From Citricoccus sp. SGAir0253 (GTDB lineage Bacteria; Actinomycetota; Actinomycetes; Actinomycetales; Micrococcaceae): a stretch of 64,000 nt of DNA. The position numbers and the translations under genes are program-made. Shown here in pieces: positions 1-64,000 of the stretch. Below the pieces are notes generated by a model that saw nothing but the letters and a program-made list of their open reading frames with translations, was not told the origin of the DNA and did no database searches. Position 1 is the stretch's first letter, and each line of letters begins with the position of its first letter. The stretch is taken from contig NZ_CP039426.1 in NCBI RefSeq assembly GCF_005877055.1, positions 1 to 64,000 of the forward strand, given 5' to 3'.

Positions 1-1764
1 GTGAGCCAGCAGGACAACGTGCGGGTGGCCCGGGACGAGGACGCCCGCACCGAGCCGTCCCGGAACGACCAGCCCCAGCAGCCCGAGGTGGAGCTGCCCG
101 CCCTGGGTGTCACCGGCACGCTGCGGTTCGCCTGGACCCAGCTGACGTCCATGCGCACCGCGCTCATGCTCCTGCTGCTGCTGGCCGTGGCCGCCGTGCC
201 CGGCTCCCTGTTCCCCCAGCGCCCGGCCGGCCCGGAGATCGTCAACCAGTACCTCGAGGACAACCCGGTCCTGGGGCCCTGGCTGGACCGCTTCCAGATG
301 TTCGACGTGTACTCCTCGGTGTGGTTCTCCGCGATCTACCTGCTGCTGTTCATCTCCCTGATCGGCTGCGTGGTCCCGCGCGCCGTGAAGCACGCCAAGG
401 TGCTGCGCTCGGCCCCGCCGCGCACGCCGCGCCGGCTGTCCCGGCTGCCGGAGTACGGCCGGGTCGTGCTCGAGCCGACCGGTCCCGCCCCGGCCACGGC
501 GGTGGAGCAGGCCGCGCAGGTGCTGCGCAAGCGCGGCTACCGGATCGAGGTGCGCCAGGAGCCCGACGGCGGCGCCTCGGTGGGGGCCGAGCGCGGCTAC
601 GTCCGTGAGGTCGGCAATATCGTGTTCCACCTCTCGCTCATCGGGGTGCTGGTGTTCATGGCCGTGGGCGGCTTGCTGAGCTACTCCGGGCAGAAGATCC
701 TCGTGGAGGGGGAGGAGGGGTTCGCCAACACCCTCGTCTCCTACGATGCCTTCACTCCCGGCGGCGCCTTCTCCGAGGACAGCCTGGTGCCGTTCTCGAT
801 GTCGCTGAAGAGCTTCGAAAAGGTCTTCGACCGGGAGTCGACGACGCACTACGGCCAGCCGTTGGACTTCACCGCGGTGATGGAGGTCCAGGACGGCACC
901 GGTGGCGAGCCGGAGGAACGGATCCTGAAGGTCAACCACCCGCTGGCGTTCGGCGACACCCGGGTCTACCTGGTGGGCAACGGCTACGCCCCGGAGGTCA
1001 CCGTCCGCGACGGCAACGGGGACATCGCGTTCCAGGGCCCGGTGGTCGGCCAGGTCCAGGACGAGGTGTACACCTCGCTGCTGACCATCAAGGCTCCCGA
1101 CGCCCGGCCGGATCAGCTCGGCTTCGTCGGGTTCTTCCTGCCCACCGCCTACACCGGCGAGGACGGGGTGGCCGTCTCGATCGACCCCGAGCTGTTCAAC
1201 CCGGAGCTGAACCTGAACTCCTACTACGGGAACCTCGGCCTGGACGAGGGGCAGCCGCAGAACGTCTACGTGCTGGACACCGAGAACCTCACCGAGCTGA
1301 ACAACCGCGACCTCGAGGCCGGGGGCATCACCCTGAGCCTGGGGGAATCCTATGAGTTGCCCGAGGGCAAGGGCTCCATCTCCTTCGACGGAGTCAAGCC
1401 CTATGTCGGCCTGGACATCCTCTACGACCCGGGCAAGTGGGGCGTGGGCGTGTTTGCCGTGCTGGCCCTGATCGCCCTGGTGGTGAGCCTGTTCGTGCGC
1501 CGACGCCGCGTGTGGGTCCGGGGCGCCACCGGCCCCGACGGGTCCACCCTGGTGGAGTACGGCCTGCTGGCCCGCGGCGAGGACTTCAGCCTACGCGAGG
1601 AGAACCTCGCCCTGCGCCGGAAGTTCGAGCAGCTCTGGCCGGTCACCGCGCCACCGGAACCCGGGCTGTCCTCATCCTCCACCGCCTCGACGCCCACCAC
1701 CGCCTCAGCCGCCGGGCGTCCCGGCACCACCCCGGACCGCCCCGTCCAGAACCGACCGGAGTAA
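1..1764 (+). CDS. resB: Cytochrome c biogenesis protein ResB
   Basis: 587-residue membrane protein of the ResB/Ccs1 family. With CcsB it forms the system II machine that carries heme across the membrane and attaches it to apocytochrome c. Visible: a hydrophobic segment near residues 52-73 running into the family motif PGSLFPQ, further membrane segments near 105-125 and 205-230 (the latter carrying the histidine in IVFHLS), a large extracytoplasmic domain, and a last membrane helix near 480-500 followed by an arginine-rich stretch. ccsB follows after 3 nt, so the two are co-transcribed. The GTG start is the first base of the window, so an upstream start cannot be excluded. Family assignment is firm. 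Confidence 0.93.
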   Translation: MSQQDNVRVARDEDARTEPSRNDQPQQPEVELPALGVTGTLRFAWTQLTSMRTALMLLLLLAVAAVPGSLFPQRPAGPEIVNQYLEDNPVLGPWLDRFQMFDVYSSVWFSAIYLLLFISLIGCVVPRAVKHAKVLRSAPPRTPRRLSRLPEYGRVVLEPTGPAPATAVEQAAQVLRKRGYRIEVRQEPDGGASVGAERGYVREVGNIVFHLSLIGVLVFMAVGGLLSYSGQKILVEGEEGFANTLVSYDAFTPGGAFSEDSLVPFSMSLKSFEKVFDRESTTHYGQPLDFTAVMEVQDGTGGEPEERILKVNHPLAFGDTRVYLVGNGYAPEVTVRDGNGDIAFQGPVVGQVQDEVYTSLLTIKAPDARPDQLGFVGFFLPTAYTGEDGVAVSIDPELFNPELNLNSYYGNLGLDEGQPQNVYVLDTENLTELNNRDLEAGGITLSLGESYELPEGKGSISFDGVKPYVGLDILYDPGKWGVGVFAVLALIALVVSLFVRRRRVWVRGATGPDGSTLVEYGLLARGEDFSLREENLALRRKFEQLWPVTAPPEPGLSSSSTASTPTTASAAGRPGTTPDRPVQNRPE

Positions 1765-1767
1765 CCC

Positions 1768-2895
1768 ATGCAACCCATCAACCTGCAGCTGGCCAGCTAC
1801 AGCGACCTGTTCATGCTCATCGCCGCCCTGGTCTACGCCGTCGCCTTCATCCTCTTCGCCCTGGACCTGGCCACCTCCTCCAAGACCATCCGTGCCCTGG
1901 AGGCCGAACTGGCCCGAGAACGCGACGTCGACACCACCGACACCACCGCATCCCCGGCGCGTCGGGACCACCTGGTGGGCGCCGGGGTCGGGGGCCCGGC
2001 CCGGGGGGCCGGGACGGGCTCGACGACGGTCCCCGGTGCCCGCCCCCACCTCACCGGCGCCGACACCGGTGCCGGTGGGGCCGGCGGGAGCGAGCTGGTG
2101 GATGAGGACATGGATTACCTGGGCACCACCGCCCGCCCAGTGGCCAACGTCGCGGTGGCGCTGATGGTCATCGCCGCCGCGGTGCATGCCTTCGCCGTGA
2201 TCGCCCGCGCCGTGGCCGCCTCCCGGGTGCCGTGGGGCAACATGTACGAGTTCTGCACCACCGGCGCGATGCTGGTCTCGGTGGTGTATCTGCTGTTCCT
2301 GATCCGCAAGGACATCCGCTTCCTGGGGACCTTCGTCGCCGGCCTGGTAGTGATCATGATGGCCGCGGCCACCATCGGCTTCCCCACGCCCATCGCGCAC
2401 CTGCAGCCGGCCCTGCAGTCCCCGTGGATCATCATCCACGTCTCCATCGCCGTGCTGGCCTCGGCGCTGTTCACCCTGACCTTCGCCATGAGCGTCCTGC
2501 AGCTCATCCAGCACCGCCGCGAGGCCACGGCCCGCGCCGGCACCACCCCGGGGCTGGTCTTCATGCGCCTGGTGCCCTCGGCAGTGAGCCTGGAGAACTG
2601 GTCCTACCGGATCAACGCCGTAGGCTTCGTGATGTGGACCTTCACCCTGATCGCCGGCGCCATCTGGGCCGAGGCCTCCTGGGGCCGGTACTGGGGCTGG
2701 GACACCAAGGAGGTCTGGACCTTCGTGATCTGGGTGGTCTACGCCGGCTACCTGCACGCCCGCGCCACCCGCGGCTGGACCGGGGAACGCGCCGCCTGGC
2801 TCTCGATCATCGGCTACTGCTGCATCGTGTTCAACTTCACCATCGTCAACACCTACTTCCCGGGGCTGCACTCCTACGCCGGCCTGCCCTCGTAG
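1768..2895 (+). CDS. ccsB: Cytochrome c biogenesis protein CcsB (CcsA/ResC family)
   Basis: 375 residues, heme-handling partner of ResB. The diagnostic tryptophan-rich motif WGRYWGWDTKEVWTF lies near residues 300-314, between two membrane helices; conserved histidines occur before it (IIHVSIAV) and after it (YLHAR, GLHSYA). About eight membrane helices are visible. Residues about 45-110 form a low-complexity Thr/Gly/Ala-rich loop after the first helix, a known variable region in actinobacterial CcsB. ATG lies 3 nt after the resB stop. No other c-type maturation gene is adjacent, but ccdA, which supplies reductant for the same pathway, lies 4 kb downstream. Confidence 0.93.
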   Translation: MQPINLQLASYSDLFMLIAALVYAVAFILFALDLATSSKTIRALEAELARERDVDTTDTTASPARRDHLVGAGVGGPARGAGTGSTTVPGARPHLTGADTGAGGAGGSELVDEDMDYLGTTARPVANVAVALMVIAAAVHAFAVIARAVAASRVPWGNMYEFCTTGAMLVSVVYLLFLIRKDIRFLGTFVAGLVVIMMAAATIGFPTPIAHLQPALQSPWIIIHVSIAVLASALFTLTFAMSVLQLIQHRREATARAGTTPGLVFMRLVPSAVSLENWSYRINAVGFVMWTFTLIAGAIWAEASWGRYWGWDTKEVWTFVIWVVYAGYLHARATRGWTGERAAWLSIIGYCCIVFNFTIVNTYFPGLHSYAGLPS

Positions 2896-2899
2896 GGCA

Positions 2900-3290
2900 G
2901 TGGTGAACCATACCGGCGCGGCGCGGTCCTGCCGGGAGGCGGAGCCGGTCCGGGGCCGGTCCGCTGGCGCGGTGGCTGGGACAGGATCAGCGCGGTGAGC
3001 AGGTGGCCGGGGCGAACCCGGCTAGCAGCACCGAAATGGCGGCTCGTTGCTGATCAGCCACGACCGGCGGCCCCCCCGGTGCGGTCCCTGGTGCCGGACC
3101 AGTCCGGTGCCGGCACCGCCGGGGCCCTGGAGGCCAGCACCACAGCCCCGGTCAGCAGCGCGCCGACCACGGAGCGCATCCGGCCCGGCCGGAACGCTGA
3201 ATGCTCGGGCGCGGACCGAGCGCCGCAGTCATGACGCAGAGGCCCGGTGCGAGGAAGTGCAGGCTCGTCAACCCGGGGCCCCAGGGGTGT
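2900..3290 (-). pseudogene. Degraded C-terminal remnant of a CopD/CtaG-type protein
   Basis: Read on the minus strand, three frame-shifted pieces line up in order with the C-terminal CtaG domain encoded at 12.7-13.07 kb. About 3200-3280: HFLAPGLCVMTAALGP against YFLAVGFCFMTAVLGP. About 3000-3050: ADQQRAAISVLLAGFAPA against MDQQLAGISVLVAGFAPM. About 2960-2990: LLTALILSQ against LLTALILSR. Stops and frame changes separate them. This is a second, decayed copy of the domain, cut at its upstream end near a methyltransferase fragment. No function expected. The similarity was judged by eye against the copy in this window. Confidence 0.72.
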
Positions 3291-3349
3291 TCCCGGTACG
3301 TCGGCACCAACCGGCGCCGCTCGCCTTGTCGAGTCTCGGTAGGGGTTAG

Positions 3350-3580
3350 TGCATGCGTGCGAGGAACCGCATGACGTGGCCGGCCCAACCGGTCCGGATG
3401 GAGACGTCGAGGCCTATCTGTCGCGCGGTGGCAGCAAGGTCGGCTGGGGCCACGAGCTGGGGGGGGGGGGGGGCGATCGATCGACGAAGTGACGCAATGT
3501 GGTGGCGGGGAGGTCGTCAGGTCATAGCCGACCAGCATGCCGCCTGTCTTGAGCACTCGATGTAGTGCTGCAGTCGGCAC
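3350..3580 (-). pseudogene. C-terminal fragment of a class I SAM-dependent methyltransferase, frameshifted
   Basis: The minus strand encodes ALHRVLKTGGMLVGYDLT, the typical late strand and loop of a class I methyltransferase, then, after a run of 15 C (G at 3459-3473 on the plus strand), QLVAPADLAATARQIGLD and TGWAGHVMRFLARM, a typical C-terminus in another frame. One C fewer in the run would join the two. The AdoMet-binding N-terminus is absent, so the gene is truncated as well as shifted. It abuts the CtaG remnant, marking a rearranged scar. Confidence 0.7.
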
Positions 3581-3813
3581 AGGAAGCGCTCACGCAGGCG
3601 GCGGTTCTGCGGCATGAGGGACAACAGGTTGCCGCGCTGAGGCAACCGGCGCAGGCCGTCAGTGATCTGGTCGTCATCGCGGGCGCTGGCACCGAGCACG
3701 TTGCGCCGGACCAGGCGTTCCCACATCACCGCGAAGGCCTCCCAGTCCAGGGTGCCGATGAAGTCCACGTGCCCGAGCAGTGCGGCGACCTCCTCGGTGA
3801 TGACCTCCGTCAT
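3517..3813 (-). CDS. Hypothetical protein, possibly a truncated gene
   Basis: 98-residue ORF starting 49 nt past the lspA stop on the same strand. The first ~75 residues (starting MTEVITEEVAALLGHVDFIG) have normal composition and look coding; the last ~20 overlap, in another frame, the methyltransferase fragment and are probably not native. I do not recognise the family. Likely the front of a gene whose end was lost when the adjacent remnants were joined. Start uncertain: no good ribosome binding site. Confidence 0.35.
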   Translation of the reverse strand: MTEVITEEVAALLGHVDFIGTLDWEAFAVMWERLVRRNVLGASARDDDQITDGLRRLPQRGNLLSLMPQNRRLRERFLCRLQHYIECSRQAACWSAMT

Positions 3814-3861
3814 CGTCTGGGCATGGCTGTGGACGGGCCGCGGAGGGGTGCCCTGTAGTGG

Positions 3862-4362
3862 TTACCGCGCGGCGTCCACTGTGTCCCGGTCGCGCACTGT
3901 GGCGGTCAGCAGGACCGCGGCCAGTGCCCCGCCGACGATGAAGATGTCCGCGACGTTGCCGATGAACCAGTTCCCGTAGGCGAGGAAGTCCACGACGTGG
4001 CCTTGCCCAAACGACGGGGGGCGCAGGAGCCGGTCGCCCAGATGGGAGGTCACCGCGCCGCCGAGGCACCCGATCACGATCGCCCAGGAGAGGGTACGGA
4101 CCCGGAGGGTGAACCAGATTGCCGCGGCGACCGCCACCGCCGAGAGGACGGTGAAGATCCAGGTCGAGTTGGCCCCGAACGAGAAGGCCGCTCCGGGGTT
4201 GTAGGCCAGCTGGAGCCCGAGCAGGTCCCCCAGGAGCGGGACGCGCTCCCCCGTGGACAGGGTGCTCTCCGCCCACCACTTGGTCCCCTGGTCCAGGACC
4301 ACTACGCCGGCCCCAATCGCAATGGTCAGGAGTACCAGGGGATACCTGCGCCGGTGGTTCAT
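3862..4362 (-). CDS. lspA: Signal peptidase II (lipoprotein signal peptidase)
   Basis: 166-residue inner-membrane aspartyl protease that cuts lipoprotein signal peptides ahead of the lipidated cysteine. Motifs seen: DQGTKWWA (24-31), NPGAAFSF (55-62), GDR with catalytic Asp110, and NVAD with catalytic Asp139. The segment before Asp110 reads TSHLGDRL rather than the usual GNLIDRL, a divergence from housekeeping LspA. It lies downstream of cmtR and the metal ATPase on the same strand (gap about 160 nt), as in lead/cadmium resistance clusters where PbrC-type signal peptidases accompany the pump. It is therefore probably an accessory, island-borne copy. Confidence 0.9.
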   Translation of the reverse strand: MNHRRRYPLVLLTIAIGAGVVVLDQGTKWWAESTLSTGERVPLLGDLLGLQLAYNPGAAFSFGANSTWIFTVLSAVAVAAAIWFTLRVRTLSWAIVIGCLGGAVTSHLGDRLLRPPSFGQGHVVDFLAYGNWFIGNVADIFIVGGALAAVLLTATVRDRDTVDAAR

Positions 4363-4523
4363 TCGTGTCCTTTCGCGATGCGCCCGTTGCCAGGAGCATC
4401 AGTGGAGCATCAGTGGATCTGCTGACCGCCCGACCTGCGCAGTCACTGGAGGCTGCCGGATGGGGGCGGCGGGTCGGGTCTCACCGTGCCTGAGAGGCTC
4501 TGTCCCGCAGGCCCCGCGGGAGC

Positions 4524-6482
4524 TCATCCCACGGCGGCGGGCTGGGCCTGCCGGCCGGCCAGGGCCTGCAGGGGAACGCGCCGGGTGGTGGCGGCGCGCA
4601 GGCCGTTGCCGATGACGACGACCTCGGCGACCTCGTGCACCAGGACCACGGCGGCCAAGCCCAGGACGCCGGTGATGGCCAGCGGCAGCAGCACGGCGAT
4701 GATCAGCAGCGACAGGACGATGTTCTGGTTCATGATCACCCGGCCGCGGCGGGCGTGGGCCAGGGCCTGGGGGATCAGGCGCAGGTCGTGGCCGGTGAAG
4801 GCGACGTCAGCGGACTCGATGGCCGCGTCCGAGCCGGTGGCGCCCATGGCGATGCCCACGGTCGCCCCGGCCAGGGCGGGGGCGTCGTTGATGCCGTCCC
4901 CGATCATCGCGGTGGGTTTGGTGCCGCTCAGCTGGTGGACGGCGGTGGCCTTGTCCTCGGGGCGCAGTTCGGCACGGACGTCCTGAATGCCAGCCTGGGC
5001 GGCGATGGCCCGGGCGGTGCGGGCGTTGTCGCCGGTGAGCATCGTGACCCCGATGCCCTGGCCGGTCAGGGTGGTCACGACGGCGGGGACCTCGGGGCGC
5101 AGTTCGTCGCGGACCCCGATCGCGCCGGCGGCCGCCCCGTCGTGGTGGACGATGACCACGGTCATGCCCTGGTCCTCCAGTTCCTGGACCTGGGCTCCCA
5201 AGGGCCCGGGGTCCAGCCAGCGGGGGCTGCCGACGGTGACCGGGGCCCCGTCAATGCGGCCGGTGATCCCGTGACCGGCGGTCTCGGTGACGCCGGCGGC
5301 CGCGGGCGTGTTTGGGGTGGCGGCGGTGATGGCCGCGGCCAGCGGGTGGGTGCTGTGCTGTTCCAGCGCCGCGGCCCAGCCCAGCACGTCTTGCTCGGCG
5401 GCACCGGGGGCGGTGAGCACGGCGGTGACGGTGGGCTGGTTGCGGGTCAGGGTGCCGGTCTTGTCCACGGCCAGGTGGCGGATCCCGCCGAGGCATTCGA
5501 AGGCGGCCCCGGACTTGATGACGACCCCGAACCGGCTGGCCGCGCCGATCGCGGAGACCACGGTGACCGGGACGGCGATGGCCAGGGCGCAGGGGGAGGC
5601 GGCCACCAGCACCACCAGGGCGCGGGTGATCCACAGTTCCGGGTCCCCGAACAGGGACCCGAGGACCGCGACGGCCACGGCGAGGATGAGCACCCCGGGC
5701 ACCAGGGGCTTCGCGATCCGGTCGGCCAGCCGGGCCCGGCCGCCCTTCTCGGCCTGGGCCTGTTCGACCAGGTGCACGATGGTGGTCAGGGAGTTGTCGG
5801 TGCCGGCGGCGGTGGCCTGAATCTCCAGGGCCCCGGAGGTGTTGATCGACCCGGCCGAGACGGTGTCTCCCGGGCCGACCGCGACCGGGATGGATTCGCC
5901 AGTGATCGCCGAGGTGTCCAAGGAACTGCGCCCGGCGCGCACGATCCCGTCGGTGGCGACCCGTTCCCCGGGCCGGACCACGAGCACCTGCCCGGGGTGC
6001 AGGTCCTTGGCCTCGACCTGAACCGTGGCCGCACCCTGGCGGATGGTGGCGGTCTCGGGCACGAGCTTGAGCAGGGCCCGCAGCCCGGCCCGGGCCCGGT
6101 CCATGGCCTTGTCTTCCAGGGCCTCGGCGATGGAGTACAAGAACGCCAGGGCGGCGGCCTCCTCGAGGTAGCCCAGGATCACCGCGCCGATGGCGCTGAT
6201 CGTCATCAGCAGCCCGATCCCGAGCCGACCCCGGGTGAACAGCCCGCGCAGCGCACCGGGCACGAAGGTCCAGGCGCCCAGCACCAGCCCGACCCAGAAC
6301 ACCACCGTGGCCGCGCCTCCGGCCCCCGACCATTCCAGGACCAGCCCGGTCAGGAAGGCGATGCCGGAGAGCACCGGGAGCAGGATCGCCGCATCTCGCC
6401 ACCACGGCCGGTGCTCCTCGTGCTCCTCGTGCTGCTCGGGTCCGGTCGGCGCCTCCGGGGCGCCACAGCAGGCGGCGCTCAC
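4524..6482 (-). CDS. Heavy-metal P1B-type ATPase (Cd/Pb/Zn/Co-type efflux pump)
   Basis: 652-residue metal efflux pump. Motifs: TGES (194-197), SPC in the ion-translocating helix (296-298), DKTGT with phosphorylated Asp340, GDGIND, and HEVAEVVVIGNGLRA in the last helix. SPC instead of CPC is the hallmark of P1B-4-type pumps, but the last-helix motif differs from the textbook HEGG form, so metal choice is inferred. The N-terminus has a Cys pair (residues 5-6) and a short Glu/His run, not a full metal-binding domain. The GTG at 6482 overlaps the cmtR stop as GTGA, so it is preferred to the ATG at 6509. Substrate Cd, Pb or related is suggested by CmtR and LspA. Confidence 0.9.
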   Translation of the reverse strand: MSAACCGAPEAPTGPEQHEEHEEHRPWWRDAAILLPVLSGIAFLTGLVLEWSGAGGAATVVFWVGLVLGAWTFVPGALRGLFTRGRLGIGLLMTISAIGAVILGYLEEAAALAFLYSIAEALEDKAMDRARAGLRALLKLVPETATIRQGAATVQVEAKDLHPGQVLVVRPGERVATDGIVRAGRSSLDTSAITGESIPVAVGPGDTVSAGSINTSGALEIQATAAGTDNSLTTIVHLVEQAQAEKGGRARLADRIAKPLVPGVLILAVAVAVLGSLFGDPELWITRALVVLVAASPCALAIAVPVTVVSAIGAASRFGVVIKSGAAFECLGGIRHLAVDKTGTLTRNQPTVTAVLTAPGAAEQDVLGWAAALEQHSTHPLAAAITAATPNTPAAAGVTETAGHGITGRIDGAPVTVGSPRWLDPGPLGAQVQELEDQGMTVVIVHHDGAAAGAIGVRDELRPEVPAVVTTLTGQGIGVTMLTGDNARTARAIAAQAGIQDVRAELRPEDKATAVHQLSGTKPTAMIGDGINDAPALAGATVGIAMGATGSDAAIESADVAFTGHDLRLIPQALAHARRGRVIMNQNIVLSLLIIAVLLPLAITGVLGLAAVVLVHEVAEVVVIGNGLRAATTRRVPLQALAGRQAQPAAVG

Positions 6483-6841
6483 GAGGCGACCTCCGCCGTG
6501 TCGCAGCACCCGGGCACCGGGCAGCCCGGGTCCAGGCAGGGCGCGGAGGCGTCCACGGCGAGGGTCACCTCCAGCAGGGCGCTCAGCGCCCGGGCCAGGT
6601 GCGCATCGGCGATCGCGTACCGGGTGCGGCGGCCCTGGTGTTCGACGGCCACGATCCCGCAGTCCCGCAGGCAGGCCAGGTGGTTGGACACGTTCGACCG
6701 GCTCAGCCCCAACGCCTGGGCCAGCTCGGCCGGGTACCCGGGACTCTCCAGCAGGGTCAGCAGGATCCGGGACCGGGTCGGGTCGGCCATCGCCCGGCCC
6801 AGCCGGTTCATCACGTCCAGGCGTGTCGCAATCGTCAGCAT
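6479..6841 (-). CDS. cmtR: CmtR-type ArsR/SmtB metal-sensing repressor
   Basis: 120 residues, the length of Mycobacterium tuberculosis CmtR. ADPTRSRILLTLL and LSRSNVSNHLACLRDCG form the winged-helix. Cys57 and Cys61 in the recognition helix and Cys102 in the C-terminal tail occupy the positions known as Cd(II)/Pb(II) ligands in CmtR; the tail holds three more cysteines (107, 112, 113). When metal binds, such repressors leave the DNA. It is first in the operon cmtR-ATPase-lspA, overlapping the ATPase start by 4 nt. A palindrome 11 bp upstream of its ATG is a likely operator. Start chosen by alignment with the family's MLT N-terminus. Confidence 0.88.
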   Translation of the reverse strand: MLTIATRLDVMNRLGRAMADPTRSRILLTLLESPGYPAELAQALGLSRSNVSNHLACLRDCGIVAVEHQGRRTRYAIADAHLARALSALLEVTLAVDASAPCLDPGCPVPGCCDTAEVAS

Positions 6842-6852
6842 ACGGTGAACTA

Positions 6853-6868
6853 TACAGCCCGTGCTGTA
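6853..6868. promoter_or_regulatory. Candidate CmtR operator
   Basis: Perfect inverted repeat TACAGC-CCGT-GCTGTA, 11 bp upstream of the cmtR start and in the divergent region between cmtR and ccdA. Position and symmetry suit an ArsR-family operator. Binding by CmtR is inferred, not known. Confidence 0.55.
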
Positions 6869-6994
6869 GCGTCTTGTGGGGGCGTCGCCCGGACTTAGGC
6901 GCCCCGACCCGTTGACCCAGTGAGGACCCTTAGTGACTGCCCGTTGTCGCCGCACCTGCCCGCCTCTCCCCTGCCGGGGCCAGGGAGGACGGGC

Positions 6995-7744
6995 ATGAGC
7001 CTGGGCGGGTTCTTCGCCGAGATGGTGCAGTCCGGGGCGCTGCTGGTGGCGATGCCGCTGGCTGCGATCGCCGGGCTGGTGTCCTTCCTGTCCCCGTGCA
7101 TCCTGCCGCTGGTGCCCGGCTACCTGGGGTACGTCTCCGGGCTGGCCGATCCGCGCCGGGCGGACAACCGGCGCCGGGTGATGACCGGGGTGGGACTGTT
7201 CATCCTGGGCTTCGCCGCGGTCTTCACCGCCTACGGAGCCGCCTTCGGGGTGATCGGCGGCTGGCTGCTGCAGTGGCAGGACGCGCTGATCCGGGCCCTG
7301 GGGGTGTTCGTGGTCCTGATGGGCCTGGTCCTGGTCGGCTGGCTGCCGTGGTTGCAGAACACCCGGCGGGTCTCCTTCCAGCCCACGACCGGCCTGGCCG
7401 GGGCCCCGCTGCTCGGGGTGGTCTTCGGCCTGGGCTGGACCCCGTGCATGGGCCCGACCCTCAGCGCCGTGCTGGCGCTGAGCACCACCACCGGGGACCC
7501 CTGGCGCGGGGCCCTGCTGGGCTTCCTCTACTGCCTGGGTCTGGGCATCCCGTTCGTGCTGGTGGCCCTGGGCCTGGACTGGGTCACCCGCACCCTGGGC
7601 TTCGTCCGCCGCCACATCCGGGCCTTCAACATCATCGGCGGGGCCCTGCTGGTGCTGGTCGGGGCCCTGATGGTCACCGGGATCTGGACCCTGTGGATCT
7701 ACCAGCTGCAGAACCTGGCCGGCACCTTCAGCACCCTCGTCTAA
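6995..7744 (+). CDS. ccdA: Cytochrome c biogenesis protein CcdA (DsbD family)
   Basis: 249 residues, six membrane helices. CcdA moves electrons from cytosolic thioredoxin to extracytoplasmic thiol proteins, keeping apocytochrome c cysteines reduced. The two redox cysteines are in [19 protein letters not shown] and [17 protein letters not shown], both classic. ATG at 6995 is preferred over an upstream GTG (6920) because AGGGAGGA lies about 6 nt before it. Followed closely by DsbA-like and VKOR genes, forming a thiol/disulfide cassette, and divergent from cmtR. Confidence 0.93.
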
Positions 7745-7784
7745 GATTCCTCCCGACCCCCGACCTCTCCGGATTGGACCGATC

Positions 7785-8554
7785 ATGACTTCCACCGACC
7801 CCGCCCCGGACAAGACCGACTCCACACCGGACAAGACCGCCGCCACCCCGAACCGGCAGCGCCGGGCCAAGATCGTGGTCTGGGTGCTGCTGGGCCTGGT
7901 CGTGGCCGGCCTCATCATCGGCTACCTGGTGGTCCGCGGCACCGCCACCGCCCAGCCGCCCCAGGACGCCGGGCCCTCCACCGCCCAGCAGTCGCAGTCC
8001 ACCGGGCAGCAGACCCAGGGCTCCGGGCAGGTGGTGCGCCAGAACAGCCGGGTACTCTCCCAGGCCCCGAACGAGAAGGCCGTGCTGGTGGAGTTCCTGG
8101 ACTTCGAGTGCGAGGCCTGCGGTGCGGCCTACCCGTTCGTGGAGGACCTGCGCGCCCAGTACGGGGACACGGTGACCTTCGTGAACCGCTACTTCCCCCT
8201 GCCGGGTCACCGCAACGCGATGCCCGCCGCCATCGCGGTCGAGGCCGCCGCCCAGCAGGGGGCCTATGAGCCGATGTACCAGAAGATGTTCGAAACCCAG
8301 GCCCAGTGGGGGAGGCCGCCGAGGACAAGAGCGCGGTGTTCCGTGGCTACGCCGAGGACCTCGGCCTGGACCTGGCCGCCTACGACGCCGCCGTCGCCGA
8401 CCCGGCCACCCGGGACCGGGTCGAGCTGGACGTGGCCGACGGCACCGCCCTGGGCGTGTCCGGGACCCCGACCTTCTACCTCGACGGTGAGCCGCTCACC
8501 GTGTCCAGCGTGGAAGAGTTCACCGCCGCCGTCGAGGCCGCCGCCCAGGACTGA
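7785..8554 (+). pseudogene. DsbA-family thiol:disulfide oxidoreductase, frameshifted
   Basis: A membrane-anchored thioredoxin-fold protein: one N-terminal helix (about residues 26-48), a Gln/Ser-rich linker, the active site in FECEACGAAYPF (CEAC), and a cis-Pro loop GVSGTPTFYLDGEPL. The reading frame breaks after the motif QAQWG: the run of five G at 8308-8312 would need a sixth to read WGEAAEDKSAVF, which continues cleanly in the next frame to a stop at 8552-8554. The intact product would be about 256 residues. Likely sequencing error or a slipped homopolymer, since both halves are otherwise well kept. With VKOR next door it would form disulfides in exported proteins. Confidence 0.85.
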
Positions 8555-8613
8555 CGGACCGCACCCGCCGCGGGACGCCCGAGCCGCGATTGATGCCGAA
8601 ACCGAGGACTGCG

Positions 8614-9297
8614 ATGACCGACCGGCTGACCGAAGCCGCCCCTCCCACCGACCCCACCCTTCGAACCGACCCCGCCCCTCGCACCGAGCCGGTCCCGTCT
8701 CCGGTAGCGGCGCCGGTGGGGTTCGCCGGGCGCCGGGCCTTCGGCCTGGTGCTACTGGTCACCGGCGCGGCCGGCTGGATCGCCTCGGCGATCCTGGTCC
8801 TGGAGCGCCTGGCCCTCTATGAGAACCCCGGCTACCTCACCAGTTGCGACATCAACCCGTGGGTGTCCTGCGGCCGGGTCATGGGCACCTGGCAGTCCGA
8901 ACTGTTCGGCTTCCCGAACCCGCTGATCGGCGTCGTCGCCTTCGCCGTGGTGCTGGCAACCGCGATGGTGGTGCTCTCCGGGGCCCACCCCGGCCGCGGG
9001 TACTGGCTCGGGCTGCAGGCCGGGGTCACCCTGGGGATGGGGTTCGTGGCCTGGCTGTGGTTCCAGGCCCTGTACGAGATCTACATCCTGTGCCTGTACT
9101 GCATGATCGTCTGGGCGGCCATGATCCCGCTGTTCATCCTGCTCACCGCCCGCAACCTGGCCCACGGCGTGCTCCCCGCCCCGCCGGGGGTGGTCCGGTT
9201 CGCCACCGGCTGGGCCGGGACGCTCATCGCCGTCACCTACGTCGCCGTCGCCGGCACCGTCTTCATCCAGTTCCTACCGGCCTTCACCGGCGCATGA
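8614..9297 (+). CDS. Vitamin K epoxide reductase (VKOR) family membrane oxidoreductase
   Basis: 227 residues with four to five membrane helices. VKOR homologues in actinobacteria replace DsbB: they reoxidise DsbA and pass electrons to menaquinone. Seen here: the loop cysteine pair SCDINPWVSCG and the quinone-proximal CxxC in ILCLYCMIVW. The start ATG at 8614 has GAGGA about 8 nt upstream; the 25-residue N-terminus is Pro/Thr-rich and variable. It directly follows the DsbA-like gene, its probable partner. Confidence 0.9.
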   Translation: MTDRLTEAAPPTDPTLRTDPAPRTEPVPSPVAAPVGFAGRRAFGLVLLVTGAAGWIASAILVLERLALYENPGYLTSCDINPWVSCGRVMGTWQSELFGFPNPLIGVVAFAVVLATAMVVLSGAHPGRGYWLGLQAGVTLGMGFVAWLWFQALYEIYILCLYCMIVWAAMIPLFILLTARNLAHGVLPAPPGVVRFATGWAGTLIAVTYVAVAGTVFIQFLPAFTGA

Positions 9298-9375
9298 GGG
9301 CCACCCAGTCAGCCCGGGCCTATCGGTGGGCGGCGTGGACCAAAGCCAGGATGACACTCGCATCGGTCCGCGGCC

Positions 9376-10350
9376 ATGAGTGAGACGAGCATGGACGGGC
9401 CGGTGTGGATCCCTACCGAGCCTCCCAGCCTGGAGACCTTCCTCGCCCCGACGCTGCAGCCGATCCCGCTGATTCCCGCCATCGCCGTGGTGCTGGGTGT
9501 GTTGTACCTGGCCGGGGCGCTCCGGCTGTGGGGGCAGCGGCGGCGGTGGCCGGTGTGGAGGGCACTGTGCTTCCTGCTGGGCTGCGCCGCCGCGGCCGTG
9601 ACCATGGGCGCGGGCGTCGAGGGCTACGGCCTGAAGATGTTCTCCGTGTTCATCTTCCAGCAACTGACCCTGATGATGGCCATCCCTCCGCTGCTGGTGC
9701 TGGGCAGCCCGGGCACCTTGTTGCTGCGAGCCACCCCGCACCGCGGGCTCGGCACGGTGGTGCTGCGCCTGGCGCACACCGGACTGCGCTCACCACTGGC
9801 CCGGATCGCACTGCACCCGGGCTTCACCATCCCGCTGTTCCTGATCACCTACTACGGGATCTACCTCAGCGACCTGGACGACCGGCTGCTGCCCACCTGG
9901 TACGGCCACATGGGCCTGGAACTGGTGTTCCTGGCCTCCGGGGTGCTGTTCACCATCCCCCTGCTGTCCAATGACCCGCTGCCGGCCAAGCAGGGCTACG
10001 GGGCACGGCTACTGGACGTCGCCCTCGAAATGCCGTTGCACGCCTTCTTCGGCGTGGTGTTGATGATGGCCACCACCCCGATCGTGGAGTTCTTCGCCAC
10101 GCCTCCGGCCAGTTGGGACCTGGACCCAATGGCCGACCAGAAGACCGCCGGCGGACTGGCCTGGGCCTACGGGGAGCTGCCCACGGTCCTGATCCTGGTG
10201 TTCATCGCCCACCAGTGGTTCCGCGCCGATACCCGCCAAGCTCGACGGGCCGACGCCGAGGCCGACGCGAACGGCACCCCGGAGCTGGACGCCTACAACG
10301 CCCACCTCGAGCGTCTCGCCGCCCAATCCCCCTCCCGGCCCGCGCGGTGA
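9376..10350 (+). CDS. Cytochrome c oxidase assembly protein, caa3_CtaG family
   Basis: 324 residues, about seven membrane helices, with the conserved pattern of the family (FIFQQLTLMMAIPPLLVLGSP, then HPGFTIPLFLITYYGIYLSD, HMGLELVFLASG and a closing IAHQWFRAD). CtaG proteins aid copper insertion into heme-copper oxidases, and related domains occur in copper resistance clusters. This stand-alone copy lies about 75 nt after VKOR and just before copC, and is distinct from the CtaG domain fused to CopD downstream. The ATG at 9376 has only a weak ribosome site; the ATG at 9391 is an alternative. Confidence 0.85.
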   Translation: MSETSMDGPVWIPTEPPSLETFLAPTLQPIPLIPAIAVVLGVLYLAGALRLWGQRRRWPVWRALCFLLGCAAAAVTMGAGVEGYGLKMFSVFIFQQLTLMMAIPPLLVLGSPGTLLLRATPHRGLGTVVLRLAHTGLRSPLARIALHPGFTIPLFLITYYGIYLSDLDDRLLPTWYGHMGLELVFLASGVLFTIPLLSNDPLPAKQGYGARLLDVALEMPLHAFFGVVLMMATTPIVEFFATPPASWDLDPMADQKTAGGLAWAYGELPTVLILVFIAHQWFRADTRQARRADAEADANGTPELDAYNAHLERLAAQSPSRPAR

Positions 10351-10430
10351 AGGGCCGGCCCCCTGCGTGATCTGCCGCTGATCATGCCCGACGGCACACG
10401 CTGGCGTCCTTGGTAGGGTAGGACCCGTTT

Positions 10431-10445
10431 TCTACAGGAGGTAGA
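10431..10445. promoter_or_regulatory. Palindrome TCTAC-N5-GTAGA at the copC ribosome site
   Basis: Perfect 5+5 inverted repeat with spacer AGGAG. It overlaps the AGGAGG ribosome binding site of copC, so a bound protein could block both transcription and translation. The same half-sites and spacing recur at 14350-14364 and, with one change, at 14325-14339. It resembles BlaI/CopY-family operators loosely; the binder is not identified in the window. Confidence 0.5.
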
Positions 10446-10450
10446 AGTTG

Positions 10451-11065
10451 ATGCTTCACAACGTGGCCCGAGCCGTCCGCTCGGTCCTGACCGTGCTGGC
10501 CGTCCTGGTGCTGGCCGTGCTGGCTGCGGCCTCCCCGGCGGCGGCCCATGACGTCGTGACGCGCACCGATCCCGCCGATGGACAGAGCTTCGGCTCGGCC
10601 CCGACAGCCGTTGAGGTCTCCTTCAGCGATGCGCCGCTCGCGCTGGGCGCGGAGATCCTGGTCGAGGACGCGCAGGGCGTGGACTGGACCACCGGGGAGG
10701 TGCAGATCGACCAGAACAACGCCGTGCAGCCACTGCGTCCCGATGCTCCGGCCGGGCAGTACACGGTGACCTGGCGGGTGGTGTCCTCGGACTCCCACCC
10801 GATCGAAGGCTCGTTCGGATTCACCGTGGCCGGGGCCGGCGCTTCACCGACCGGCTCTGCGCTCTCCACGCCGGCCTCGTCCGCCCCCGCCACCCCTGCC
10901 CCGACGCAGGCCGCGTCCACTTCCCAGGCCAGCGCCGAGCAGCCAGATCAGGGCTTCCCGGCCGGCTTCATCGTCGTGCTGGTGGCGATCCTGGTGCTGG
11001 CTCTGGTGATCGTCGTGGTGGCCGTGCTGGCCCGGCGCCGAGCGGACGCCACGGACCGCCGATGA
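10451..11065 (+). CDS. copC: Copper resistance protein CopC with C-terminal membrane anchor
   Basis: 204 residues. A Sec signal peptide ends at SPAAA, leaving an N-terminal histidine (HDVVTRTDP) as in CopC proteins, where His1 and a second histidine in SDSHPIEGSF bind Cu(II). The beta-barrel (to about residue 128) is followed by an Ala/Ser/Thr-rich linker and one membrane helix near 175-197 ending in ARRRADATDRR. ATG has an AGGAGGT site 8 nt upstream. It overlaps copD by ATGA, so the two are translationally coupled. It binds copper outside the membrane and hands it to CopD. Confidence 0.9.
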   Translation: MLHNVARAVRSVLTVLAVLVLAVLAAASPAAAHDVVTRTDPADGQSFGSAPTAVEVSFSDAPLALGAEILVEDAQGVDWTTGEVQIDQNNAVQPLRPDAPAGQYTVTWRVVSSDSHPIEGSFGFTVAGAGASPTGSALSTPASSAPATPAPTQAASTSQASAEQPDQGFPAGFIVVLVAILVLALVIVVVAVLARRRADATDRR

Positions 11066-13070
11066 GCACCATCCCCACCTCGGCGAGGGCGCGGTCCGGT
11101 ACTGCCTCAGGACCGGGTGCCCCGGCCGCGTCGGTGAGGCCCTGGGCCTGGATCACCTGGCTGGTGGTGGCGTTCGTGCTGGCCGGGCTCAGTGTCGCGG
11201 CCAGTGCGGCGTATTCCGGGGCGGTCGCCGAACGCGACACCGTGGACCCCGGGGCCCTGGTGCGGTGGATGCTGCCGACCGCGGTGGCCGTGCACCACCT
11301 GGCGCTGGCCGTGGTGGTCGGTTGCCTGCTGTTCGCGGCCACCGTGCTGCCGCGCTGGCGCGCCGGTGGGGTCCCGGGTGACCGCCGGGCCCACCCGGCA
11401 TTCACCCGGGTGGTGACCGCCGCGGCCGCCGTGTCCGTGCTCTGGGCGCTGTCGGCGGTGACCGTGCTGGTGTTCACCTATGCCAGTCTGTCTGGGCTGC
11501 CGGTGTCCGGCAGTCCAGCGTTCGCCCGGGAGCTGGCCTACTTCGTCACCGACCTGGTCGTGGGCCAGGCGTGGGCCGTCGTGGTGGTGATCGCCTTTGT
11601 CGTGTCCACCCTGGCCTTCCTCGTCCGGTCCCCGGCCGGACTCGGCGCCACGGCCCTACTGGCCGCCGCGGCAGCCCTCCCGATCTCCCTGGTGGGCCAC
11701 GCCGCCGGCAGCGATGACCACTACGCCGGCGTGGGGGCCCTGGTTGTGCACTGGCTGGGCGTGCTGGTCTGGGTGGGCGGGGTGGCCGCCCTGACGGTCA
11801 TCGCTTCCACTCTCGCGCCCTCCCGGTCTCGGGGCAGTGCGGCCGACGACGGGTTGTCCCGGGCGGTGCTGGAACGGTTCTCGGCGCTGGCCGGTGTGGC
11901 CTTCTTCCTGGTCCTGGCCTCCGGGGTGATCAACTCAGTCCTGCGCCTGGGCTCCTGGGACGGGTTGTTCACCCGGTACGGCCAGCTGATCCTGATCAAG
12001 GCCGCCGCGACCATGGTGTTGGGTGCCATCGGCCTGGCGCACCGCCGATGGGCCATCGCCCGGCTCGGGGCCGTCCCGGCCCGCCGGACCGCCTGGCGGC
12101 TGGTGGTGGCCGAGCTGGCCGTCATGGCCGGTGTCATCGGGGTGACCGCCGCCCTGGGCCGCACCGCCCCGCCGGTGCCTCAGGAACTGAAGCCGGCGCT
12201 CACCCCGGCGGAGATCCTCACCGGTTACCTGTTGCCCCCGAACTGGCCGGGGACCGGTGGCTCACCGAGTGGCGGTGGGACTGGGCCTGGGTCGCCTTCG
12301 CTCTCACCGCCGCCACCGTCTACCTCCTCGGTGTCCGCCGGGCGCGCGCCTGGCGCTGGCCGCGGACCCTCAGCTGGCTGACCGGGCTGGGCGTGCTGAT
12401 CTACGTCACCTGCTCGGTGCCGACGGTCTACGGCCCGGTGCTCTTGAGCGCCCACACCCTGATGCTGCTGGCCCTGGCCGTGCTCGTCCCGCTGCTGCTG
12501 GTCCTCGGCGCGCCCCTACAGCTACTCTGCCTGACCGTGCCCCGCCGCACCGACGGCAGCCGCGGGCCCCGGGAATGGCTCGACGCGGCCCGGCCGGCGC
12601 TGTCGGCCCCGGCCCGCACTGCCGCGATCCTGGCCGTCTCCCTGGGGTTGGTCTACTACACCCCGCTGTTCCGGCTGGTACTGGAATACTGGCTCGTCCA
12701 CCAGGCGGCGAACCTCTACTTCCTGGCCGTGGGGTTCTGCTTCATGACCGCGGTGCTCGGGCCCGGCGCCGGGCGACCGATCCCGCGAGGCGCCCGGATC
12801 CGCACCGCAGCGGTCCTGGCCGCGGCACTGCTGGTCTGGGCCGTGGTGCTGGCCGCCGGAGTCCTGCCGGTGCTGGAGCCGGACTGGTTCATCGACATGG
12901 CCCGCACGTGGGGACCCCCCGTCACCATGGACCAGCAGCTGGCCGGGATCTCGGTACTGGTGGCCGGCTTCGCCCCGATGGCCCTCCTGCTCACCGCACT
13001 GATCCTGTCCAGGCCACAGCTGGCCCCATCGGGTCCACCCGACAGTCCTGACCGGGGCCGTCACCGGTAG
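11062..13070 (+). pseudogene. copD: CopD-CtaG fusion protein (copper uptake/oxidase assembly), frameshifted
   Basis: Frame one (11062 to a stop at 12379-12381) encodes an eight-helix CopD domain, ending EILTGYLLPPNW. From about 12240 the next frame encodes RWLTEWRWDWAWVAFAL and a complete caa3_CtaG domain to 13070. Actinobacteria commonly carry this as one polypeptide of 650-700 residues. The break is at a run of five C (12235-12239): six would read LLPPELAGDRWLTEW without interruption. The intact product would be about 669 residues. It overlaps copC by 4 nt. Either a sequencing error or a real split; the second half has no good independent start. Confidence 0.87.
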
Positions 13071-13643
13071 GCCGCTGCCGCGCCAGCACCGGGACGAAGC
13101 CGCGGCATCCGGACCCGGATCAATAGTCGCCTGCGTCCACAACCCGCCTGGATCCGGCCGGTGCGCAGGCCCGGACAGGAACACGCTGATCCTCAGGGCG
13201 GTCCTTCGGGCCGGCTCGGCGGTACCGGTTCCCCTCTGCACCCCTACGCGCCTGGGGATGCACCTCGGCGGGTTGGACCGGACGACTTCGACGAGTAGGC
13301 ACCCACCCACACTCCGTCCGGGCACCGGGTCGAGGGGCAGGCCCGGCCTGCGGCGAGAGGAGGACGCCCTGAACAGTCTGCGGGCGGCCCGCCGGGCGAG
13401 CCGGGCAACCAGCAGTGCCCGTTCCGACGTGGATGACCGTCGTGGCGTCAGACAGCAGGCCTTCGCCCTGGCCCAGAGCGGGGCACACATCGGCGCCAGC
13501 CGCGACGGCCGAGGAACTGGGCCACAGATGTGATGGCCTCGACATGATGATGCGGGCCCGACTCTACCCGGCGCGGCCATCGGCAGGTGCCTTCTTCGCC
13601 GACGCCGGCCCAATGGCAAGCGTTGATCTCCTGCGGCTGTGAC
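13071..13643. other. Gene-free stretch
   Basis: 573 bases between the CopD-CtaG gene and the DUF3592-like gene. Several open frames on both strands, but none has recognisable motifs, a ribosome site or sensible composition. It may hold a decayed gene, which I could not identify. Confidence 0.4.
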
Positions 13644-14096
13644 CTATCCGGTGGCGGAGCCGGTCAGGTCGCGCTTGATCTGCGGTTCACCGGAGTCCTC
13701 GAAGATGATGAGGACGTCTTGGTGCACCGTGCCGTCAGGCATGGTGACGTCGGCCCGGAGGGCATTGCCTCGCCATCCCTTGTCTTCCACGGACTCGGCA
13801 CCGTATTTCGTGGCGACGTTCTCCTGGATGTTGTTCTGCGAAGTGATGTCTCCGTAGATCGAGTAGCCGATGGCCCCCAGGCCGATGACCAGGACGCCTG
13901 CCCCCGCGATCACCTCGCGCACGGCGTCCTTCATCCGTCCCGGTCCGGCGTAGCGGGCGTCCTCGTCGTCCCAGTGGGCCTGATAGCGCTTGCGCCGCCA
14001 CCAGCCATGGGCGAGGACCGCCAGCCCCGCGATGGCCAGCAGCGTGCCGACCCATTGGGTGACGAGGGGAGTCTGGAGGTCGATCGGTGCGTACAC
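13644..14096 (-). CDS. Small membrane protein, DUF3592-like
   Basis: 150 residues with a membrane helix near 14-32, a basic loop (WWRRKRYQAHW), a second helix near 60-82, then an extracytoplasmic beta-rich tail containing VTMPDGTVHQDVLI. This two-helix plus soluble domain plan is that of DUF3592 proteins, whose role is unknown. It faces a divergent four-helix membrane protein gene. Assignment is by architecture. Confidence 0.6.
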   Translation of the reverse strand: MYAPIDLQTPLVTQWVGTLLAIAGLAVLAHGWWRRKRYQAHWDDEDARYAGPGRMKDAVREVIAGAGVLVIGLGAIGYSIYGDITSQNNIQENVATKYGAESVEDKGWRGNALRADVTMPDGTVHQDVLIIFEDSGEPQIKRDLTGSATG

Positions 14097-14324
14097 CTCT
14101 CCATTGTCTCTCGACTGCCCGCCCCGCGAGACCGCAGGGTGGGGCGCGCGACGCCGATCACACCCTGGACTGCCCGGTGGTTCAACCCATGGTGCTGCGG
14201 CTACGCGTGCAACCCGGCCAGGAGTCCTGCCGGGGCCAGCCCGGGCTAGGGGGGAAGGCCGTCCGCGCCAGCACCGCCCGGCAGCAGTGCCCGTCCCGGG
14301 GCAGCGGTCCGGGCCATCATCTCT

Positions 14325-14364
14325 ACTACACTGCGTAGAAAACCGGTGGTCTACAGCGCGTAGA
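14325..14364. promoter_or_regulatory. Tandem operator-like palindromes upstream of the 14.4 kb gene
   Basis: Two copies: ACTAC-ACTGC-GTAGA (14325-14339) and TCTAC-AGCGC-GTAGA (14350-14364), with centres 25 bp apart, placed 34-73 bp before the ATG at 14398. The second copy is a perfect inverted repeat. Matches the palindrome at the copC start. Suggests a shared, probably copper- or stress-responsive repressor. Confidence 0.55.
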
Positions 14365-14397
14365 CACTGCTGGGTTTCTATCTACTTAAGGAGCGGC

Positions 14398-15096
14398 ATG
14401 CCTCGCATCACCATTGGACTCGGCGTCCTTCTCATCGCCCTCGGTGCCATCGCCTACATCGCCACGGCGTTCGCCAGCTGGACGGCGCTGATCCCGGCCA
14501 TCCTGGGAGTCGTGATCCTGGTTGGGGGCCTCATCGGCATCAGGAACGAGAAAGTCGGCGTCCACCTTGCCCTGGCCGTGGCCGTGCTCGGCATCCTCGG
14601 CACCTCGATGAACGTCATGCAGATCGGCGCGCTGATCGCCGGGGACGCGGAGCGTCCTACGGCCGTGTTCACCAGCACGATCACCTTCGCTCTGCTCCTC
14701 GTCTACGTCGTGCTCGGGTGCGCTCTTTCATCGCTGCACGTCGTTGGAAGGCTGCGGAGGCCTGAGAGGGAATCGACCGCGGCCGAGAGCGGCGCGTCCT
14801 TGAATGCCACGGTCCAGCGCCGCACCACCCCGCGGCGGGCAGGGTACTTGCCGTGGACCATCCCGCACAGCGATAGTCACGAAGATGGGCGGGCACCGGT
14901 TAGTGCCGCCGGTGGGCAGCATCGAGCATCGCGTCCTCGACCTCCTCGTCCGTCGGCCGGCCGCCCCGGCGCTTCCTGGGACGTACCCGCGGCGCGCGGT
15001 GGGCCGAGAGGTACCCCTCGTCCTCGGTCAGGCCGAGCTCCCGGTCCTCGCGATCGTTGGTGGCCTTGCGCTGGGCGGTGTAGCCCCACACGATGA
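14398..15096 (+). CDS. Four-helix membrane protein of unknown function
   Basis: The first ~115 residues hold four hydrophobic helices (starting MPRITIGLGVLLIALGAIAY) and resemble small actinobacterial membrane proteins; I do not recognise a family function. AAGGAG lies a few bases before the ATG. The frame stays open to 15096, but the last ~115 residues are Arg/Pro-rich and overlap SURF1 on the other strand by about 200 nt, so the true end may be earlier or a frame error may have removed it. Two operator-like palindromes upstream tie its control to copC. Confidence 0.55.
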   Translation: MPRITIGLGVLLIALGAIAYIATAFASWTALIPAILGVVILVGGLIGIRNEKVGVHLALAVAVLGILGTSMNVMQIGALIAGDAERPTAVFTSTITFALLLVYVVLGCALSSLHVVGRLRRPERESTAAESGASLNATVQRRTTPRRAGYLPWTIPHSDSHEDGRAPVSAAGGQHRASRPRPPRPSAGRPGASWDVPAARGGPRGTPRPRSGRAPGPRDRWWPCAGRCSPTR

Positions 15097-15820
15097 AGCT
15101 CATCAGCCCGAACATGAACCACTGCAGGGAGTAGGACAGGTGCGGGCCCTCGTCCAGCGGCGGCTTCGGCGGCTGCTGGAGTCCCACCGCCGGGGCGGGG
15201 GACTCCGAGGCGAGCTGGCCGTACGCGGTGTCCGCCACGTCGTAGCCGACGCTGTCCTCGAAGGCCGCGAGGTCGATGGAGGCCAATTGCCCCTCGGGGG
15301 CGCCGCGGCCCAGGTCGGGCTCGCCAGGCTTGACCCGCGCGACCACCGTGACCTCGCCCTGCGGGGGCGCCGGGACGACGTCGGGCCGGCCGGGGGTGTT
15401 GTTGCCGATGGGCAGCCAGCCGCGGTTGACCACGATGACGTCCCCGGTGTCGGCCCGGAACGGGACGAGCACCTCGTAGCCGGGCTTGCCGGCCAGGGGC
15501 CGGTTCCGGACGATCCGGGTGTCCTCCTGGAGGTACTCCCCGCGCATCTCGACCGGCGTCCACTCCTGCTCCGGCCGCACGTCCGTGAACAGCCCGGCGT
15601 TGCCGGCCAGCGGCACGGCCGGCTCGTCGTAGTTGGAGAGCACCTTGTTGATCTCCGCCACGAGCTCCATCCGCCGGTCCATCTGCCACTGGCCGAGCAG
15701 GGCGCAGGCGACGGCGATGATGGCGCAGAACACCAGGCCGCCGAGCCACTGGAGCGAAATGAGGAAGCGGTAGTCGAGGCGGCCGCGCTTGGCCGGCCGG
15801 TCCATCAGGGTCTCAGTCAC
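14900..15820 (-). CDS. SURF1 family protein (cytochrome oxidase assembly)
   Basis: 306 residues. An N-terminal helix (about 24-45) ending in LGQWQMDRR, a long extracytoplasmic domain containing VRNRPLAGKPGYEVLVPF and VVNRGWLP, and a C-terminal helix (LQWFMFGLMSFIVWGY) are the SURF1 plan. SURF1 helps insert heme a into cytochrome c oxidase. The tail after residue 255 is charged and variable. It fits with the CtaG and cytochrome c genes upstream, though it is transcribed oppositely. Confidence 0.9.
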   Translation of the reverse strand: MTETLMDRPAKRGRLDYRFLISLQWLGGLVFCAIIAVACALLGQWQMDRRMELVAEINKVLSNYDEPAVPLAGNAGLFTDVRPEQEWTPVEMRGEYLQEDTRIVRNRPLAGKPGYEVLVPFRADTGDVIVVNRGWLPIGNNTPGRPDVVPAPPQGEVTVVARVKPGEPDLGRGAPEGQLASIDLAAFEDSVGYDVADTAYGQLASESPAPAVGLQQPPKPPLDEGPHLSYSLQWFMFGLMSFIVWGYTAQRKATNDREDRELGLTEDEGYLSAHRAPRVRPRKRRGGRPTDEEVEDAMLDAAHRRH

Positions 15821-16338
15821 GGGGCGGTACGTCCTTCAGCAGTCCGCGGGGCGGCTGGCAGTCGGTGAGCCGAGCACGATGCCCGAGGTGGGCCAGCCCG
15901 GTCTTGCGCCGCTCGGGGGTGTGGAGGCGCGAGTTGTTCCACTCCAGCCGCCACGCGGCGGAGGGCCGGCACCCCTTGCGGGAGTACTCGGATCGGCCGG
16001 AGGTAGGTCTGGCGTGGAGCCGGGCGGTGGGATCGACGTGGAGTGATGGTGATTCCGCAGCGGCGAGCCGGGCAATGGCGAGTCCAAGAACCCAGGCCGT
16101 GGCGGGAGGGTGGAAGGCCTCGGCGTTCGCGGTGCCGTGACCGAATCGGCCCACGGGATCGTGAAGCTCCGTGCGGGGGATCCCACCGGAGCAGTCGGGG
16201 GCAATGGTGTTCACGGTGGCTTAGCCGCTTTCATGCCCCAGGCGCTGGAGGGGGCGCGGAAGGCGGTGGGTTCAGGGCCCGGAAGGCCCGGTTGGGGAGG
16301 GGCGGGGCGGTGGGAGCCTGCGGATATCATGGAGTGAT
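15821..16338. other. Gene-free stretch
   Basis: 518 bases between the SURF1 start and a DUF4307 gene. Frames are open on both strands but show no motif, start signal or steady coding bias that I can support. Confidence 0.4.
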
Positions 16339-16800
16339 ATGGATTCCCCACCCCAGACATCGGCCGACAAGGCGCCGGGTGACAGCCTAGCGAACCGTTA
16401 TGGACCGGGCCAAAGCGATCGGCGATCATTCGGATCCCGCTGGGGCAAGTGGATCGCCGGGGCTGCCGTGGTGGCCGCGGTAGCCGTTGCGGGCTGGTTC
16501 GCCCTCGATCCCTCCAAGGACTCCTTGTCCTGGAAGGATGTGGGCTACACCATCGACTCCCCAACGCGGGCCTCGGTGACGTTCGAGGTCACCAAGGATT
16601 ACCAGGACACCGTCGAGTGCGCCATCCAAGTGCTTTCCGAAAACTACGCCATCGTGGGCTGGCACACCGTCACGATCGGTCCCACCGAGCCCGGGGACCT
16701 TCCCTCGGACAAGTCCCGGTACTACGACGTGGACCTGCGCACGGACGCGCTCGGCGTCAGTGGCGGTGTCGACTCCTGTTGGATCGAGCAGGGCGACTGA
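16339..16800 (+). CDS. DUF4307 domain protein
   Basis: 153 residues: a short cytoplasmic part with NRYGPG, one membrane helix near 36-55 (AGAAVVAAVAVAGWFAL), then an extracytoplasmic beta-rich domain (VGYTIDSPTRASVTFEVTK, a cysteine at 94 and another near the end in DSCWIEQ). This is the layout of DUF4307, a family of unknown role common in actinobacteria. The ATG follows a weak AT-rich leader (GGATATCATGGAGTGAT). It stands alone between unrelated genes. Confidence 0.8.
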   Translation: MDSPPQTSADKAPGDSLANRYGPGQSDRRSFGSRWGKWIAGAAVVAAVAVAGWFALDPSKDSLSWKDVGYTIDSPTRASVTFEVTKDYQDTVECAIQVLSENYAIVGWHTVTIGPTEPGDLPSDKSRYYDVDLRTDALGVSGGVDSCWIEQGD

Positions 16801-16887
16801 ACGGGACCGGCCCGTCCGTGCCTGACAAAGCAACCGGAGCGGGCGTCGGGGCCGGTCTCGGCGGGATGGCCAGTTCAGGATAACCCT

Positions 16888-18063
16888 CTAGGGTGCATGC
16901 CCACGGAGGGTATCCGGGTGCCGGGTGGCGATTCTGCCGGCGGTGTCCTCCACGGGTCGAGGCTGGCGTGGGAGGTCGACGGTGAAGGCGGCGCCGTGGC
17001 CGGGTCCGGTGGAGGCAGCGACCATGGTGCCGCCGTGGGCCTCGACCAGGGCTCGGGCGATGGCCAAGCCGATGCCGGCGCCGCCTTGATCGCGGTCCCG
17101 GGCGGTGTCGCCGCGGTAGAACCGTTCAAAAATCTGCGGCAGGTGTTCGGGTGCGATGCCCTCACCGGTGTCGACGACCGTCACCGCCAGACGTCCGGGC
17201 CGGGGAGCGGTAGCCCGCAGGGTGACGGTGCCGCCAGGTGGAGTGTGGCGCAGCGCGTTGGTCAGCAGGTGGCCCAGCACCTGACCGAGGCGATGCCGGT
17301 CCACCGTCACGGTTCCCGTGTTACCGGGGTCGACCTGTAGGGTGACGCCCTTGGCCGTATAGGCTTCGTGGTGGGTTTCGGCGGCCTCGGCGAGCAGTTC
17401 ATTCACGGCCAGCTCGGTGCGATCCAGGACGAGGTGGCCTTCCTGGGCGCGGGAGACGTCACTAATGTCCTCGATCAGCCGGCCCAAACGCCGCAGCTGT
17501 CCGGACATCAACTCTCCGGCCTCGTCGTCCCAGGAGATGACCCCGTCCGTCAGGGCATCGACGTAGACGGTGAGCACCGAGACCGGAGTGCGCAGTTCAT
17601 GGGCCAAATCCGAAAGCATCTGCCGGCGGGTGTCCTCGGTGTGTTCCAGCCGGGTGGCCATAGTGTTGAATGCTCCGGCCACCGCGTCCACCTCGGCCCC
17701 GGCGCCCAGAGGCGGGACTCGAGTGTCGTAGTGCCCGGCGGCCATGTCCAGCGCCGCGGCACCCAACCGGTCCAGGGACCGGCGGATACGCCGGGAACAC
17801 CAGGCGCTGACCAGGCTCGCGCACACCAGGGCTGTGCCCAGGGCTACCGCCCACACGATGAGGTTAGCCTCGCGGTAGGCCCGCATGGCGTGGATCAATT
17901 CCGCTGAACCCTCACTGCTCCCGGCCATCAATAAGTGGGCCTGGAAGATCGGTGGGCCGGCCACCACCGCGACCGCCACAGCGGCCAGGAGGCTGACAGC
18001 GACCACCAGCAACTCGGCGGCCAGAAAGCGCCGGGCCAGACCGGACCCGTGCCCCCGGTTCAC
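16888..18063 (-). CDS. Sensor histidine kinase (two-component system)
   Basis: 391 residues: helix near 14-38, short external loop, second helix near 67-88, HAMP region (about 89-145), HisKA box SDLAHELRTPVSVL with His155, and a HATPase_c domain (N-box HLLTNALRHTPPGG, G1 VVDTGEGIAPEHLPQIF, G2 GGAGIGLAIARALVEAHGG). All catalytic motifs are intact. The GTG start overlaps the stop of the truncated response regulator as GTGA. Its signal is unknown. With the partner receiver missing it is orphaned here and may be nonfunctional or cross-talk. Confidence 0.9.
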   Translation of the reverse strand: MNRGHGSGLARRFLAAELLVVAVSLLAAVAVAVVAGPPIFQAHLLMAGSSEGSAELIHAMRAYREANLIVWAVALGTALVCASLVSAWCSRRIRRSLDRLGAAALDMAAGHYDTRVPPLGAGAEVDAVAGAFNTMATRLEHTEDTRRQMLSDLAHELRTPVSVLTVYVDALTDGVISWDDEAGELMSGQLRRLGRLIEDISDVSRAQEGHLVLDRTELAVNELLAEAAETHHEAYTAKGVTLQVDPGNTGTVTVDRHRLGQVLGHLLTNALRHTPPGGTVTLRATAPRPGRLAVTVVDTGEGIAPEHLPQIFERFYRGDTARDRDQGGAGIGLAIARALVEAHGGTMVAASTGPGHGAAFTVDLPRQPRPVEDTAGRIATRHPDTLRGHAP

Positions 18064-18195
18064 CGGACCGTCATCCGCCAGCGGACCCCGTGGACGGTGT
18101 CGAGATAGTGCCCCGGGTCCTCAGCGAGCTTGCGGCGCAGATGCCCGATGTGCACGTCCACCACCAACATCTCCCCGGCCCCATGGACAGGACTA
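18060..18195 (-). pseudogene. Truncated OmpR-family response regulator (C-terminus only)
   Basis: About 42 residues remain in frame up to a TGA: VDVHIGHLRRKLAEDPGHY then VHGVRWRM, the recognition helix and wing of an OmpR/PhoB DNA-binding domain. The receiver domain and most of the effector are gone; upstream of about 18195 the sequence is unrelated. It overlaps the kinase start by 4 nt, confirming an original operon. A deletion or insertion boundary lies here. Confidence 0.8.
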
Positions 18196-18355
18196 TTCCC
18201 AGGTTCCATGCCTTCAGTGTGTCCCCGCCGACCGGGCCGGAACCCCGGGGAGGAGCAATCTTCGCGGAATCTTCAACGTTCGGGCCGGGTCCACTCCGCG
18301 GCGCGGACAAGAACGCAAGGTGGGTCCCGCGACGCCCTGGGTCGGAAAGAACCCA

Positions 18356-18467
18356 TGCCCACTGACGTGCGGCGGGCCGTCGCCTCGGCCTGCCGCACCG
18401 GGTCCTTGAGCGATTCCAGCATCTGGGCGTAGGCATCGGGCAACGGGGCCACGAGCGTCGAGTTCAC
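18356..18467 (-). pseudogene. N-terminal fragment of a DUF1016/YhcG-type protein
   Basis: An ATG-led frame begins MNSTLVAPLPDAYAQMLESL and continues into KDPVRQAEATARRTSV, which resembles the opening of DUF1016-N/PDDEXK (YhcG) proteins. The match fails after about 37 residues, so only the start survives. It sits 160 bp from the truncated response regulator, pointing to a recombination scar between two broken genes. Confidence 0.45.
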
Positions 18468-18587
18468 GGACCAGACTCCAGCCCAGCCACCCCCACCGGC
18501 CCGCGCTCACCGACGCAATCGCACCCCCCACCGGCCTCCCTGTGCACCCATGGATCCTGCCCTCCCGGCCCGGTGCGGGGCCGGAAG

Positions 18588-19277
18588 TCAGGTATCAGGA
18601 TCGCCCTGCTCAGCGCTGGACAAGCCTAGGAATCCGGGCAGCTGCCGTTCCAGCCAGTGGGCCCGCTCGGGACTCAACTGCCCGGCCCGGTGATCGAGGC
18701 GCTGGTTGACCAACCACCCGGCCAGGGCCTGCTCCCGGGACCCCGCTCCCCTGCTCCGTACGGGGAGCCGGCCGTGCTCCTGGTGGAAGCGCAGTACCTC
18801 GACCAGGGTCAGCCGCCAGTGGGCCTCGTTCTCGATGGCCCGGTCGTCCACCCGCCAGGAGGGCAGTACCCGGTCCAGGGCGTTCGCCCGGTGCGCCAGC
18901 AGTTGTCCGGCCCGGTCCTTCGAGCGCTGGGTGGTGAGCCAGTGGGCCAGCGCCCACTCCGAGCCCGGGCCCCGGTGGGTCTGGCTCTCCGGGGCGTGGG
19001 GACGGCGGTGGTGTGTGGTCAGGAATGCCTCGAGTTGGGCCAGTCGGGCCCGCCAGCGCCGGTCCCGGTCCGCGTACCGGGACGGCCGGGGCCGGGGCCT
19101 GTCGTGCACCAGCAGCCGGGCCGGGGCCGGGCCTCCGCGCAGGGCCTCGCCGCGGAGTCGCACGTAGTCGCGCACGTACTTGGGGTCCGCGTTGTTGAGC
19201 CGGGCGATGACCTCGAACGGCACCCCGGCATCGGCCATCAGCACCCACTCCGGATGCGCCCTCGGTGATCTCCCCAC
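18588..19277 (-). CDS. Helicase-associated-domain protein
   Basis: 229 residues with two helicase-associated (HA) repeats: about residues 72-143 (WRARLAQLEAFLTTHHRRP to LDRVLPSW) and about 152-218 (HWRLTLVEVLRFHQEHGRLP to LERQLPGF). HA repeats are small helical DNA- or protein-binding modules often found at the ends of plasmid helicases. No helicase motor is present. The first ~45 residues contain ADAGVPFEVIARLNNADPKYV, which looks like a helix-turn-helix. Start GTG at 19277 chosen because the frame upstream is low-complexity. Role unknown, probably plasmid maintenance or transfer. Confidence 0.6.
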   Translation of the reverse strand: MGRSPRAHPEWVLMADAGVPFEVIARLNNADPKYVRDYVRLRGEALRGGPAPARLLVHDRPRPRPSRYADRDRRWRARLAQLEAFLTTHHRRPHAPESQTHRGPGSEWALAHWLTTQRSKDRAGQLLAHRANALDRVLPSWRVDDRAIENEAHWRLTLVEVLRFHQEHGRLPVRSRGAGSREQALAGWLVNQRLDHRAGQLSPERAHWLERQLPGFLGLSSAEQGDPDT

Positions 19278-19699
19278 GTCCGCGAGGCTACCGGCCACGG
19301 GACCCCGCGCGGTCCACGACGGGGCCGGCTGTGGAGAACCCGCGTGGGGGTCCTCGCCCGCTCGGACCCCCACCCGCGGACGGCCGTGTCCGGCCGGCTG
19401 TCCGCCCGGGGGCGGCGGAACGGCGCCGTCCCCGGGCCCGGCCCTGACGGGCCGGGCCCACCCGTTTTTTGCTGCTGTCCTGGCGGATGATACGTCCCGG
19501 CTCCGCCCGGACAAGCCCCTGCGCTCATCGCTCCGGGGCCGGGCCCGGGGACAACTCCGGCTCGGCGGTCGCAAGCTCCCTTATTTCCTCGCCAAAGTTC
19601 TCCCCGGTCCCGCCCTGACGGGTTGCTCCGGGCTGCGTCCGGGACCAGCGAGCGAGCTCGCCAGCAGGCAAAAAACACGAGGGAGAGGAACAACCCACC
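19278..19699. other. Intergenic region with structured repeats
   Basis: 422 bases between the divergent HA-domain gene and a small gene. It contains a strong intrinsic terminator (19434-19470), a repeated CCCTGACGGG motif (about 19442 and 19611) and several short G/C palindromes. No coding. A noncoding RNA or a transfer origin is possible; neither can be shown. Confidence 0.4.
19434..19470 (+). terminator. Intrinsic terminator
   Basis: An 11-bp perfect stem (GGGCCCGGCCC / GGGCCGGGCCC) with a TGAC loop is followed by six T after a short spacer. Orientation is plus. No plus-strand gene lies immediately upstream, so it would end a noncoding or antisense transcript. Confidence 0.7.
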
Positions 19700-20020
19700 A
19701 TGAGCACCCTGAACGACTACTGGGCCGCCTGCGACGCCGAGATGGTAGCGCTCACCCGCACCCGGCCCCGCACCGCAGCCGAGGTGATCGCCATCCTGCA
19801 CACCCACGACCCCATGGGCCCGACCGGAACCGCCGGTGACGGGTTCTTCAGCCCCGCCAACGCCGGCCACACCCTCTACGGGCCCCTGCTGCCCGCCGGG
19901 TGGGACTTCGACTGGATCACCGCCGACTACCACTGGCAGATCACCCACCCCGACACCGGGGACACCCTCACCTACTGCGAAGGCGACGTCTACGCCAACA
20001 ACCCCCAACCCACACCCTGA
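19700..20020 (+). CDS. Hypothetical protein
   Basis: 106 residues beginning MSTLNDYWAACDAEMVALTR, with a tail rich in aromatic and acidic residues (DFDWITADYHWQITHPDTGD). GGGAGAGGAA lies about 10 nt upstream. Soluble, no signal peptide. Family not recognised. First of a run of small genes typical of actinobacterial plasmid accessory regions. Confidence 0.55.
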   Translation: MSTLNDYWAACDAEMVALTRTRPRTAAEVIAILHTHDPMGPTGTAGDGFFSPANAGHTLYGPLLPAGWDFDWITADYHWQITHPDTGDTLTYCEGDVYANNPQPTP

Positions 20021-20159
20021 CCCCTCGGGCAACTCCCACCACCGGGCGCAGCGCCTCGGGCCGGTGGCCGCCCCATCCACCGGGAGGGCGGCCACCCCCG
20101 CCAGAACCAGCACCCCGACACAGCCTTTACCTGACTACGTCCCGAAGGAGTCCCACGCC

Positions 20160-20420
20160 ATGAGCCGGCACGCGATCTACGACAGCATGCAGGACCACTG
20201 CGCCGACATCCTCACCCCCGCCTGCCCGTTCTGCGGCCAGAAAGGGTGGATCACCATCCCCCAGACCGCCGCCGACGCCCTGATCGCCGGCCACCTCGTC
20301 CAGGACGCCCTCCCGGACCTGGACGTCCGGCTGCGCGAGCAGATCATCAGCGGCACCCACCCCCGCTGCGCCCCGGGCGCCGAGTTCGGCGACGGCATCG
20401 ACCCCGCCCTAATCCGCTGA
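20160..20420 (+). CDS. Hypothetical protein with CxxC knuckle
   Basis: 86 residues. The segment TPACPFCGQKGWITIP carries a CPFC zinc-knuckle-like pair, and a further cysteine lies in HPRCAPG; the middle is helical. The ATG follows CCGAAGGAG (good ribosome site). Family not recognised; small zinc-binding plasmid proteins have this shape, but the function is open. Confidence 0.6.
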   Translation: MSRHAIYDSMQDHCADILTPACPFCGQKGWITIPQTAADALIAGHLVQDALPDLDVRLREQIISGTHPRCAPGAEFGDGIDPALIR

Positions 20421-20495
20421 CCACCCGACCCGACTGACCGTGTCCGCCTGAGCTGCTATCTCAGAGGGGACGACGGAGCGAAGGAGAGAACACCG

Positions 20496-20750
20496 ATGAC
20501 CACCCTCACCGTCTACACCACCGGACCGGCCTGCATGCAGTGCCGGCTCACCACCACCGCCCTGACCACCGCCGGACTCGAGTTCGAGGAGGTCGACGTC
20601 CGCCACACCCCCGAGGCCCTGGAGTACATCCAGGCCGAACTGGGCTACACCCAGGCCCCCGTCGTCGTGGTCACCGACCAGGACCACTGGTCCGGATTCC
20701 AGCCCGACCAGATCCACCGCCTCACCACCACCCTCACCCACCACCACTGA
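20496..20750 (+). CDS. NrdH-like glutaredoxin/redoxin
   Basis: 84 residues with the thioredoxin fold and active site GPACMQCRLT (CMQC), the cis-Pro segment QAPVVVVTDQDHWSGFQPDQI and the WSGF(Q/R)PD motif typical of NrdH. NrdH proteins donate electrons to class Ib ribonucleotide reductase. No nrdE/F is near, so it is an accessory plasmid copy. A GAAGGAGAG site precedes the ATG. Confidence 0.85.
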   Translation: MTTLTVYTTGPACMQCRLTTTALTTAGLEFEEVDVRHTPEALEYIQAELGYTQAPVVVVTDQDHWSGFQPDQIHRLTTTLTHHH

Positions 20751-20876
20751 GGCCCCCACGCCGCGGCGCCGGGCGGGCAGCACCCGAGGCCGCCCGGCAC
20801 CGCGACGGGCGTTCCATCGCACGGCCATCACCCCGGCAACGTCAGCGTGTCCGGGCCCCGTCATAGCCTGAGGGGC

Positions 20877-21269
20877 ATGGCATGGGTGAAACGCGGCGGC
20901 GGCACGGGCACAGGACCCTACGGACGGCAGGCCCTCCCCACGACCGGGGCCCCTACGCCCCGCCGACCGGCGCCGCCCGTTCCGGGCCCGGCCGACTCCC
21001 CCGAGCCCTCCCCCGCCGCACCCGGCGTGGCCCCGGCCTACCGGGTCAGTCAGTACTCCGAGGTGCGCAACCACAAGATCCTGCTCGACCTCCTGGCCCA
21101 GGGCGTCCGCGCGGGCCGCGAGCCGGTGCTGAGCATGTACTACCAGGACGCCCTGGCCACCTTCGGCGCAGACTCCGTGCACTTCACCGCCGCCTGCCAA
21201 GGACAGGCCGGCGCCGGCACCCACTACCAGCACACTGTCGCCGGCGGCCGCTTCCGCACCCCAGACTGA
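20877..21269 (+). CDS. Hypothetical protein
   Basis: 130 residues. The first ~60 are Gly/Pro-rich and disordered; the rest (VSQYSEVRNHKILLDLLAQG onward, with MYYQDALATFGADSVHFTAA) looks folded and helical. No motif recognised. ATG chosen because GAGGGGC lies just before it. Follows the NrdH gene on the same strand. Confidence 0.5.
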   Translation: MAWVKRGGGTGTGPYGRQALPTTGAPTPRRPAPPVPGPADSPEPSPAAPGVAPAYRVSQYSEVRNHKILLDLLAQGVRAGREPVLSMYYQDALATFGADSVHFTAACQGQAGAGTHYQHTVAGGRFRTPD

Positions 21270-21501
21270 CCACCCCTCAGGGACCGCCCGCAAACCCGAG
21301 TGCTAGCAAGCAAGCATGCGAGCACCCTCCTCGGGGTCGTTCGGATGATCCCGGCGCCGGTAATCCTCGGGGGCCACACCGTCGGCGCTAGGCTCACCGA
21401 CGGGACCACCGAGCTGCCACGCAGACGCGCTCCTTCGGTCCGATGCGACGCTAGCCGGGCGCAAGTGCTGGACCAGAACGGATATGAGGAAAGGTATACG
21501 C

Positions 21502-22482
21502 GTGAGCGTGGAATGGATGACACGGCACCAGGTACCGCTCTATCTGGCAGGACTGACCCTCGGGGCTTTCGTGGGGATCCTCGCCCCAGCCGTGGCGCAT
21601 CCGGCGGAGATGGCGATTCACCCGGTGTTGGCGCTGTTGCTCTACGCCACGTTCCTCGGTATCCCCTTTGGCCGGATCGGGGGCGCCTTCGGTGACTGGC
21701 GGTTCCTGGGCACGATCCTGGCGGTCAACTTCGTTGTGGTGCCGATCGTGGTCTGGCTGCTATCCCGGATCGTAGCCCATGACCAGGTCCTGTTTGTCGG
21801 GGTGCTGTTCGTGCTGCTGACCCCGTGCATCGACTACGTCATCGTGTTCGCCGGCTTAGCCGGAGGCGACGAGGAACGCCTGCTTGCCGCAGCGCCCTTG
21901 CTGATGCTCGCCCAGATGCTCCTACTGCCGCTCTACCTCTGGCTATTCGTCGGAGCCGAGTTCATCACTACGGTTGAGTTCGCACCGTTCATCGAGGCGT
22001 TCGTGCTCATCATCGCGCTACCACTGGTGGCCGCGGGACTGACCCAACTTGCCGCCGCCCGCACTGAGGCCGGACGGACCTGGGAGCAGATCGCCACGGG
22101 TGCGATGGTGCCGTTGATGGTGGCCACCCTCGCGGTTGTGGTCACCTCCCAGATCGACGGCGTCCGGGCTCAGCTGGGCCCGTTGCTGCTCGTGGTTCCC
22201 CTCTACATCCTCTTCGCGGCCGTCATGGTGCCCATCGGCGCCGTCGCTGGCCGCATCGGCGGACTAGACCCGGCAGGACGACGGGCGGTCGTGTTCAGCG
22301 GTGCGACCCGCAACTCCCTGGTGATCCTGCCGTTAGTCCTCGCCCTACCGGCCGCGTTCGATTTGGCGCCCTTGGTGGTCGTCACGCAGACCTTGGTCGA
22401 GCTGGTAGTCATGGTGGTCTTCGTGTGCCTGATCCCCAAAATCATCGCGAACCCCGCGGCCTCGGCCGTGGCCAGGCAGTGA
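21502..22482 (+). CDS. ACR3-like arsenite efflux / bile acid:sodium symporter superfamily carrier
   Basis: 326 residues with about ten membrane helices. The segment LLTPCIDYVIVFAGLAGGDE resembles the conserved cysteine-containing helix of ACR3 carriers that export arsenite. GTG at 21502 is preferred over the ATG at 21484 because AGGAAAGG lies 7 nt before it. No arsR or arsC is adjacent, so substrate is inferred from the family; a related transporter of another anion is possible. Confidence 0.75.
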   Translation: MSVEWMTRHQVPLYLAGLTLGAFVGILAPAVAHPAEMAIHPVLALLLYATFLGIPFGRIGGAFGDWRFLGTILAVNFVVVPIVVWLLSRIVAHDQVLFVGVLFVLLTPCIDYVIVFAGLAGGDEERLLAAAPLLMLAQMLLLPLYLWLFVGAEFITTVEFAPFIEAFVLIIALPLVAAGLTQLAAARTEAGRTWEQIATGAMVPLMVATLAVVVTSQIDGVRAQLGPLLLVVPLYILFAAVMVPIGAVAGRIGGLDPAGRRAVVFSGATRNSLVILPLVLALPAAFDLAPLVVVTQTLVELVVMVVFVCLIPKIIANPAASAVARQ

Positions 22483-22783
22483 ACACAGCAGGGGGCAAAA
22501 CCTACAGGCGCTGCCGATGAAGTCCTGGCGGTCACGTGGCTGCACAAGGACATTAATCACTCGTTCCGAACCGAGAGCGCATTGTCCGGCTGGGTCCGGG
22601 TGTCCAGCCGGGTATACCCACCCCACAGATGCGTCCATTGGCATGGTGTGCGGTTGACAGATTTGTCTACTCCTGCCACCTGCATGGACAGTGAATCGGG
22701 GGCCTTGCTCCAGTGGTTCCCGGAGGAGAAGGTTCGCGCGGAATCTCGTGTGGCCTATCACGCTCATGAGGGGACGATGCCGA
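22483..22783. other. Gene-free spacer between convergent genes
   Basis: 301 bases between the arsenite carrier and the hydroxyquinol dioxygenase, which converge. No gene, and no strong terminator hairpin seen. Confidence 0.4.
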
Positions 22784-23731
22784 TCAGGCCTGTGGGTGGG
22801 TGTCCTCGGCGAGGACGATGTCGAAGCGGGCCTTGGTCCAGGTCTGGTTGTCCAGGTCGCGGCCGTTGGGGGTGGGGGTGCCGGTGGGCTGTTCTTCGAA
22901 GCGCTTGATGAGGGAGTCCTTGACGCCGAACACCGAGTCGCCGATCTGCAGTTGGGGGTCACCCTCGACGAAGATGTGGGTGACCAGGGTGCGGTAGCCG
23001 GGGGCGGTGACCATGAAGTGCAGGTGCGCGGCCCGGACCGGGGAGCGGTTCGTGGCCTCGAGCATCTTCCCCACCGGCCCGTCGTGCGGGATCGGGTACG
23101 GGGTGGGGGTCAGCCCCCAGAACGCGTACTCGCCGTCGGCCCCGGAGCGCAGGAACGCCCGGCCGGCGACCCGCTGGTCGTCGTACTGCACGTCGTAGAA
23201 GCCGTCCTCGTCGGCCTCCCAGACCTCGATCCGGGCGCCGTCGATCGGCTCGCCGTGGATGTTGGTCACGGTGCCCTCGATCCAGCTGGGCTGGCCGTGG
23301 GCCCCACCGGAGATGTCTTCACCATGCTGGATCTCGGGGGCGTCGTCCACGAAGAACGGGCCGAACACGGTGGCCTCGGTGGCATTCCCGGCGGCGAGGT
23401 TGTTCACCGCGATGGTCTGCATCGAGGCGCCCAGCACGTCCGAGAGCAGCACGAACTCCTGGCGCCGGTCATCGGTGATGTGCCCGACCGCGGTGAGGAA
23501 CTCGATGGCCTGGTCCCACTCGGCCTCGGTGAGGCGCACCTCCCGGATGAAGGCGTGCAGGTGCTTGACCAGGGACTGCATCAGTTCCTTCAGCCGGGCA
23601 TCGGGGGTGGACTCGAAGGAGTCCAGTACCCGCTGGATCAGTTCCTCCTCCCGGCGGGCCTGTTCGGCCGCTTGGTCCGGGGTCAGCGCGTGGTCCGGTG
23701 CCTGGTTCTGGTCGTTGATGGTGTCGGTCAT
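22784..23731 (-). CDS. Hydroxyquinol 1,2-dioxygenase (intradiol)
   Basis: 315 residues. Opens hydroxyquinol (1,2,4-trihydroxybenzene) between the two ortho hydroxyls to give maleylacetate. Fe(III) ligands are visible: Tyr179 (GFYDVQY), Tyr212 (PYPIP), His236 and His238 (AAHLHF). The N-terminal helical dimer domain (about 25-110) and [12 protein letters not shown] are typical of hydroxyquinol rather than catechol enzymes. Last gene of a minus-strand operon after the monooxygenase and maleylacetate reductase (49 nt gap). Confidence 0.92.
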
Positions 23732-23779
23732 GATCTGCTCGTCCTCTCGTGTTCGCGTGGTCTTTGGTGTGTGGTCCGT

Positions 23780-24874
23780 TCAGGCGGCGACGGTGGCCCG
23801 GTCCCCGGTCAGGGCCGCGGTGAGCAGGTCGGTGATGTTCTGCTCGGTGACGGGCACCGGGTGGGAGGCCGGGGCCGCGGCCACGATGCGCTCCACGGCC
23901 TCGGGAATGCCGTCGGCGGTGAACCCGTAGTCGGCCAGCCGACAGGGGGCCTGGACCGCCGTGTAGAGCTCGCGCAAGGCGGTCACCGCCGCGCCGGCCG
24001 GGTCGCCCGCGGAGGTTTCGCCGCCGAGGGCGGTGGCCAGCCGGCCGGCCAGTTCGGGCACGGCCGGGGCGTTGAACTCCAGCACGTAGGGCAGCACGGT
24101 GGCGTGGGTCTGGGCGTGCGGCAGGTCGAAGGTCCCGCCGAGCACGTGGCAGATCTTGTGGTGCAGCCCGGAGCCGGCCCCGGCGAAGGACACCGCGGCC
24201 AGGTAGCAGCCGTAGAGGGCCTGTTCGCGGGCGTCCATGTCATCGGGGTCGGCCACGATCCCGCGCAGGGACAGCGCCAGCGCGCGGGCGCCCTCCAGGG
24301 CCAGGGCCTGGTTGATCGGGTCGGTGCGCGGGGCCCAGAGGGAGTCCACGCAGTGCGCCATCCCGTTCAGCCCGGAGGTCACCGACATCCCCAGGGGCAG
24401 GGTCTTGGACAGTTCGGCGTCGTAGACCACGGTGACCGGCAGCACCTTGTCGTCTACGCCGGTGGTCTTGGTGCGGTCCTCGGTCAGCCCCCACACGTTG
24501 GTGGCCTCGGAGCCGGCGTAAGTGGTGGGCACGGCGACCACGGGGATCCCGGTGGTCAGCGCGATCGCCTTGGCCAGGCCGGTGGTGGAGCCCCCGCCGA
24601 TAGACACGACGACGTCCACGGACGCCTCGGTGGCCGCGGTCCGGGCCTTTTCGGCGACCTCGACCGGGACGTGCATGACGACCTCGTCCCACCACAGGGC
24701 GGCAGTGATGCCGGCCGTCGCGCTCCAGGCCTCGGCCTGGACTCGTTCGCCGGCGATGACCATCGGGCGGGTGGCGCCAAGCCGGTCCAGTTCGGCGGTC
24801 AGGTGCTCGGCGGCCTGTCCGGTGCCGAACAGCACGCGCTGGCCCAAGGTGGTGTGCTCAAAGGTCATGGACAT
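23780..24874 (-). CDS. Maleylacetate reductase
   Basis: 364 residues of the iron-dependent alcohol dehydrogenase-like superfamily. Reduces maleylacetate to 3-oxoadipate with NAD(P)H. The nucleotide-binding loop is SIGGGSTTGLAKAIAL (91-106); PTTYAGSEATNVWGLTE (116-132) and GMAHCVDSLWAPRTDP are typical of maleylacetate reductases. Middle gene of the resorcinol/hydroxyquinol operon, 49 nt before the dioxygenase and 117 nt after the monooxygenase. Confidence 0.92.
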   Translation of the reverse strand: MSMTFEHTTLGQRVLFGTGQAAEHLTAELDRLGATRPMVIAGERVQAEAWSATAGITAALWWDEVVMHVPVEVAEKARTAATEASVDVVVSIGGGSTTGLAKAIALTTGIPVVAVPTTYAGSEATNVWGLTEDRTKTTGVDDKVLPVTVVYDAELSKTLPLGMSVTSGLNGMAHCVDSLWAPRTDPINQALALEGARALALSLRGIVADPDDMDAREQALYGCYLAAVSFAGAGSGLHHKICHVLGGTFDLPHAQTHATVLPYVLEFNAPAVPELAGRLATALGGETSAGDPAGAAVTALRELYTAVQAPCRLADYGFTADGIPEAVERIVAAAPASHPVPVTEQNITDLLTAALTGDRATVAA

Positions 24875-24991
24875 TGGAATGGGAGGCCTTTCAGGTGGTG
24901 CCAGCGGAGGTCGAGACGGATGGGTGGCAACGTGGGCGGCGGCCCGAACCTGTGGAGTTCGGGCCGCCGCTTGTCTTCGCTTGGATGAAAC

Positions 24992-26854
24992 TCAGCCGGT
25001 CACGGTGGATGCTGCCAACGAGGCCAGGTCCTGCTCCGTCAGGTTCCCCTCCTCTGCCACCCCGCGCCCGAGGATCGAGCAGAGCACGGCGCGCAGGGCC
25101 GCTTCCGGGTCCTGGACCATTTGGTGAGAGCGCCAGGCGATGTGCTTGTCCGGGCGGACCAGGATCACGCCGTCCTCGTCCACCTCGCGCTGGCGCAGCC
25201 AGTCACCGTACAGGTCTTGCACCTCCAGGCCCTCGCCGATGACCACGGCCTTGAGCGGGACGCCCAGCTCGGCGGCTAGGCGTTCGGCCGCTTCGGCCCA
25301 GGCACGCCCGGTGATCCCGGTGAAGACGGTGAAGCCCGTCCCGGCGGCGATGTCATGGGTGGAGTACTTGTTGAACGGGTCCCCGATCCAGGCATGCGGC
25401 AGTCGCAGTCCCGGGAAGGTGGACTTCTGGTGATGCAGCAGGGGGTCCTCAGTCAGCGGGGGCCGTGCGCCGCCGTCAGACACCACGGCCGAGGACTCGT
25501 AAAACTGGCCGATCTCGGTGCCCTGGGCATTGAACTCGTAGTCCTTGTTGTCCAGGGCCGCACGCAGGGCCTTACGGCGCGCCGCGCCCTCGGCCGTGGG
25601 CTCCTTGCGCAACTGGAGCTTCTCGACGAACTCCTCCTCGGTGGTCGCCTCCGCCACCCCCAGGGCCTCGAAGATCGGCTTGTACTCCCGGCTGGAGCCG
25701 TTGGCGCGGGCCACGATCTGCTTGGCGACCGGCGCGCGTTCCGTGGAATAGGTCTCCAACAGGCTCGGGTCGGCCTGGCCCTTGAGGACGGCGGCCAGTT
25801 TCCAGGACAGGTTGTACGCGTCCTGGATCGAGGTGTTGGAGCCCAGGCCGTGGCTCGGCGGGTGGCGGTGGGCGGCGTCACCGGCGATGAACACCCGGTC
25901 CTTCTGCAGGTGGGTCGCCCACTGCTCGTTGTTACCCCACAGCGAGTAGCCGGTGATCTCCATCTCCAGGTCCGGGATGCCCACCAGGTTCCGCACGATG
26001 CGCTTGGCCTCCTCCTGGTCCAGTTCCGGTGCCGGGCCGTTGATGTCATAGCCCCACACCACCAGCCATTCCTTCCAGGGTCGGACGCAGCGCACTAGGC
26101 CGGCCCCGATGCCGCCGATGTTGGACCCGGGGTGGAACACCCAGTAGAGGATGGAGGGCCGGTGCTCGGCCAGGTGGGACAGGTCGGCGGTGAAGGTGAT
26201 GTTCATCGACCCGCCGATGTCCATGCTTCCCTCGAAGGGGGTGTCGATGTCCTCGGCGATCTTGGAGCGGGCACCATCGGCCCCGATCAGGTATTTGGCC
26301 CGGATGGTGTACTCGTGGCCGGAGAGCCGGTTGCGCACCCGCACGCTCACCCCGTCGGCGTCCTGGGTGTGGGAGAGGTACTCGGTGGAGAACTGCGTCT
26401 GAGTCCCGCGCTTCGTGGCGTTCTTGACCAGGATCGGCTCCAGGAGGGTCTGCGGGATGTCGCAGGGCATCGCCGGGGAGGCCAGCTCGTAGTCGGCCCG
26501 CCGGTCCGGGCGGAATCCCCAGGTGGGGCGGCGGCCGATCTCCTCGCCGGCCACGGACTCGCAGTACACGGTGTCCCCCATCAGCGCATGCGGGGTGGCT
26601 TCGGCCAGGACCTGGTCCTCGATGCCCGCATCGCGCAGGATCTCCATGGTTCGCTGGTTGGTGATGTGGGCCCGCGGGGTATTGGCGGTCCACCGGTACT
26701 TGGTGATCATGATGTTGTCCACCCCATGGGTGGAGAGGAACAACGCCGCCGAACTCCCGGCAGGGCCGGAACCGACGATCAGGACATCGGTGGTGACTAC
26801 GTCGGTGCCCTGGGGCGCCTCCGTGGCCGAAAGTCCATCGTTGAAGACAGGCAT
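24992..26854 (-). CDS. FAD-dependent aromatic monooxygenase (resorcinol/phenol hydroxylase type)
   Basis: 620-residue class A flavoprotein hydroxylase. FAD motifs: VGSGPAGSSAA (27-37), DG motif GADGARSK (191-198), GD motif FIAGDAAHRHPP (322-333); a thioredoxin-like C-terminal domain is typical of TfdB/phenol 2-monooxygenase relatives. ATG at 26854 has CAGGAG about 10 nt upstream; the longer frame to 26971 has no support. Gene order monooxygenase, maleylacetate reductase, hydroxyquinol dioxygenase matches the resorcinol operon of Corynebacterium glutamicum, so resorcinol to hydroxyquinol is the best guess. A chlorophenol or other phenol substrate remains possible. Confidence 0.85.
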   Translation of the reverse strand: MPVFNDGLSATEAPQGTDVVTTDVLIVGSGPAGSSAALFLSTHGVDNIMITKYRWTANTPRAHITNQRTMEILRDAGIEDQVLAEATPHALMGDTVYCESVAGEEIGRRPTWGFRPDRRADYELASPAMPCDIPQTLLEPILVKNATKRGTQTQFSTEYLSHTQDADGVSVRVRNRLSGHEYTIRAKYLIGADGARSKIAEDIDTPFEGSMDIGGSMNITFTADLSHLAEHRPSILYWVFHPGSNIGGIGAGLVRCVRPWKEWLVVWGYDINGPAPELDQEEAKRIVRNLVGIPDLEMEITGYSLWGNNEQWATHLQKDRVFIAGDAAHRHPPSHGLGSNTSIQDAYNLSWKLAAVLKGQADPSLLETYSTERAPVAKQIVARANGSSREYKPIFEALGVAEATTEEEFVEKLQLRKEPTAEGAARRKALRAALDNKDYEFNAQGTEIGQFYESSAVVSDGGARPPLTEDPLLHHQKSTFPGLRLPHAWIGDPFNKYSTHDIAAGTGFTVFTGITGRAWAEAAERLAAELGVPLKAVVIGEGLEVQDLYGDWLRQREVDEDGVILVRPDKHIAWRSHQMVQDPEAALRAVLCSILGRGVAEEGNLTEQDLASLAASTVTG

Positions 26855-27065
26855 GTCGAACTCCTGGTGATCATGAGCGGCCTGCAGTGCCGCCGCCGGG
26901 GGGGGGTGGATGAGGGGCCAAGGCCGGTTCCCGTTCCGGCGGCCCCGTTCCCTCCATGTTCCCCACATCACATCCAGGCTGTGCCTCGAATCACAGGACT
27001 GGCGGACGTAGTTGAAAATGCGTCGTCGCCGGACGAAAACACGATGGATACCTCATCCCGGGTGG

Positions 27066-28115
27066 TCAGCTCAATAGGTGGCCGCGCCGGGCTTCCTTGC
27101 GCCACTGCAAGGGGGTGAGGCCGAAGCGCTGGCGGAAGACCCGACCGAAGTGACTCTGCGAGGCGAAGCCGAACTGCGCAGCGATCTCGGCCACGCTCAG
27201 TCGACCGCACTCCGGCGCCGAGAGGGCATCCCGGGCTCGGTCCAGTCGGCGCCCCAGAATGTACCGGCCGACCGTGGTGTCGGCCTCGGCGAACATCCTT
27301 CCGAGCTGGCGTTCGCTGATCCCGATCGCGGCAGCCACCTGCGCTGTCGTCAGTCCCGAATCGCGCAGGTTTCGTTCGATGTGGTCCTTGGCAGCGGCCA
27401 CGTACCCCGTTGCGCTTCCCCCCGGGGCGGCCAGGATCACCCGCAACAGGCCCATGGCATCGTCCTCAGCCCCGGCCAGATCAGGACGCGGATCGGTGAG
27501 GGATGGTCCGGCGCCGGACGAGGCCGCCTCGGCACGCGAGGAGGGGTCGGGTGTGGGTGCGGCAATGGTGGCGAGGGTGGACTGTAACAACCGGGCCAGG
27601 GCCCGTTCACTGGGCCCTGCGCCGACCTCGAAGTCGAAGACCGTGGGCAGCGCCGGCCCGGAGGCTCCCATCAGCTCGGCATACAGGGGGCGTGGAATGG
27701 TCAGCACCATTTCCCGGAACCCGTGGGAGAACCCTCGGACGAAGGGCCGGTCGGCGTCGTACACAATCGCCTGGCCCGGCCGCAGCACGATGTGCCCACC
27801 GTGGTGGAAGAAGAAGGCCTCGCCCTCGAGTGCAAAGAAGACGGCGACAACGTCAGTAGGGTTCTCCCGGATGAAGGACTCCGACCGCTCCACGATCTGC
27901 GGCGTTCCGGCCACGCTGGCCATCTTCAGCGACGGCAAGTGCAGATTAGTCTCCCCCGCGTGCAATGGAGAGTCCTCAATGGTCCGGATGTCCAGGGAGA
28001 TCAAGGCGCGGGCATTGTGATCCTCCCACAGCCGCACCCGGCTGGCCGGGGAGATGCCACGGGTACTGAAGCGCAGAACCCGCGCGGTCGCCTGACCCAG
28101 ATGCTCGTAAGGCAT
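27066..28115 (-). CDS. AraC/XylS-family regulator (NphR-like), paralogue 1
   Basis: 349 residues: an N-terminal AraC_binding_2-type sensor domain (about 15-165, with VERSESFIRENPTDVVAVFF and YDADRPFVRGFSHGFREMVL), an Ala/Pro/Ser linker (about 185-215), and a C-terminal double helix-turn-helix (SGLTTAQVAAAIGISERQLG, then SVAEIAAQFGFASQSHFGRV). It precedes the resorcinol-type operon on the same strand and is probably its activator. Clearly paralogous to the divergent regulator at 28.5 kb. Confidence 0.87.
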   Translation of the reverse strand: MPYEHLGQATARVLRFSTRGISPASRVRLWEDHNARALISLDIRTIEDSPLHAGETNLHLPSLKMASVAGTPQIVERSESFIRENPTDVVAVFFALEGEAFFFHHGGHIVLRPGQAIVYDADRPFVRGFSHGFREMVLTIPRPLYAELMGASGPALPTVFDFEVGAGPSERALARLLQSTLATIAAPTPDPSSRAEAASSGAGPSLTDPRPDLAGAEDDAMGLLRVILAAPGGSATGYVAAAKDHIERNLRDSGLTTAQVAAAIGISERQLGRMFAEADTTVGRYILGRRLDRARDALSAPECGRLSVAEIAAQFGFASQSHFGRVFRQRFGLTPLQWRKEARRGHLLS

Positions 28116-28499
28116 GGTGTCTCAGTCTAGCGATCCAGCATCTGCACCCCCGTGGTGATCGAAGGCCGATCTGCTGGCTTGCCGTCCCGCGCCCCCGAGT
28201 GTCAGGGCTGGACACCCAGTCCCTCAGAAGTGTTCAACCCCATGGCGGGAAGAAGACACCCTCACTCTTCGCGCCCCGGTCCATGGCCTATGGCCCGCCT
28301 CAGAATCCTCCTCATGGAGCAACCTCACCGCGAAAAGTATGGGTTCGAGCGATCGGAGGTCGGCCTCGCAATCCCCAGCTGCCACCACCTGCGTCAGCGC
28401 ATCCGGGAGTTTGAGTAGCTCCGGCTATCAGGTGGCCCCATTCCGACCTGCGATATATTCACGTGATGCACGTCACGTTGAAGCTTGAGGAGTGATGCG
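28116..28499. promoter_or_regulatory. Divergent promoter region between two AraC regulators
   Basis: 384 bases with no gene. It contains an inverted repeat ACGTGA-N6-TCACGT at 28461-28478, centred about 30 bp before the GTG of the rightward regulator, next to the AT-rich GATATATTC at 28452-28460. These could be operator and -10 elements. Both regulators must be driven from here. Confidence 0.5.
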
Positions 28500-29504
28500 G
28501 TGGACCAGTCTCAGGGTGGTGGGCCCCGGACGGGCCTTCTGAGCTTTTCGACGGCTCGGATTCCCGCCAGTCACCGCATCGAGCACTGGGAGGCGCACAA
28601 TGCCAAGGCGCTCATCGGCCTGGATATCCGCACGCTGGAGGATCGCCCCTTGGTCGCTCAGGAGATCAACCTGTACTTCCCGGCTTTGCGGTTCGCCACC
28701 GTGAAGGGCTCATCACAGATCGTCGAGCGTTCCGAGCGGCTTATTGCCGCTCACCCCACGGGAGATGTGGCGATTTTCTTCGCGCTGGGCGGGGAGGCGT
28801 TCTTTTATCACTCCACAGGCATGATCACGCTCAAGGCTGGTCAAGCAGTGCTCTACGACGCTGATCTGCCGTTCGTGCGGGGGTTCTCCTACGGTGTGCG
28901 CGAGCTTGTCCTAACGATTCCCCATCAGGAGTACTTCCGCTTGTCTCACGGCAGGCCCCTGAAAGAGCCGGTGGTGTTTGAGTTCGCCCCCGGCCCCGGG
29001 ACGCCGGGGCCGGACCCGGCCGCAACCAGCTTGGCCGCGTTCATCGACTCGGCCCTGCGCCGACCAGAGCAAGACCTGTGCTCAGTGGAGCAGGACGCCT
29101 TCGCCCTGATAGAGCAACTCGTGACCCGGGCCGTCGGCACCGACCGCGAGTCTGCGTACCGGCGTGCGGTGAAAGAAATCGAGCATCGTTTCGCCGAAGC
29201 CTCCCTGGATCGCGAGCAGGTGGCTGCTGCAGCCGGAGTGAGTGAGCGGCAACTGGCCCGCTTGTTCGCCGCGCGAGGACAAAGCTTTGCCGAGCATCTA
29301 CTGGCGCGTCGGCTGCAGGCGGCAGAGGCCTGGTTGGCTTCGGACCCCGATGCGTCCATTGCCGAGATCGCCCGGCGATGCGGGTTTACCTCACCATCTC
29401 ATTTCACTCGACGCTTCAAGGAGCGCACTGGTGTCACGCCCTCGGAGTTGCAGCGGGCTGCGAGTATGCAGGCCGATATTGAGTGGTCCAGGCTCTCAAT
29501 CTGA
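28500..29504 (+). CDS. AraC/XylS-family regulator (NphR-like), paralogue 2
   Basis: 334 residues with the same two-domain plan as its divergent neighbour; long blocks match (for example YDADLPFVRGFSYGVRELVL against YDADRPFVRGFSHGFREMVL). The C-terminal helix-turn-helix pair is SLDREQVAAAAGVSERQLAR and SIAEIARRCGFTSPSHFTRR. GTG at 28500 is preferred because GAGGAG lies 7 nt upstream; the frame extends to a TTG at 28485. It precedes the flavin reductase/hydroxylase operon and resembles NphR, the activator of 4-nitrophenol hydroxylase in Rhodococcus. Confidence 0.87.
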   Translation: MDQSQGGGPRTGLLSFSTARIPASHRIEHWEAHNAKALIGLDIRTLEDRPLVAQEINLYFPALRFATVKGSSQIVERSERLIAAHPTGDVAIFFALGGEAFFYHSTGMITLKAGQAVLYDADLPFVRGFSYGVRELVLTIPHQEYFRLSHGRPLKEPVVFEFAPGPGTPGPDPAATSLAAFIDSALRRPEQDLCSVEQDAFALIEQLVTRAVGTDRESAYRRAVKEIEHRFAEASLDREQVAAAAGVSERQLARLFAARGQSFAEHLLARRLQAAEAWLASDPDASIAEIARRCGFTSPSHFTRRFKERTGVTPSELQRAASMQADIEWSRLSI

Positions 29505-29877
29505 TCCGGGCGAATATCAAGTTGGCCTGTGAAGGACGCGGTTTTGCCTCTGTGGGACACGGCCTAGGCGCGCCGAATGTGATTTACAACACTTTCGGGT
29601 ATGGCAGTACCACAGTGCCGGCGCGATACGGACTCAGGCCTACCCCGCTTAAGCGAGCAGCATACTGCGTCCGCCACGACGGCCACGGCCTTCCCCGCGG
29701 GCGCGCCAACTGATCTATCTGACCCCATCTTGCGTGGGCGAGGACGGGCGGGCCGGCAACGCTCACTGGATGTCCGAGCCGACGCTACGCAGCCAACTGC
29801 GTACACCGACGGCCCGGCAGCGGACCCAACATTCCCCATCTCTGTGTCCACGAGAAATGCATGAGGAGAACGACGTC
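29505..29877. other. Leader/promoter region of the hydroxylase operon
   Basis: 373 bases between the regulator and the flavin reductase. No gene; contains the palindrome GCTTAAGC and probably the activator-dependent promoter of the operon. No clear activator half-sites could be assigned. Confidence 0.4.
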
Positions 29878-30459
29878 ATGGCTGAGGCAGTAACTCCGCA
29901 GCAGGCCCCCTCACCGATCGAATCTCGCAGTCTGCGTAAGGCATTCGGCAAGTTCGCCACCGGGGTGACGGTGGTGACCTGCCAGGCCCCCGACGGCAAA
30001 CCGCACGGGGCCACGGTCAACGCGTTCACGGCGGTCTCGCTGGATCCGCCGCTGGCCCAGGTGACGCTGATTCGCGGCAACAAGGCCTCCCAGTACCTGC
30101 AGGACGCCCCATTCGCGATCAACATCATGGCCGAGGACCAACTGGCCACCTGCCTGAACTTCGCCGGCAAGCCGTCGAAAGAGCCGGTGAAGTGGCGCTG
30201 CGAGGGTGAGATCCCCGTGCTGGAGGGCAACGCCGCAACCATCGAATGCAAGCCGTGGCGCGTCTACGACGGCGGGGACCACCTGATCGTCATCGGTGAA
30301 GTCATCGCCCTGGAGGTCAACGACGTCGACCCGCTGCTGTTCATCTCCGGCAAGTTCCACCACGCCGGCACTCTCCACGGGGGCGCCCCCTGGGAGGCCT
30401 CCGGGGACTCCATCGCCCACGGCTGGTTCGAAGGTTCCACCTCGTTTGCGTCGTTCTGA
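29878..30459 (+). CDS. Flavin reductase component of a two-component phenol hydroxylase
   Basis: 193 residues of the flavin reductase-like family (HpaC/NphA2 type). It supplies reduced FAD to the oxygenase. Family features: FGKFATGVTVVTC (about 24-36), HGATVNAFTAVSLDPPLAQV, and FAINIMAEDQ then FISGKFHH near the end. ATG at 29878 has GAGGAG 9 nt upstream. It is 107 nt before the oxygenase gene, so the pair form one system. Confidence 0.88.
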   Translation: MAEAVTPQQAPSPIESRSLRKAFGKFATGVTVVTCQAPDGKPHGATVNAFTAVSLDPPLAQVTLIRGNKASQYLQDAPFAINIMAEDQLATCLNFAGKPSKEPVKWRCEGEIPVLEGNAATIECKPWRVYDGGDHLIVIGEVIALEVNDVDPLLFISGKFHHAGTLHGGAPWEASGDSIAHGWFEGSTSFASF

Positions 30460-30566
30460 TCCGAGCCACTCTGCCGTTCATGCCCGGCGCCCTTGCCTGG
30501 TCCCTTACCCCTTGCAACATCGCCTTTACCCGCTGATTCCGATCAACACCTGAAAGGACGGTCGCC

Positions 30567-32147
30567 ATGACCACCACCGAAGCCCACCCGCAGTCCATGT
30601 CCGAGCGGACCGAGCCGGCGAATCCGAAGCTGCCCATGACCGGGGACGAGTACATCGCCTCCCTCAAGGACGGCCGCGAGGTCTACCTGCACGGCGAACG
30701 CGTCGAGGACGTCACCACCCACCCGGCGTTCCGCAACTCCATCCGGATGGTCGCCCGCCTCTACGACGGCTTCCACAACCCCGACACCGCCGACCAGCTG
30801 CTCACCGACACCGACACCGGGTCCGGCGGCAAGACCCACCCCTTCTTCAAGGTCCCGAAGTCCGTGGACGACCTGCGCGAGTCCCGCACCGCGATCGAGA
30901 CCTGGGCCCGGATGACCTACGGCTGGCTGGGCCGCTCCCCCGACTACAAGGCCGCATTCTTGGGCACCCTGGGCTCCATGCCGGAGTTCTACTCCCCCTA
31001 CCAGGAGAACGCCCTGCGCTGGTACCGGGAGTCTCAGGAGAAGGTGCTGTACTGGAACCACGCGATCATCAACCCGCCGGTGGACCGTCATTTGCCGCCG
31101 GATGAGGTCAAGGACGTGTTCATGAAGGTGGAGAAGGAGACCGACAACGGCGTGGTCGTCTCCGGGGCCAAGGTGGTGGCCACCGGGTCGGCGATCACCA
31201 ACTTCAACTTCATCTCTCACTACGGGCTGCCGATCAAGAAGCCCGAGTACGCACTGATCTGCACCGTGCCGATGGATGCTCCAGGCATCAAGCTCATCTC
31301 CCGGGCCTCGTACTCCCAGAACGCCGCCGTGACGGGCACGCCCTATGACTACCCGCTGTCCTCGCGGATGGACGAGAACGACGCGGTGTTCATCTTCGAC
31401 AAGGTCGAGGTCCCGTGGGAGAACATCTTCGCCTACGGGGACCCGGAGCAGATCAACGGGTTCATGCCCCAGACTGGGTTCATCCAGCGCTTTACTTTCC
31501 AGGGCTGCATCCGCCTGGCGGTGAAGCTGGACTTCATCGCCGGACTGCTGCTCAAGGCCCTGGAGATCGCCGGCACCCAGGACTTCCGCGGCGTGCAGGC
31601 CCGGGCCGGGGAGGTCATCGGCTGGCGCAACCTGTTCTGGGCCCTGGCCGATGCGATGATGCTCAACCCAGACGCCGGACCCAACGGCTCCGTGCTGCCG
31701 AAGATGGACTACGGGCTGGCGTACCGAATGTTCATGGCCCAGGGCTACCCGCGGATCAAGGAGATCATCGAACAAGACGTGGCCTCCGGGCTGATCTACC
31801 TGCCCTCCGGCGCCCAGGACTTCAAGAACGCCCAGATCCGTCCCTACCTGGACAAGTACGTGCGCGGCTCCAACGGCATCGAGGCGGTGGACCGGGTCAA
31901 GCTCATGAAGCTGCTGTGGGACGCGATCGGCACCGAGTTCGGTGGCCGCCACGAGCTGTACGAGCGCAACTACTCCGGCAACCACGAGAACGTGCGGGTC
32001 GAGATGCTCATGAACGCCATGCACAACGGCACCACCGAGTCCATGAACGGCATGGTCGAGCAGTGCATGGGCGAGTACGACCTCGACGGCTGGACCGTCC
32101 CGGACCTGTTCAACTCCGACGACGTCAATGCCTACCTCCGCCGCTGA
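30567..32147 (+). CDS. Oxygenase component, 4-nitrophenol/phenol hydroxylase (HpaB/NphA1 family)
   Basis: 526-residue FADH2-dependent phenol ortho-hydroxylase. The acyl-CoA-dehydrogenase-like fold of HpaB is recognisable: [20 protein letters not shown] at the start, [20 protein letters not shown] in the middle, [15 protein letters not shown] and the C-terminal [20 protein letters not shown]. Its nearest known relatives by pattern are the NphA1/NpcA-type 4-nitrophenol monooxygenases, which also turn phenol into catechol. ATG has AAAGGA upstream. Paired with the flavin reductase and followed by catechol 1,2-dioxygenase, so phenol to catechol is likely; 4-nitrophenol to hydroxyquinol is the alternative. 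Confidence 0.9.
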
Positions 32148-32403
32148 CGCGACCGCGCCAGCCCCATCGTCGACCAAGTCCTCCGGGGCCGCCAAGCCGA
32201 CCGCGGAAACGACTCCAGTAATAGACGGCTGCCCCATCGTCAGGGGGTGCTCTCAGGGCTTCTCGGGTCTTGCAGCGCCCCCTGACCGGAGGTATACCAG
32301 CCCCCACAGGGGCGCCGGGCGATGGACGCTCACCCCACGGCACTGACGCCCCGGAGCAACTGCACCCGAGATCTACTGTTCAACGAGGAATGTGGAGAAC
32401 ACC

Positions 32404-33288
32404 ATGACCCAGATCCACGCGGCAACGCGCAAGGAGAACGAAGGCACCGCGGCCGAGGCCGGCACCAAGGCCACCGAACGGTTCACCGCCTCGGGCAAGC
32501 TGGCGACGCTGGACGTGCCCAAGGAGCGAGTGAGCCTGCTCGCCGGCGAGGCCATCGGGGCCATCAACGAGATCGCCCGCAGACACCAGGTCACCTACGA
32601 GGAGTACAACGCCCTCAAGGCCTGGCTGATCAAGGTCGGCGAGGACGGGGAATGGCCACTGTTCCTGGACGTATGGCTGGAACACACCATCGAGGACGTC
32701 AACTCCCAGCAGCGCCCCGGAACCGTCGGCACCATCGAAGGACCGTACTACGTGCCCAACGCCCCGGAGCTGAACACCCCGGCGACCCTGGAAATGCGGG
32801 AGGACGAACCGGGCACCCCGCTGCTCTTCAGGGGTCGGTTCACCGACACGGACGGCAACCCCATCCGCGACGCCCAGGTGGAGATCTGGCACGCCGACGC
32901 CCACGGGTTCTACTCCCAGTACGCCCCGGAGCTGCCGGAATGGCTGTTCCGGGGCACCGTGAAGGCCGACGAGAACGGCTACTTCGAAATCCACACCAAG
33001 CGCCCGGCCCCGTACCAGATCCCCACCGACGGGGCCTGTGGGCAGTTGATCGCCGCCGCCGGGTGGCATGCCTGGCGTCCGGCGCACATCCACATCAAGG
33101 TCTCCGCCCCGGGCTACCAGTTGGTCACCCAGCAGCTGTACTTCCCCGGGGACCCGCACAACGAGGACGACATCGCCTCGGCGGTCAAGCCAGAGTTGAT
33201 GCTCGATCCCAAGCCTCGCACCGACGGTGGCGAGGGCGAAGAGGTCGTCTACGACTACGTCCTCGCCAAGGAAGGTGAGACCCGGTAA
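32404..33288 (+). CDS. catA: Catechol 1,2-dioxygenase
   Basis: 294-residue intradiol enzyme cleaving catechol to cis,cis-muconate. Fe(III) ligands: Tyr170 (HGFYSQY), Tyr204 (APYQIP), His228 and His230 (PAHIHIKV). The motifs GTIEGPYYVPNAPELNTPA and PEWLFRGTV are those of actinobacterial CatA, not hydroxyquinol enzymes. ATG at 32404 has GTGGAG 6 nt upstream; a GTG at 32392 is possible. It lies 256 nt after the hydroxylase. No muconate cycloisomerase (catB) or catC follows in this window, so the pathway would need chromosomal genes. Confidence 0.88.
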   Translation: MTQIHAATRKENEGTAAEAGTKATERFTASGKLATLDVPKERVSLLAGEAIGAINEIARRHQVTYEEYNALKAWLIKVGEDGEWPLFLDVWLEHTIEDVNSQQRPGTVGTIEGPYYVPNAPELNTPATLEMREDEPGTPLLFRGRFTDTDGNPIRDAQVEIWHADAHGFYSQYAPELPEWLFRGTVKADENGYFEIHTKRPAPYQIPTDGACGQLIAAAGWHAWRPAHIHIKVSAPGYQLVTQQLYFPGDPHNEDDIASAVKPELMLDPKPRTDGGEGEEVVYDYVLAKEGETR

Positions 33289-33322
33289 CCGCCTTTTCCT
33301 TGAGGGCGGCGCAGGTTGCGAC

Positions 33323-33361
33323 TAGCGGTATCCCGGCAGCATCGCTGCCGGGATACCGCTA
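33323..33361. terminator. Perfect 18-bp hairpin downstream of catA
   Basis: Arms TAGCGGTATCCCGGCAGC (33323-33340) and its exact complement (33344-33361) with a 3-nt ATC loop. It begins 35 bp after the catA stop, so it may end that operon, but no T-run follows. A mobile-element end is an alternative. Confidence 0.55.
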
Positions 33362-33540
33362 TATCAAAATCGCCATACTCCGCTCCAGCAGCATGCAGCT
33401 CCGCTGCCATAGACCGAACAGGCTCGCCGGTTAATCCACGACGATGCCGACATGCTGAAGGGCTGAAGCGACCGCGGACCCTCACCGTCGGCCCAACTGC
33501 CACTGCGGGCCGTCGACCGATCTACTCCGATCGCCCACGG

Positions 33541-33628
33541 AAGTGTCCAACCGGCTATGCCTTCTCTTACACCTGTAGAGCCAGCGAAAGTACGCCGTCA
33601 AAGTGGGTCCCAAACCGGCACTTGGACA
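33541..33628. repeat. Short inverted-end element, possible IS or MITE remnant
   Basis: Left end begins AGTGTCCAACCGG and the right end, read in reverse, AGTGTCCAAGTGCCGG, about 88 bp apart. Matching outward ends with an unrelated short middle suggest an internally deleted insertion sequence. No target duplication could be confirmed. Confidence 0.35.
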
Positions 33629-33762
33629 CTGTTGTGAAGGCAAATCTTAGACAGGGGTGGACACGGGGCCTCATCGCTCCCACCCGCGTCCACGACCGGT
33701 GTCCCGACCGGTTCAGTTCCTCACCGAGACCGTGGGGTGACTCCTTCGCAGGTGCTCAACAC

Positions 33763-33987
33763 TTAATCGTTGATCTCGTCGGCTTGGAGCAACCACTCAC
33801 GGAAGTGAGAGAGCTGGACGCGGCGCACCCTCGGCCCGACTGTAATCACGGGCAGCCCCTGGTCCTTCATCCACCGCAGCACGGTCCCCTGACTCACCCG
33901 CATGAGTGTGCAGATCTCGTCGGTGGTCAGCAGCTCAGGCTGGCCTTCGAGCAAGGTGTCAACGGCCTTGGGATCGTTCATCATCAC
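33763..33987 (-). CDS. Excisionase-like helix-turn-helix protein
   Basis: 74 residues. LLTTDEICTLMRVSQGTVLRWMKDQ is a MerR-like/excisionase winged helix, followed by PVITVGPRVRRVQLSHFREWL, the wing that enters the minor groove. Such proteins regulate or assist recombination on plasmids. It is at the downstream end of the conjugation operon. The start has two further methionines, so the exact N-terminus is open. Confidence 0.75.
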   Translation of the reverse strand: MMMNDPKAVDTLLEGQPELLTTDEICTLMRVSQGTVLRWMKDQGLPVITVGPRVRRVQLSHFREWLLQADEIND

Positions 33988-34079
33988 ACTCCACGGTCTT
34001 CAAATATGGGTTTGGCGCCCGTAGAGCACACCATACGAGGGATAGAGAGCTAGCCATCGTCGCGCATCGAGCGGTGGTG

Positions 34080-34547
34080 TCAGAGGGCTGACGCTGATGC
34101 ACTGCTGCTCTCGCGGACGTCGGGGAACAGGCCCTCGGGCGCGGCTTGGTAGGGCAGTGGTTCGCCCTTGCGGGCGTGGTTGGTCTCGGTGTTGGGGTCG
34201 GCGGCCGCAAAGGGTCCGTCGGGGTCCATGAGCACGGCCATGTGCGGGTCGGCGTGGTCGCGGAACCACACGCTCATCCCGGTGGCCGGGTCCAGGCGCA
34301 GGTGTTCCCAGGCGCGCCAGAGCCCCTCGAGGCGGATCACCGCTTCGTCATACTCCCACCAGCGGGCCGCCCAGACGCGGCTGCGCCCGTTAACCGCCCG
34401 TCGGTAGACGTGGCGCAGGTACTCGCGCACGAACTCATCCACCGACCCGTAGTACAGCGTCGGTTCTTCGGCCGGAGGCTCAGTCGGCTCCGGGTCGCTG
34501 GGCTGGGCTGGGATGCCGTCGAAGTCTTCTTCGCCCCAGTCGCTCAC
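34080..34547 (-). CDS. DUF4913 domain protein
   Basis: 155 residues. The core LYYGSVDEFVREYLRHVYRR to RLEGLWRAWEHLRLDPATG and WFRDHADPHMAVLMDPDGPF is the DUF4913 signature, seen in actinobacterial conjugation loci; role unknown. The N-terminus is acidic and Pro-rich. It overlaps the coupling protein gene by ATGA, so it is translationally coupled to it. Confidence 0.85.
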   Translation of the reverse strand: MSDWGEEDFDGIPAQPSDPEPTEPPAEEPTLYYGSVDEFVREYLRHVYRRAVNGRSRVWAARWWEYDEAVIRLEGLWRAWEHLRLDPATGMSVWFRDHADPHMAVLMDPDGPFAAADPNTETNHARKGEPLPYQAAPEGLFPDVRESSSASASAL

Positions 34548-36337
34548 GAGGCCCCCCTGGTCCGGTTGCTAACCTCCACGGTTTGCTGTTCATCCTCGGC
34601 CTCGCCGATCGTCTGATCAGCCTGCGGGTCGTGCGCAGCGATGGACGCCTTCACGGCGTCGGCGTGCGGGCCGGTGTACCAGGGCTGGGTGCGGATCAGG
34701 GTGGGGCGGTTGCCGGAGGCGAGCACCACGGCCCGGCTCTTGGGCAGGGCGGCGAGGTCGGCCACATCGAGGATGCGTTCGCGCTGGAGTTGCTGGGAGA
34801 CGGTGCGCTGTCCGCGCCCATGAGACGTGGAGGAGGAGAGTCGGTCGTAGTCGCCGATGGTGCGGGAGAGGTCCTCGAGGAAGGAGGCTTCGGAGACGCC
34901 GCCGCCGTAGACCTTCACGTTCGCCGCGGACCAGAGCTTCTTCATCCCGGACTCGCCCCAGACCTCCACCCCTTGGGACCAGGACTGCAGGATCGTCATG
35001 ATGATGATCCCGCGGGAGCCGTAATGGCTGTAGAGGTTGGGCAGCTCCCGCCACCGGCACACGTTGGCCGCCTCGTCGAGCACGCAGACCATGGGCGTGG
35101 CCAGGCGTCCCTTGGGCGAGCGGGCGGCCAGGTCCTCGGCGGCCTCGACGACGGCCACGGTCAACGCGGTTACCAGGGGACCGGCGGTACCGCGGCCCTC
35201 CTTGGACAGCGAATAGAGAGTGCCGCCATGGCGGACGAAGTTCACCGGGTCGAAGTGCGGGCGGGAGTCTGCGGCCCCGCGGGGGGTTACCCAGGCGGCG
35301 ACCTGCCGGTTGGTCAAGCAGGAGGCCATCTGCTGGGCGGTGCCGTAGACGCCGCCGCGTTGCTTCTCGGGGGCGTCGATGACCCCGGCGAGCTGGTCGG
35401 CGGTAAGCGTGAAGCCGGCCTCGCGCAGAATTTCCACGGCGGTGTCGTCGGTGGGGCGGGTCAGCCAGATGTAGACGTCGGTGATGGCCCGGTGGTCCAG
35501 GGCCGCGGCGAGCAGCAGCCCGGCCAGTAGGTCTTGGCCGGCGGGGTCGAAGTAGGCGTCGGTGCGGGCGCCCGGGTCGCGGGAGCCGGCGGCGAAGTGC
35601 TCGGCCAGCTTCGCGGCCTTGACCTCATCGGTCACGTAGGACAGGGGGTTCCACCACCAGGTGGGCTCCTCCAGGGCGATGGACTGCGGGTCGAAGACCC
35701 AGACGGGCCCGCTCGTGGCTCGCACGTCGCGGGTGGCGTCCACGACGTCGCGCTTGTTGGAGGTCACCAGTACCGAGCCGGGGGCCTCGAGGATGGCCGG
35801 AACGGCGCGGGAGGTCGTCTTGCCGGTGCGGGGGCCCCAGATGTCGATGTGCATGTCCTCCCAGGACCCGTAGAGCACCTGGCCGCTGCTCACGGCCCGG
35901 CCGATGGGCACTCCGGGGCAGGCATCGACGCCGAGGCGCCGGGCGGAGGCCTGGGCACTCTTGCGGGTCAGGGCCTGAACGTCACGGCCGGTGCCCATGT
36001 AGGCCGCGGCCCGGTCGACCCGGCTGCGGGAGGCCCCCCACCGCAGGACCACCCAGCAGACCACCGCGGCCAGGACCACCACGAGGAAGGCCACCGCCGC
36101 CAGGACCCACCAGCCGGCGGCCCCCGGCCAGGGCAGATCCCCGCCCAGCAGGCCGAACACCATCGTGAAGGGATCGCGCGGCAGGGCCACGCCCGTGCCG
36201 GCGAACGCGTGGCCTAGGACCATCGCGGCGTAGATGGACCCGACGACGGCGGTGATGGACACGACTCCAATCCAGATCAGGATGGTCTCCGCGCCGAGAC
36301 CGCCGGGATCGCGGCGCCGGTTGTTCGGGGTGCTCAT
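34544..36337 (-). CDS. Type IV coupling protein (TraG/VirD4 family)
   Basis: 597 residues. Two N-terminal membrane helices (about 19-45 and 76-99), Walker A GPRTGKTT (168-175), Walker B-like VCVLDEAANV, and a TraM-recognition-like segment (LYSHYGSRGIIIMTILQSW). These ATPases bring DNA with its relaxase to the secretion channel. Overlaps its neighbours on both sides by 4 nt (ATGA), part of a tightly coupled operon. Confidence 0.92.
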   Translation of the reverse strand: MSTPNNRRRDPGGLGAETILIWIGVVSITAVVGSIYAAMVLGHAFAGTGVALPRDPFTMVFGLLGGDLPWPGAAGWWVLAAVAFLVVVLAAVVCWVVLRWGASRSRVDRAAAYMGTGRDVQALTRKSAQASARRLGVDACPGVPIGRAVSSGQVLYGSWEDMHIDIWGPRTGKTTSRAVPAILEAPGSVLVTSNKRDVVDATRDVRATSGPVWVFDPQSIALEEPTWWWNPLSYVTDEVKAAKLAEHFAAGSRDPGARTDAYFDPAGQDLLAGLLLAAALDHRAITDVYIWLTRPTDDTAVEILREAGFTLTADQLAGVIDAPEKQRGGVYGTAQQMASCLTNRQVAAWVTPRGAADSRPHFDPVNFVRHGGTLYSLSKEGRGTAGPLVTALTVAVVEAAEDLAARSPKGRLATPMVCVLDEAANVCRWRELPNLYSHYGSRGIIIMTILQSWSQGVEVWGESGMKKLWSAANVKVYGGGVSEASFLEDLSRTIGDYDRLSSSTSHGRGQRTVSQQLQRERILDVADLAALPKSRAVVLASGNRPTLIRTQPWYTGPHADAVKASIAAHDPQADQTIGEAEDEQQTVEVSNRTRGAS

Positions 36338-37887
36338 GCCGGGGTCTCCTCGGTGAGGGGCGCGGGCTGTCGGTCTAGGCGGGTGTGGGCGTGCCAGGCC
36401 TTGTTGGTGTCGTGGATGTGCCGTTCGGTGGCGGTGAGCTGGACGTCCACCGGGATGCCCGGGCGTCCCCCGGCCTTGATGAGGAACCGGCCCACGCCCG
36501 GGGGCTGGGCCTCGCGGTCGGTGGCCGGGTCCCAGCTGGGCGGGCTCTGCCAGCCGGCGACGAGCTCGCGCTCGAGGGTGGAGAAGCGCAGCTGGCCGGA
36601 GAGGCGCTGGGTCTCGTGTTCGGGCAAGCCGCCGCAGACGACCATGCCGGCGCGCTCGACGAAGCCGCGGGCCTTCTCCACGTCCTCGGCGTGGGAGAGG
36701 GAGAGCAGGTCGGAGACGGTGTGGGAGAGCATGACCATGCCCACGCCCTTCTGCCGGTTCAGGCGGGTCAGGGCGTCCACCCGGTCCACCATGCCGCGCC
36801 CGGAGCGCAGGGCCAGCCAGAGCTCGTCCAGGACGATGAAGTAGTTCCGCTGGGGTTCCAGGCCGGCATCGGACAGGGCCCGGGCGACCTCGATGGACCC
36901 GAAGCCCGCGGACCAGCAGGCCAGCAGGGCGGCGGCCTGCATGTCCCGGTCGCCCTCGTCGATCGAGGAGATGTCGTAGAGGAAGGGCCGGTCCCGGGCG
37001 ATGGGTTCGGTGGTGGGTCGGCCGAAGGTCTGCCCGAACCGGCCGCCGGAGACCAGACCGATCAGGGAGGCCTCGAGCTGGTCGGTGATCTGCTGGTAGC
37101 GGGTCATGTCCCCGCGGTCCAGGGCGACGTTGCGGACGTCCTCCGGGGGGTTCTGGATGACGGCGAGCAGATCCGCCAGCACGGGCACGCCCTCGTGGCG
37201 CTCATCCAGGACCCGCAGGCAGCGGTCCAGGATGGCCTGTTCGCGGTCGGTGGGCGGGGACTTGCGCACGATGGTCAGCAGCCCGTCCAGCACGGTGAGC
37301 CGGCGGGCCCGTGCCGCGGACAGCAACCGCTCCCGGGCGGGACCGGTGAGCCGGCCGGCGGCGGTCGTGGCCTCCCCGGGGTCCATGACGTTGATGGCCC
37401 CGCGGTCCCGGCCGATCTCGTTGACCTGCCCGCCCAGGGCCCGGATCATGTCGATGTGCTCGCCCTTGACGTCTCCGAGGACCATGGGCAGCACCCCGTA
37501 GCCGGCCAGCCCCACGGCCCAGCGCCGGGCCACGGTGGACTTGCCCAGCCCGGGCCGGCCCAATACCAGGGCCGAGGGGTTGGGGATGAGCTTGGCGCGC
37601 TGGAACCAGGACACCGGGTCACAGCACACGGTGGCCGCGGTCTGCAGGTGCCGGCCCAGCGGGACCCCGGTCATCGGGGTGCCGGACCCGGTGGAGAACG
37701 GCCACAGCCCGCAGACCTGGGTGGAGGTGCCGCGGAACTCCACCGCCGGCTCGAGCACGTTCATCGCCCCGCCGCCGCGACCAAACCAGCCGCGCGGACC
37801 CGGACGGCGGACGCGGTCAGCGGCGTTCTGGACGGGCTCAACGCTTGTCTTTGTTGTCTTTGTTGCCTTGCTTCTGGGGCGGGCCAT
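36334..37887 (-). CDS. VirB4/TraC-like conjugation ATPase
   Basis: 517 residues. Walker A LGRPGLGKSTVARR (109-122), the Walker B region YFIVLDELWLALRSG, and GMVMLSHTVSDLLSLSHAED are typical of the VirB4-like ATPase that powers pilus and channel assembly. It lacks the N-terminal VirB4 domain, as is usual for actinobacterial versions where SCO6880 supplies it. The start ATG overlaps the SCO6880 stop (TGATG). The first 40 residues are basic and disordered. Confidence 0.88.
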   Translation of the reverse strand: MARPRSKATKTTKTSVEPVQNAADRVRRPGPRGWFGRGGGAMNVLEPAVEFRGTSTQVCGLWPFSTGSGTPMTGVPLGRHLQTAATVCCDPVSWFQRAKLIPNPSALVLGRPGLGKSTVARRWAVGLAGYGVLPMVLGDVKGEHIDMIRALGGQVNEIGRDRGAINVMDPGEATTAAGRLTGPARERLLSAARARRLTVLDGLLTIVRKSPPTDREQAILDRCLRVLDERHEGVPVLADLLAVIQNPPEDVRNVALDRGDMTRYQQITDQLEASLIGLVSGGRFGQTFGRPTTEPIARDRPFLYDISSIDEGDRDMQAAALLACWSAGFGSIEVARALSDAGLEPQRNYFIVLDELWLALRSGRGMVDRVDALTRLNRQKGVGMVMLSHTVSDLLSLSHAEDVEKARGFVERAGMVVCGGLPEHETQRLSGQLRFSTLERELVAGWQSPPSWDPATDREAQPPGVGRFLIKAGGRPGIPVDVQLTATERHIHDTNKAWHAHTRLDRQPAPLTEETPA

Positions 37888-39389
37888 CAGAGCTTCTCCC
37901 TCAGTTCGGTCGGGACGGCCAGGTGCTTGCCCAGGACCAGGCCCAGGGGCAGGGCCGCGGCGAAGGCGGAGTCTTGGGCCCCGTGCACCAGGCGCAGGCT
38001 CAGCCGGGCGCTGGCGCCGAGCCCGTCGACGGCGGCGATGACATCCCGGCGTCGGGACGGGTCGGTGACGGTGGCGGTCACCAGCAGCCCGAAGTTCAGC
38101 AGGGAAGCGCCCGCGGCCTCCTCCTGGGCGGTGGCCGCGGCCTGGCGGACGGCGATGCTGTCCCGGGCGGAGGGTTTCTTCGAGGCCGTCTGGCGGAACT
38201 CGGCGTTCTTCAGGTCCGTCTCCACGAGCCGAGCCGAGGTCGCCCGGTCAATCGGCCGGTACAGCAGGGTGACCCGCTTGCGGTCGATGACCTCCGTGGG
38301 GGCCAGCAACCGGCCCAGCACCCCGGACTGGACCGACCCGCGGGGGGCGACGGTCATGGCCCACGTCATGGACAGGGCCGAATCGTGCCGGTACCAGTCC
38401 CAGGCCGCCTCGGTCCCGGAGGGCCCGACCTCGGACCAGTCCATCTCCGGGACCACGCCCTCGGCGTGGGCATCGTCGATCAGCGTGGCTGCGGCCGGGT
38501 CGTAGGCCACGCGGAGCACCTCGCACAGCTGTTGGGCGGACAGCAGCCGGGTCGTGCCGGCCCCGGTCGCCGCCAGGGCGTGGGTGATCGCCGGCAGGCG
38601 GGCGGCCAGCTCCACGCCCATGTCGGCCGCGCTGCGCTTGGCCGCACCGCGCCGGGGGGCGGCCTTGAAGGTCAGGGCGATGTAGGCCTTCGTGGAGGAG
38701 GACCCGGCCGGATAGGTGGCCTCGGCCTCCCGGAGCATCTGCCGGGCGAACTCGGGGGCGTCGTCGGTCAGGTTCGTCTCGACCTCCCGCCGCAGGCGGG
38801 CCCCGGAGTCAGGGGCGGTCTCAATGGTCACCGACACCGCCTCGATGCTGGGTTCGTCCCCGATGCTGGCCAGCCAGTGGCCCCAGTCGGCCACCCAGGT
38901 GTCGACCTGGTGGGTGTCGACTAGGGCAGCGCCCTCGGGTTCGGCGGCCAGCACCACGGTGAAGTGCCCGGTCCGGGGCACCTCGATCAGGGCGAAGGGG
39001 CGGGCGTAGCTGTCCAGGTGTTCGGTCAGGGTGGACGGGGCGGCCAGTCCGGGCAGCTGGTGGGTGCCCCAGGCGGTGCGGCCCAGCGGGCCGGATCGGT
39101 ACAGGTGGGAGCCGCTGGAGCGGTGCCGCCACCAGGCCAGGCGGCTGGTGATCCGGTCTAGGGCGGAGCGGCCGTGTCCGTCCCGGACCACTAGCAGCAG
39201 CAGCACGACGCCGAGGATGCCGGCGGCAAGCACAGCCCGCAGGGTGTTGCCCATGGCCAGGATCAGGATCACGATCACCAAGCCGCCCAGCAGGATCGCG
39301 GTGCCGATCGACCCCAGCCCGGCCAACCCGGCGGAGGTCGGTCGGCGCCAGTTTCCGTAGGTCCTGGGTGCTTCACTTGCTGCTGCCAC
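37887..39389 (-). CDS. SCO6880 family conjugation protein
   Basis: 500 residues. Two membrane helices (about 24-47 and 48-68) followed by a long soluble part with YRSGPLGRTAWGTHQLPGLA, DTWVADWGHWLASIGDEPSI and a C-terminal LLVTATVTDPSRRRDVIAAV. This layout is that of SCO6880 proteins, which in actinobacteria combine VirB3/PrgI-like membrane and VirB4 N-terminal roles. It lies between the TrbL-like and ATPase genes, overlapping both. Function beyond channel assembly is inferred. Confidence 0.88.
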   Translation of the reverse strand: MAAASEAPRTYGNWRRPTSAGLAGLGSIGTAILLGGLVIVILILAMGNTLRAVLAAGILGVVLLLLVVRDGHGRSALDRITSRLAWWRHRSSGSHLYRSGPLGRTAWGTHQLPGLAAPSTLTEHLDSYARPFALIEVPRTGHFTVVLAAEPEGAALVDTHQVDTWVADWGHWLASIGDEPSIEAVSVTIETAPDSGARLRREVETNLTDDAPEFARQMLREAEATYPAGSSSTKAYIALTFKAAPRRGAAKRSAADMGVELAARLPAITHALAATGAGTTRLLSAQQLCEVLRVAYDPAAATLIDDAHAEGVVPEMDWSEVGPSGTEAAWDWYRHDSALSMTWAMTVAPRGSVQSGVLGRLLAPTEVIDRKRVTLLYRPIDRATSARLVETDLKNAEFRQTASKKPSARDSIAVRQAAATAQEEAAGASLLNFGLLVTATVTDPSRRRDVIAAVDGLGASARLSLRLVHGAQDSAFAAALPLGLVLGKHLAVPTELREKL

Positions 39390-41178
39390 TGGGGCCCTCC
39401 CCTACCGCGTCATTGGCGACCGTTTCGACCGCTTCTTTGGCTTTTTGTGCTCCCTGGGCCACGGCCCCAGCAATGGCCATGCCCGCCGGGCCGCCGGCGG
39501 CCCCGCTAGAGGCCGCCGCGCCACCACTGGCTGCCCCGTTGGAGGCCGCGCCGCCGGCCGGTGCGGCGCTGGCCGCAGTGCCGGGCGCACCCGCGGTGGC
39601 GGCCGGGCCCGCTGCACCGCTCTGGTGGGCGGTGCCGGTGGCTCCGGCACCCACCCCGGCCGGCACGGGTGCCGGGCGGGGGCCGGAGGATCCCCCGCCC
39701 CGCGGTCCGCCACCGGGCGAGGCCGGGGAGACGCCGGAGGACCCTCCGGCCCCGGAGGATCGGCTGCCGGTGGTGCCGGCCCCGGACGGGGCCATCGAGC
39801 CCGCGCTTCCGGAACCGCGGCCGCCCATGCCCCGGCCGAGCATGGCCGCCCCGGTCGGGAGGGCGGCCGCGGCCGCCATGGCTGCGCCGCTGCCGCCGCC
39901 CCCGCCACTACTGGCCGCGGAGACCATGGGCGCGGTGAACCGCATCAACAGCGGCAACGCGACGATGGACAACAGCAGGAGCATGACCCCGGTAATGACC
40001 GAGAACAGGTCGATCCTGTTGTTCTGGGCATCGAGCATGGACCCCACCAGCTGGAAGCCCACGGCGTAGATGATGGCCGCGGTGGGCTTGTAGAGGATGA
40101 AGGCGATTAGCCAACTGAGGCCCTTGCTGAACCAGGCCTGGCCCATCTGGGTGTTCGTGGCTGCTGCCATGACCGGCAGCAGCCCCACGCCGAGGACCAG
40201 CAGGGCGGAGCGGGCGACCATGAGCATGATCTGGAACAGCCCGATGAGGACCGCGACCACGCCGATCACGATGATCAGCAACGCTCCGAGGCCACTCCAG
40301 TAGCTCTGCCCGGTCAGCCCGAGGATCAACTTGACGCCGTCCTCAAAACAGGCCGCGTTGGTCGCCACCGAACAGTCCAGGGAGCGGCTCAGGATCCAGA
40401 CGGAGAATTCATCGGAGGCCGTGATCAGCAGGCCGGCCACCGTGATTCCAGAGCCGGAAACGACGATGAACTTCAACAGTGACTTCACGAGGTCCTGGCC
40501 GGGCTGGGCGCGTTGCTCCCAGATCATCTTGACGGCACCGATGATGATGGATGCCCCTACCAGGGCCGCGATGTACCACCACAGGTGCGCATGCAGGAAG
40601 TTCACGGCACGTGATCCGTCGCCTTCAGGTCCGTCGCCCATGAGTGCCGCGGTCATCGCCGCGGCGGCGGCGATGAGAATCGTCCCACCCAGGACGAGGC
40701 CCATGCGGCCCAGTGAAGCGATCCCTCCCTGTCCGCGCCGGCCCTCGAGCGCCATGGTGGCGCCCAAGAACAGCAGGCCCAGGATGGCCACGGCGAAGCC
40801 GCCCCACTGGACATAGCCCAGGACGGCGTCGATCTGGACCTCTCCGGCCACCTCGACCGGAACCGCGACGGGGACGTCTGAGGCCAGATCGGGGGACTCG
40901 GCCATCAGCGATGGATCGGCCCCCTCCGGCAGTTCATCGGTGACATTGACGGTAGGAACCCTGACCCACATGGTCCCCAGGTCCGTGACGGTGTCGACCA
41001 GGCCTTCCAGCACCGAGGCGGCCAGGCCATCCACCGCGTTGTTCGTAGCCTCCGTGGCTGCGTTCCCGAAACCGCAGCCAACGTCCAGCCATTCACAGTC
41101 CGGTGTGCCGTCCCCATCCGCGTCCGTGCGCGCGGTCGTGATGTGCACGGAGGAGGGAATCACGATCCTGCGCCCCAC
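39373..41178 (-). CDS. TrbL/VirB6-like polytopic membrane protein
   Basis: 601 residues. The N-terminus contains DADGDGTPDCEWLDVGCGFG, an EF-hand-like acidic loop with two cysteines; eight or so membrane helices follow (about 140-435); the C-terminal 165 residues are almost all Gly/Ser/Ala/Pro and probably disordered. VirB6/TrbL proteins form the inner-membrane channel. Start GTG at 41178 or, equally, GTG at 41163, which overlaps the previous stop as GTGA. Overlaps the SCO6880 gene by 17 nt. Confidence 0.83.
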   Translation of the reverse strand: MGRRIVIPSSVHITTARTDADGDGTPDCEWLDVGCGFGNAATEATNNAVDGLAASVLEGLVDTVTDLGTMWVRVPTVNVTDELPEGADPSLMAESPDLASDVPVAVPVEVAGEVQIDAVLGYVQWGGFAVAILGLLFLGATMALEGRRGQGGIASLGRMGLVLGGTILIAAAAAMTAALMGDGPEGDGSRAVNFLHAHLWWYIAALVGASIIIGAVKMIWEQRAQPGQDLVKSLLKFIVVSGSGITVAGLLITASDEFSVWILSRSLDCSVATNAACFEDGVKLILGLTGQSYWSGLGALLIIVIGVVAVLIGLFQIMLMVARSALLVLGVGLLPVMAAATNTQMGQAWFSKGLSWLIAFILYKPTAAIIYAVGFQLVGSMLDAQNNRIDLFSVITGVMLLLLSIVALPLLMRFTAPMVSAASSGGGGGSGAAMAAAAALPTGAAMLGRGMGGRGSGSAGSMAPSGAGTTGSRSSGAGGSSGVSPASPGGGPRGGGSSGPRPAPVPAGVGAGATGTAHQSGAAGPAATAGAPGTAASAAPAGGAASNGAASGGAAASSGAAGGPAGMAIAGAVAQGAQKAKEAVETVANDAVGEGPSGSSK

Positions 41179-41897
41179 TGAACGTAGCGGTCCAGACCAA
41201 CGATCTGAGAAGGCTGTGTAGGTGCCGTCCCCTCATCGGTGAGGACAATTCTCCAGTCACCGTCCTCCCAGATGAGGTCGTAGACGAAGCTCGAGTACTT
41301 GCCAGTTTCTGCTTGCAGCGCCAGATCAATCTTCGCCGCCGTGCCGTCGTAATTGAGAACCTGGTAACCGACGACTTGAGCACGCACTGAACCCGCACCG
41401 GAGTGTTCGCGAGCGGATTCGATAGCAGCTTTACGTCCTGGCCCCTCGGCCGGAGCGTATTCGCTCACAGGACCAACCAGCCGGGCGTCGGTTCCAGCTC
41501 CCAGATAATTGACTGCGGCGACGAGGGCGCCCTCGGGGGTGCGCTGGTAGCACGTGCGCAGGCCGTCCTCGGTGGTCTCTCCTGGTCCTACCTTGTCGCT
41601 TCCGGGCACTGGGAAGTTGCCCACTGTGGTCCACTCCACCTGGGGTGGGGTCTCGGCGGTTCCGGTGGTGGCCACGCCGTCGAGCCCGCAGACGCTGTCG
41701 CCGCCGGACAGCTCAGCCTCCGGGCTGGCCGCGGGGGTGGCTGTAGGCGGGGTTGGTGTCTGGCTGCTGGCGGGCCGGTTCAGGGCGCCGGAGGCCAGTA
41801 GGACGATGGCGCCGACGACGATGAGGGCGATGAATGCTGCCGCGACCACGAATCCGGGCCGGGTGAAGGGGTTTCGCTCTGGGGGGTTGTCCGTCAT
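41160..41897 (-). CDS. Single-pass membrane protein of the conjugation operon
   Basis: 245 residues: cytoplasmic ERNPFTRPGF, one helix (about 17-40), a Pro/Thr-rich linker, then a soluble domain with GGDSVCGLDGV and DLIWEDGDWRIVL. This single-helix plus NTF2-like shape recalls VirB8/TcpC assembly factors, but the match is architectural only. It overlaps the TrbL-like gene. Small gap to the pilin-like gene upstream. Confidence 0.7.
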   Translation of the reverse strand: MTDNPPERNPFTRPGFVVAAAFIALIVVGAIVLLASGALNRPASSQTPTPPTATPAASPEAELSGGDSVCGLDGVATTGTAETPPQVEWTTVGNFPVPGSDKVGPGETTEDGLRTCYQRTPEGALVAAVNYLGAGTDARLVGPVSEYAPAEGPGRKAAIESAREHSGAGSVRAQVVGYQVLNYDGTAAKIDLALQAETGKYSSFVYDLIWEDGDWRIVLTDEGTAPTQPSQIVGLDRYVQWGAGS

Positions 41898-41942
41898 GGC
41901 AGGGCCTTCCTGGCTCGGAGTGCTGGTCTGGTGGGTTGTGGC

Positions 41943-42215
41943 TTAGCTGGCCAGGAAGCCGATGAGGGCTCCGGCGGCGCCGATGACGATCACGCCGCCC
42001 AGGGCCATGCCGATGCGGCCGGCATGCTGGCCCCCGTCCCCGCGTTGGGTGTTGATGGCCATCAGGGCGCCGGCGACGACCAGGCCCAGGATGCACAGGG
42101 CCAGGCCCAGCCACATGACCCAGCCCATGACCGTGGAGATGTCTCCGGTTCCGGGAGGCTGGATCGGCTGGGGGTTGGGCAGGTTCGAGGTGATGGTGGC
42201 AAGCAGGGTGGTCAT
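41943..42215 (-). CDS. Small two-helix membrane protein (TrbC/VirB2 pilin-like)
   Basis: 90 residues with helices near 30-50 and 65-88 joined by a basic loop (NTQRGDGGQHAGR). Size and topology are those of VirB2/TrbC-type pilins or the small membrane proteins that replace them in Gram-positive systems. ATG at 42215 has CGGAGGA 5 nt upstream; the longer frame to 42362 has no support. Confidence 0.7.
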   Translation of the reverse strand: MTTLLATITSNLPNPQPIQPPGTGDISTVMGWVMWLGLALCILGLVVAGALMAINTQRGDGGQHAGRIGMALGGVIVIGAAGALIGFLAS

Positions 42216-42247
42216 GGTGTCCTCCGGGTAGGGGTCGTGAACGGGGC

Positions 42248-42865
42248 TTAGGGGGTGGTCAGGTTGTTGAGGGTGCCCAGCAGCTGGCGGGCCTCGCGGG
42301 GCCCGCTGGCCAGGGGGTCGTCCGTCCCGGTCCGCCATGCTTCGGACCACGGGATCCGCCACAGCCGCGGATAGCCGCCGGCGGCCACCTTCAGCAGGTC
42401 CCGCAGCGGCTTGGGCAGCCGGCCGGGGGCGTCATCAATGGCGACCAGGCCCAGCAGGTGCACGGAGGGCACAGCACCGGAGGCCCACTGCTGGGCGGCC
42501 AGCCGGGCGGCGGTCAGGCCTCGGGCGTGGGTCCGGCAGGCGACGATGACCGGCACGGCGCCGGCCCCGGCGGCTTCGGGCCAGGCATGGCCGCCGGCCC
42601 TCCACTGCGGGTCCAGCCCGGCCAGGGTGGACTCCCCCGCTCCCCCGTGGGCGCCGACCACCACCAGCCTCGAGCCGGGGGCTGTCGGGCGGCTGGGCAG
42701 GCGGTCCACCCGGTCTGGAGCGATGACACCTCCTTGAGGCGTCCTCGGGCCGATGGGCTCCTCCGGAGGCGCCTGGCCGGGCGCGACGTCGCCGTCTTCG
42801 GCCTCAACCGGTGCCGAGGCCGTGAGCCAGGGATTCTCGGACGTGGTCTCCGGAACCTGGTGCAT
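42248..42865 (-). CDS. DUF6668-like P-loop-related protein
   Basis: 205 residues. VVVGAHGGAGESTLAGL (about 67-83) looks like a Walker A loop but has Glu where Lys is expected, so ATP binding is doubtful. The rest (AVPVIVACRTHARGLTAARL, SVHLLGLVAIDDAPGRLPK) resembles the fold of actinobacterial DUF6668 proteins found in conjugation loci. It is first in the minus-strand operon. Role unknown. Confidence 0.7.
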   Translation of the reverse strand: MHQVPETTSENPWLTASAPVEAEDGDVAPGQAPPEEPIGPRTPQGGVIAPDRVDRLPSRPTAPGSRLVVVGAHGGAGESTLAGLDPQWRAGGHAWPEAAGAGAVPVIVACRTHARGLTAARLAAQQWASGAVPSVHLLGLVAIDDAPGRLPKPLRDLLKVAAGGYPRLWRIPWSEAWRTGTDDPLASGPREARQLLGTLNNLTTP

Positions 42866-42999
42866 GGTTACGCCCCCCTCAGTCGGTAACCTCGGGAAGA
42901 CTCGATCCCCCGTCGATGCTCAACCTACGCGAAAGTATTCCTAATGGCTAGATCCGCTAGATCAGTTGTAAATCGCTCGTATGGTGCTAGGGTGCTGTC

Positions 43000-43260
43000 A
43001 TGCATCTGGCTGTGGGCACGGCGATGAGTCGGGAAGGTCTCGACCGGCTCTTTGCCGACCAACCCGCGGTGATGAACACGGAGCAAGTCAGCGCCCTGCT
43101 GAGCCTGCCCCGCAGCACGGTGACGAAGTGGATCAGGGACACGACCATCCCGGCCTACAAAGTGGGCGGGACATGGTTGATCCCCCGGGACGAGCTCAAG
43201 GAGAAACTGTGGGAGGGTTCCAACCAGCGCCCCGAGGTCAGTGGGGACGACGCCGACTGA
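43000..43260 (+). CDS. Excisionase/MerR-like helix-turn-helix protein
   Basis: 86 residues. MNTEQVSALLSLPRSTVTKW and IPAYKVGGTWLIPRDELKEK are the helix-turn-helix and wing of the excisionase (DNA-binding 'helix-turn-helix domain 17') type. It starts the plus-strand group, divergent from the T4SS operon, and probably controls it. A direct repeat CTAGATC x2 at about 42950-42966 lies in the shared promoter. It overlaps the next gene by 52 nt. Confidence 0.82.
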   Translation: MHLAVGTAMSREGLDRLFADQPAVMNTEQVSALLSLPRSTVTKWIRDTTIPAYKVGGTWLIPRDELKEKLWEGSNQRPEVSGDDAD

Positions 43261-43841
43261 CGCTGAGCGCAGCCCTGTGCGCGGCCACCGCCCTGACGGC
43301 GTCCGCCTGCAGTTCCGGTGACGCAGAGCGCGCCGGCGCTGACTCTGAAGTCCCATCCTCATCCCCCACCACTGCCTCCGCCGTTGCCTCGACGCAGGGT
43401 CCTGCCTCAGCTGCCCGGCCCGATCCGGACACGCTGTCCCACGCACCGACCACGGCCTACCCAGATCTGGACAACCCGAGCCAGTCACGATCCCCCGTGA
43501 CCGAGCCCAGCTGGGACGACACCAGCCGCAAGGACGCGGCCGAGGCTGCCCGCCAGGCCCTGACGCTCTTCGCACGGCCGGAGACGGAGAAGAAGACGTG
43601 GTGGAAGGAACTCTCCCCGCGCCTATCCCCCGAAGCCCGCACCGCCTACCAGGGCGTAGACCCGGCGAACGTCACGGCCACCACAGTAACCGGCACCCCG
43701 GACGTAGACGGCACGGCGTCGTCATACCTGGCCACGGTGTCCCTCCAGGCCAACGACGGAACCTGGACGGTACTGCTCTCCCGGGAAGCCGCCGACCAGC
43801 CGTGGCAGGTGGAGCGCTTCACCCCACCCGGGGCGGACTGA
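43209..43841 (+). CDS. Lipoprotein of the conjugation cluster
   Basis: 210 residues. A signal peptide (RRRLTLSAALCAATALTASAC) ends in a lipobox with Cys35, then a Ser/Thr/Ala-rich stretch and a folded domain from about residue 95 (DAAEAARQALTLFARPETEK to DQPWQVERFTP). GTG at 43209 has AAGGAG 6 nt upstream and lies inside the preceding helix-turn-helix gene. I do not recognise the domain; a VirB8- or VirB7-like assembly role is possible. Confidence 0.68.
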   Translation: MGGFQPAPRGQWGRRRLTLSAALCAATALTASACSSGDAERAGADSEVPSSSPTTASAVASTQGPASAARPDPDTLSHAPTTAYPDLDNPSQSRSPVTEPSWDDTSRKDAAEAARQALTLFARPETEKKTWWKELSPRLSPEARTAYQGVDPANVTATTVTGTPDVDGTASSYLATVSLQANDGTWTVLLSREAADQPWQVERFTPPGAD

Positions 43842-44923
43842 GCGGTGTCCAGCGGAGGGGAAACACCGCGACACTGGCCGTGGCCCTCGGCCTGCCGGTG
43901 GTGCTACTGACGGGGCTGCTGGGCTTCACGCTCATCAGCGACGACGGCCAGGCATCCTGCAACCCGGCCGGCCCTGACGCCGCGCCGGTCCAGGCCTCAG
44001 CCGAGGTCCGGGCCATCGCCCCGGTCGCCGGCTACGACGCCGAGCAACTGGCCAACGCGGCCGCCATCGTCCAAGCCGGCTCGGCCCTGGGCATGGGGGT
44101 GCGGGACCAGACCATCGCCGTGATGACGGCCATGGGCGAATCCGGGCTCCGGGTCCTGGACCACGGTGACGGCGCCGGACCGGACTCCCGCGGACTGTTC
44201 CAGCAACGCGACAACGGGGCCTGGGGCACCCTGGCCGACCGCATGGACCCCACCGCCTCGGCCACGAACTTCTACCGCGCCCTCGCCCAGGTGCCCGAGC
44301 GGGACACCCTCGCCCCGACCCTCGCCGCCCACCGCGTCCAGGCCAACCAGGACCCCTTCCACTACGAAGCCCACTGGCCCGCCGCCGTGCAGGTCGTCCA
44401 GGCCCTCTCCGGAGCCAAGGCCGGCATCGAACTGGTCTCGGACACCGTCGGCAGCTGCACCTCCCTGCCCGGGGTCCCCGCCGCGGTCAACGCCGCCGGC
44501 TGGGTCCCACCGGTGACCACCGGGTACATCTCCAGTCCCTTCGGATGGCGAACCGACCCATTCACCCAGGAGCAGAAGTTCCACCCCGGGTCGGACTTCG
44601 CCGCAGCCTGCGGCACCCCGATCTACGCCATCAACGACGGCGTCGTCATCCACGCCGGCGGACCGGCCTTCTACATGACCGGCGGCGTGGTCGCCATCGA
44701 CCACGGCGGGAACCTCATCAGCCGGGCCGGGCACATGCGCCCGGCCGACATCAGCGTGCGCGTCGGCCAGAAGGTCAAAGGCGGCGACGTCATCGGCCTG
44801 GTCGGCAACGAAGGCAACTCCACCGGATGCCACACCCACTTCGAGATCTCCGCCGGCGGCAGCAACCTCGACTCCGCGGCCTACCTCACCCAGGCCGGGG
44901 TCACCCTGCCCACACAACGCTGA
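43802..44923 (+). CDS. Bifunctional wall hydrolase: lytic transglycosylase-like plus M23 peptidase
   Basis: About 373 residues. A membrane helix (about 23-44) anchors two domains: a lysozyme-like fold with TIAVMTAMGESGLRVLDHGD and GLFQQRDNGAWGT (about 95-195), and an M23 LytM domain with zinc ligands in FHPGSDFAAACGTPIYA and CHTHFEISAGG (about 250-365). Such enzymes open peptidoglycan for the conjugation channel. GTG at 43802, overlapping the lipoprotein gene, is the best in-frame start but has a poor ribosome site; N-terminus uncertain. Confidence 0.86.
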   Translation: MAGGALHPTRGGLSGVQRRGNTATLAVALGLPVVLLTGLLGFTLISDDGQASCNPAGPDAAPVQASAEVRAIAPVAGYDAEQLANAAAIVQAGSALGMGVRDQTIAVMTAMGESGLRVLDHGDGAGPDSRGLFQQRDNGAWGTLADRMDPTASATNFYRALAQVPERDTLAPTLAAHRVQANQDPFHYEAHWPAAVQVVQALSGAKAGIELVSDTVGSCTSLPGVPAAVNAAGWVPPVTTGYISSPFGWRTDPFTQEQKFHPGSDFAAACGTPIYAINDGVVIHAGGPAFYMTGGVVAIDHGGNLISRAGHMRPADISVRVGQKVKGGDVIGLVGNEGNSTGCHTHFEISAGGSNLDSAAYLTQAGVTLPTQR

Positions 44924-44941
44924 CACCACCAGGAGGGACCC

Positions 44942-46303
44942 ATGACCAGCGAACCAGCAGCATGGCCGAAGCTCCGGGCCATCATCCGGGAGGACGGCAC
45001 CGGTGAACTCACCATCAACGGCACCTCCCGCCCCGTGGACGGCACCGACTCCACCCAAACCCGACGCCACATCATCAACCAGGCCCACCAGCTGGCCATC
45101 CAACACGGCCGACCGGTAGCCCTCCGGGCCGCCGAGGGCGACCGCGAATACTCCCTCGTCATCGACGTCAACGGAAGCGTGGAGGAAATGCCCACAGACA
45201 ACGCGCGACCCATCATCACCACACCGCCCACCCCAGCGAAGACGACCCCCACACCGCCTCGCCAGGAGAGCACCCCGATCCCCAACCTCCGGAACAGCGC
45301 GCCCGAACCTCCCCAGACATCCTCCGAGGAACTGCCCAGCCTCCCGGCCCGGGCCAGCCTGCGCGAGACCACCTTCCTGGTCCCGGACCAGACCACCGAG
45401 CCGGCCGGGAAGGGCTGGCGGGCCGCCCTGAACCGGCTCGGCCTGGCCGTCCCACCCTCCGCTGCGGAACTGGCCGAACGCGAGGACGTGCGCACCGTCT
45501 CCCAGCACTGGCCCGGCCCCCGGACCGTGGCCGTCGTCAACCGCAAGGGCGGGGCGAACAAGACCCCCACCGTCGCCCTGCTGGCGGCCGTGCTCGCCCG
45601 CTACGGGGGCGGGCCCGTGCTGGCCTGGGACAACAACGAGTCCCAGGGCACCCTGGGCTGGCGCACCGAACAAGGCCCGCACACCGCGTCCGTGCTGGAC
45701 CTGGTGGACTCTTCCACCCGGTTGCTCTCCCCCGAGACCTCCACCGCCGACCTGGCCCACTTCGTCCACCACCAGCCGGCCGACAAGTACGACGTGCTGC
45801 ACTCGGACGGCAACGACGAGGGCGACCACGAGGTCACCGCCGAGGAAGTCGACATCGCCCACCAGGTCGCGTCCCGGTTCTACCGGATGATCATCATGGA
45901 CTCGGGCAACACCGCCCGCTCGGCGAACTGGCGGCGGATGATCGACCACACCGACCAGCTCGTCGTCCCGGTCACCGCGATGGAGGACCGGGCCGAGGCC
46001 GCCCTGCTCACCCTGCAGACCCTCGAGTCCCGCGGCGGCCACGACGCCGACCTGGCCCGAGGCGCCGTGGTCATCGTCTCCGAATCCACCGACGCCGCCC
46101 GCGGACTGGGCGGGGACGCCCTGAAGCGCGCCCGCGCCGAGGCCGCCCGCATCGCCGAGGGGTTCACCCCGCTGGTGCGCGCCGTGGTCCGGGTGCCCTA
46201 CGACCCGGCCCTGGTGCGCGGGACCATCCGCTACGACGACCTGCGCCCGGGCACCCAGCGGGCCTGGCTGGGCGCCGCCGCGGCCGTGGCCCAGGGGTTC
46301 TGA
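44942..46303 (+). CDS. MinD/ParA-like ATPase of the conjugation cluster
   Basis: 453 residues. The first ~180 residues are a poorly conserved, Pro/Thr-rich region; from about 190 a SIMIBI ATPase begins (TVAVVNRKGGANKTPTVALL), with AWDNNESQGTLGWR and IIMDSGNTARSANWRRMIDH. The loop RKGGANKT departs from the canonical KGGVGKT, though both lysines remain. AGGAGGGA lies just before the ATG. Probably positions the transfer apparatus; a role in plasmid partition is less likely because a standard parA is present at 50 kb. Confidence 0.82.
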   Translation: MTSEPAAWPKLRAIIREDGTGELTINGTSRPVDGTDSTQTRRHIINQAHQLAIQHGRPVALRAAEGDREYSLVIDVNGSVEEMPTDNARPIITTPPTPAKTTPTPPRQESTPIPNLRNSAPEPPQTSSEELPSLPARASLRETTFLVPDQTTEPAGKGWRAALNRLGLAVPPSAAELAEREDVRTVSQHWPGPRTVAVVNRKGGANKTPTVALLAAVLARYGGGPVLAWDNNESQGTLGWRTEQGPHTASVLDLVDSSTRLLSPETSTADLAHFVHHQPADKYDVLHSDGNDEGDHEVTAEEVDIAHQVASRFYRMIIMDSGNTARSANWRRMIDHTDQLVVPVTAMEDRAEAALLTLQTLESRGGHDADLARGAVVIVSESTDAARGLGGDALKRARAEAARIAEGFTPLVRAVVRVPYDPALVRGTIRYDDLRPGTQRAWLGAAAAVAQGF

Positions 46304-46479
46304 GGCACCCGTGGACATCCACCTCCCCCTGCTCACGGTTGGCACAGCGACGTTCCTCGACTGCCGGGCCCCGACCGGTCACACACGTACGTTGCAGCCG
46401 GACGCCAAGAGACACGCCGAAGAGGCCAAAATTTTCTCGGGGTTTTTGCAGCAGTCCCATGTCATAGGCACCATGGAAA

Positions 46480-46694
46480 ACAGAGGCGTTGGCGATAATG
46501 CCTCTGTTAGCGACATTGGGGATAGCGGAGGCAGAGCCCGAGGGTCATCCGGGCCGGAAAAGCGTCGAATATGCCGGTTTCCGAATCTTATGAAAGCCTC
46601 TATTGGAACCAGCGACTACATTGTCGGTGTTGTCGCTAGAAGTGGCATTGGGGCTAATAGCCGCAGGTTCCACAGGCGTCTCAATAGAGGCATT
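46480..46694. repeat. Upstream cluster of iteron-like repeats
   Basis: Three copies of the AGAGGCATT motif: AATGCCTCT at 46497, GCCTCTATT at 46597 and AATAGAGGCATT at 46683. The first sits in an inverted repeat (ACAGAGGC ... GCCTCTGT). They share sequence with the large array at 49.1-49.8 kb, placing repeats on both sides of rep. Confidence 0.65.
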
Positions 46695-46817
46695 TGGACA
46701 TGGGCAACTTCCCCGCCATTACTGGGATCCATGGCTGAATCCCACGGTGGTAGTTTGGCTCCTGGCGGGTTGTTACAGGCCCTGCAGATCGACCAGCCAG
46801 CGAGAAAGACAACGGAC

Positions 46818-46991
46818 ATGCCTGATGTGAAAACACGCAGCAACGCCCCCAAGGGTGAGCGCGAGTTCGTCGCCACACGCATCCCTGCGGCCGACAAACC
46901 CAAGCTTGTGGAACGAGCACGACAGGCTGGCCTGAGCGTCTCGGAGTACTTGGACCGGCTCATCGCTGAAGACCTGAAGAAGGCCGCGTGA
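46818..46991 (+). CDS. Small ribbon-helix-helix-like protein
   Basis: 57 residues: GEREFVATRIPAADKPKLVE then ARQAGLSVSEYLDRLIAEDL, the strand-helix-helix pattern of Arc/MetJ or MobC-type DNA-binding proteins. A terminator follows 19 nt after the stop. The frame is open further upstream but reads through iteron DNA, so the internal ATG at 46818 is preferred. May regulate rep or take part in mobilisation. Confidence 0.62.
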   Translation: MPDVKTRSNAPKGEREFVATRIPAADKPKLVERARQAGLSVSEYLDRLIAEDLKKAA

Positions 46992-47009
46992 TGTCCTCCG
47001 AATAAACGA

Positions 47010-47033
47010 ATGGGCCCGCCGTAGCGGGCCCAT
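47010..47033 (+). terminator. Hairpin terminator
   Basis: A 10-bp perfect stem (ATGGGCCCGC / GCGGGCCCAT) with loop CGTA, 19 nt past the small ribbon-helix-helix gene. No T-run follows, so it is a moderate terminator. Confidence 0.55.
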
Positions 47034-47188
47034 TGGATCCGGGTGGTTCCTGCCAGAACCATCACGGCTGTCACATCCCCCAACAACAAGTGGCCTTGCA
47101 GGGCCACCAGCCCAGGAGGTGCGGTACAGAACAGATAACCATTTGCAGGAAGCACCACCGCTCACAGTCGCCAAACCATCGGCGGTAG

Positions 47189-49056
47189 GTGTCCGTTGTT
47201 GTGTCCCCGGAAAGGAACACCGCCATCGTAGCGCACCCTTACTCAGCGCTGCCAGAAAAACCCATCCTTCGGCGAGCCGTGCCCAACCCCGGCCCCGCAG
47301 AGGCATGGGCAGCGCTGGCACCCTTGCTTGCTGGCCGCCCACGAGTTCGACTTTCTCGTGACGGCGGTCGGAACTATCCGCTCCGCAACGAGCGGGACCT
47401 CACACTCACCCTGCCGACGCAGCCGGCTGCTCCCCTGATATATGCCTCCGACGGCACCTGCCGCACGCTCTGCCTGGACTTCGACGCTAAGGGCCCCAAC
47501 GCTGAGCGCTCGGTACTAGCCGACGTGCATACCGTCTGCGGACTACTGCACGAGTCAGGAGCCGCTTGGATTCGCGATCGTTCCCCCAGCGGAGGCCGCC
47601 ACCTCTACGTGCCTCTGGCAGAGCCACTGGCCTTCCACCGTGCACGCGAGCTCGTCGAAGCGATCGCGCTCATTGCGCCCACCCTGGACCCATCCCCGCA
47701 CCGCGGCATCCGTCACGGATGTATCCGCATGCCCGGCGCCGTCCACCGCTCTGGCGGACACCAGGAGCTCGAGATGCCCCTGGACCACGCCCTCGCCGTG
47801 GCCTCCCACCCCAACGGCTCCGATGCGATGGGCCGACTCTGGGATGCCCTGATCGAGCAACGCCGTCTCGTCCGTGCCGCACGCGAAGTGGAGGAGGGCA
47901 CCTGGACCGAAGCCACTACCCTCTCCCATCAGGACGATGAGCGTCCACTGGAGCCGGCCAGAGTGTCCAGCATGTCCGCGGACATGCTCCGGACCGCGAC
48001 CGACGGCACCTGGAACCGCAACCGGTACTGCTCTCCTTCCGAGGCCCGGCAGGCCGTTCTGGTCAGCGCCGCGGGCGCCGGACTGCAACTGGTTGATATC
48101 CAGCGACGAATCCACAGTGGCATGTGGCCTGGACTGGCCCAGTTCTACTCCCGCTACTCCCCCCACACCGCCAGTCAGCCCTGAAGCGCGACTGGGTAGA
48201 GGCCCGAAGGTACGCCACCAGCAAGTCGTCGCATACCGTCCGCAAAACCAACACAAGCCAGCTTTCTACACAGCGGGGGGGCCAACCAGACTTTCAATTC
48301 GTGCGCACCTGGCTGAACGCGTTCTCCGCTTCTGAGCTTCGCTACGGCAACGACCGGCGAGGGTTGACCAAGCGTCTCGTATTGCGGGCCGTAGCCGAGG
48401 CGTGCATGAAGTCAGGCAGCCGCCTCGTCTCCTTCGGAGTCCGCTCCTTGGCCGTTGCCGTGGGGACTGATGCGGGCACAGTGTCCAGACACTTGAAAGA
48501 GCTCACAGCCATGGCCGCTCCCCTGCTCCGCCTCGTCCGGCGTGGCCGAGGGACGGAGGCAGACGCCTACGAGCTGGTCATTCCGGACCACCTGCAACAT
48601 GCTGCCGAGAGCCGCTCTTGGAGGCCAGGCAAAATCCACGCTTTACGGCCTGTCTTCCGTGCATTGGGAGTGCCTGAAGCGCTCGTGTTTGAGGAGCTAG
48701 AGCGCGCTGGAAACCCAATGCCGGTGAAGACTCTGGTCCTGCAGACCGGGCTTTCCCGTTCCGCGGTCAATGATGCGCTGGCCGTACTGGCGTCCTGGCG
48801 TTTGGTTACCGGTATCCATGGTGTCTGGAGTGTGGTGGCTAACGCAGATTTAGACGAACTGGCCGAGCACCTTGGGATGGCCGAGGAGGTTGCCGCCCAA
48901 GTATCCCGTTACCGCGCGGAGCGCGCCGAATGGCACGCGTGGTTGCAGGCTCGAGCGGTGGCGCAGTCGGCCGGGTACCTTGATGATTTACAGTTTGGGT
49001 CGTTGCTCTGGGAGTTAGCCGAGCCGCCGGATGAGACCGTCGTACTAATACGCTGA
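47189..49056 (+). pseudogene. Plasmid replication initiator (primase-type Rep), frameshifted
   Basis: The first frame (47189-48184) encodes an archaeo-eukaryotic-primase-like domain: LCLDFDAKGPNAERS (DxD metal site, about 91-105) and SPSGGRHLYVPLAE, with HGCIRMPGAVHRSGGHQELE. The next frame (to 49056) supplies the rest, including two winged-helix units (RSLAVAVGTDAGTVSRHLKE and LVLQTGLSRSAVNDALAVLA) suited to iteron binding. The join is at six C (48159-48164); seven would read SRYSPHRQSALKRDW. Intact length about 622 residues. A plasmid must replicate, so the break is probably a sequencing error. GTG start uncertain. Confidence 0.78.
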
Positions 49057-49136
49057 TCCCTGGTCGCCGCTCGCCACTCCCCCACTAGAGTGTCGCGTTC
49101 CTACACCTAGTACCGGGTGACGACGAAAACAAAAAG

Positions 49137-49746
49137 ACTCTATTGCCGATAATGCAGGCCTTGTCTCCAGGGGCGATATTAGAGGCATTCTGGGCGGTCA
49201 TTGCTGGCAGCGGCCTCAAAACTGGTGTTATCGCCCATCGCTCTTCTGGAGACAACAGAGGCATTTAGCACTGCATCAACGGGAGGTAATGCCTCTATTG
49301 ACGGGCTGCGGGCAAGGAATGACCACCCCGGAGGTAAAGGCCTCCATTTTGGACCATATCGGCTATAGACAACAGAGGCATTGAAGCGACCGCAGACAGC
49401 TCGGAAGAAATGCCAGCAGTGTCACTATTGTCTCCAGTATCAGTTCTGGTCTCCCGCGGTGTTCTTGCAAAGCCAGCAATAGAGGCAATATTTTGCGCCG
49501 TGAATAGCTCCGATTGCTAGCAGCCACGGAGTCAGTGGCGAGGCAAGCCCCGAGGATAGTAGAGGCAATTAAACGAAAGGACACCGTCCTGTAGGGAACC
49601 CCGCATGCTTGCCGGCATTAGGGCAAGTAAGACGGCTTTTATGCCTCTAATATGCCTAATGGAGGTATTTATAGCTGATCCCTGAGCGGTTAGACGCAAT
49701 AGAGGCACTCGTACTCGGGGACCTTATAGAGGTATTAACTTTCATC
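49137..49746. repeat. Iteron-like repeat array, probable replication origin
   Basis: About a dozen copies in both orientations of AGAGGCATT or the variant (A/G)GAGGTATT: 49181, 49257, 49288 (reverse), 49374, 49481, 49561, 49641 (reverse), 49661, 49701, 49728. Two copies extend to the 15-mer GACAACAGAGGCATT (49251 and 49368). The DNA is much more AT-rich than its surroundings. Position just after rep and before parA, with no gene, fits an iteron-regulated origin. Confidence 0.8.
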
Positions 49747-49775
49747 CGTATCACCGGCATTGTCGCCCCCATCCC

Positions 49776-49825
49776 CAATGGAGGTATTACCGGCAATATC
49801 TATAATGCCGGTAATACCTCCATTG
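49776..49825. repeat. Perfect 20-bp inverted repeat at the origin/parA border
   Basis: CAATGGAGGTATTACCGGCA (49776-49795) is followed by a 10-nt spacer and its exact complement (49806-49825). Each arm holds an iteron variant (GGAGGTATT). It lies about 160 bp before the parA ATG, so it may be an operator, a partition site or a Rep-handcuffing site. Confidence 0.7.
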
Positions 49826-49987
49826 CCTGCCTGTTACAAGCTCGGCGTGTCAGGGCGTGGGTAAGGGAAGCGCGGCATAGTGTTGTCAGCATCAGAACCC
49901 CCGTGGGGGAGTGGAGATGAGCCCTGCCAGGCTCCCGCTCAGCCCCGGGCAGCAAACCATTCGCGATTTGTCATACCCCGGAGATCC

Positions 49988-50818
49988 ATGACTGAAGTTA
50001 AGGCCGAGATGCCGCCGAAGGTGTTGGCTGTGGCCAACCAGAAGGGCGGGGTCGGAAAGACCACCGTGACGGTGGGACTGGCAGAAATCTACGCCCTACA
50101 CCAAGGACGAAAAGTCCTGGTCGTCGACGCTGATCCCCAGCGCAACACCACTTCCGCGTTGGGCGTCACGGATCCCGAGTTCACCCTGAATGACGTGCTC
50201 TACGGTGACCCGGACAATAACCAACGCATTCATCCTGGCTCGGCCGCGGACGCCATCGTGCCGGCCGGCATTGCCTGGCAGGCCGGGATCGGTACGCTTG
50301 ACGTCATAGCCGCGGAGCGCAACTTGGCTATACGAGAGCGGGACTCAATGATCGCCCGCGAGGCCCGTCTCCGAACTGCCCTACGCGGTGTGGCCGAGGA
50401 ATACGACGTCATCCTGATCGACTGCCCTCCATCACTGGGCATGCTCACCGTCAACGCACTCACCGCCGCCAATTACGCTGTGCTCGTCACCGAGCCCAGG
50501 GTGTCCTCCTTTGAAGGGCTCCTGGAGATCGCCCGCACCATGGTCGAGGTGGGGGAGGCATTCAACGAGAACCTCGGCATCGCCGGGATTGTTGTGAACA
50601 AGACCCGCAAAGGCCGTGTGGACCAAGAATCCTGGATGCGTCGCATGGTGGATGAGTACGGAGACCTCCTGATCGAGCCGGCTCTTCCGGATCGGGAGGC
50701 CTTCGCCAAGGCCCACGCCGAATCCCGGCCGCTGGTGTCCTTCGGTCCCTCAGTACAGGGCAGCCTCGATCCGCTGGAGCGGATCGCGAACAAGGTGTGG
50801 CAGGGGGCTGAACTGTGA
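49988..50818 (+). CDS. parA: Plasmid partition ATPase ParA
   Basis: 276 residues. Deviant Walker A KGGVGKTT (19-26), VVDADPQRNTTSALG, and ILIDCPPSLGMLTVNALTAA define ParA. It forms dynamic gradients that separate plasmid copies. ATG at 49988 has CGGAGAT 6 nt upstream; the frame is open to 49880, but those residues are not family-like. It overlaps the next gene by GTGA. No extra N-terminal helix-turn-helix, so type Ib-like. Confidence 0.93.
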   Translation: MTEVKAEMPPKVLAVANQKGGVGKTTVTVGLAEIYALHQGRKVLVVDADPQRNTTSALGVTDPEFTLNDVLYGDPDNNQRIHPGSAADAIVPAGIAWQAGIGTLDVIAAERNLAIRERDSMIAREARLRTALRGVAEEYDVILIDCPPSLGMLTVNALTAANYAVLVTEPRVSSFEGLLEIARTMVEVGEAFNENLGIAGIVVNKTRKGRVDQESWMRRMVDEYGDLLIEPALPDREAFAKAHAESRPLVSFGPSVQGSLDPLERIANKVWQGAEL

Positions 50819-51339
50819 GCACCGAGAATTCCCGGCGGGGGAGCGGAGTCGAGGGCGGCGCCTTGCTCCGTGGACTAAAGAAGGCTCCCAAAACATCCGT
50901 GGTCAGCGAGCTGGGCGGTCTCCCCCCGGCACCCGCTCCGGCCGCCGAGCCAGAAGAATTTAGGCAAGAGAAGCCCCAGACTGAACCGGGCGCGCAGCCA
51001 ATACGGCGCGGACCGGACCCCGAGCCCGTCCGCCAGGTGGTCCCCGAACCGACTCCCCAGGTCAACCCTGCCGCGAAGCAGAGCAAACCGGCCAAGCCCA
51101 AACGCGAGAAGATCAGCTACTACCAGGACTCGGAGGACGCGTACCGCATCCGCGCGGCCCATGTGAACACCATCGCCCGGACTGGCTACAGGTCGCTGTC
51201 CGACTTCATCGCCAGCGCCGTGATGAAGGAGTGTGCCCGGTTGGAGGCCGCCTACAACGACGGCGAACCGTTCGCCACCGGCGGGGACCTGGTGAAGCGA
51301 GGTCGGCCGCAGCGCCTTGAGGACACAGACGACCGCTAA
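50815..51339 (+). CDS. ParB-like partition protein
   Basis: 174 residues. A Pro/Lys-rich disordered half (to about 100) is followed by a folded C-terminus (ISYYQDSEDAYRIRAAHVNT, GYRSLSDFIASAVMKECARL) of ribbon-helix-helix type. It starts 4 nt inside parA, the usual place for the centromere-binding partner. No ParB nuclease domain, so it is a small type Ib-like partner. Its binding site may be the inverted repeat upstream of parA. Confidence 0.78.
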   Translation: MSTENSRRGSGVEGGALLRGLKKAPKTSVVSELGGLPPAPAPAAEPEEFRQEKPQTEPGAQPIRRGPDPEPVRQVVPEPTPQVNPAAKQSKPAKPKREKISYYQDSEDAYRIRAAHVNTIARTGYRSLSDFIASAVMKECARLEAAYNDGEPFATGGDLVKRGRPQRLEDTDDR

Positions 51340-51542
51340 TAGAGGATCGTGCTGCCAGAACGGCCACGGCTACGACCGTTGAATCAAGAATCCCGTTCGA
51401 TCCAGCAACGTTCGCCGCGGGTACGTCCGGGGAACTAGATTGCCTGGTCTCAGGGACGGATAGCAGTGCAGTTCGCAGTTGAGTCCCGCATAGTGGATGC
51501 TCCTATCGGTGTCTAGAGGTTGCGAGGTGCGAGGCTCCTTGT

Positions 51543-52115
51543 TCAGGGCTTGGTCAGGTGCCGGTAGATGGTGGGGCGGGTGACACCGAATTCCCGGGCG
51601 ATCTGCTCGACGGTGTGGGCGCGTTTGCCCTCCGCGTCGGTTTCCTCGTACATTTCGCGGGCCAGTTGGACCTGGCGCGGGCCGAGCTTGGGTTTCTGCC
51701 CGCCGGTGCGCCCACGGGCCCGGGCAGCGGCCAGCCCGTCGCGGGTCCGTTCGGACATCAAGGCGTGTTCGAACTCGGCGATCGAACCGATGATCTGGAA
51801 GAACATCCGCCCCAGGGCGGTGGAGGTGTCGATGCCCTGGTCCAGGACCACTAGGTCCACGCCGCGTTCCTGCAGCGTCTTGGACAACTCGATGAGGTTC
51901 TCCAGCGAACGTCCGAGCCGGTCCAGCTTGGTGACCACGAGCTGGTCCCCGGGCCGATTGGCCGAGAGCAATGCTTTGTCGAGTTCGGGCCGGCGGGCGA
52001 GCTTGCCCGAGGCGGTATCGAGGAACACCTGCTCGCAGCCGGCCGCGACCAACGCGTCGTGCTGGGCCTCGGGGTGCTGGTCGCGGGTGGAGACACGCCC
52101 GTATCCGATTCGCAT
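51543..52115 (-). CDS. Serine recombinase/resolvase
   Basis: 190 residues of the Tn3 resolvase/invertase family. Catalytic Ser in IGYGRVSTRDQ (Ser10 region), VVTKLDRLGRSLENLIELSK, and AEFEHALMSERTRDGLAAAR hold the nucleophile and arginines; the C-terminal helix-turn-helix (HTVEQIAREFGVTRPTIYRH) is complete. ATG at 52115 used; a TTG two codons earlier is possible. A symmetrical site just upstream may be its res site. Confidence 0.92.
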   Translation of the reverse strand: MRIGYGRVSTRDQHPEAQHDALVAAGCEQVFLDTASGKLARRPELDKALLSANRPGDQLVVTKLDRLGRSLENLIELSKTLQERGVDLVVLDQGIDTSTALGRMFFQIIGSIAEFEHALMSERTRDGLAAARARGRTGGQKPKLGPRQVQLAREMYEETDAEGKRAHTVEQIAREFGVTRPTIYRHLTKP

Positions 52116-52142
52116 CCCCAAAACGTATCACCACCAGGGTGG

Positions 52143-52176
52143 GCGTTACATTGCCGCGTACACGGCAAGCGTTACA
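52143..52176. promoter_or_regulatory. Candidate resolvase binding (res) site
   Basis: Direct repeats GCGTTACA (52143-52150 and 52169-52176) flank an inverted repeat TTGCCG-CGTACA-CGGCAA, 28 bp upstream of the resolvase start. Resolvases usually bind and control themselves at such sites. Function inferred from position. Confidence 0.45.
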
Positions 52177-52330
52177 GGATGCGCCGCTGGATCACGCGGC
52201 TTCCCAGTGAACGTAGGGAGTGTCTCGCGAACGATCGTTTCCGCAACAGCCGCTCCCGAGTGCGACCGGAACGCCGTGGAAGGCCTCCCGCTGCGCGGCC
52301 AGCGTTGGTTGCGGGACACTCGGGGTGGTC

Positions 52331-52850
52331 ATGGGGAAGTTGATCGGGTATGCGCGGGTCTCCACTCGCCGGCAGGACGCCGACCGGCAGGTCGAGGACC
52401 TGCTGGCGGCCGGCGTGCGGGGTGATGACGTGTACGTGGACCATGGGATGTCCGGTGCCCGGGCCTCCTGGCCGAAGTTCGACCAGGCGGTGACCGCCCT
52501 CCAGGACGGGGACACCCTGGTGATCACCACCCTGGACCGGTTGGGGCGATCCACGCCGAACATGCTGGCCTTCGCCGAGATGCTCCGGAACCGGGGAGCG
52601 GGGCTGCGGGTGTTGAACCTGGGCGGGGGAGAGGTGGCCACGCACATCCCGATGGGCTCGATGGTCTTCACGGTGATGGCGGCTCTGGCGCAGATGGAGT
52701 GGAGATCAGCGCGAACGCATCACCGACTCCGTCGCTAAGCGCCGGGCGGCGGGCCAGGACCTGGGCGGCCGCCGGCAGACCTTCACCGACTCCCAGATCC
52801 GCAGCGGCGCCCACCTGGTCGAGTCCGGCCAGCCCGCGGGCCAATTAGGT
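52331..52850 (+). pseudogene. Serine recombinase, frameshifted and truncated
   Basis: IGYARVSTRRQDADRQVEDL with catalytic serine and TTLDRLGRSTPNMLAFAEML are intact, but after AQME the frame fails (stop at 52736-52738). The following frame reads RERITDSVAKRRAAGQDLGG and RQTFTDSQIRSGAHLVESG, then loses the helix-turn-helix. Two small base losses near 52690-52712 would restore the middle, but the C-terminus is truly missing. It faces the resolvase on the other strand. Confidence 0.82.
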
Positions 52851-52907
52851 CGAGGATTGGGGCCGTCAAGCTTTCCTCACCTTCCCTCGGGGTTGCGCTA
52901 TTTGAGG

Positions 52908-54800
52908 TTAGTTGGCGGCATTAATAAGTGACCGAACGCCTGCAACCGGTGCCAGCAACCGGCCCGAAGGGTCGACGGAGCAGTTTTCTGAGACTAGGGC
53001 GTAGGTCGCGGCGTTCTTGTTCCCCACACCCCGACCGCTGGTGATTGTGCTCTCCAGCTCCGTGTTCCACTCAGGCCAGTCGTCGTCGATGACGCTTTCC
53101 AACGTGTCGGATATTGCCAGCAGCTCCGGCGAAACCAGTCCCTCGGGATAGTCCTCCTCCTCCACGTCGAAGTACCTCAAAATCGCCCGGTTGTCGTTCT
53201 TATGTTGTTGAACTGCATTACGGATATCTCTTGTAGATTTATTTTTCTTCTCCATGCGGCTGGCACAGCCGGAGTCGTTGTCAAAGACGGTTAACGTTGG
53301 AATTCCCAATTCGCTCAAAATGGCGTGTGGGATATAGAGGTGGTCCTTTCCTTGAGCGGCTGCCACGGAGATGCCGTCAATGGCTAGGTGCCGATCTCGC
53401 GATGCGATGCCCTCGAATACCGCTTTATCCCCGTCTCCCTCTACGAGCAACACGGCGTCCGCGAATAGGGCCTCGGACAGGTGTTGGGTGCAGACGAGAT
53501 CCCATCTTGCGGTGATCACCTTCGCATCGACGTAGCCGTCCAGCTTCTTGGCCACGGCCTCGACAGTGGCCCGTGTGATTGTGACCTCGGCGTGGCTGTC
53601 GGGATCTGAGGAGGTTCTACGGACCCGCCGGATTTGGTCAAAGTATCGTGCGTCAATGAAGTAGGGAGAATGGGTGGCGTAGGAGATCTGCAGCCCATTA
53701 GAAGAAGCCGCGGCGAGCGATCGTAGGACGCTAGAGAATGCTCGTGCCTGAGTCGGATGCTGAAAGAGCTCCGGTTCCTCAATGGCCAGACAAATGACGC
53801 TTTCGGGGGATTCTTTTGTGCCCCGGTTGGCGAGCATTTTCAGGCTTGAAATCAGGAGGGCTCGTTGGAAGCCGTGACCTTGTCGGTCCACATCTGTCTC
53901 TGTCAGTTGATCAACGACGCTGACGCGAATCTTCGATGCCTGGGGTTTCAGCTCAGGTTGTTCCGGCAGCAACCGGATCTTACGACCGGTGGTGAACGCC
54001 GCAATCTCCTCACTGAGATCTGTTGCCAGGTCAGTTAGCTGCGAGGTGAGGTGTTTAGCGGCGATTTCGGTGCGTTTCGTTGCCACTTCTTCCGCAAGCG
54101 ACAAGAAAGCCGCGTCGGCGTTGGTTCGGTCGACCGTCTTTTCCAGGATGCGGCTAATGATCGTGCCCTTGCTGTCCACGCTCTCTTCGTGAGCGCGCAA
54201 ATCAGCCGTGACCAGAACGAAGTCGAAGATGCCGGAGAGGACGTTCCGTCCGTTGAAACCGAAAAGATGGTTCCCGCCCGACTCCGATTCCTGGAGCTGG
54301 TCGGAGTGCTCTCTTTCCCACTCTTCCATGGCCGCCTCGGTCTTCGGGGCGGAGGACCATTTGGGGAGGTTGAGGCCTGGGTGAGATTCCAGGACCTTTG
54401 CCCATGCGGTCTTCATGTCCGATGCCGAGGAGGCGCTTCGAACCTCCTCGAAAGGCAGGAACACAAAAGCATTCCCCGTCATCTTGTCTTCCCCTGGCGT
54501 CCAGGTGCGCCAGGCGGTGAAGGTCTCGGCGGACGCCGGTGCATACTTCTCACCGAGAGCCTCCCGGTCCGTGGCGGTCAGACCGTCAAACGTCACTCGT
54601 ACCCGGACCTTTAACTCAGCACTGCCAGACCATACATCCCGTTCATCAAGCGAGCCGCCATTGAAGAACCAATTCAGAGCTCGAAGCACTGAGCTTTTGC
54701 CGGCGCCATTGGGACCGATGAATGTGGTGATGGCGTCGAAATCAATCTCCACGCTATTGAGGCACCGAAAATTTTCAATGCCGACAGATTGGATACGCAA
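52908..54800 (-). CDS. OLD-family ATP-dependent endonuclease
   Basis: 630 residues. N-terminal AAA/ABC-like ATPase: Walker A IGPNGAGKSSVL (28-39), signature and Walker B region in VICLAIEEPELFQHPTQARA; C-terminal TOPRIM nuclease: AVLLVEGDGDKAVFEGI (about 448-464) and TVFDNDSGCAS. This is the OLD plan; such nucleases act in phage defence. Gabija pairs one (GajA) with a UvrD helicase (GajB), which is absent here. It lies 130 nt from a restriction-modification gene on the same strand. Target unknown. Confidence 0.87.
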   Translation of the reverse strand: MRIQSVGIENFRCLNSVEIDFDAITTFIGPNGAGKSSVLRALNWFFNGGSLDERDVWSGSAELKVRVRVTFDGLTATDREALGEKYAPASAETFTAWRTWTPGEDKMTGNAFVFLPFEEVRSASSASDMKTAWAKVLESHPGLNLPKWSSAPKTEAAMEEWEREHSDQLQESESGGNHLFGFNGRNVLSGIFDFVLVTADLRAHEESVDSKGTIISRILEKTVDRTNADAAFLSLAEEVATKRTEIAAKHLTSQLTDLATDLSEEIAAFTTGRKIRLLPEQPELKPQASKIRVSVVDQLTETDVDRQGHGFQRALLISSLKMLANRGTKESPESVICLAIEEPELFQHPTQARAFSSVLRSLAAASSNGLQISYATHSPYFIDARYFDQIRRVRRTSSDPDSHAEVTITRATVEAVAKKLDGYVDAKVITARWDLVCTQHLSEALFADAVLLVEGDGDKAVFEGIASRDRHLAIDGISVAAAQGKDHLYIPHAILSELGIPTLTVFDNDSGCASRMEKKNKSTRDIRNAVQQHKNDNRAILRYFDVEEEDYPEGLVSPELLAISDTLESVIDDDWPEWNTELESTITSGRGVGNKNAATYALVSENCSVDPSGRLLAPVAGVRSLINAAN

Positions 54801-54931
54801 AAGTCCTCGCTAGATCAGTGACCAGTTGGGTGATTGCCTCAGAGCCTGCCCCCGCATGAAGGATTCCGGCTGGCGACACGGGCTTGCCTCAATAAGCGCA
54901 GCAGCCAAGCCCGCTGCACTGCGATAGTGGC

Positions 54932-57900
54932 TTAGTCGATTAACCGGGGGTGCTCTGTCAGATCAACAGGGCTGGAATCTCTCTTGATCGTCTTCGGGAC
55001 CTTTCGTTCTGCTGCGGATGGGGCCGGGAGATCGGATGCAGCAATGAGCGGCCCGGAGAGGACCTGTACCAGCAGGTCTGCCTGGTCAGCGTATTTGTCG
55101 ACAGTCGCGGTCAAGACCCGTAGGAGGTCGAGCAACTCGTCGTTCCATTCGTCTTCCCATTCGGTAGGACGGATCCTGTCGAGGGGCTTGGCAGCCTTGC
55201 CGGCGGCCTTCCCGATCCCCTTGCGAGTTCGGGCGCCCAACCACTTGTCGAGGACATTCATCCCTGACACCTCGAAGTGGCGGACTGCGGGAATCACGCC
55301 TCCCACGACTCCGTCCCCGACATGAAGCTGGTGTGCGTTCGCGTCGTATTGCACGGCTTTCATGTCTTCGGGGATGGCCGTGACTGGTTCGAGCCAGACC
55401 AGACCATCACGGCGCGGCACGCGCCCGTGTGGGCGGTCCTCGGTGGTAAAGCGCGTCCCGAAAGTCTGGAGCCAGAGAAGCTCTCGGCCTAGGTCGACGG
55501 CTCGGGAGAATAACTGTGGATCGTTGGTGATCGGGACGTGAACGGGGTCGTTCTCGAGCTGGTCGTGGAACGTCTCGGTGTACCCCGGATGGGCTAAGAC
55601 GGCGTAGCAGTAGGCCAGTAGGTCTTCTGGACTTATGGGGTCGCCGAGTGCCTCTGCAAGTTTGGCCAGCAGCCCGGCGGTGATGTTCGCTTGGCTGCAC
55701 TCCGCGTCCCGGTAGAGAGGGATAACGTCCTTGCCTCCGAAAGAGCCTCGGAAATAGTGCAGGTCGGGGATGCCGACCGAAACCGTTGCTGCTGGGCCGT
55801 TGCTGATACGAGCCGTCCAAGGCGACACCAGGAAGATCTGCTGGTCCGACAGCCCCTGCCACAGTGCCGGTCGTTCAAGGTTGGCTAGGCGCGGATCATC
55901 GAAGGTCCACTGCTGGTCGAAAGACCGCCACCCCATCCGCACGATTGTCTGGGCCGTCGCCCCCGCGGGTAACTCGGCCAATGGTGGCAGGGAGCCGACC
56001 TTCGTATGGATATCTCTTCCGGAGTGTCCGTCTACAAATTTTTCGGCCCGCGTATCAGCACTTTCATCGACAAGAAGCTCTGTCCACCGCCGCTTCAAGA
56101 CGTCGCGGGAAGGTGCGACGGGCCAGGTGCGGTTGTACTTGATTCCGGGCTGCTGCCAGGGGAACAGATCGACCAGCGATGGCATGGCTGACCACTGATT
56201 GTCTGTGGCCACAGGGATGAACCGCTCACCGTTGGGTGCGTCGAACTCGGTCCAACCGTCTGTGGGATCGAGGCGGTCGATCTTATCGAGTTGGTCGAAC
56301 TTTTCCTGGCGTGACCCCCGGAATCGACGGTAGAAGATCTTTGCGGTTCGGCTGGCTTTGCCGGACTTGACGAGGGTAACGATAGCCACCGGGGACTGGA
56401 TGTCGAACACGTTGTCTTCCTTGCGGGCGCCGCGTCCTTCGCCACCGAGGTCCATCACCCAGATTTCACTGGCGGTCTCAACGGCCAGTTTGCGCAGACC
56501 TAGGAATGCTGGCCCGTCCAGCCAGGAGGAAGCGGTGATGAAAGAGACGACGGCCTTCTCCTGCGGGTCCTGCTGGAAAGCCTTCCAGATGGCCCAGCGC
56601 CAGAAGTAGACGTACATGTTGTACAGCGACGCTTGGGCGGAGAAGATGACGCCAGCATCCTGTGCCGGCTTGATCACGTCGTCGAACAACGGGGCTTTGC
56701 CGTCCTCGCGGTGGACGACCCACCCCCCGCTCTCCGAAGTGACCCGGTCATAGGGGGGATTGCCAATGGCCACAGTGATCTGCTGCTCGGCCTTGATTTT
56801 CCTGGCTTGTTCGGCCGCCTCGGCGAGGACCTTGGCATCACCGAACAGGCCAGGGCTGGCCGGCGTGTGTGGGTCTTCCAGGGTGTCGGTGAGATACACA
56901 CCGATCTCATCTGCCTGGAACGCCTGTCCCTGGGCCTCGGCCAGCCTCTGCCCAACGCGCAGGTGAGCGACGGAGTACGGGCCGGGCAGAAGCTCGAAGG
57001 CGAGGACATTCTTGGTCAGGTTCTTGGCGACCTGGCGGGCGCCAGCCGGGCCGCGTTCCTCGAACGCGGTTTCCACAGCCTGGTCGATCACTGCCAGCGG
57101 GTACGTCCCCGAACCAGTAGCCGGGTCGAGGGTCACCACGGACTTTGAGCCGAAACCCAGCGTCTGGCCGAACCGATTGCGCAACAGGTGGTCGACGATC
57201 CTCACCTGGCACTGCACCACGCTCATCGGGGTGTAGTAAACACCAGCCTGCTTGCGCGCTTCGGGATCGTACTTGGCCAGGAAGTCCTCGTAGAACCACA
57301 GCCATGGTTCACCGCGGGAGTCCTTGGAGGACTGGATGGCTGGCACATCGAGGCTGGAAATCAGCCGAACGATCGCCCCCAGTTCCGGGCCGATGTACTC
57401 GGTGAGCTTCGGGATGCCGATGATCGGCCCCAGCGCCGCGGCCAGCACATTGCGATGGGCGGTAGCCAGGGCGTCCTTGGCCTCTTCCAAGGTCACCGTC
57501 CCGTCGCTGTTGCGGTCCGCCTGACCCGACAGGCCCGCGATGGCCATCGCGTATGCAATGACTTGCGCGACGTCACTGGAGAACTGCGTTGACGACGTGG
57601 TCTGGTGGACCGTGCCGTCCCAGGCGGCCTTGGCGTCCAAGACGGCCTGCACCTTGTGCTCCAGGCCCTCGTCCAGCCGGATGCGGATGAACCGGGCCAA
57701 AGGCGCCAGGCGGTCGGCCAACTGGCTGACCCGCCTGATCGGGCTCACCTTAGCCAGGACAAATTTCTGCAGGAGATCGAGTAGCTGCTGGTGATCCCAT
57801 GATTCAGGAGATTCGAATGGCAGCTCACATTCAGCAGTCGGCGCGCCGGCAATGTACAGGATGGCGCGCTCACCATTGGTGACAATCAGGGAGTCGAGCT

Positions 57901-58219
57901 GGGCGAGCAACTCCCACTGGCCTTTTTCTCGTCCTCGCCACTTCTCCCCGATAAGAGTGTGCCCGGGAGCTTTCAGCTCTATCCATCCGCAGGGCTTTCC
58001 GTCGATGGTGGCCGCGAAATCCGGTCTCACGCCGTCCAGTTGGGCCTCACGGATCAGACTCAGGGTGCCCAGCCCATTCTCTGCGGCGAAGGCCTTGAAG
58101 AAGGTGGCCAGAGGGATCGTGAGCTGGGCCTCGGGTTCGGCCGCAATGCTGTAGCTGGTGGCACTTTGGACGTCCGCGGAGTAAGCCTGCGCCAAATTAG
58201 AAATTGCCAGTTGATCCAT
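54932..58219 (-). CDS. Single-chain restriction-modification enzyme (type ISP/IIG-like)
   Basis: 1095 residues. An N-terminal PD-(D/E)XK nuclease (VRPDFAATIDGKPCGWIELK, about 64-83), a helical linker, an N6-adenine methylase (motif I LDPATGSGTYPLAV near 365, motif IV IGNPPYDRVT near 480), and a C-terminal target-recognition region ending EVSGMNVLDKWLGARTR and EWNDELLDLLRVL, as in type ISP enzymes. The middle SF2 helicase of true type ISP enzymes is not seen, and the length is short for them (about 1580). It may cut like a type IIG enzyme. Next to the OLD nuclease. Confidence 0.86.
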   Translation of the reverse strand: MDQLAISNLAQAYSADVQSATSYSIAAEPEAQLTIPLATFFKAFAAENGLGTLSLIREAQLDGVRPDFAATIDGKPCGWIELKAPGHTLIGEKWRGREKGQWELLAQLDSLIVTNGERAILYIAGAPTAECELPFESPESWDHQQLLDLLQKFVLAKVSPIRRVSQLADRLAPLARFIRIRLDEGLEHKVQAVLDAKAAWDGTVHQTTSSTQFSSDVAQVIAYAMAIAGLSGQADRNSDGTVTLEEAKDALATAHRNVLAAALGPIIGIPKLTEYIGPELGAIVRLISSLDVPAIQSSKDSRGEPWLWFYEDFLAKYDPEARKQAGVYYTPMSVVQCQVRIVDHLLRNRFGQTLGFGSKSVVTLDPATGSGTYPLAVIDQAVETAFEERGPAGARQVAKNLTKNVLAFELLPGPYSVAHLRVGQRLAEAQGQAFQADEIGVYLTDTLEDPHTPASPGLFGDAKVLAEAAEQARKIKAEQQITVAIGNPPYDRVTSESGGWVVHREDGKAPLFDDVIKPAQDAGVIFSAQASLYNMYVYFWRWAIWKAFQQDPQEKAVVSFITASSWLDGPAFLGLRKLAVETASEIWVMDLGGEGRGARKEDNVFDIQSPVAIVTLVKSGKASRTAKIFYRRFRGSRQEKFDQLDKIDRLDPTDGWTEFDAPNGERFIPVATDNQWSAMPSLVDLFPWQQPGIKYNRTWPVAPSRDVLKRRWTELLVDESADTRAEKFVDGHSGRDIHTKVGSLPPLAELPAGATAQTIVRMGWRSFDQQWTFDDPRLANLERPALWQGLSDQQIFLVSPWTARISNGPAATVSVGIPDLHYFRGSFGGKDVIPLYRDAECSQANITAGLLAKLAEALGDPISPEDLLAYCYAVLAHPGYTETFHDQLENDPVHVPITNDPQLFSRAVDLGRELLWLQTFGTRFTTEDRPHGRVPRRDGLVWLEPVTAIPEDMKAVQYDANAHQLHVGDGVVGGVIPAVRHFEVSGMNVLDKWLGARTRKGIGKAAGKAAKPLDRIRPTEWEDEWNDELLDLLRVLTATVDKYADQADLLVQVLSGPLIAASDLPAPSAAERKVPKTIKRDSSPVDLTEHPRLID

Positions 58220-58413
58220 GCCCTGTGATGCCCCCGTGCTCTGCCATAAGGTTCCAAGTCAGCTTAGAGGGCCAGGTCAGCTTTGCTTGTCCGGTCAGGC
58301 TTGTCTCGGGCATCGGGCACATAACCACAGACCTGTCCGCTGAGCATTCAGGGAGCATGGATAGACCCGGCACGCCCTCTCTTCCCAGCCGCCCCACTCC
58401 GGAGGTACTTTGA

Positions 58414-58440
58414 GATCCGCGCAGAGGCTCTGCGCGGATC
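58414..58440. terminator. Hairpin upstream of the restriction-modification gene
   Basis: GATCCGCGCAGA-GGC-TCTGCGCGGATC, a perfect 12-bp stem with 3-nt loop. No T-run. It lies between the restriction gene and the recombinase remnant and may end transcription from either side or be an element boundary. Confidence 0.5.
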
Positions 58441-58673
58441 CTGACATAGGAGCAGAACCGGACATATGAAAACAATCCGATATTTCAGTCCATCGTTGCG
58501 CGGGATAAACCTGCGCAAGATGGTATTGAAAGGATTGTCATATGAAAAGTCCGGAGTCCTTTTTCCCTCCGCCTGAAGGCTCGTTCATCGAGGCCCTTCG
58601 CCTCGCGACCGTCTACATGGAGTTCTTGGTAGCTCTCTTTAGGCTGATCCAGACGCTTTTCCTCTAATACCCC

Positions 58674-58704
58674 ATGGGAGGCCTCCACTACGGAGGCCTC
58701 CCAT
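58674..58704. terminator. Hairpin downstream of the recombinase remnant
   Basis: ATGGGAGGCCTCC and its exact complement, 13 bp, loop ACTAC (58687-58691). Lies at the 3-prime end of the minus-strand recombinase fragment, so a terminator is likely. Confidence 0.5.
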
Positions 58705-58714
58705 TTATCCGAAG

Positions 58715-58985
58715 AGCACGCGAGGTGCCATACGCCGAGCCCGCGCTCGTCCCGGTCATGGATGAGGTTCAGGGTATCCCTCACGGTGCGCCCCAGCCGG
58801 CTCAGGGTGTGCACGACGATGACACCCCCTCCCGGGCCTGGTCTAGGGCGGCGTGCAATCCGGGGTGGTGGGTATTGGCCCAGGATTCTTGTCGATGTAG
58901 ATCCGACCGGCCACGATCCCTTCCTTGCGCAGAGCATCGATCTGCCGATCCAAATCTTGTTTTGTACTCGACACCCGCGCTTACC
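58715..58985 (-). pseudogene. Serine recombinase fragment with two frame breaks
   Basis: Three frames read in order give VSSTKQDLDRQIDALRKEGI then AGRIYIDKNPG, NTHHPGLHAALDQARE, and VIVVHTLSRLGRTVRDTLNL ending GLGVWHLA: the front of a resolvase catalytic domain. Frames change at C runs 58879-58881 and 58825-58829 (plus strand), each repaired by one extra base. The rest of the domain and the helix-turn-helix are missing, so it is truncated as well. Confidence 0.75.
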
Positions 58986-59072
58986 GCCCCAAGGGCACAA
59001 CGTATCGAAAGTCGGCTCTGTACGAGTCTGGTGGGATGACGTTTCGGGTTTAGTTCTGGAACGAAATTCCAT

Positions 59073-59425
59073 GGCGTGTCGTCGTCCTAGGTCCCTGCCT
59101 TGGGGAGCGTTCCAGTTCCAATGAACTGGGACGGTCGCTGCCGATCAAAAGTCGGCGGCACGGAAGTCAGGAGTCGCCCGCGGACTTTGACGCCGGGAAG
59201 CCTGCCCAAGGGTGTTCCGTATGGCGCACCGTCGCGGGACGGGCCACCGGACGGGTCCTACGGGATCATGCCCGAGGCGTGCTTGAGCGTACCCAGGCCA
59301 AAGACGGGGGTGTTCGGTGGGGGTTCCTCCTATTGGAGTACAGCCGTTAGGTGGATCTGACCATCCACTGAGTCGTGCGGTTCAGAGCGCGCCACGGCAT
59401 GGCTGGCGAGAGGGTTGCCTGCGCC
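59073..59425. other. Gene-free stretch
   Basis: 353 bases between the recombinase remnant and the lipoprotein gene. Short palindromes (AGTTC-CAAT-GAACT near 59114 and GCCGA-TCAAAAG-TCGGC near 59139) only. No gene recognised; probably the edge between defence and copper blocks. Confidence 0.4.
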
Positions 59426-60295
59426 TCATAGGAGCGGTTCAGTGGTCTTCCCGCCGTCGGTGGTACGGAGCACGCCCGAGCCGATGACCATCAGCGCTTC
59501 AACCTGGCTGCCGTCGGCGGGCCCTGCTCCCAGTGCGGACACCGTGCCGACGGGCTGTTCGCTGGACGTCCACGTGTCCCCCGCGTCGGGGCTGGTCAGC
59601 AGGTACCCGTTGGTGCTGGCGCCCACGACAGTGGTGTCGTCGGCCCAGGCGACCAGTTGCACTAGGTGAGGGGTCTCCAGGGTGGTCCAGGTGGCGCCGT
59701 GGTCGGTGGAGCGCAGCATTCCGGCTTCCGTGGTGGCCAGCACGGTCCCGGTCTGCGGGGAGATCGCCAGGGCTGCCGGGGCGGCGGGGATCGCCCGGTC
59801 CTGCCAGGTGCGGCCGTCCGCGCTGAAGCGCAGTTGGCCGTCGAAGCCCAGGATGCCGTGGGGGCCGGCGGCCAGCGCGTGGAAGTCCGATGATCCTCCT
59901 CGGGACAGGACCGTCCAGTTCTGCCCGCCGTCGGTGGACTCGGCCAGGCCGAGCGGTTCGGGCAGGTCCGTGCCGGGCGCTGGGTGCCCGGAGGCGAGGT
60001 AGCGGCCCTCGGGGGTCTGGGAGAAGCCCATGAGGTCCACGACCGGGCCGACCTGGGTCAGCTGCTGATCCTGGAGGCGGAACAGTCCCTGGTGGGTGGC
60101 CAGCAGCACGTGTCCTGACCGGGAGTCCCGGGTGATGGCGTGGACATGGGTAATGGCCGTCCCGGCGCTGGGGGAGCCAGTGCCGGCCGCCGGGGAGGCG
60201 GTGGTGGAGCTCGGGGAGGCGCAGGAGCTCAGGGCGCCAGCGCCCAGGAGCGTCAGTGCGCCAGTCAGCACGGCTCTGCGGTTCAACGAGATCAT
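59426..60295 (-). CDS. Lipoprotein with Asp-box repeats (F510_1955-type glycosylhydrolase family)
   Basis: 289 residues. A signal peptide with a lipobox (LLGAGALSSCAS) precedes a beta-propeller with Asp-box/BNR repeats: STDGGQNWT, SADGRTWQ, STDHGATWT, SPDAGDTWT, TTDGGKT. These are surface-exposed sensor or binding propellers. The family is labelled glycosylhydrolase, but no catalytic proof is visible. ATG at 60295 has GGAAAGGAT upstream. Its divergent placement with copZ and copB and its recurrence in copper islands suggest a metal-related role, which is inferred. Confidence 0.8.
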   Translation of the reverse strand: MISLNRRAVLTGALTLLGAGALSSCASPSSTTASPAAGTGSPSAGTAITHVHAITRDSRSGHVLLATHQGLFRLQDQQLTQVGPVVDLMGFSQTPEGRYLASGHPAPGTDLPEPLGLAESTDGGQNWTVLSRGGSSDFHALAAGPHGILGFDGQLRFSADGRTWQDRAIPAAPAALAISPQTGTVLATTEAGMLRSTDHGATWTTLETPHLVQLVAWADDTTVVGASTNGYLLTSPDAGDTWTSSEQPVGTVSALGAGPADGSQVEALMVIGSGVLRTTDGGKTTEPLL

Positions 60296-60633
60296 GGATC
60301 CTTTCCGCCCCGGCGAACGCCTCAGGGCCACCTGCCATTATCGGCCCCCCGGCCACGGACTCCTCGCGGTGTGCTTTGAAGATTCGATGAAGCTTCCCTC
60401 CCACGCGGCCGGGGATGGCGGCCGTGGGCCCGAAGGGGGCGAGACTGCAGGCATGGAGTGCCCCAGCTGCCCGTCACCGGGCTGGCCCCTGTGGTTCGTC
60501 AAGGCCCTCGCGCAACGCCCCGTGGAGCACCCCGCCGCCGGGGGCGGCGCGTGGAGTCCCGGATCGGGCAGCGCGCCGAGGGGGCGATGCCGGTTCATCG
60601 GTAGCGAACGCCTGCGCCCGAATACTTGCAAGG

Positions 60634-60660
60634 TACCCCGGGGGGGTATATACCGGGGGT
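60634..60660. promoter_or_regulatory. CsoR-like copper operator
   Basis: TACCCC-GGG-GGGGTA (60634-60648) followed by TATACCGGGGGT. It resembles CsoR sites (TACCC...GGGGGTAT), placed about 60 bp before copZ in the divergent region. CsoR itself is not seen in the window; copper would release the repressor and switch on copZ-copB. Confidence 0.65.
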
Positions 60661-60705
60661 GGAGATGTTGTCCTGCATCGCCTGTTTCAGCTCAAGGAGA
60701 CCGCC

Positions 60706-61038
60706 ATGATCGAACCCACCCGCGCCCCCCTGCCGATGGCCACCAGTGGTTGCTCGTGCTGCTCCCCGGCCGGCGAGGCCGCGGCTCCTCTCGGGCAGGA
60801 GACCACTGGTATGGCCCGGTCGCCCCAGGGCGCCACGACGTATCAGGTCGAGGGCATGACCTGCGGGCACTGCGTGGGCACGGTCGCCGATGCGGTGAGC
60901 GGCGTGGACGGAGTCGAGGACGTCCGGGTTGACCTCGTCGCCGGCGGCGCCTCCATGGTGGCCGTCACCGGTCCGGCCCCGGCGGCTGCCGTGCAGGCGG
61001 CCATCGAGGCGGCCGGGTACCGCGTCCTGCCGTCCTGA
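60706..61038 (+). CDS. copZ: Copper chaperone CopZ (HMA domain)
   Basis: 110 residues. The HMA domain carries the metal motif EGMTCGHCVGTVADAVSGVD (about 49-68). An unusual N-terminal extension of ~40 residues includes GCSCCSP, a second cysteine cluster that may hold extra Cu(I). It hands copper to the ATPase. AAGGAG precedes the ATG. It is 47 nt from copB. Confidence 0.9.
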   Translation: MIEPTRAPLPMATSGCSCCSPAGEAAAPLGQETTGMARSPQGATTYQVEGMTCGHCVGTVADAVSGVDGVEDVRVDLVAGGASMVAVTGPAPAAAVQAAIEAAGYRVLPS

Positions 61039-61085
61039 CCAGTCCCATCGACGTCGGCGCCGTGCCGCCAAGGAGAAGGAATGCC

Positions 61086-63278
61086 ATGAACGCCTCGCAC
61101 CACCACGATCATCCGGTCGGCCATTCCGCCGAGCCCGCTCATCCGGACGCCGATACCCATGGCCAGGCCATGCCGACGGGCCACGTGCATTCGGCCGTGG
61201 ATGAGGACCACCAGGTCCACAGCCATGGCCAGCACGCCGGGCACAGCACGGCCATGTTCAAGCACCGCTTCTGGGCCTCGCTGGTGCTGTCAGTCCCGGT
61301 GGTGGTCTTCAGCCCGATGGCCGCCCACCTGTTGGGCTACCACCTGCCCGAGTTCCCCGGGTCGGCGTGGATCGCCCCGGTGCTGGGCACGGTGATCTTC
61401 GTCTACGGCGGGGCCCCGTTCCTGAAGGGCGGCTTGACCGAGCTGCGCTCCCGCCAGCCGGGGATGATGCTGCTGATCGCCCTGGCCATCACCGTGGCCT
61501 TCGTCGCGTCCTGGGTCACCACCTTAGGTCTGGGCGGGTTCAACCTGGACTTCTGGTGGGAACTGGCCCTGCTGGTGACCATCATGCTGCTGGGGCACTG
61601 GCTGGAGATGCGCGCCCTGGGGGCGGCGTCCTCGGCTTTGGACGCCTTGGCCGCGCTGCTGCCGGACGAGGCCGAGAAGGTCGTGGACGGGGATACCGTC
61701 ACCGTGCCGATCGCCGAGTTGGCCGTGGGCGATGTGGTGCTGGTGCGGGCCGGGGCGCGGGTCCCGGCCGACGGGACCATCCTGGCCGGGACCGCGGAGT
61801 TCGACGAGGCGATGATCACCGGGGAGTCCCAGCCGGTGCTGCGCCAGGCCGGGGACACGGTGGTGGCCGGCACGGTCGCCACCGACAACACCGTGCGGGT
61901 GGAAGTGGCCGCCATCGGCGCCGACACGACCCTGGCCGGCATCCAGCGGATGGTGGCCGACGCCCAGGAGTCCTCCTCCCGGGCCCAGGCGCTGGCGGAC
62001 CGGGCCGCGGCCCTGCTGTTCTGGTTCGCCCTGGTCGCCGGCATCCTCACCGCGATCGCCTGGACGTGGCTGGGCAGCCCGGACGATGCGGTGACCCGGA
62101 CGGTGACCGTGCTGGTCATCGCCTGCCCCCACGCGCTGGGCCTGGCGATCCCGCTGGTCATCGCCCTGTCCACCGAGCGCGCGGCGAAGGCCGGGGTGCT
62201 GATCAAGGACCGGTTGGCCCTGGAGCGGATGCGCACCATCGACGTCGTGCTCTTCGACAAGACCGGCACCCTGACCGAGGGCGCCCACGCCGTCACCGCG
62301 GTCACGACCATGCCCGACGTCTCCGAGGCCGAGCTGCTGGCCTACGCGGCTGCGGCCGAGGCCGACAGCGAGCACCCCGTGGCCCGAGCCATCGTCACCG
62401 CCGCCGCCGAGCACCCGGAGGCCGCCCGGATGCCCAAGCACGGGACGGACTTCAGCGCCGCCATGGGCCGGGGGGTGCGCGCCACCGTGGACGGGGCCGA
62501 GGTCCTCGTTGGCGGGCCGAACATGCTGCGCGAGCTCGCCCTGGACACCCCGGAGCAGATCATCGGGACCACCCGGGCCTGGGTCGACCGCGGGGCCGGG
62601 GTGCTGCACGTGGTCCGGGACGGCTCCGTCATCGGCGCGGTGGCCGTGGAGGACAAGGTCCGCCCGGAGTCCCGGGCCGCCGTGGCCGCCCTGCACGCCC
62701 GCGGGGTGAAGGTCGCGATGATCACCGGGGACGCCCGCCAGGTCGCCGAGGCCGTGGGCGCGGACCTGGGCATCGACGAGGTCTTCGCCGAGGTGCTCCC
62801 GCAGGACAAGGACACCAAGGTCAATGACCTGCAGTCCCGCGGGCTGAGCGTGGCCATGGTCGGCGACGGCGTCAACGACGCGCCCGCCCTGGCCCGCGCC
62901 GAGGTCGGCATCGCCATCGGCGCCGGCACCGACGTGGCCATGGAGTCCGCCGGCGTGGTGCTGGCCGGCAATGACCCGCGGGCCGTCCTGTCCATGATCG
63001 AGCTCTCCCACGCCAGCTACCGCAAGATGATCCAGAACCTGGTCTGGGCCGCCGGTTACAACATCCTCTCCGTCCCGCTGGCCGCCGGGGTGCTCGCCCC
63101 CATCGGGTTCGTGCTCTCCCCGGCGGTCGGGGCGATCCTCATGTCCGCCTCCACCATCGTGGTCGCCCTCAACGCCCAGCTACTGCGCCGGACCGACCTG
63201 GATCCGGCCCATCTGGCGCCCACCACCCCCGAGGACCGGCGCCCGGCGAGACGCGCCGCGCCGGTGGCCACCCACTGA
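61086..63278 (+). CDS. copB: Copper-exporting P1B-type ATPase with CPH motif (CopB-type)
   Basis: 730 residues. A His/Asp-rich N-terminus (residues 1-57, with HHHDH) replaces HMA domains. Ion-path motif CPH (347-349) in VLVIACPHALGLAIPLVIAL marks the P1B-3/CopB group, often linked to Cu(II) or Ag(I). TGES (245-248), DKTGT with Asp391, and MVGDGVNDAPALA complete the pump. ATG at 61086 has AAGGAGAAGGA just upstream. Second ATPase of the window, distinct from the SPC-type pump at 5 kb. Confidence 0.93.
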   Translation: MNASHHHDHPVGHSAEPAHPDADTHGQAMPTGHVHSAVDEDHQVHSHGQHAGHSTAMFKHRFWASLVLSVPVVVFSPMAAHLLGYHLPEFPGSAWIAPVLGTVIFVYGGAPFLKGGLTELRSRQPGMMLLIALAITVAFVASWVTTLGLGGFNLDFWWELALLVTIMLLGHWLEMRALGAASSALDALAALLPDEAEKVVDGDTVTVPIAELAVGDVVLVRAGARVPADGTILAGTAEFDEAMITGESQPVLRQAGDTVVAGTVATDNTVRVEVAAIGADTTLAGIQRMVADAQESSSRAQALADRAAALLFWFALVAGILTAIAWTWLGSPDDAVTRTVTVLVIACPHALGLAIPLVIALSTERAAKAGVLIKDRLALERMRTIDVVLFDKTGTLTEGAHAVTAVTTMPDVSEAELLAYAAAAEADSEHPVARAIVTAAAEHPEAARMPKHGTDFSAAMGRGVRATVDGAEVLVGGPNMLRELALDTPEQIIGTTRAWVDRGAGVLHVVRDGSVIGAVAVEDKVRPESRAAVAALHARGVKVAMITGDARQVAEAVGADLGIDEVFAEVLPQDKDTKVNDLQSRGLSVAMVGDGVNDAPALARAEVGIAIGAGTDVAMESAGVVLAGNDPRAVLSMIELSHASYRKMIQNLVWAAGYNILSVPLAAGVLAPIGFVLSPAVGAILMSASTIVVALNAQLLRRTDLDPAHLAPTTPEDRRPARRAAPVATH

Positions 63279-63312
63279 ACCGAAAACCGACACCCCAAGG
63301 AAAGGCAACTGC

Positions 63313-64000
63313 ATGAAGCACACCACCACCCTGAGCGCCCTGGCCCTGGCCGCAGCACTGGCCCTGACCGCCTGTGGCAACACCGAGGGCGGCGGTGACG
63401 GCGGCACCGAGACCCCGCCCGCGCCGGCCGCCACCACCTCGACCCCGGCCGCCACGACGGCGGAGGCCTCACCCACCGCCACGGACACCGCCATCGGCAC
63501 CACTGAGGAGATCTCCGCCGAGCACAACGACAAGGACATCATGTTCGCCCAGATGATGATCCCCCACCACCAGCAGGCCGTTCAGATGAGCGAGATGCTG
63601 CTGGCCAAGGAGGACATCCCGGCCGACGTGGCGGACTTCGCGCAGGAGGTCATCGACGCCCAGGGTCCGGAGATCGAGCGCATGGACGCGATGCTCGCCG
63701 CCTGGGGCGAAGAAGCCGTGGGCATGGAGGACATGGGCAGCATGGACGACGGTTCCGGACAGGGCATGAGCGGGATGATGTCCGAGGAGGACATGATGGC
63801 CCTGGATAAGGCCAAGGGCACCGAGGCCGCCCGCCTCTACCTGGAGCAGATGACAGCCCACCACGAGGGCGCCGTCGAGATGGCCCAGGAGCAGCTCGAC
63901 GCCGGCCAGAACCCGCAGGCCAAGCAGCTGGCCCAGCAGGTCGTCGACGCCCAGAAGGCAGAGATCGAGGAGATGGGCACGATGCTCCAGGACCTGCCCG
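63313..64000 (+). CDS. DUF305 lipoprotein, partial (runs off the window)
   Basis: Begins MKHTTTLSALALAAALALTA with a lipobox (LTAC) and an Ala/Thr-rich linker, then the DUF305 domain: FAQMMIPHHQQAVQMSEMLL and later YLEQMTAHHEGAVEMAQEQL, a His/Met repeat pair typical of the family, with a Met-rich stretch between (GQGMSGMMSEEDMM). DUF305 proteins are linked to copper handling. AAGGAAAGG precedes the ATG. The stop is beyond base 64000. In the copZ-copB operon, 34 nt after copB. Confidence 0.88.
   Translation, partial: MKHTTTLSALALAAALALTACGNTEGGGDGGTETPPAPAATTSTPAATTAEASPTATDTAIGTTEEISAEHNDKDIMFAQMMIPHHQQAVQMSEMLLAKEDIPADVADFAQEVIDAQGPEIERMDAMLAAWGEEAVGMEDMGSMDDGSGQGMSGMMSEEDMMALDKAKGTEAARLYLEQMTAHHEGAVEMAQEQLDAGQNPQAKQLAQQVVDAQKAEIEEMGTMLQDLP

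Follow-up and report, generated by a model that had tools for sequence, protein, structure and literature searches.

Clustered one-base losses that split conserved genes on a plasmid-like Micrococcaceae contig: a best reading of mostly artefact, beside two ordinary relics

Single-base insertions and deletions that split otherwise intact genes are a described failing of long-read sequencing (Kastor, PMC12007338; Polypolish, PMC8812927). In the Kastor report, 69% of the errors in a long-read assembly were indels, mostly false deletions, which were commonest after runs of 4-5 bases, and run errors were commoner at A/T than at G/C (PMC12007338). In a separate benchmark, the best pipelines likewise erred more often at A/T runs than at G/C runs, and errors were not enriched on plasmids (PMC11232133). 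Real indels of similar form are described as well. The mycobacterial polymerase DinB1 makes genuine -1 slips in runs (PMC9346131), and reversible frameshift indels are reported from M. tuberculosis (PMC8339072). In M. smegmatis, spontaneous short indels favour insertions (141 versus 66; PMC4938668).

The window analysed here is the first 64,000 bases (1-64000) of contig C3, a plasmid-like contig of about 99 kb (99,421 bases) in a Micrococcaceae genome of 3.56 Mb and three contigs. Among the genes on C3 are several for cytochrome c biogenesis and for copper, a Rep-like gene adjoined by ParA and ParB genes, and resolvase, relaxase-like, OLD-like and type ISP genes (Table 1). In a search of plasmid records, the top plasmid match of the first 24 kb of the window was a Citricoccus plasmid; no phage record matched window 1-24000, and scanning viral contigs with the CtaG piece returned no match. 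C3 may be circular, because its final gene resembles, by eye, the Citricoccus TlpA gene located before ResB; no exact overlap was found between its two ends. At window 52908-58219, an OLD-like AAA/TOPRIM gene adjoins a type ISP restriction-like gene, and the pair may form a defence island. A tRNA-Gln call by ARAGORN at window 4812-4911 lies inside a P-type ATPase gene and is probably false. The 3' end of this ATPase is present in two copies (window 4524-4761 and C3 96885-97117) that are 94.5% identical, with a one-base and a four-base gap; from the alignment, the copy is probably a relic duplicate.

We found eight one-base losses at seven sites on C3, seven of them in DNA alignments and one, in Rep, in protein alignments. 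These losses resemble the long-read errors in that single-base indels split otherwise intact genes (PMC12007338; PMC8812927) and in the excess of deletions, most often after runs of 4-5 (PMC12007338). They differ from the errors described for Kastor, which are more frequent at A/T, in that they are strongly concentrated at G/C runs and on one plasmid-like contig (PMC12007338). The DNA here is 59-75% G+C, and A/T runs are rare. DinB1 frameshifts are likewise -1 events in homo-oligonucleotide runs in an actinobacterium, but they were demonstrated with reporter genes, whereas here we see eight losses on one contig and zero gains (PMC9346131). The indels and scars of M. tuberculosis share frame breakage in low-complexity DNA, and differ in being reversible; we noticed no restoring indels on C3 (PMC8339072).

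Our best overall reading is that the breaks are mostly artefact, with two ordinary relics beside them. We think it probable that the clean breaks are long-read consensus errors, mostly in short G/C runs, and that the genes are intact in the living plasmid. These breaks affect four genes of the window (DsbA, CopD-CtaG, Rep, the 52.7-kb resolvase) and two beyond it (TnpV and a helicase). The original prediction had proposed long-read homopolymer error as the likeliest cause of the breaks it listed. That proposal is the best supported one for the clean breaks and does not extend to a relic holding a 15-base G run or to a truncated recombinase.

Table 1. Features of the window discussed in the text, in window coordinates.
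Feature	Position	Strand	Evidence and remarks
CtaG 3' end relic	2969..3267	-	71% DNA identity to window 12709-13020
SAM-dependent methyltransferase tail relic (presumed)	3356..3550	-	holds the 15-base G run (C on the minus strand)
Cytochrome P450-like gene, middle part, relic (presumed)	3556..3843	-	91% DNA identity; full-length gene in G102 and G082
DsbA-like thioredoxin, 5' piece (Thioredoxin_4)	7785..8312	+	ends at G5 8308-8312; PF13462, E 7.3e-09; alignment with relatives
DsbA-like thioredoxin, 3' piece, different frame	8306..8554	+	coding score, GC3 0.96; tblastn of relatives' proteins
ORF with CopD part of CopD-CtaG fusion	11062..12381	+	PF05425, E 2.6e-20; in-frame homology stops at C5 12235-12239
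ORF with CtaG part of CopD-CtaG fusion	12048..13070	+	PF09678, E 3.4e-37; homologous from about 12238
Rep-like protein, 5' piece	47189..48184	+	break at or near C6 48159-48164; tblastn; net -1 at protein level
Rep-like protein, 3' piece, winged-helix domains	48124..49056	+	PF12802; 105 plasmid records matched
ParA-like partition ATPase adjoining Rep	50030..50818	+	AAA_31, E 9.3e-39
ParB-like centromere-binding protein	51037..51339	+	PF18064, E 8.5e-15
Serine resolvase in two frames	52331..52868	+	two separate one-base losses near 52,699 and 52,707
Recombinase relic, three frames	58719..58980	-	tblastn and DNA alignment with pCha1 recombinase

The evidence is clearest for DsbA and CopD-CtaG, where the predicted positions of the breaks, at a run of five G and a run of five C, hold up against relatives. 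Within 30 bases either side of the run, all 32 aligned relatives have one base more than the window at DsbA, as do 29 of 32 at CopD-CtaG (33 given, 32 aligned), the exceptions comprising two with a net difference of 0 and one with a net difference of 2. The pieces, searched separately, adjoin in a single frame in 32/32 loci for DsbA and 33/33 for CopD-CtaG; each set consists of 29 listed loci, a few plasmids and L130, some of them near-identical, with L040 and L130 representing the same place. (Coding scores come from a frame HMM trained on annotated Citricoccus genes.)

Rep is a weaker case. The predicted run of six C is present, and a one-base break there is seen at the protein level only (net -1 against three references); the break is tied to the run by position, because no DNA alignment spans the site. 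The two pieces share one frame in 27/27 records among the matches listed for both, several of these plasmids looking near-identical; one of them, Hiyo8, has a break of its own elsewhere. By tblastn, the 5' piece matched 187 plasmid records, 41 of them spanning at least 80% of the query, and the 3' piece is the sole match for itself within its own genome. A real break would split this gene next to ParA and ParB, a point in favour of error. Conservation of the split genes in relatives had been put forward as evidence against misreading; we found no split copy among them (0/32 for DsbA, 0/33 for CopD-CtaG, 0/27 for Rep).

Three further genes with losses were absent from the list in the original prediction. 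In the resolvase, the DNA alignment places the two losses 8 bases apart, neither of them in a run, and protein identity to a Citricoccus resolvase is 89% and 83% on the two sides of the break. TnpV, which precedes the helicase, has a one-base loss near 80.37 kb of C3. In three plasmids the helicase (C3 80,735-85,763) is encoded by a single CDS of about 1,660 aa; here it is split twice by one-base losses about 640 bases apart, near 83.04 kb and 83.68 kb, the second of which we read from the tblastn table. The stretch between these losses is the best conserved part of the protein (87%, against 77-78% outside).

To place these breaks in context, we matched C3 with 734 reference ORFs from relatives, 222 of which gave matches covering 51,899 bases; the window accounts for 37,505 of these. 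Six groups were flagged in this census, one each in DsbA, CopD-CtaG, Rep, the 52.7-kb resolvase and TnpV and one at the helicase break near 83.04 kb; the second helicase break was not flagged, and no one-base gain appeared. Alignments to C3 of at least 45% identity held no internal stop codon, counting stops more than 15 residues from the match end. The assignment of the losses to homopolymers is correct in the main: 6 of the 8 lie at G/C runs of 4-6, which with their neighbours make up 7.1% of covered C3 (P 3e-6), and the exceptions are the two in the resolvase. The recombinase at 58.8 kb is left out of these counts because it is truncated and was not flagged by the census.

Chromosomal samples compared with a congener (G082) gave a different picture. 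At 1.0-1.3 Mb, 160 of 229 references matched, with zero breaks in 175,883 bases; at 2.0-2.4 Mb, 290 of 433 matched, with one break in 296,558 bases; and the reverse search of the congener returned zero breaks in 184,546 and 306,883 bases. A stop at 161,306 in the chromosome sample was discarded for the low identity around it. Seven sites in 51,899 bases of C3 against one in 472,441 chromosomal bases corresponds to P 7e-7, and the six automatic flags against one to P 6e-6, a comparison between references that are not fully alike, those for the chromosome being the congener's chromosomal genes and those for C3 largely accessory genes. The detector recovered 55 of 80 planted one-base losses, so the break rates are low by about a third.

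Related DNA carries few such breaks. When stretches of relatives (six sets, five plasmid and one M. terreus contig) were searched with the C3 ORFs, the 130,050 bases covered gave three flags. Two of these mirror the CopD-CtaG break of C3. The third, L094 near 14107 in M. terreus, is a -1 relative to a small conserved C3 gene (window 13644-14096, minus strand). The second plasmid-like contig, C2, yielded over 31,626 covered bases a clean -1 at 38190, one nonsense codon (at 35655, inside a well-conserved small gene) and two doubtful flags, at 26031 and 57638, which we discarded for poor or partial alignments. A scan of genome contigs returned one relative, Micrococcus terreus, and no independent sequence of the same strain. 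Duplicated stretches exist between C3 and C2 and also within C3; a close twin of the IS110 copy, sought for internal comparison, was absent.

The only break in the chromosome samples falls in gltX, the gene for glutamyl-tRNA synthetase, which is essential. The break lies on the minus strand near C1 position 2,162,570, where gltX is one base short at a C run relative to G082, the only gap in an alignment of 84% DNA identity. We found no second full-length gltX in the genome; the second match covers residues 17-281 of 520 at 41%. In an essential gene for which our search turned up no further full-length copy, such a break almost surely reflects faulty assembly. Since the same type of break sits in an indispensable gene, the clean breaks on C3 are most likely misreads too. 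The proposed course is that the long-read consensus lost bases, mostly within short G/C runs, so that intact genes would look split. The reads would have been long and poorly polished, and if C3 was covered more thinly than the chromosome, which is a guess, that would explain the crowding of losses on C3. This crowding on one contig, in place of a spread over the whole assembly, is the weak point of an error reading. We therefore stop at probable, and give some weight to recent real loss, because thin coverage is assumed and the benchmark saw no enrichment of errors on plasmids (PMC11232133).

Measures of constraint bear on the age of the breaks. When the broken pieces are compared with relatives, omega is low and mostly inside the range found among the relatives themselves. 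Somewhat higher values come from the DsbA 3' piece (up to 0.67; 0.62 among relatives), the resolvase (0.14-0.17; 0.07-0.10) and one Rep pair (0.46; 0.28). The test is weak, because low values (0.28-0.36; 0.21 among relatives) are also obtained for a P450 relic whose breakage is certain. All that omega indicates is that any death of the genes is not old; it does not distinguish error from recent mutation. Against their best references, the pieces of DsbA, CopD-CtaG, the resolvase and the helicase share 73-89% protein identity and TnpV about 65%; Rep, for which only remote references are available, reaches 45-49%. The argument of the original prediction that good preservation speaks against old decay thus holds in part: both halves have low omega, but the P450 relic is well preserved as well.

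The most serious alternative is that the losses are real and recent, made by slippage of an error-prone polymerase on a plasmid that is no longer selected, for example in culture. Their concentration on one accessory replicon would be expected from such a process, as would the relics on the same contig, and omega is compatible with it; a -1-prone polymerase is on record in mycobacteria (PMC9346131), and C2 also has its clean -1 break and nonsense codon. Nevertheless, eight -1 events occurred on C3 without any +1 or nonsense change. With the M. smegmatis ratio of 141:66, eight losses in eight events have P 1e-4, a figure that borrows from another genus and includes a Rep loss inferred from protein (PMC4938668). 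Moreover, the relatives' stretches show just three flags, two of them mirror images, and both Rep and, on the chromosome, gltX are affected. We regard recent real loss as possible and unlikely. A narrower form, a plasmid-specific burst of real deletions that removed single bases from short G/C runs and brought no insertions, could involve an error-prone polymerase possibly acting on plasmid DNA. It would leave the plasmid with a split Rep, unless other replication genes, which are possible, lie on C3, and we find it somewhat more doubtful still.

Old decay holds for two places, which are a separate matter from the clean breaks. The first is the locus of the 15-base G run (window 3459-3473). 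It had been described as a methyltransferase tail that one base would rejoin. In fact the run exceeds that of an intact methyltransferase by 8 bases, the alignment has further gaps, and the region, 2969-3843, holds three gene fragments (Table 1), with gene parts missing. One we take by eye from the sequence to be a SAM-dependent methyltransferase; aligned with the intact gene in L154, it shows 69% DNA identity and a gap of 8 bases at the run. Another is presumably P450-like, by eye from a heme-binding motif. The locus is a true relic. The second place is the recombinase at 58.7-59.0 kb. The two predicted one-base losses, near 58825 and 58879, are present, but the gene is also truncated: similarity stops after residue 93 of 200, and the C-terminal half was not found. 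That the clean genes too are long-dead pseudogenes is very improbable, given their low omega, the level of protein identity of their pieces and the finding of one-base losses as the only type of lesion.

G/C runs of at least 10 occur at seven places in the genome: five between scored ORFs, one in the 15-G relic and one apparently in a gene. The last, 15 C at C1:2481317-2481331, seems to lie inside a membrane-protein gene (by eye, five glycines on the minus strand) and may vary in length. Two more C runs, of 16 and 13 bases at C1:1865896-1865911 and C1:2738450-2738462, lie between scored ORFs and are far above the usual run lengths.

Phase variation, in which run lengths would flip in the population and switch genes on and off, had been offered as the biological alternative. 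The runs do lie inside coding sequence, and reversible frameshift indels are reported for M. tuberculosis (PMC8339072), but there is no long repeat tract at DsbA, CopD-CtaG or Rep, where the runs are 5, 5 and 6 bases. Runs of 5-6 are common on C3 (135 covered) and in the two chromosome samples (534 and 811), and a run of at least 5 is kept at the site in just 3/32 relatives for DsbA and 14/32 for CopD-CtaG. We consider this alternative slightly less credible than old decay of the clean genes. Programmed ribosomal frameshifting or coupled translation of two half-proteins, which the 61-base overlap of the Rep ORFs might suggest, is the least credible of all, as every copy in the three relative sets uses a single frame.

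If long-read consensus error, the preferred explanation of the clean breaks, is right, functional genes for copper, thiol-disulfide chemistry and replication appear dead in the public plasmid sequence, an essential synthetase appears broken, and annotators would call pseudogenes that do not exist. The gltX break offers a cheap internal alarm for assembly errors of this kind. If the losses are real, the plasmid would instead have undergone an unusual, plasmid-wide loss of single bases.
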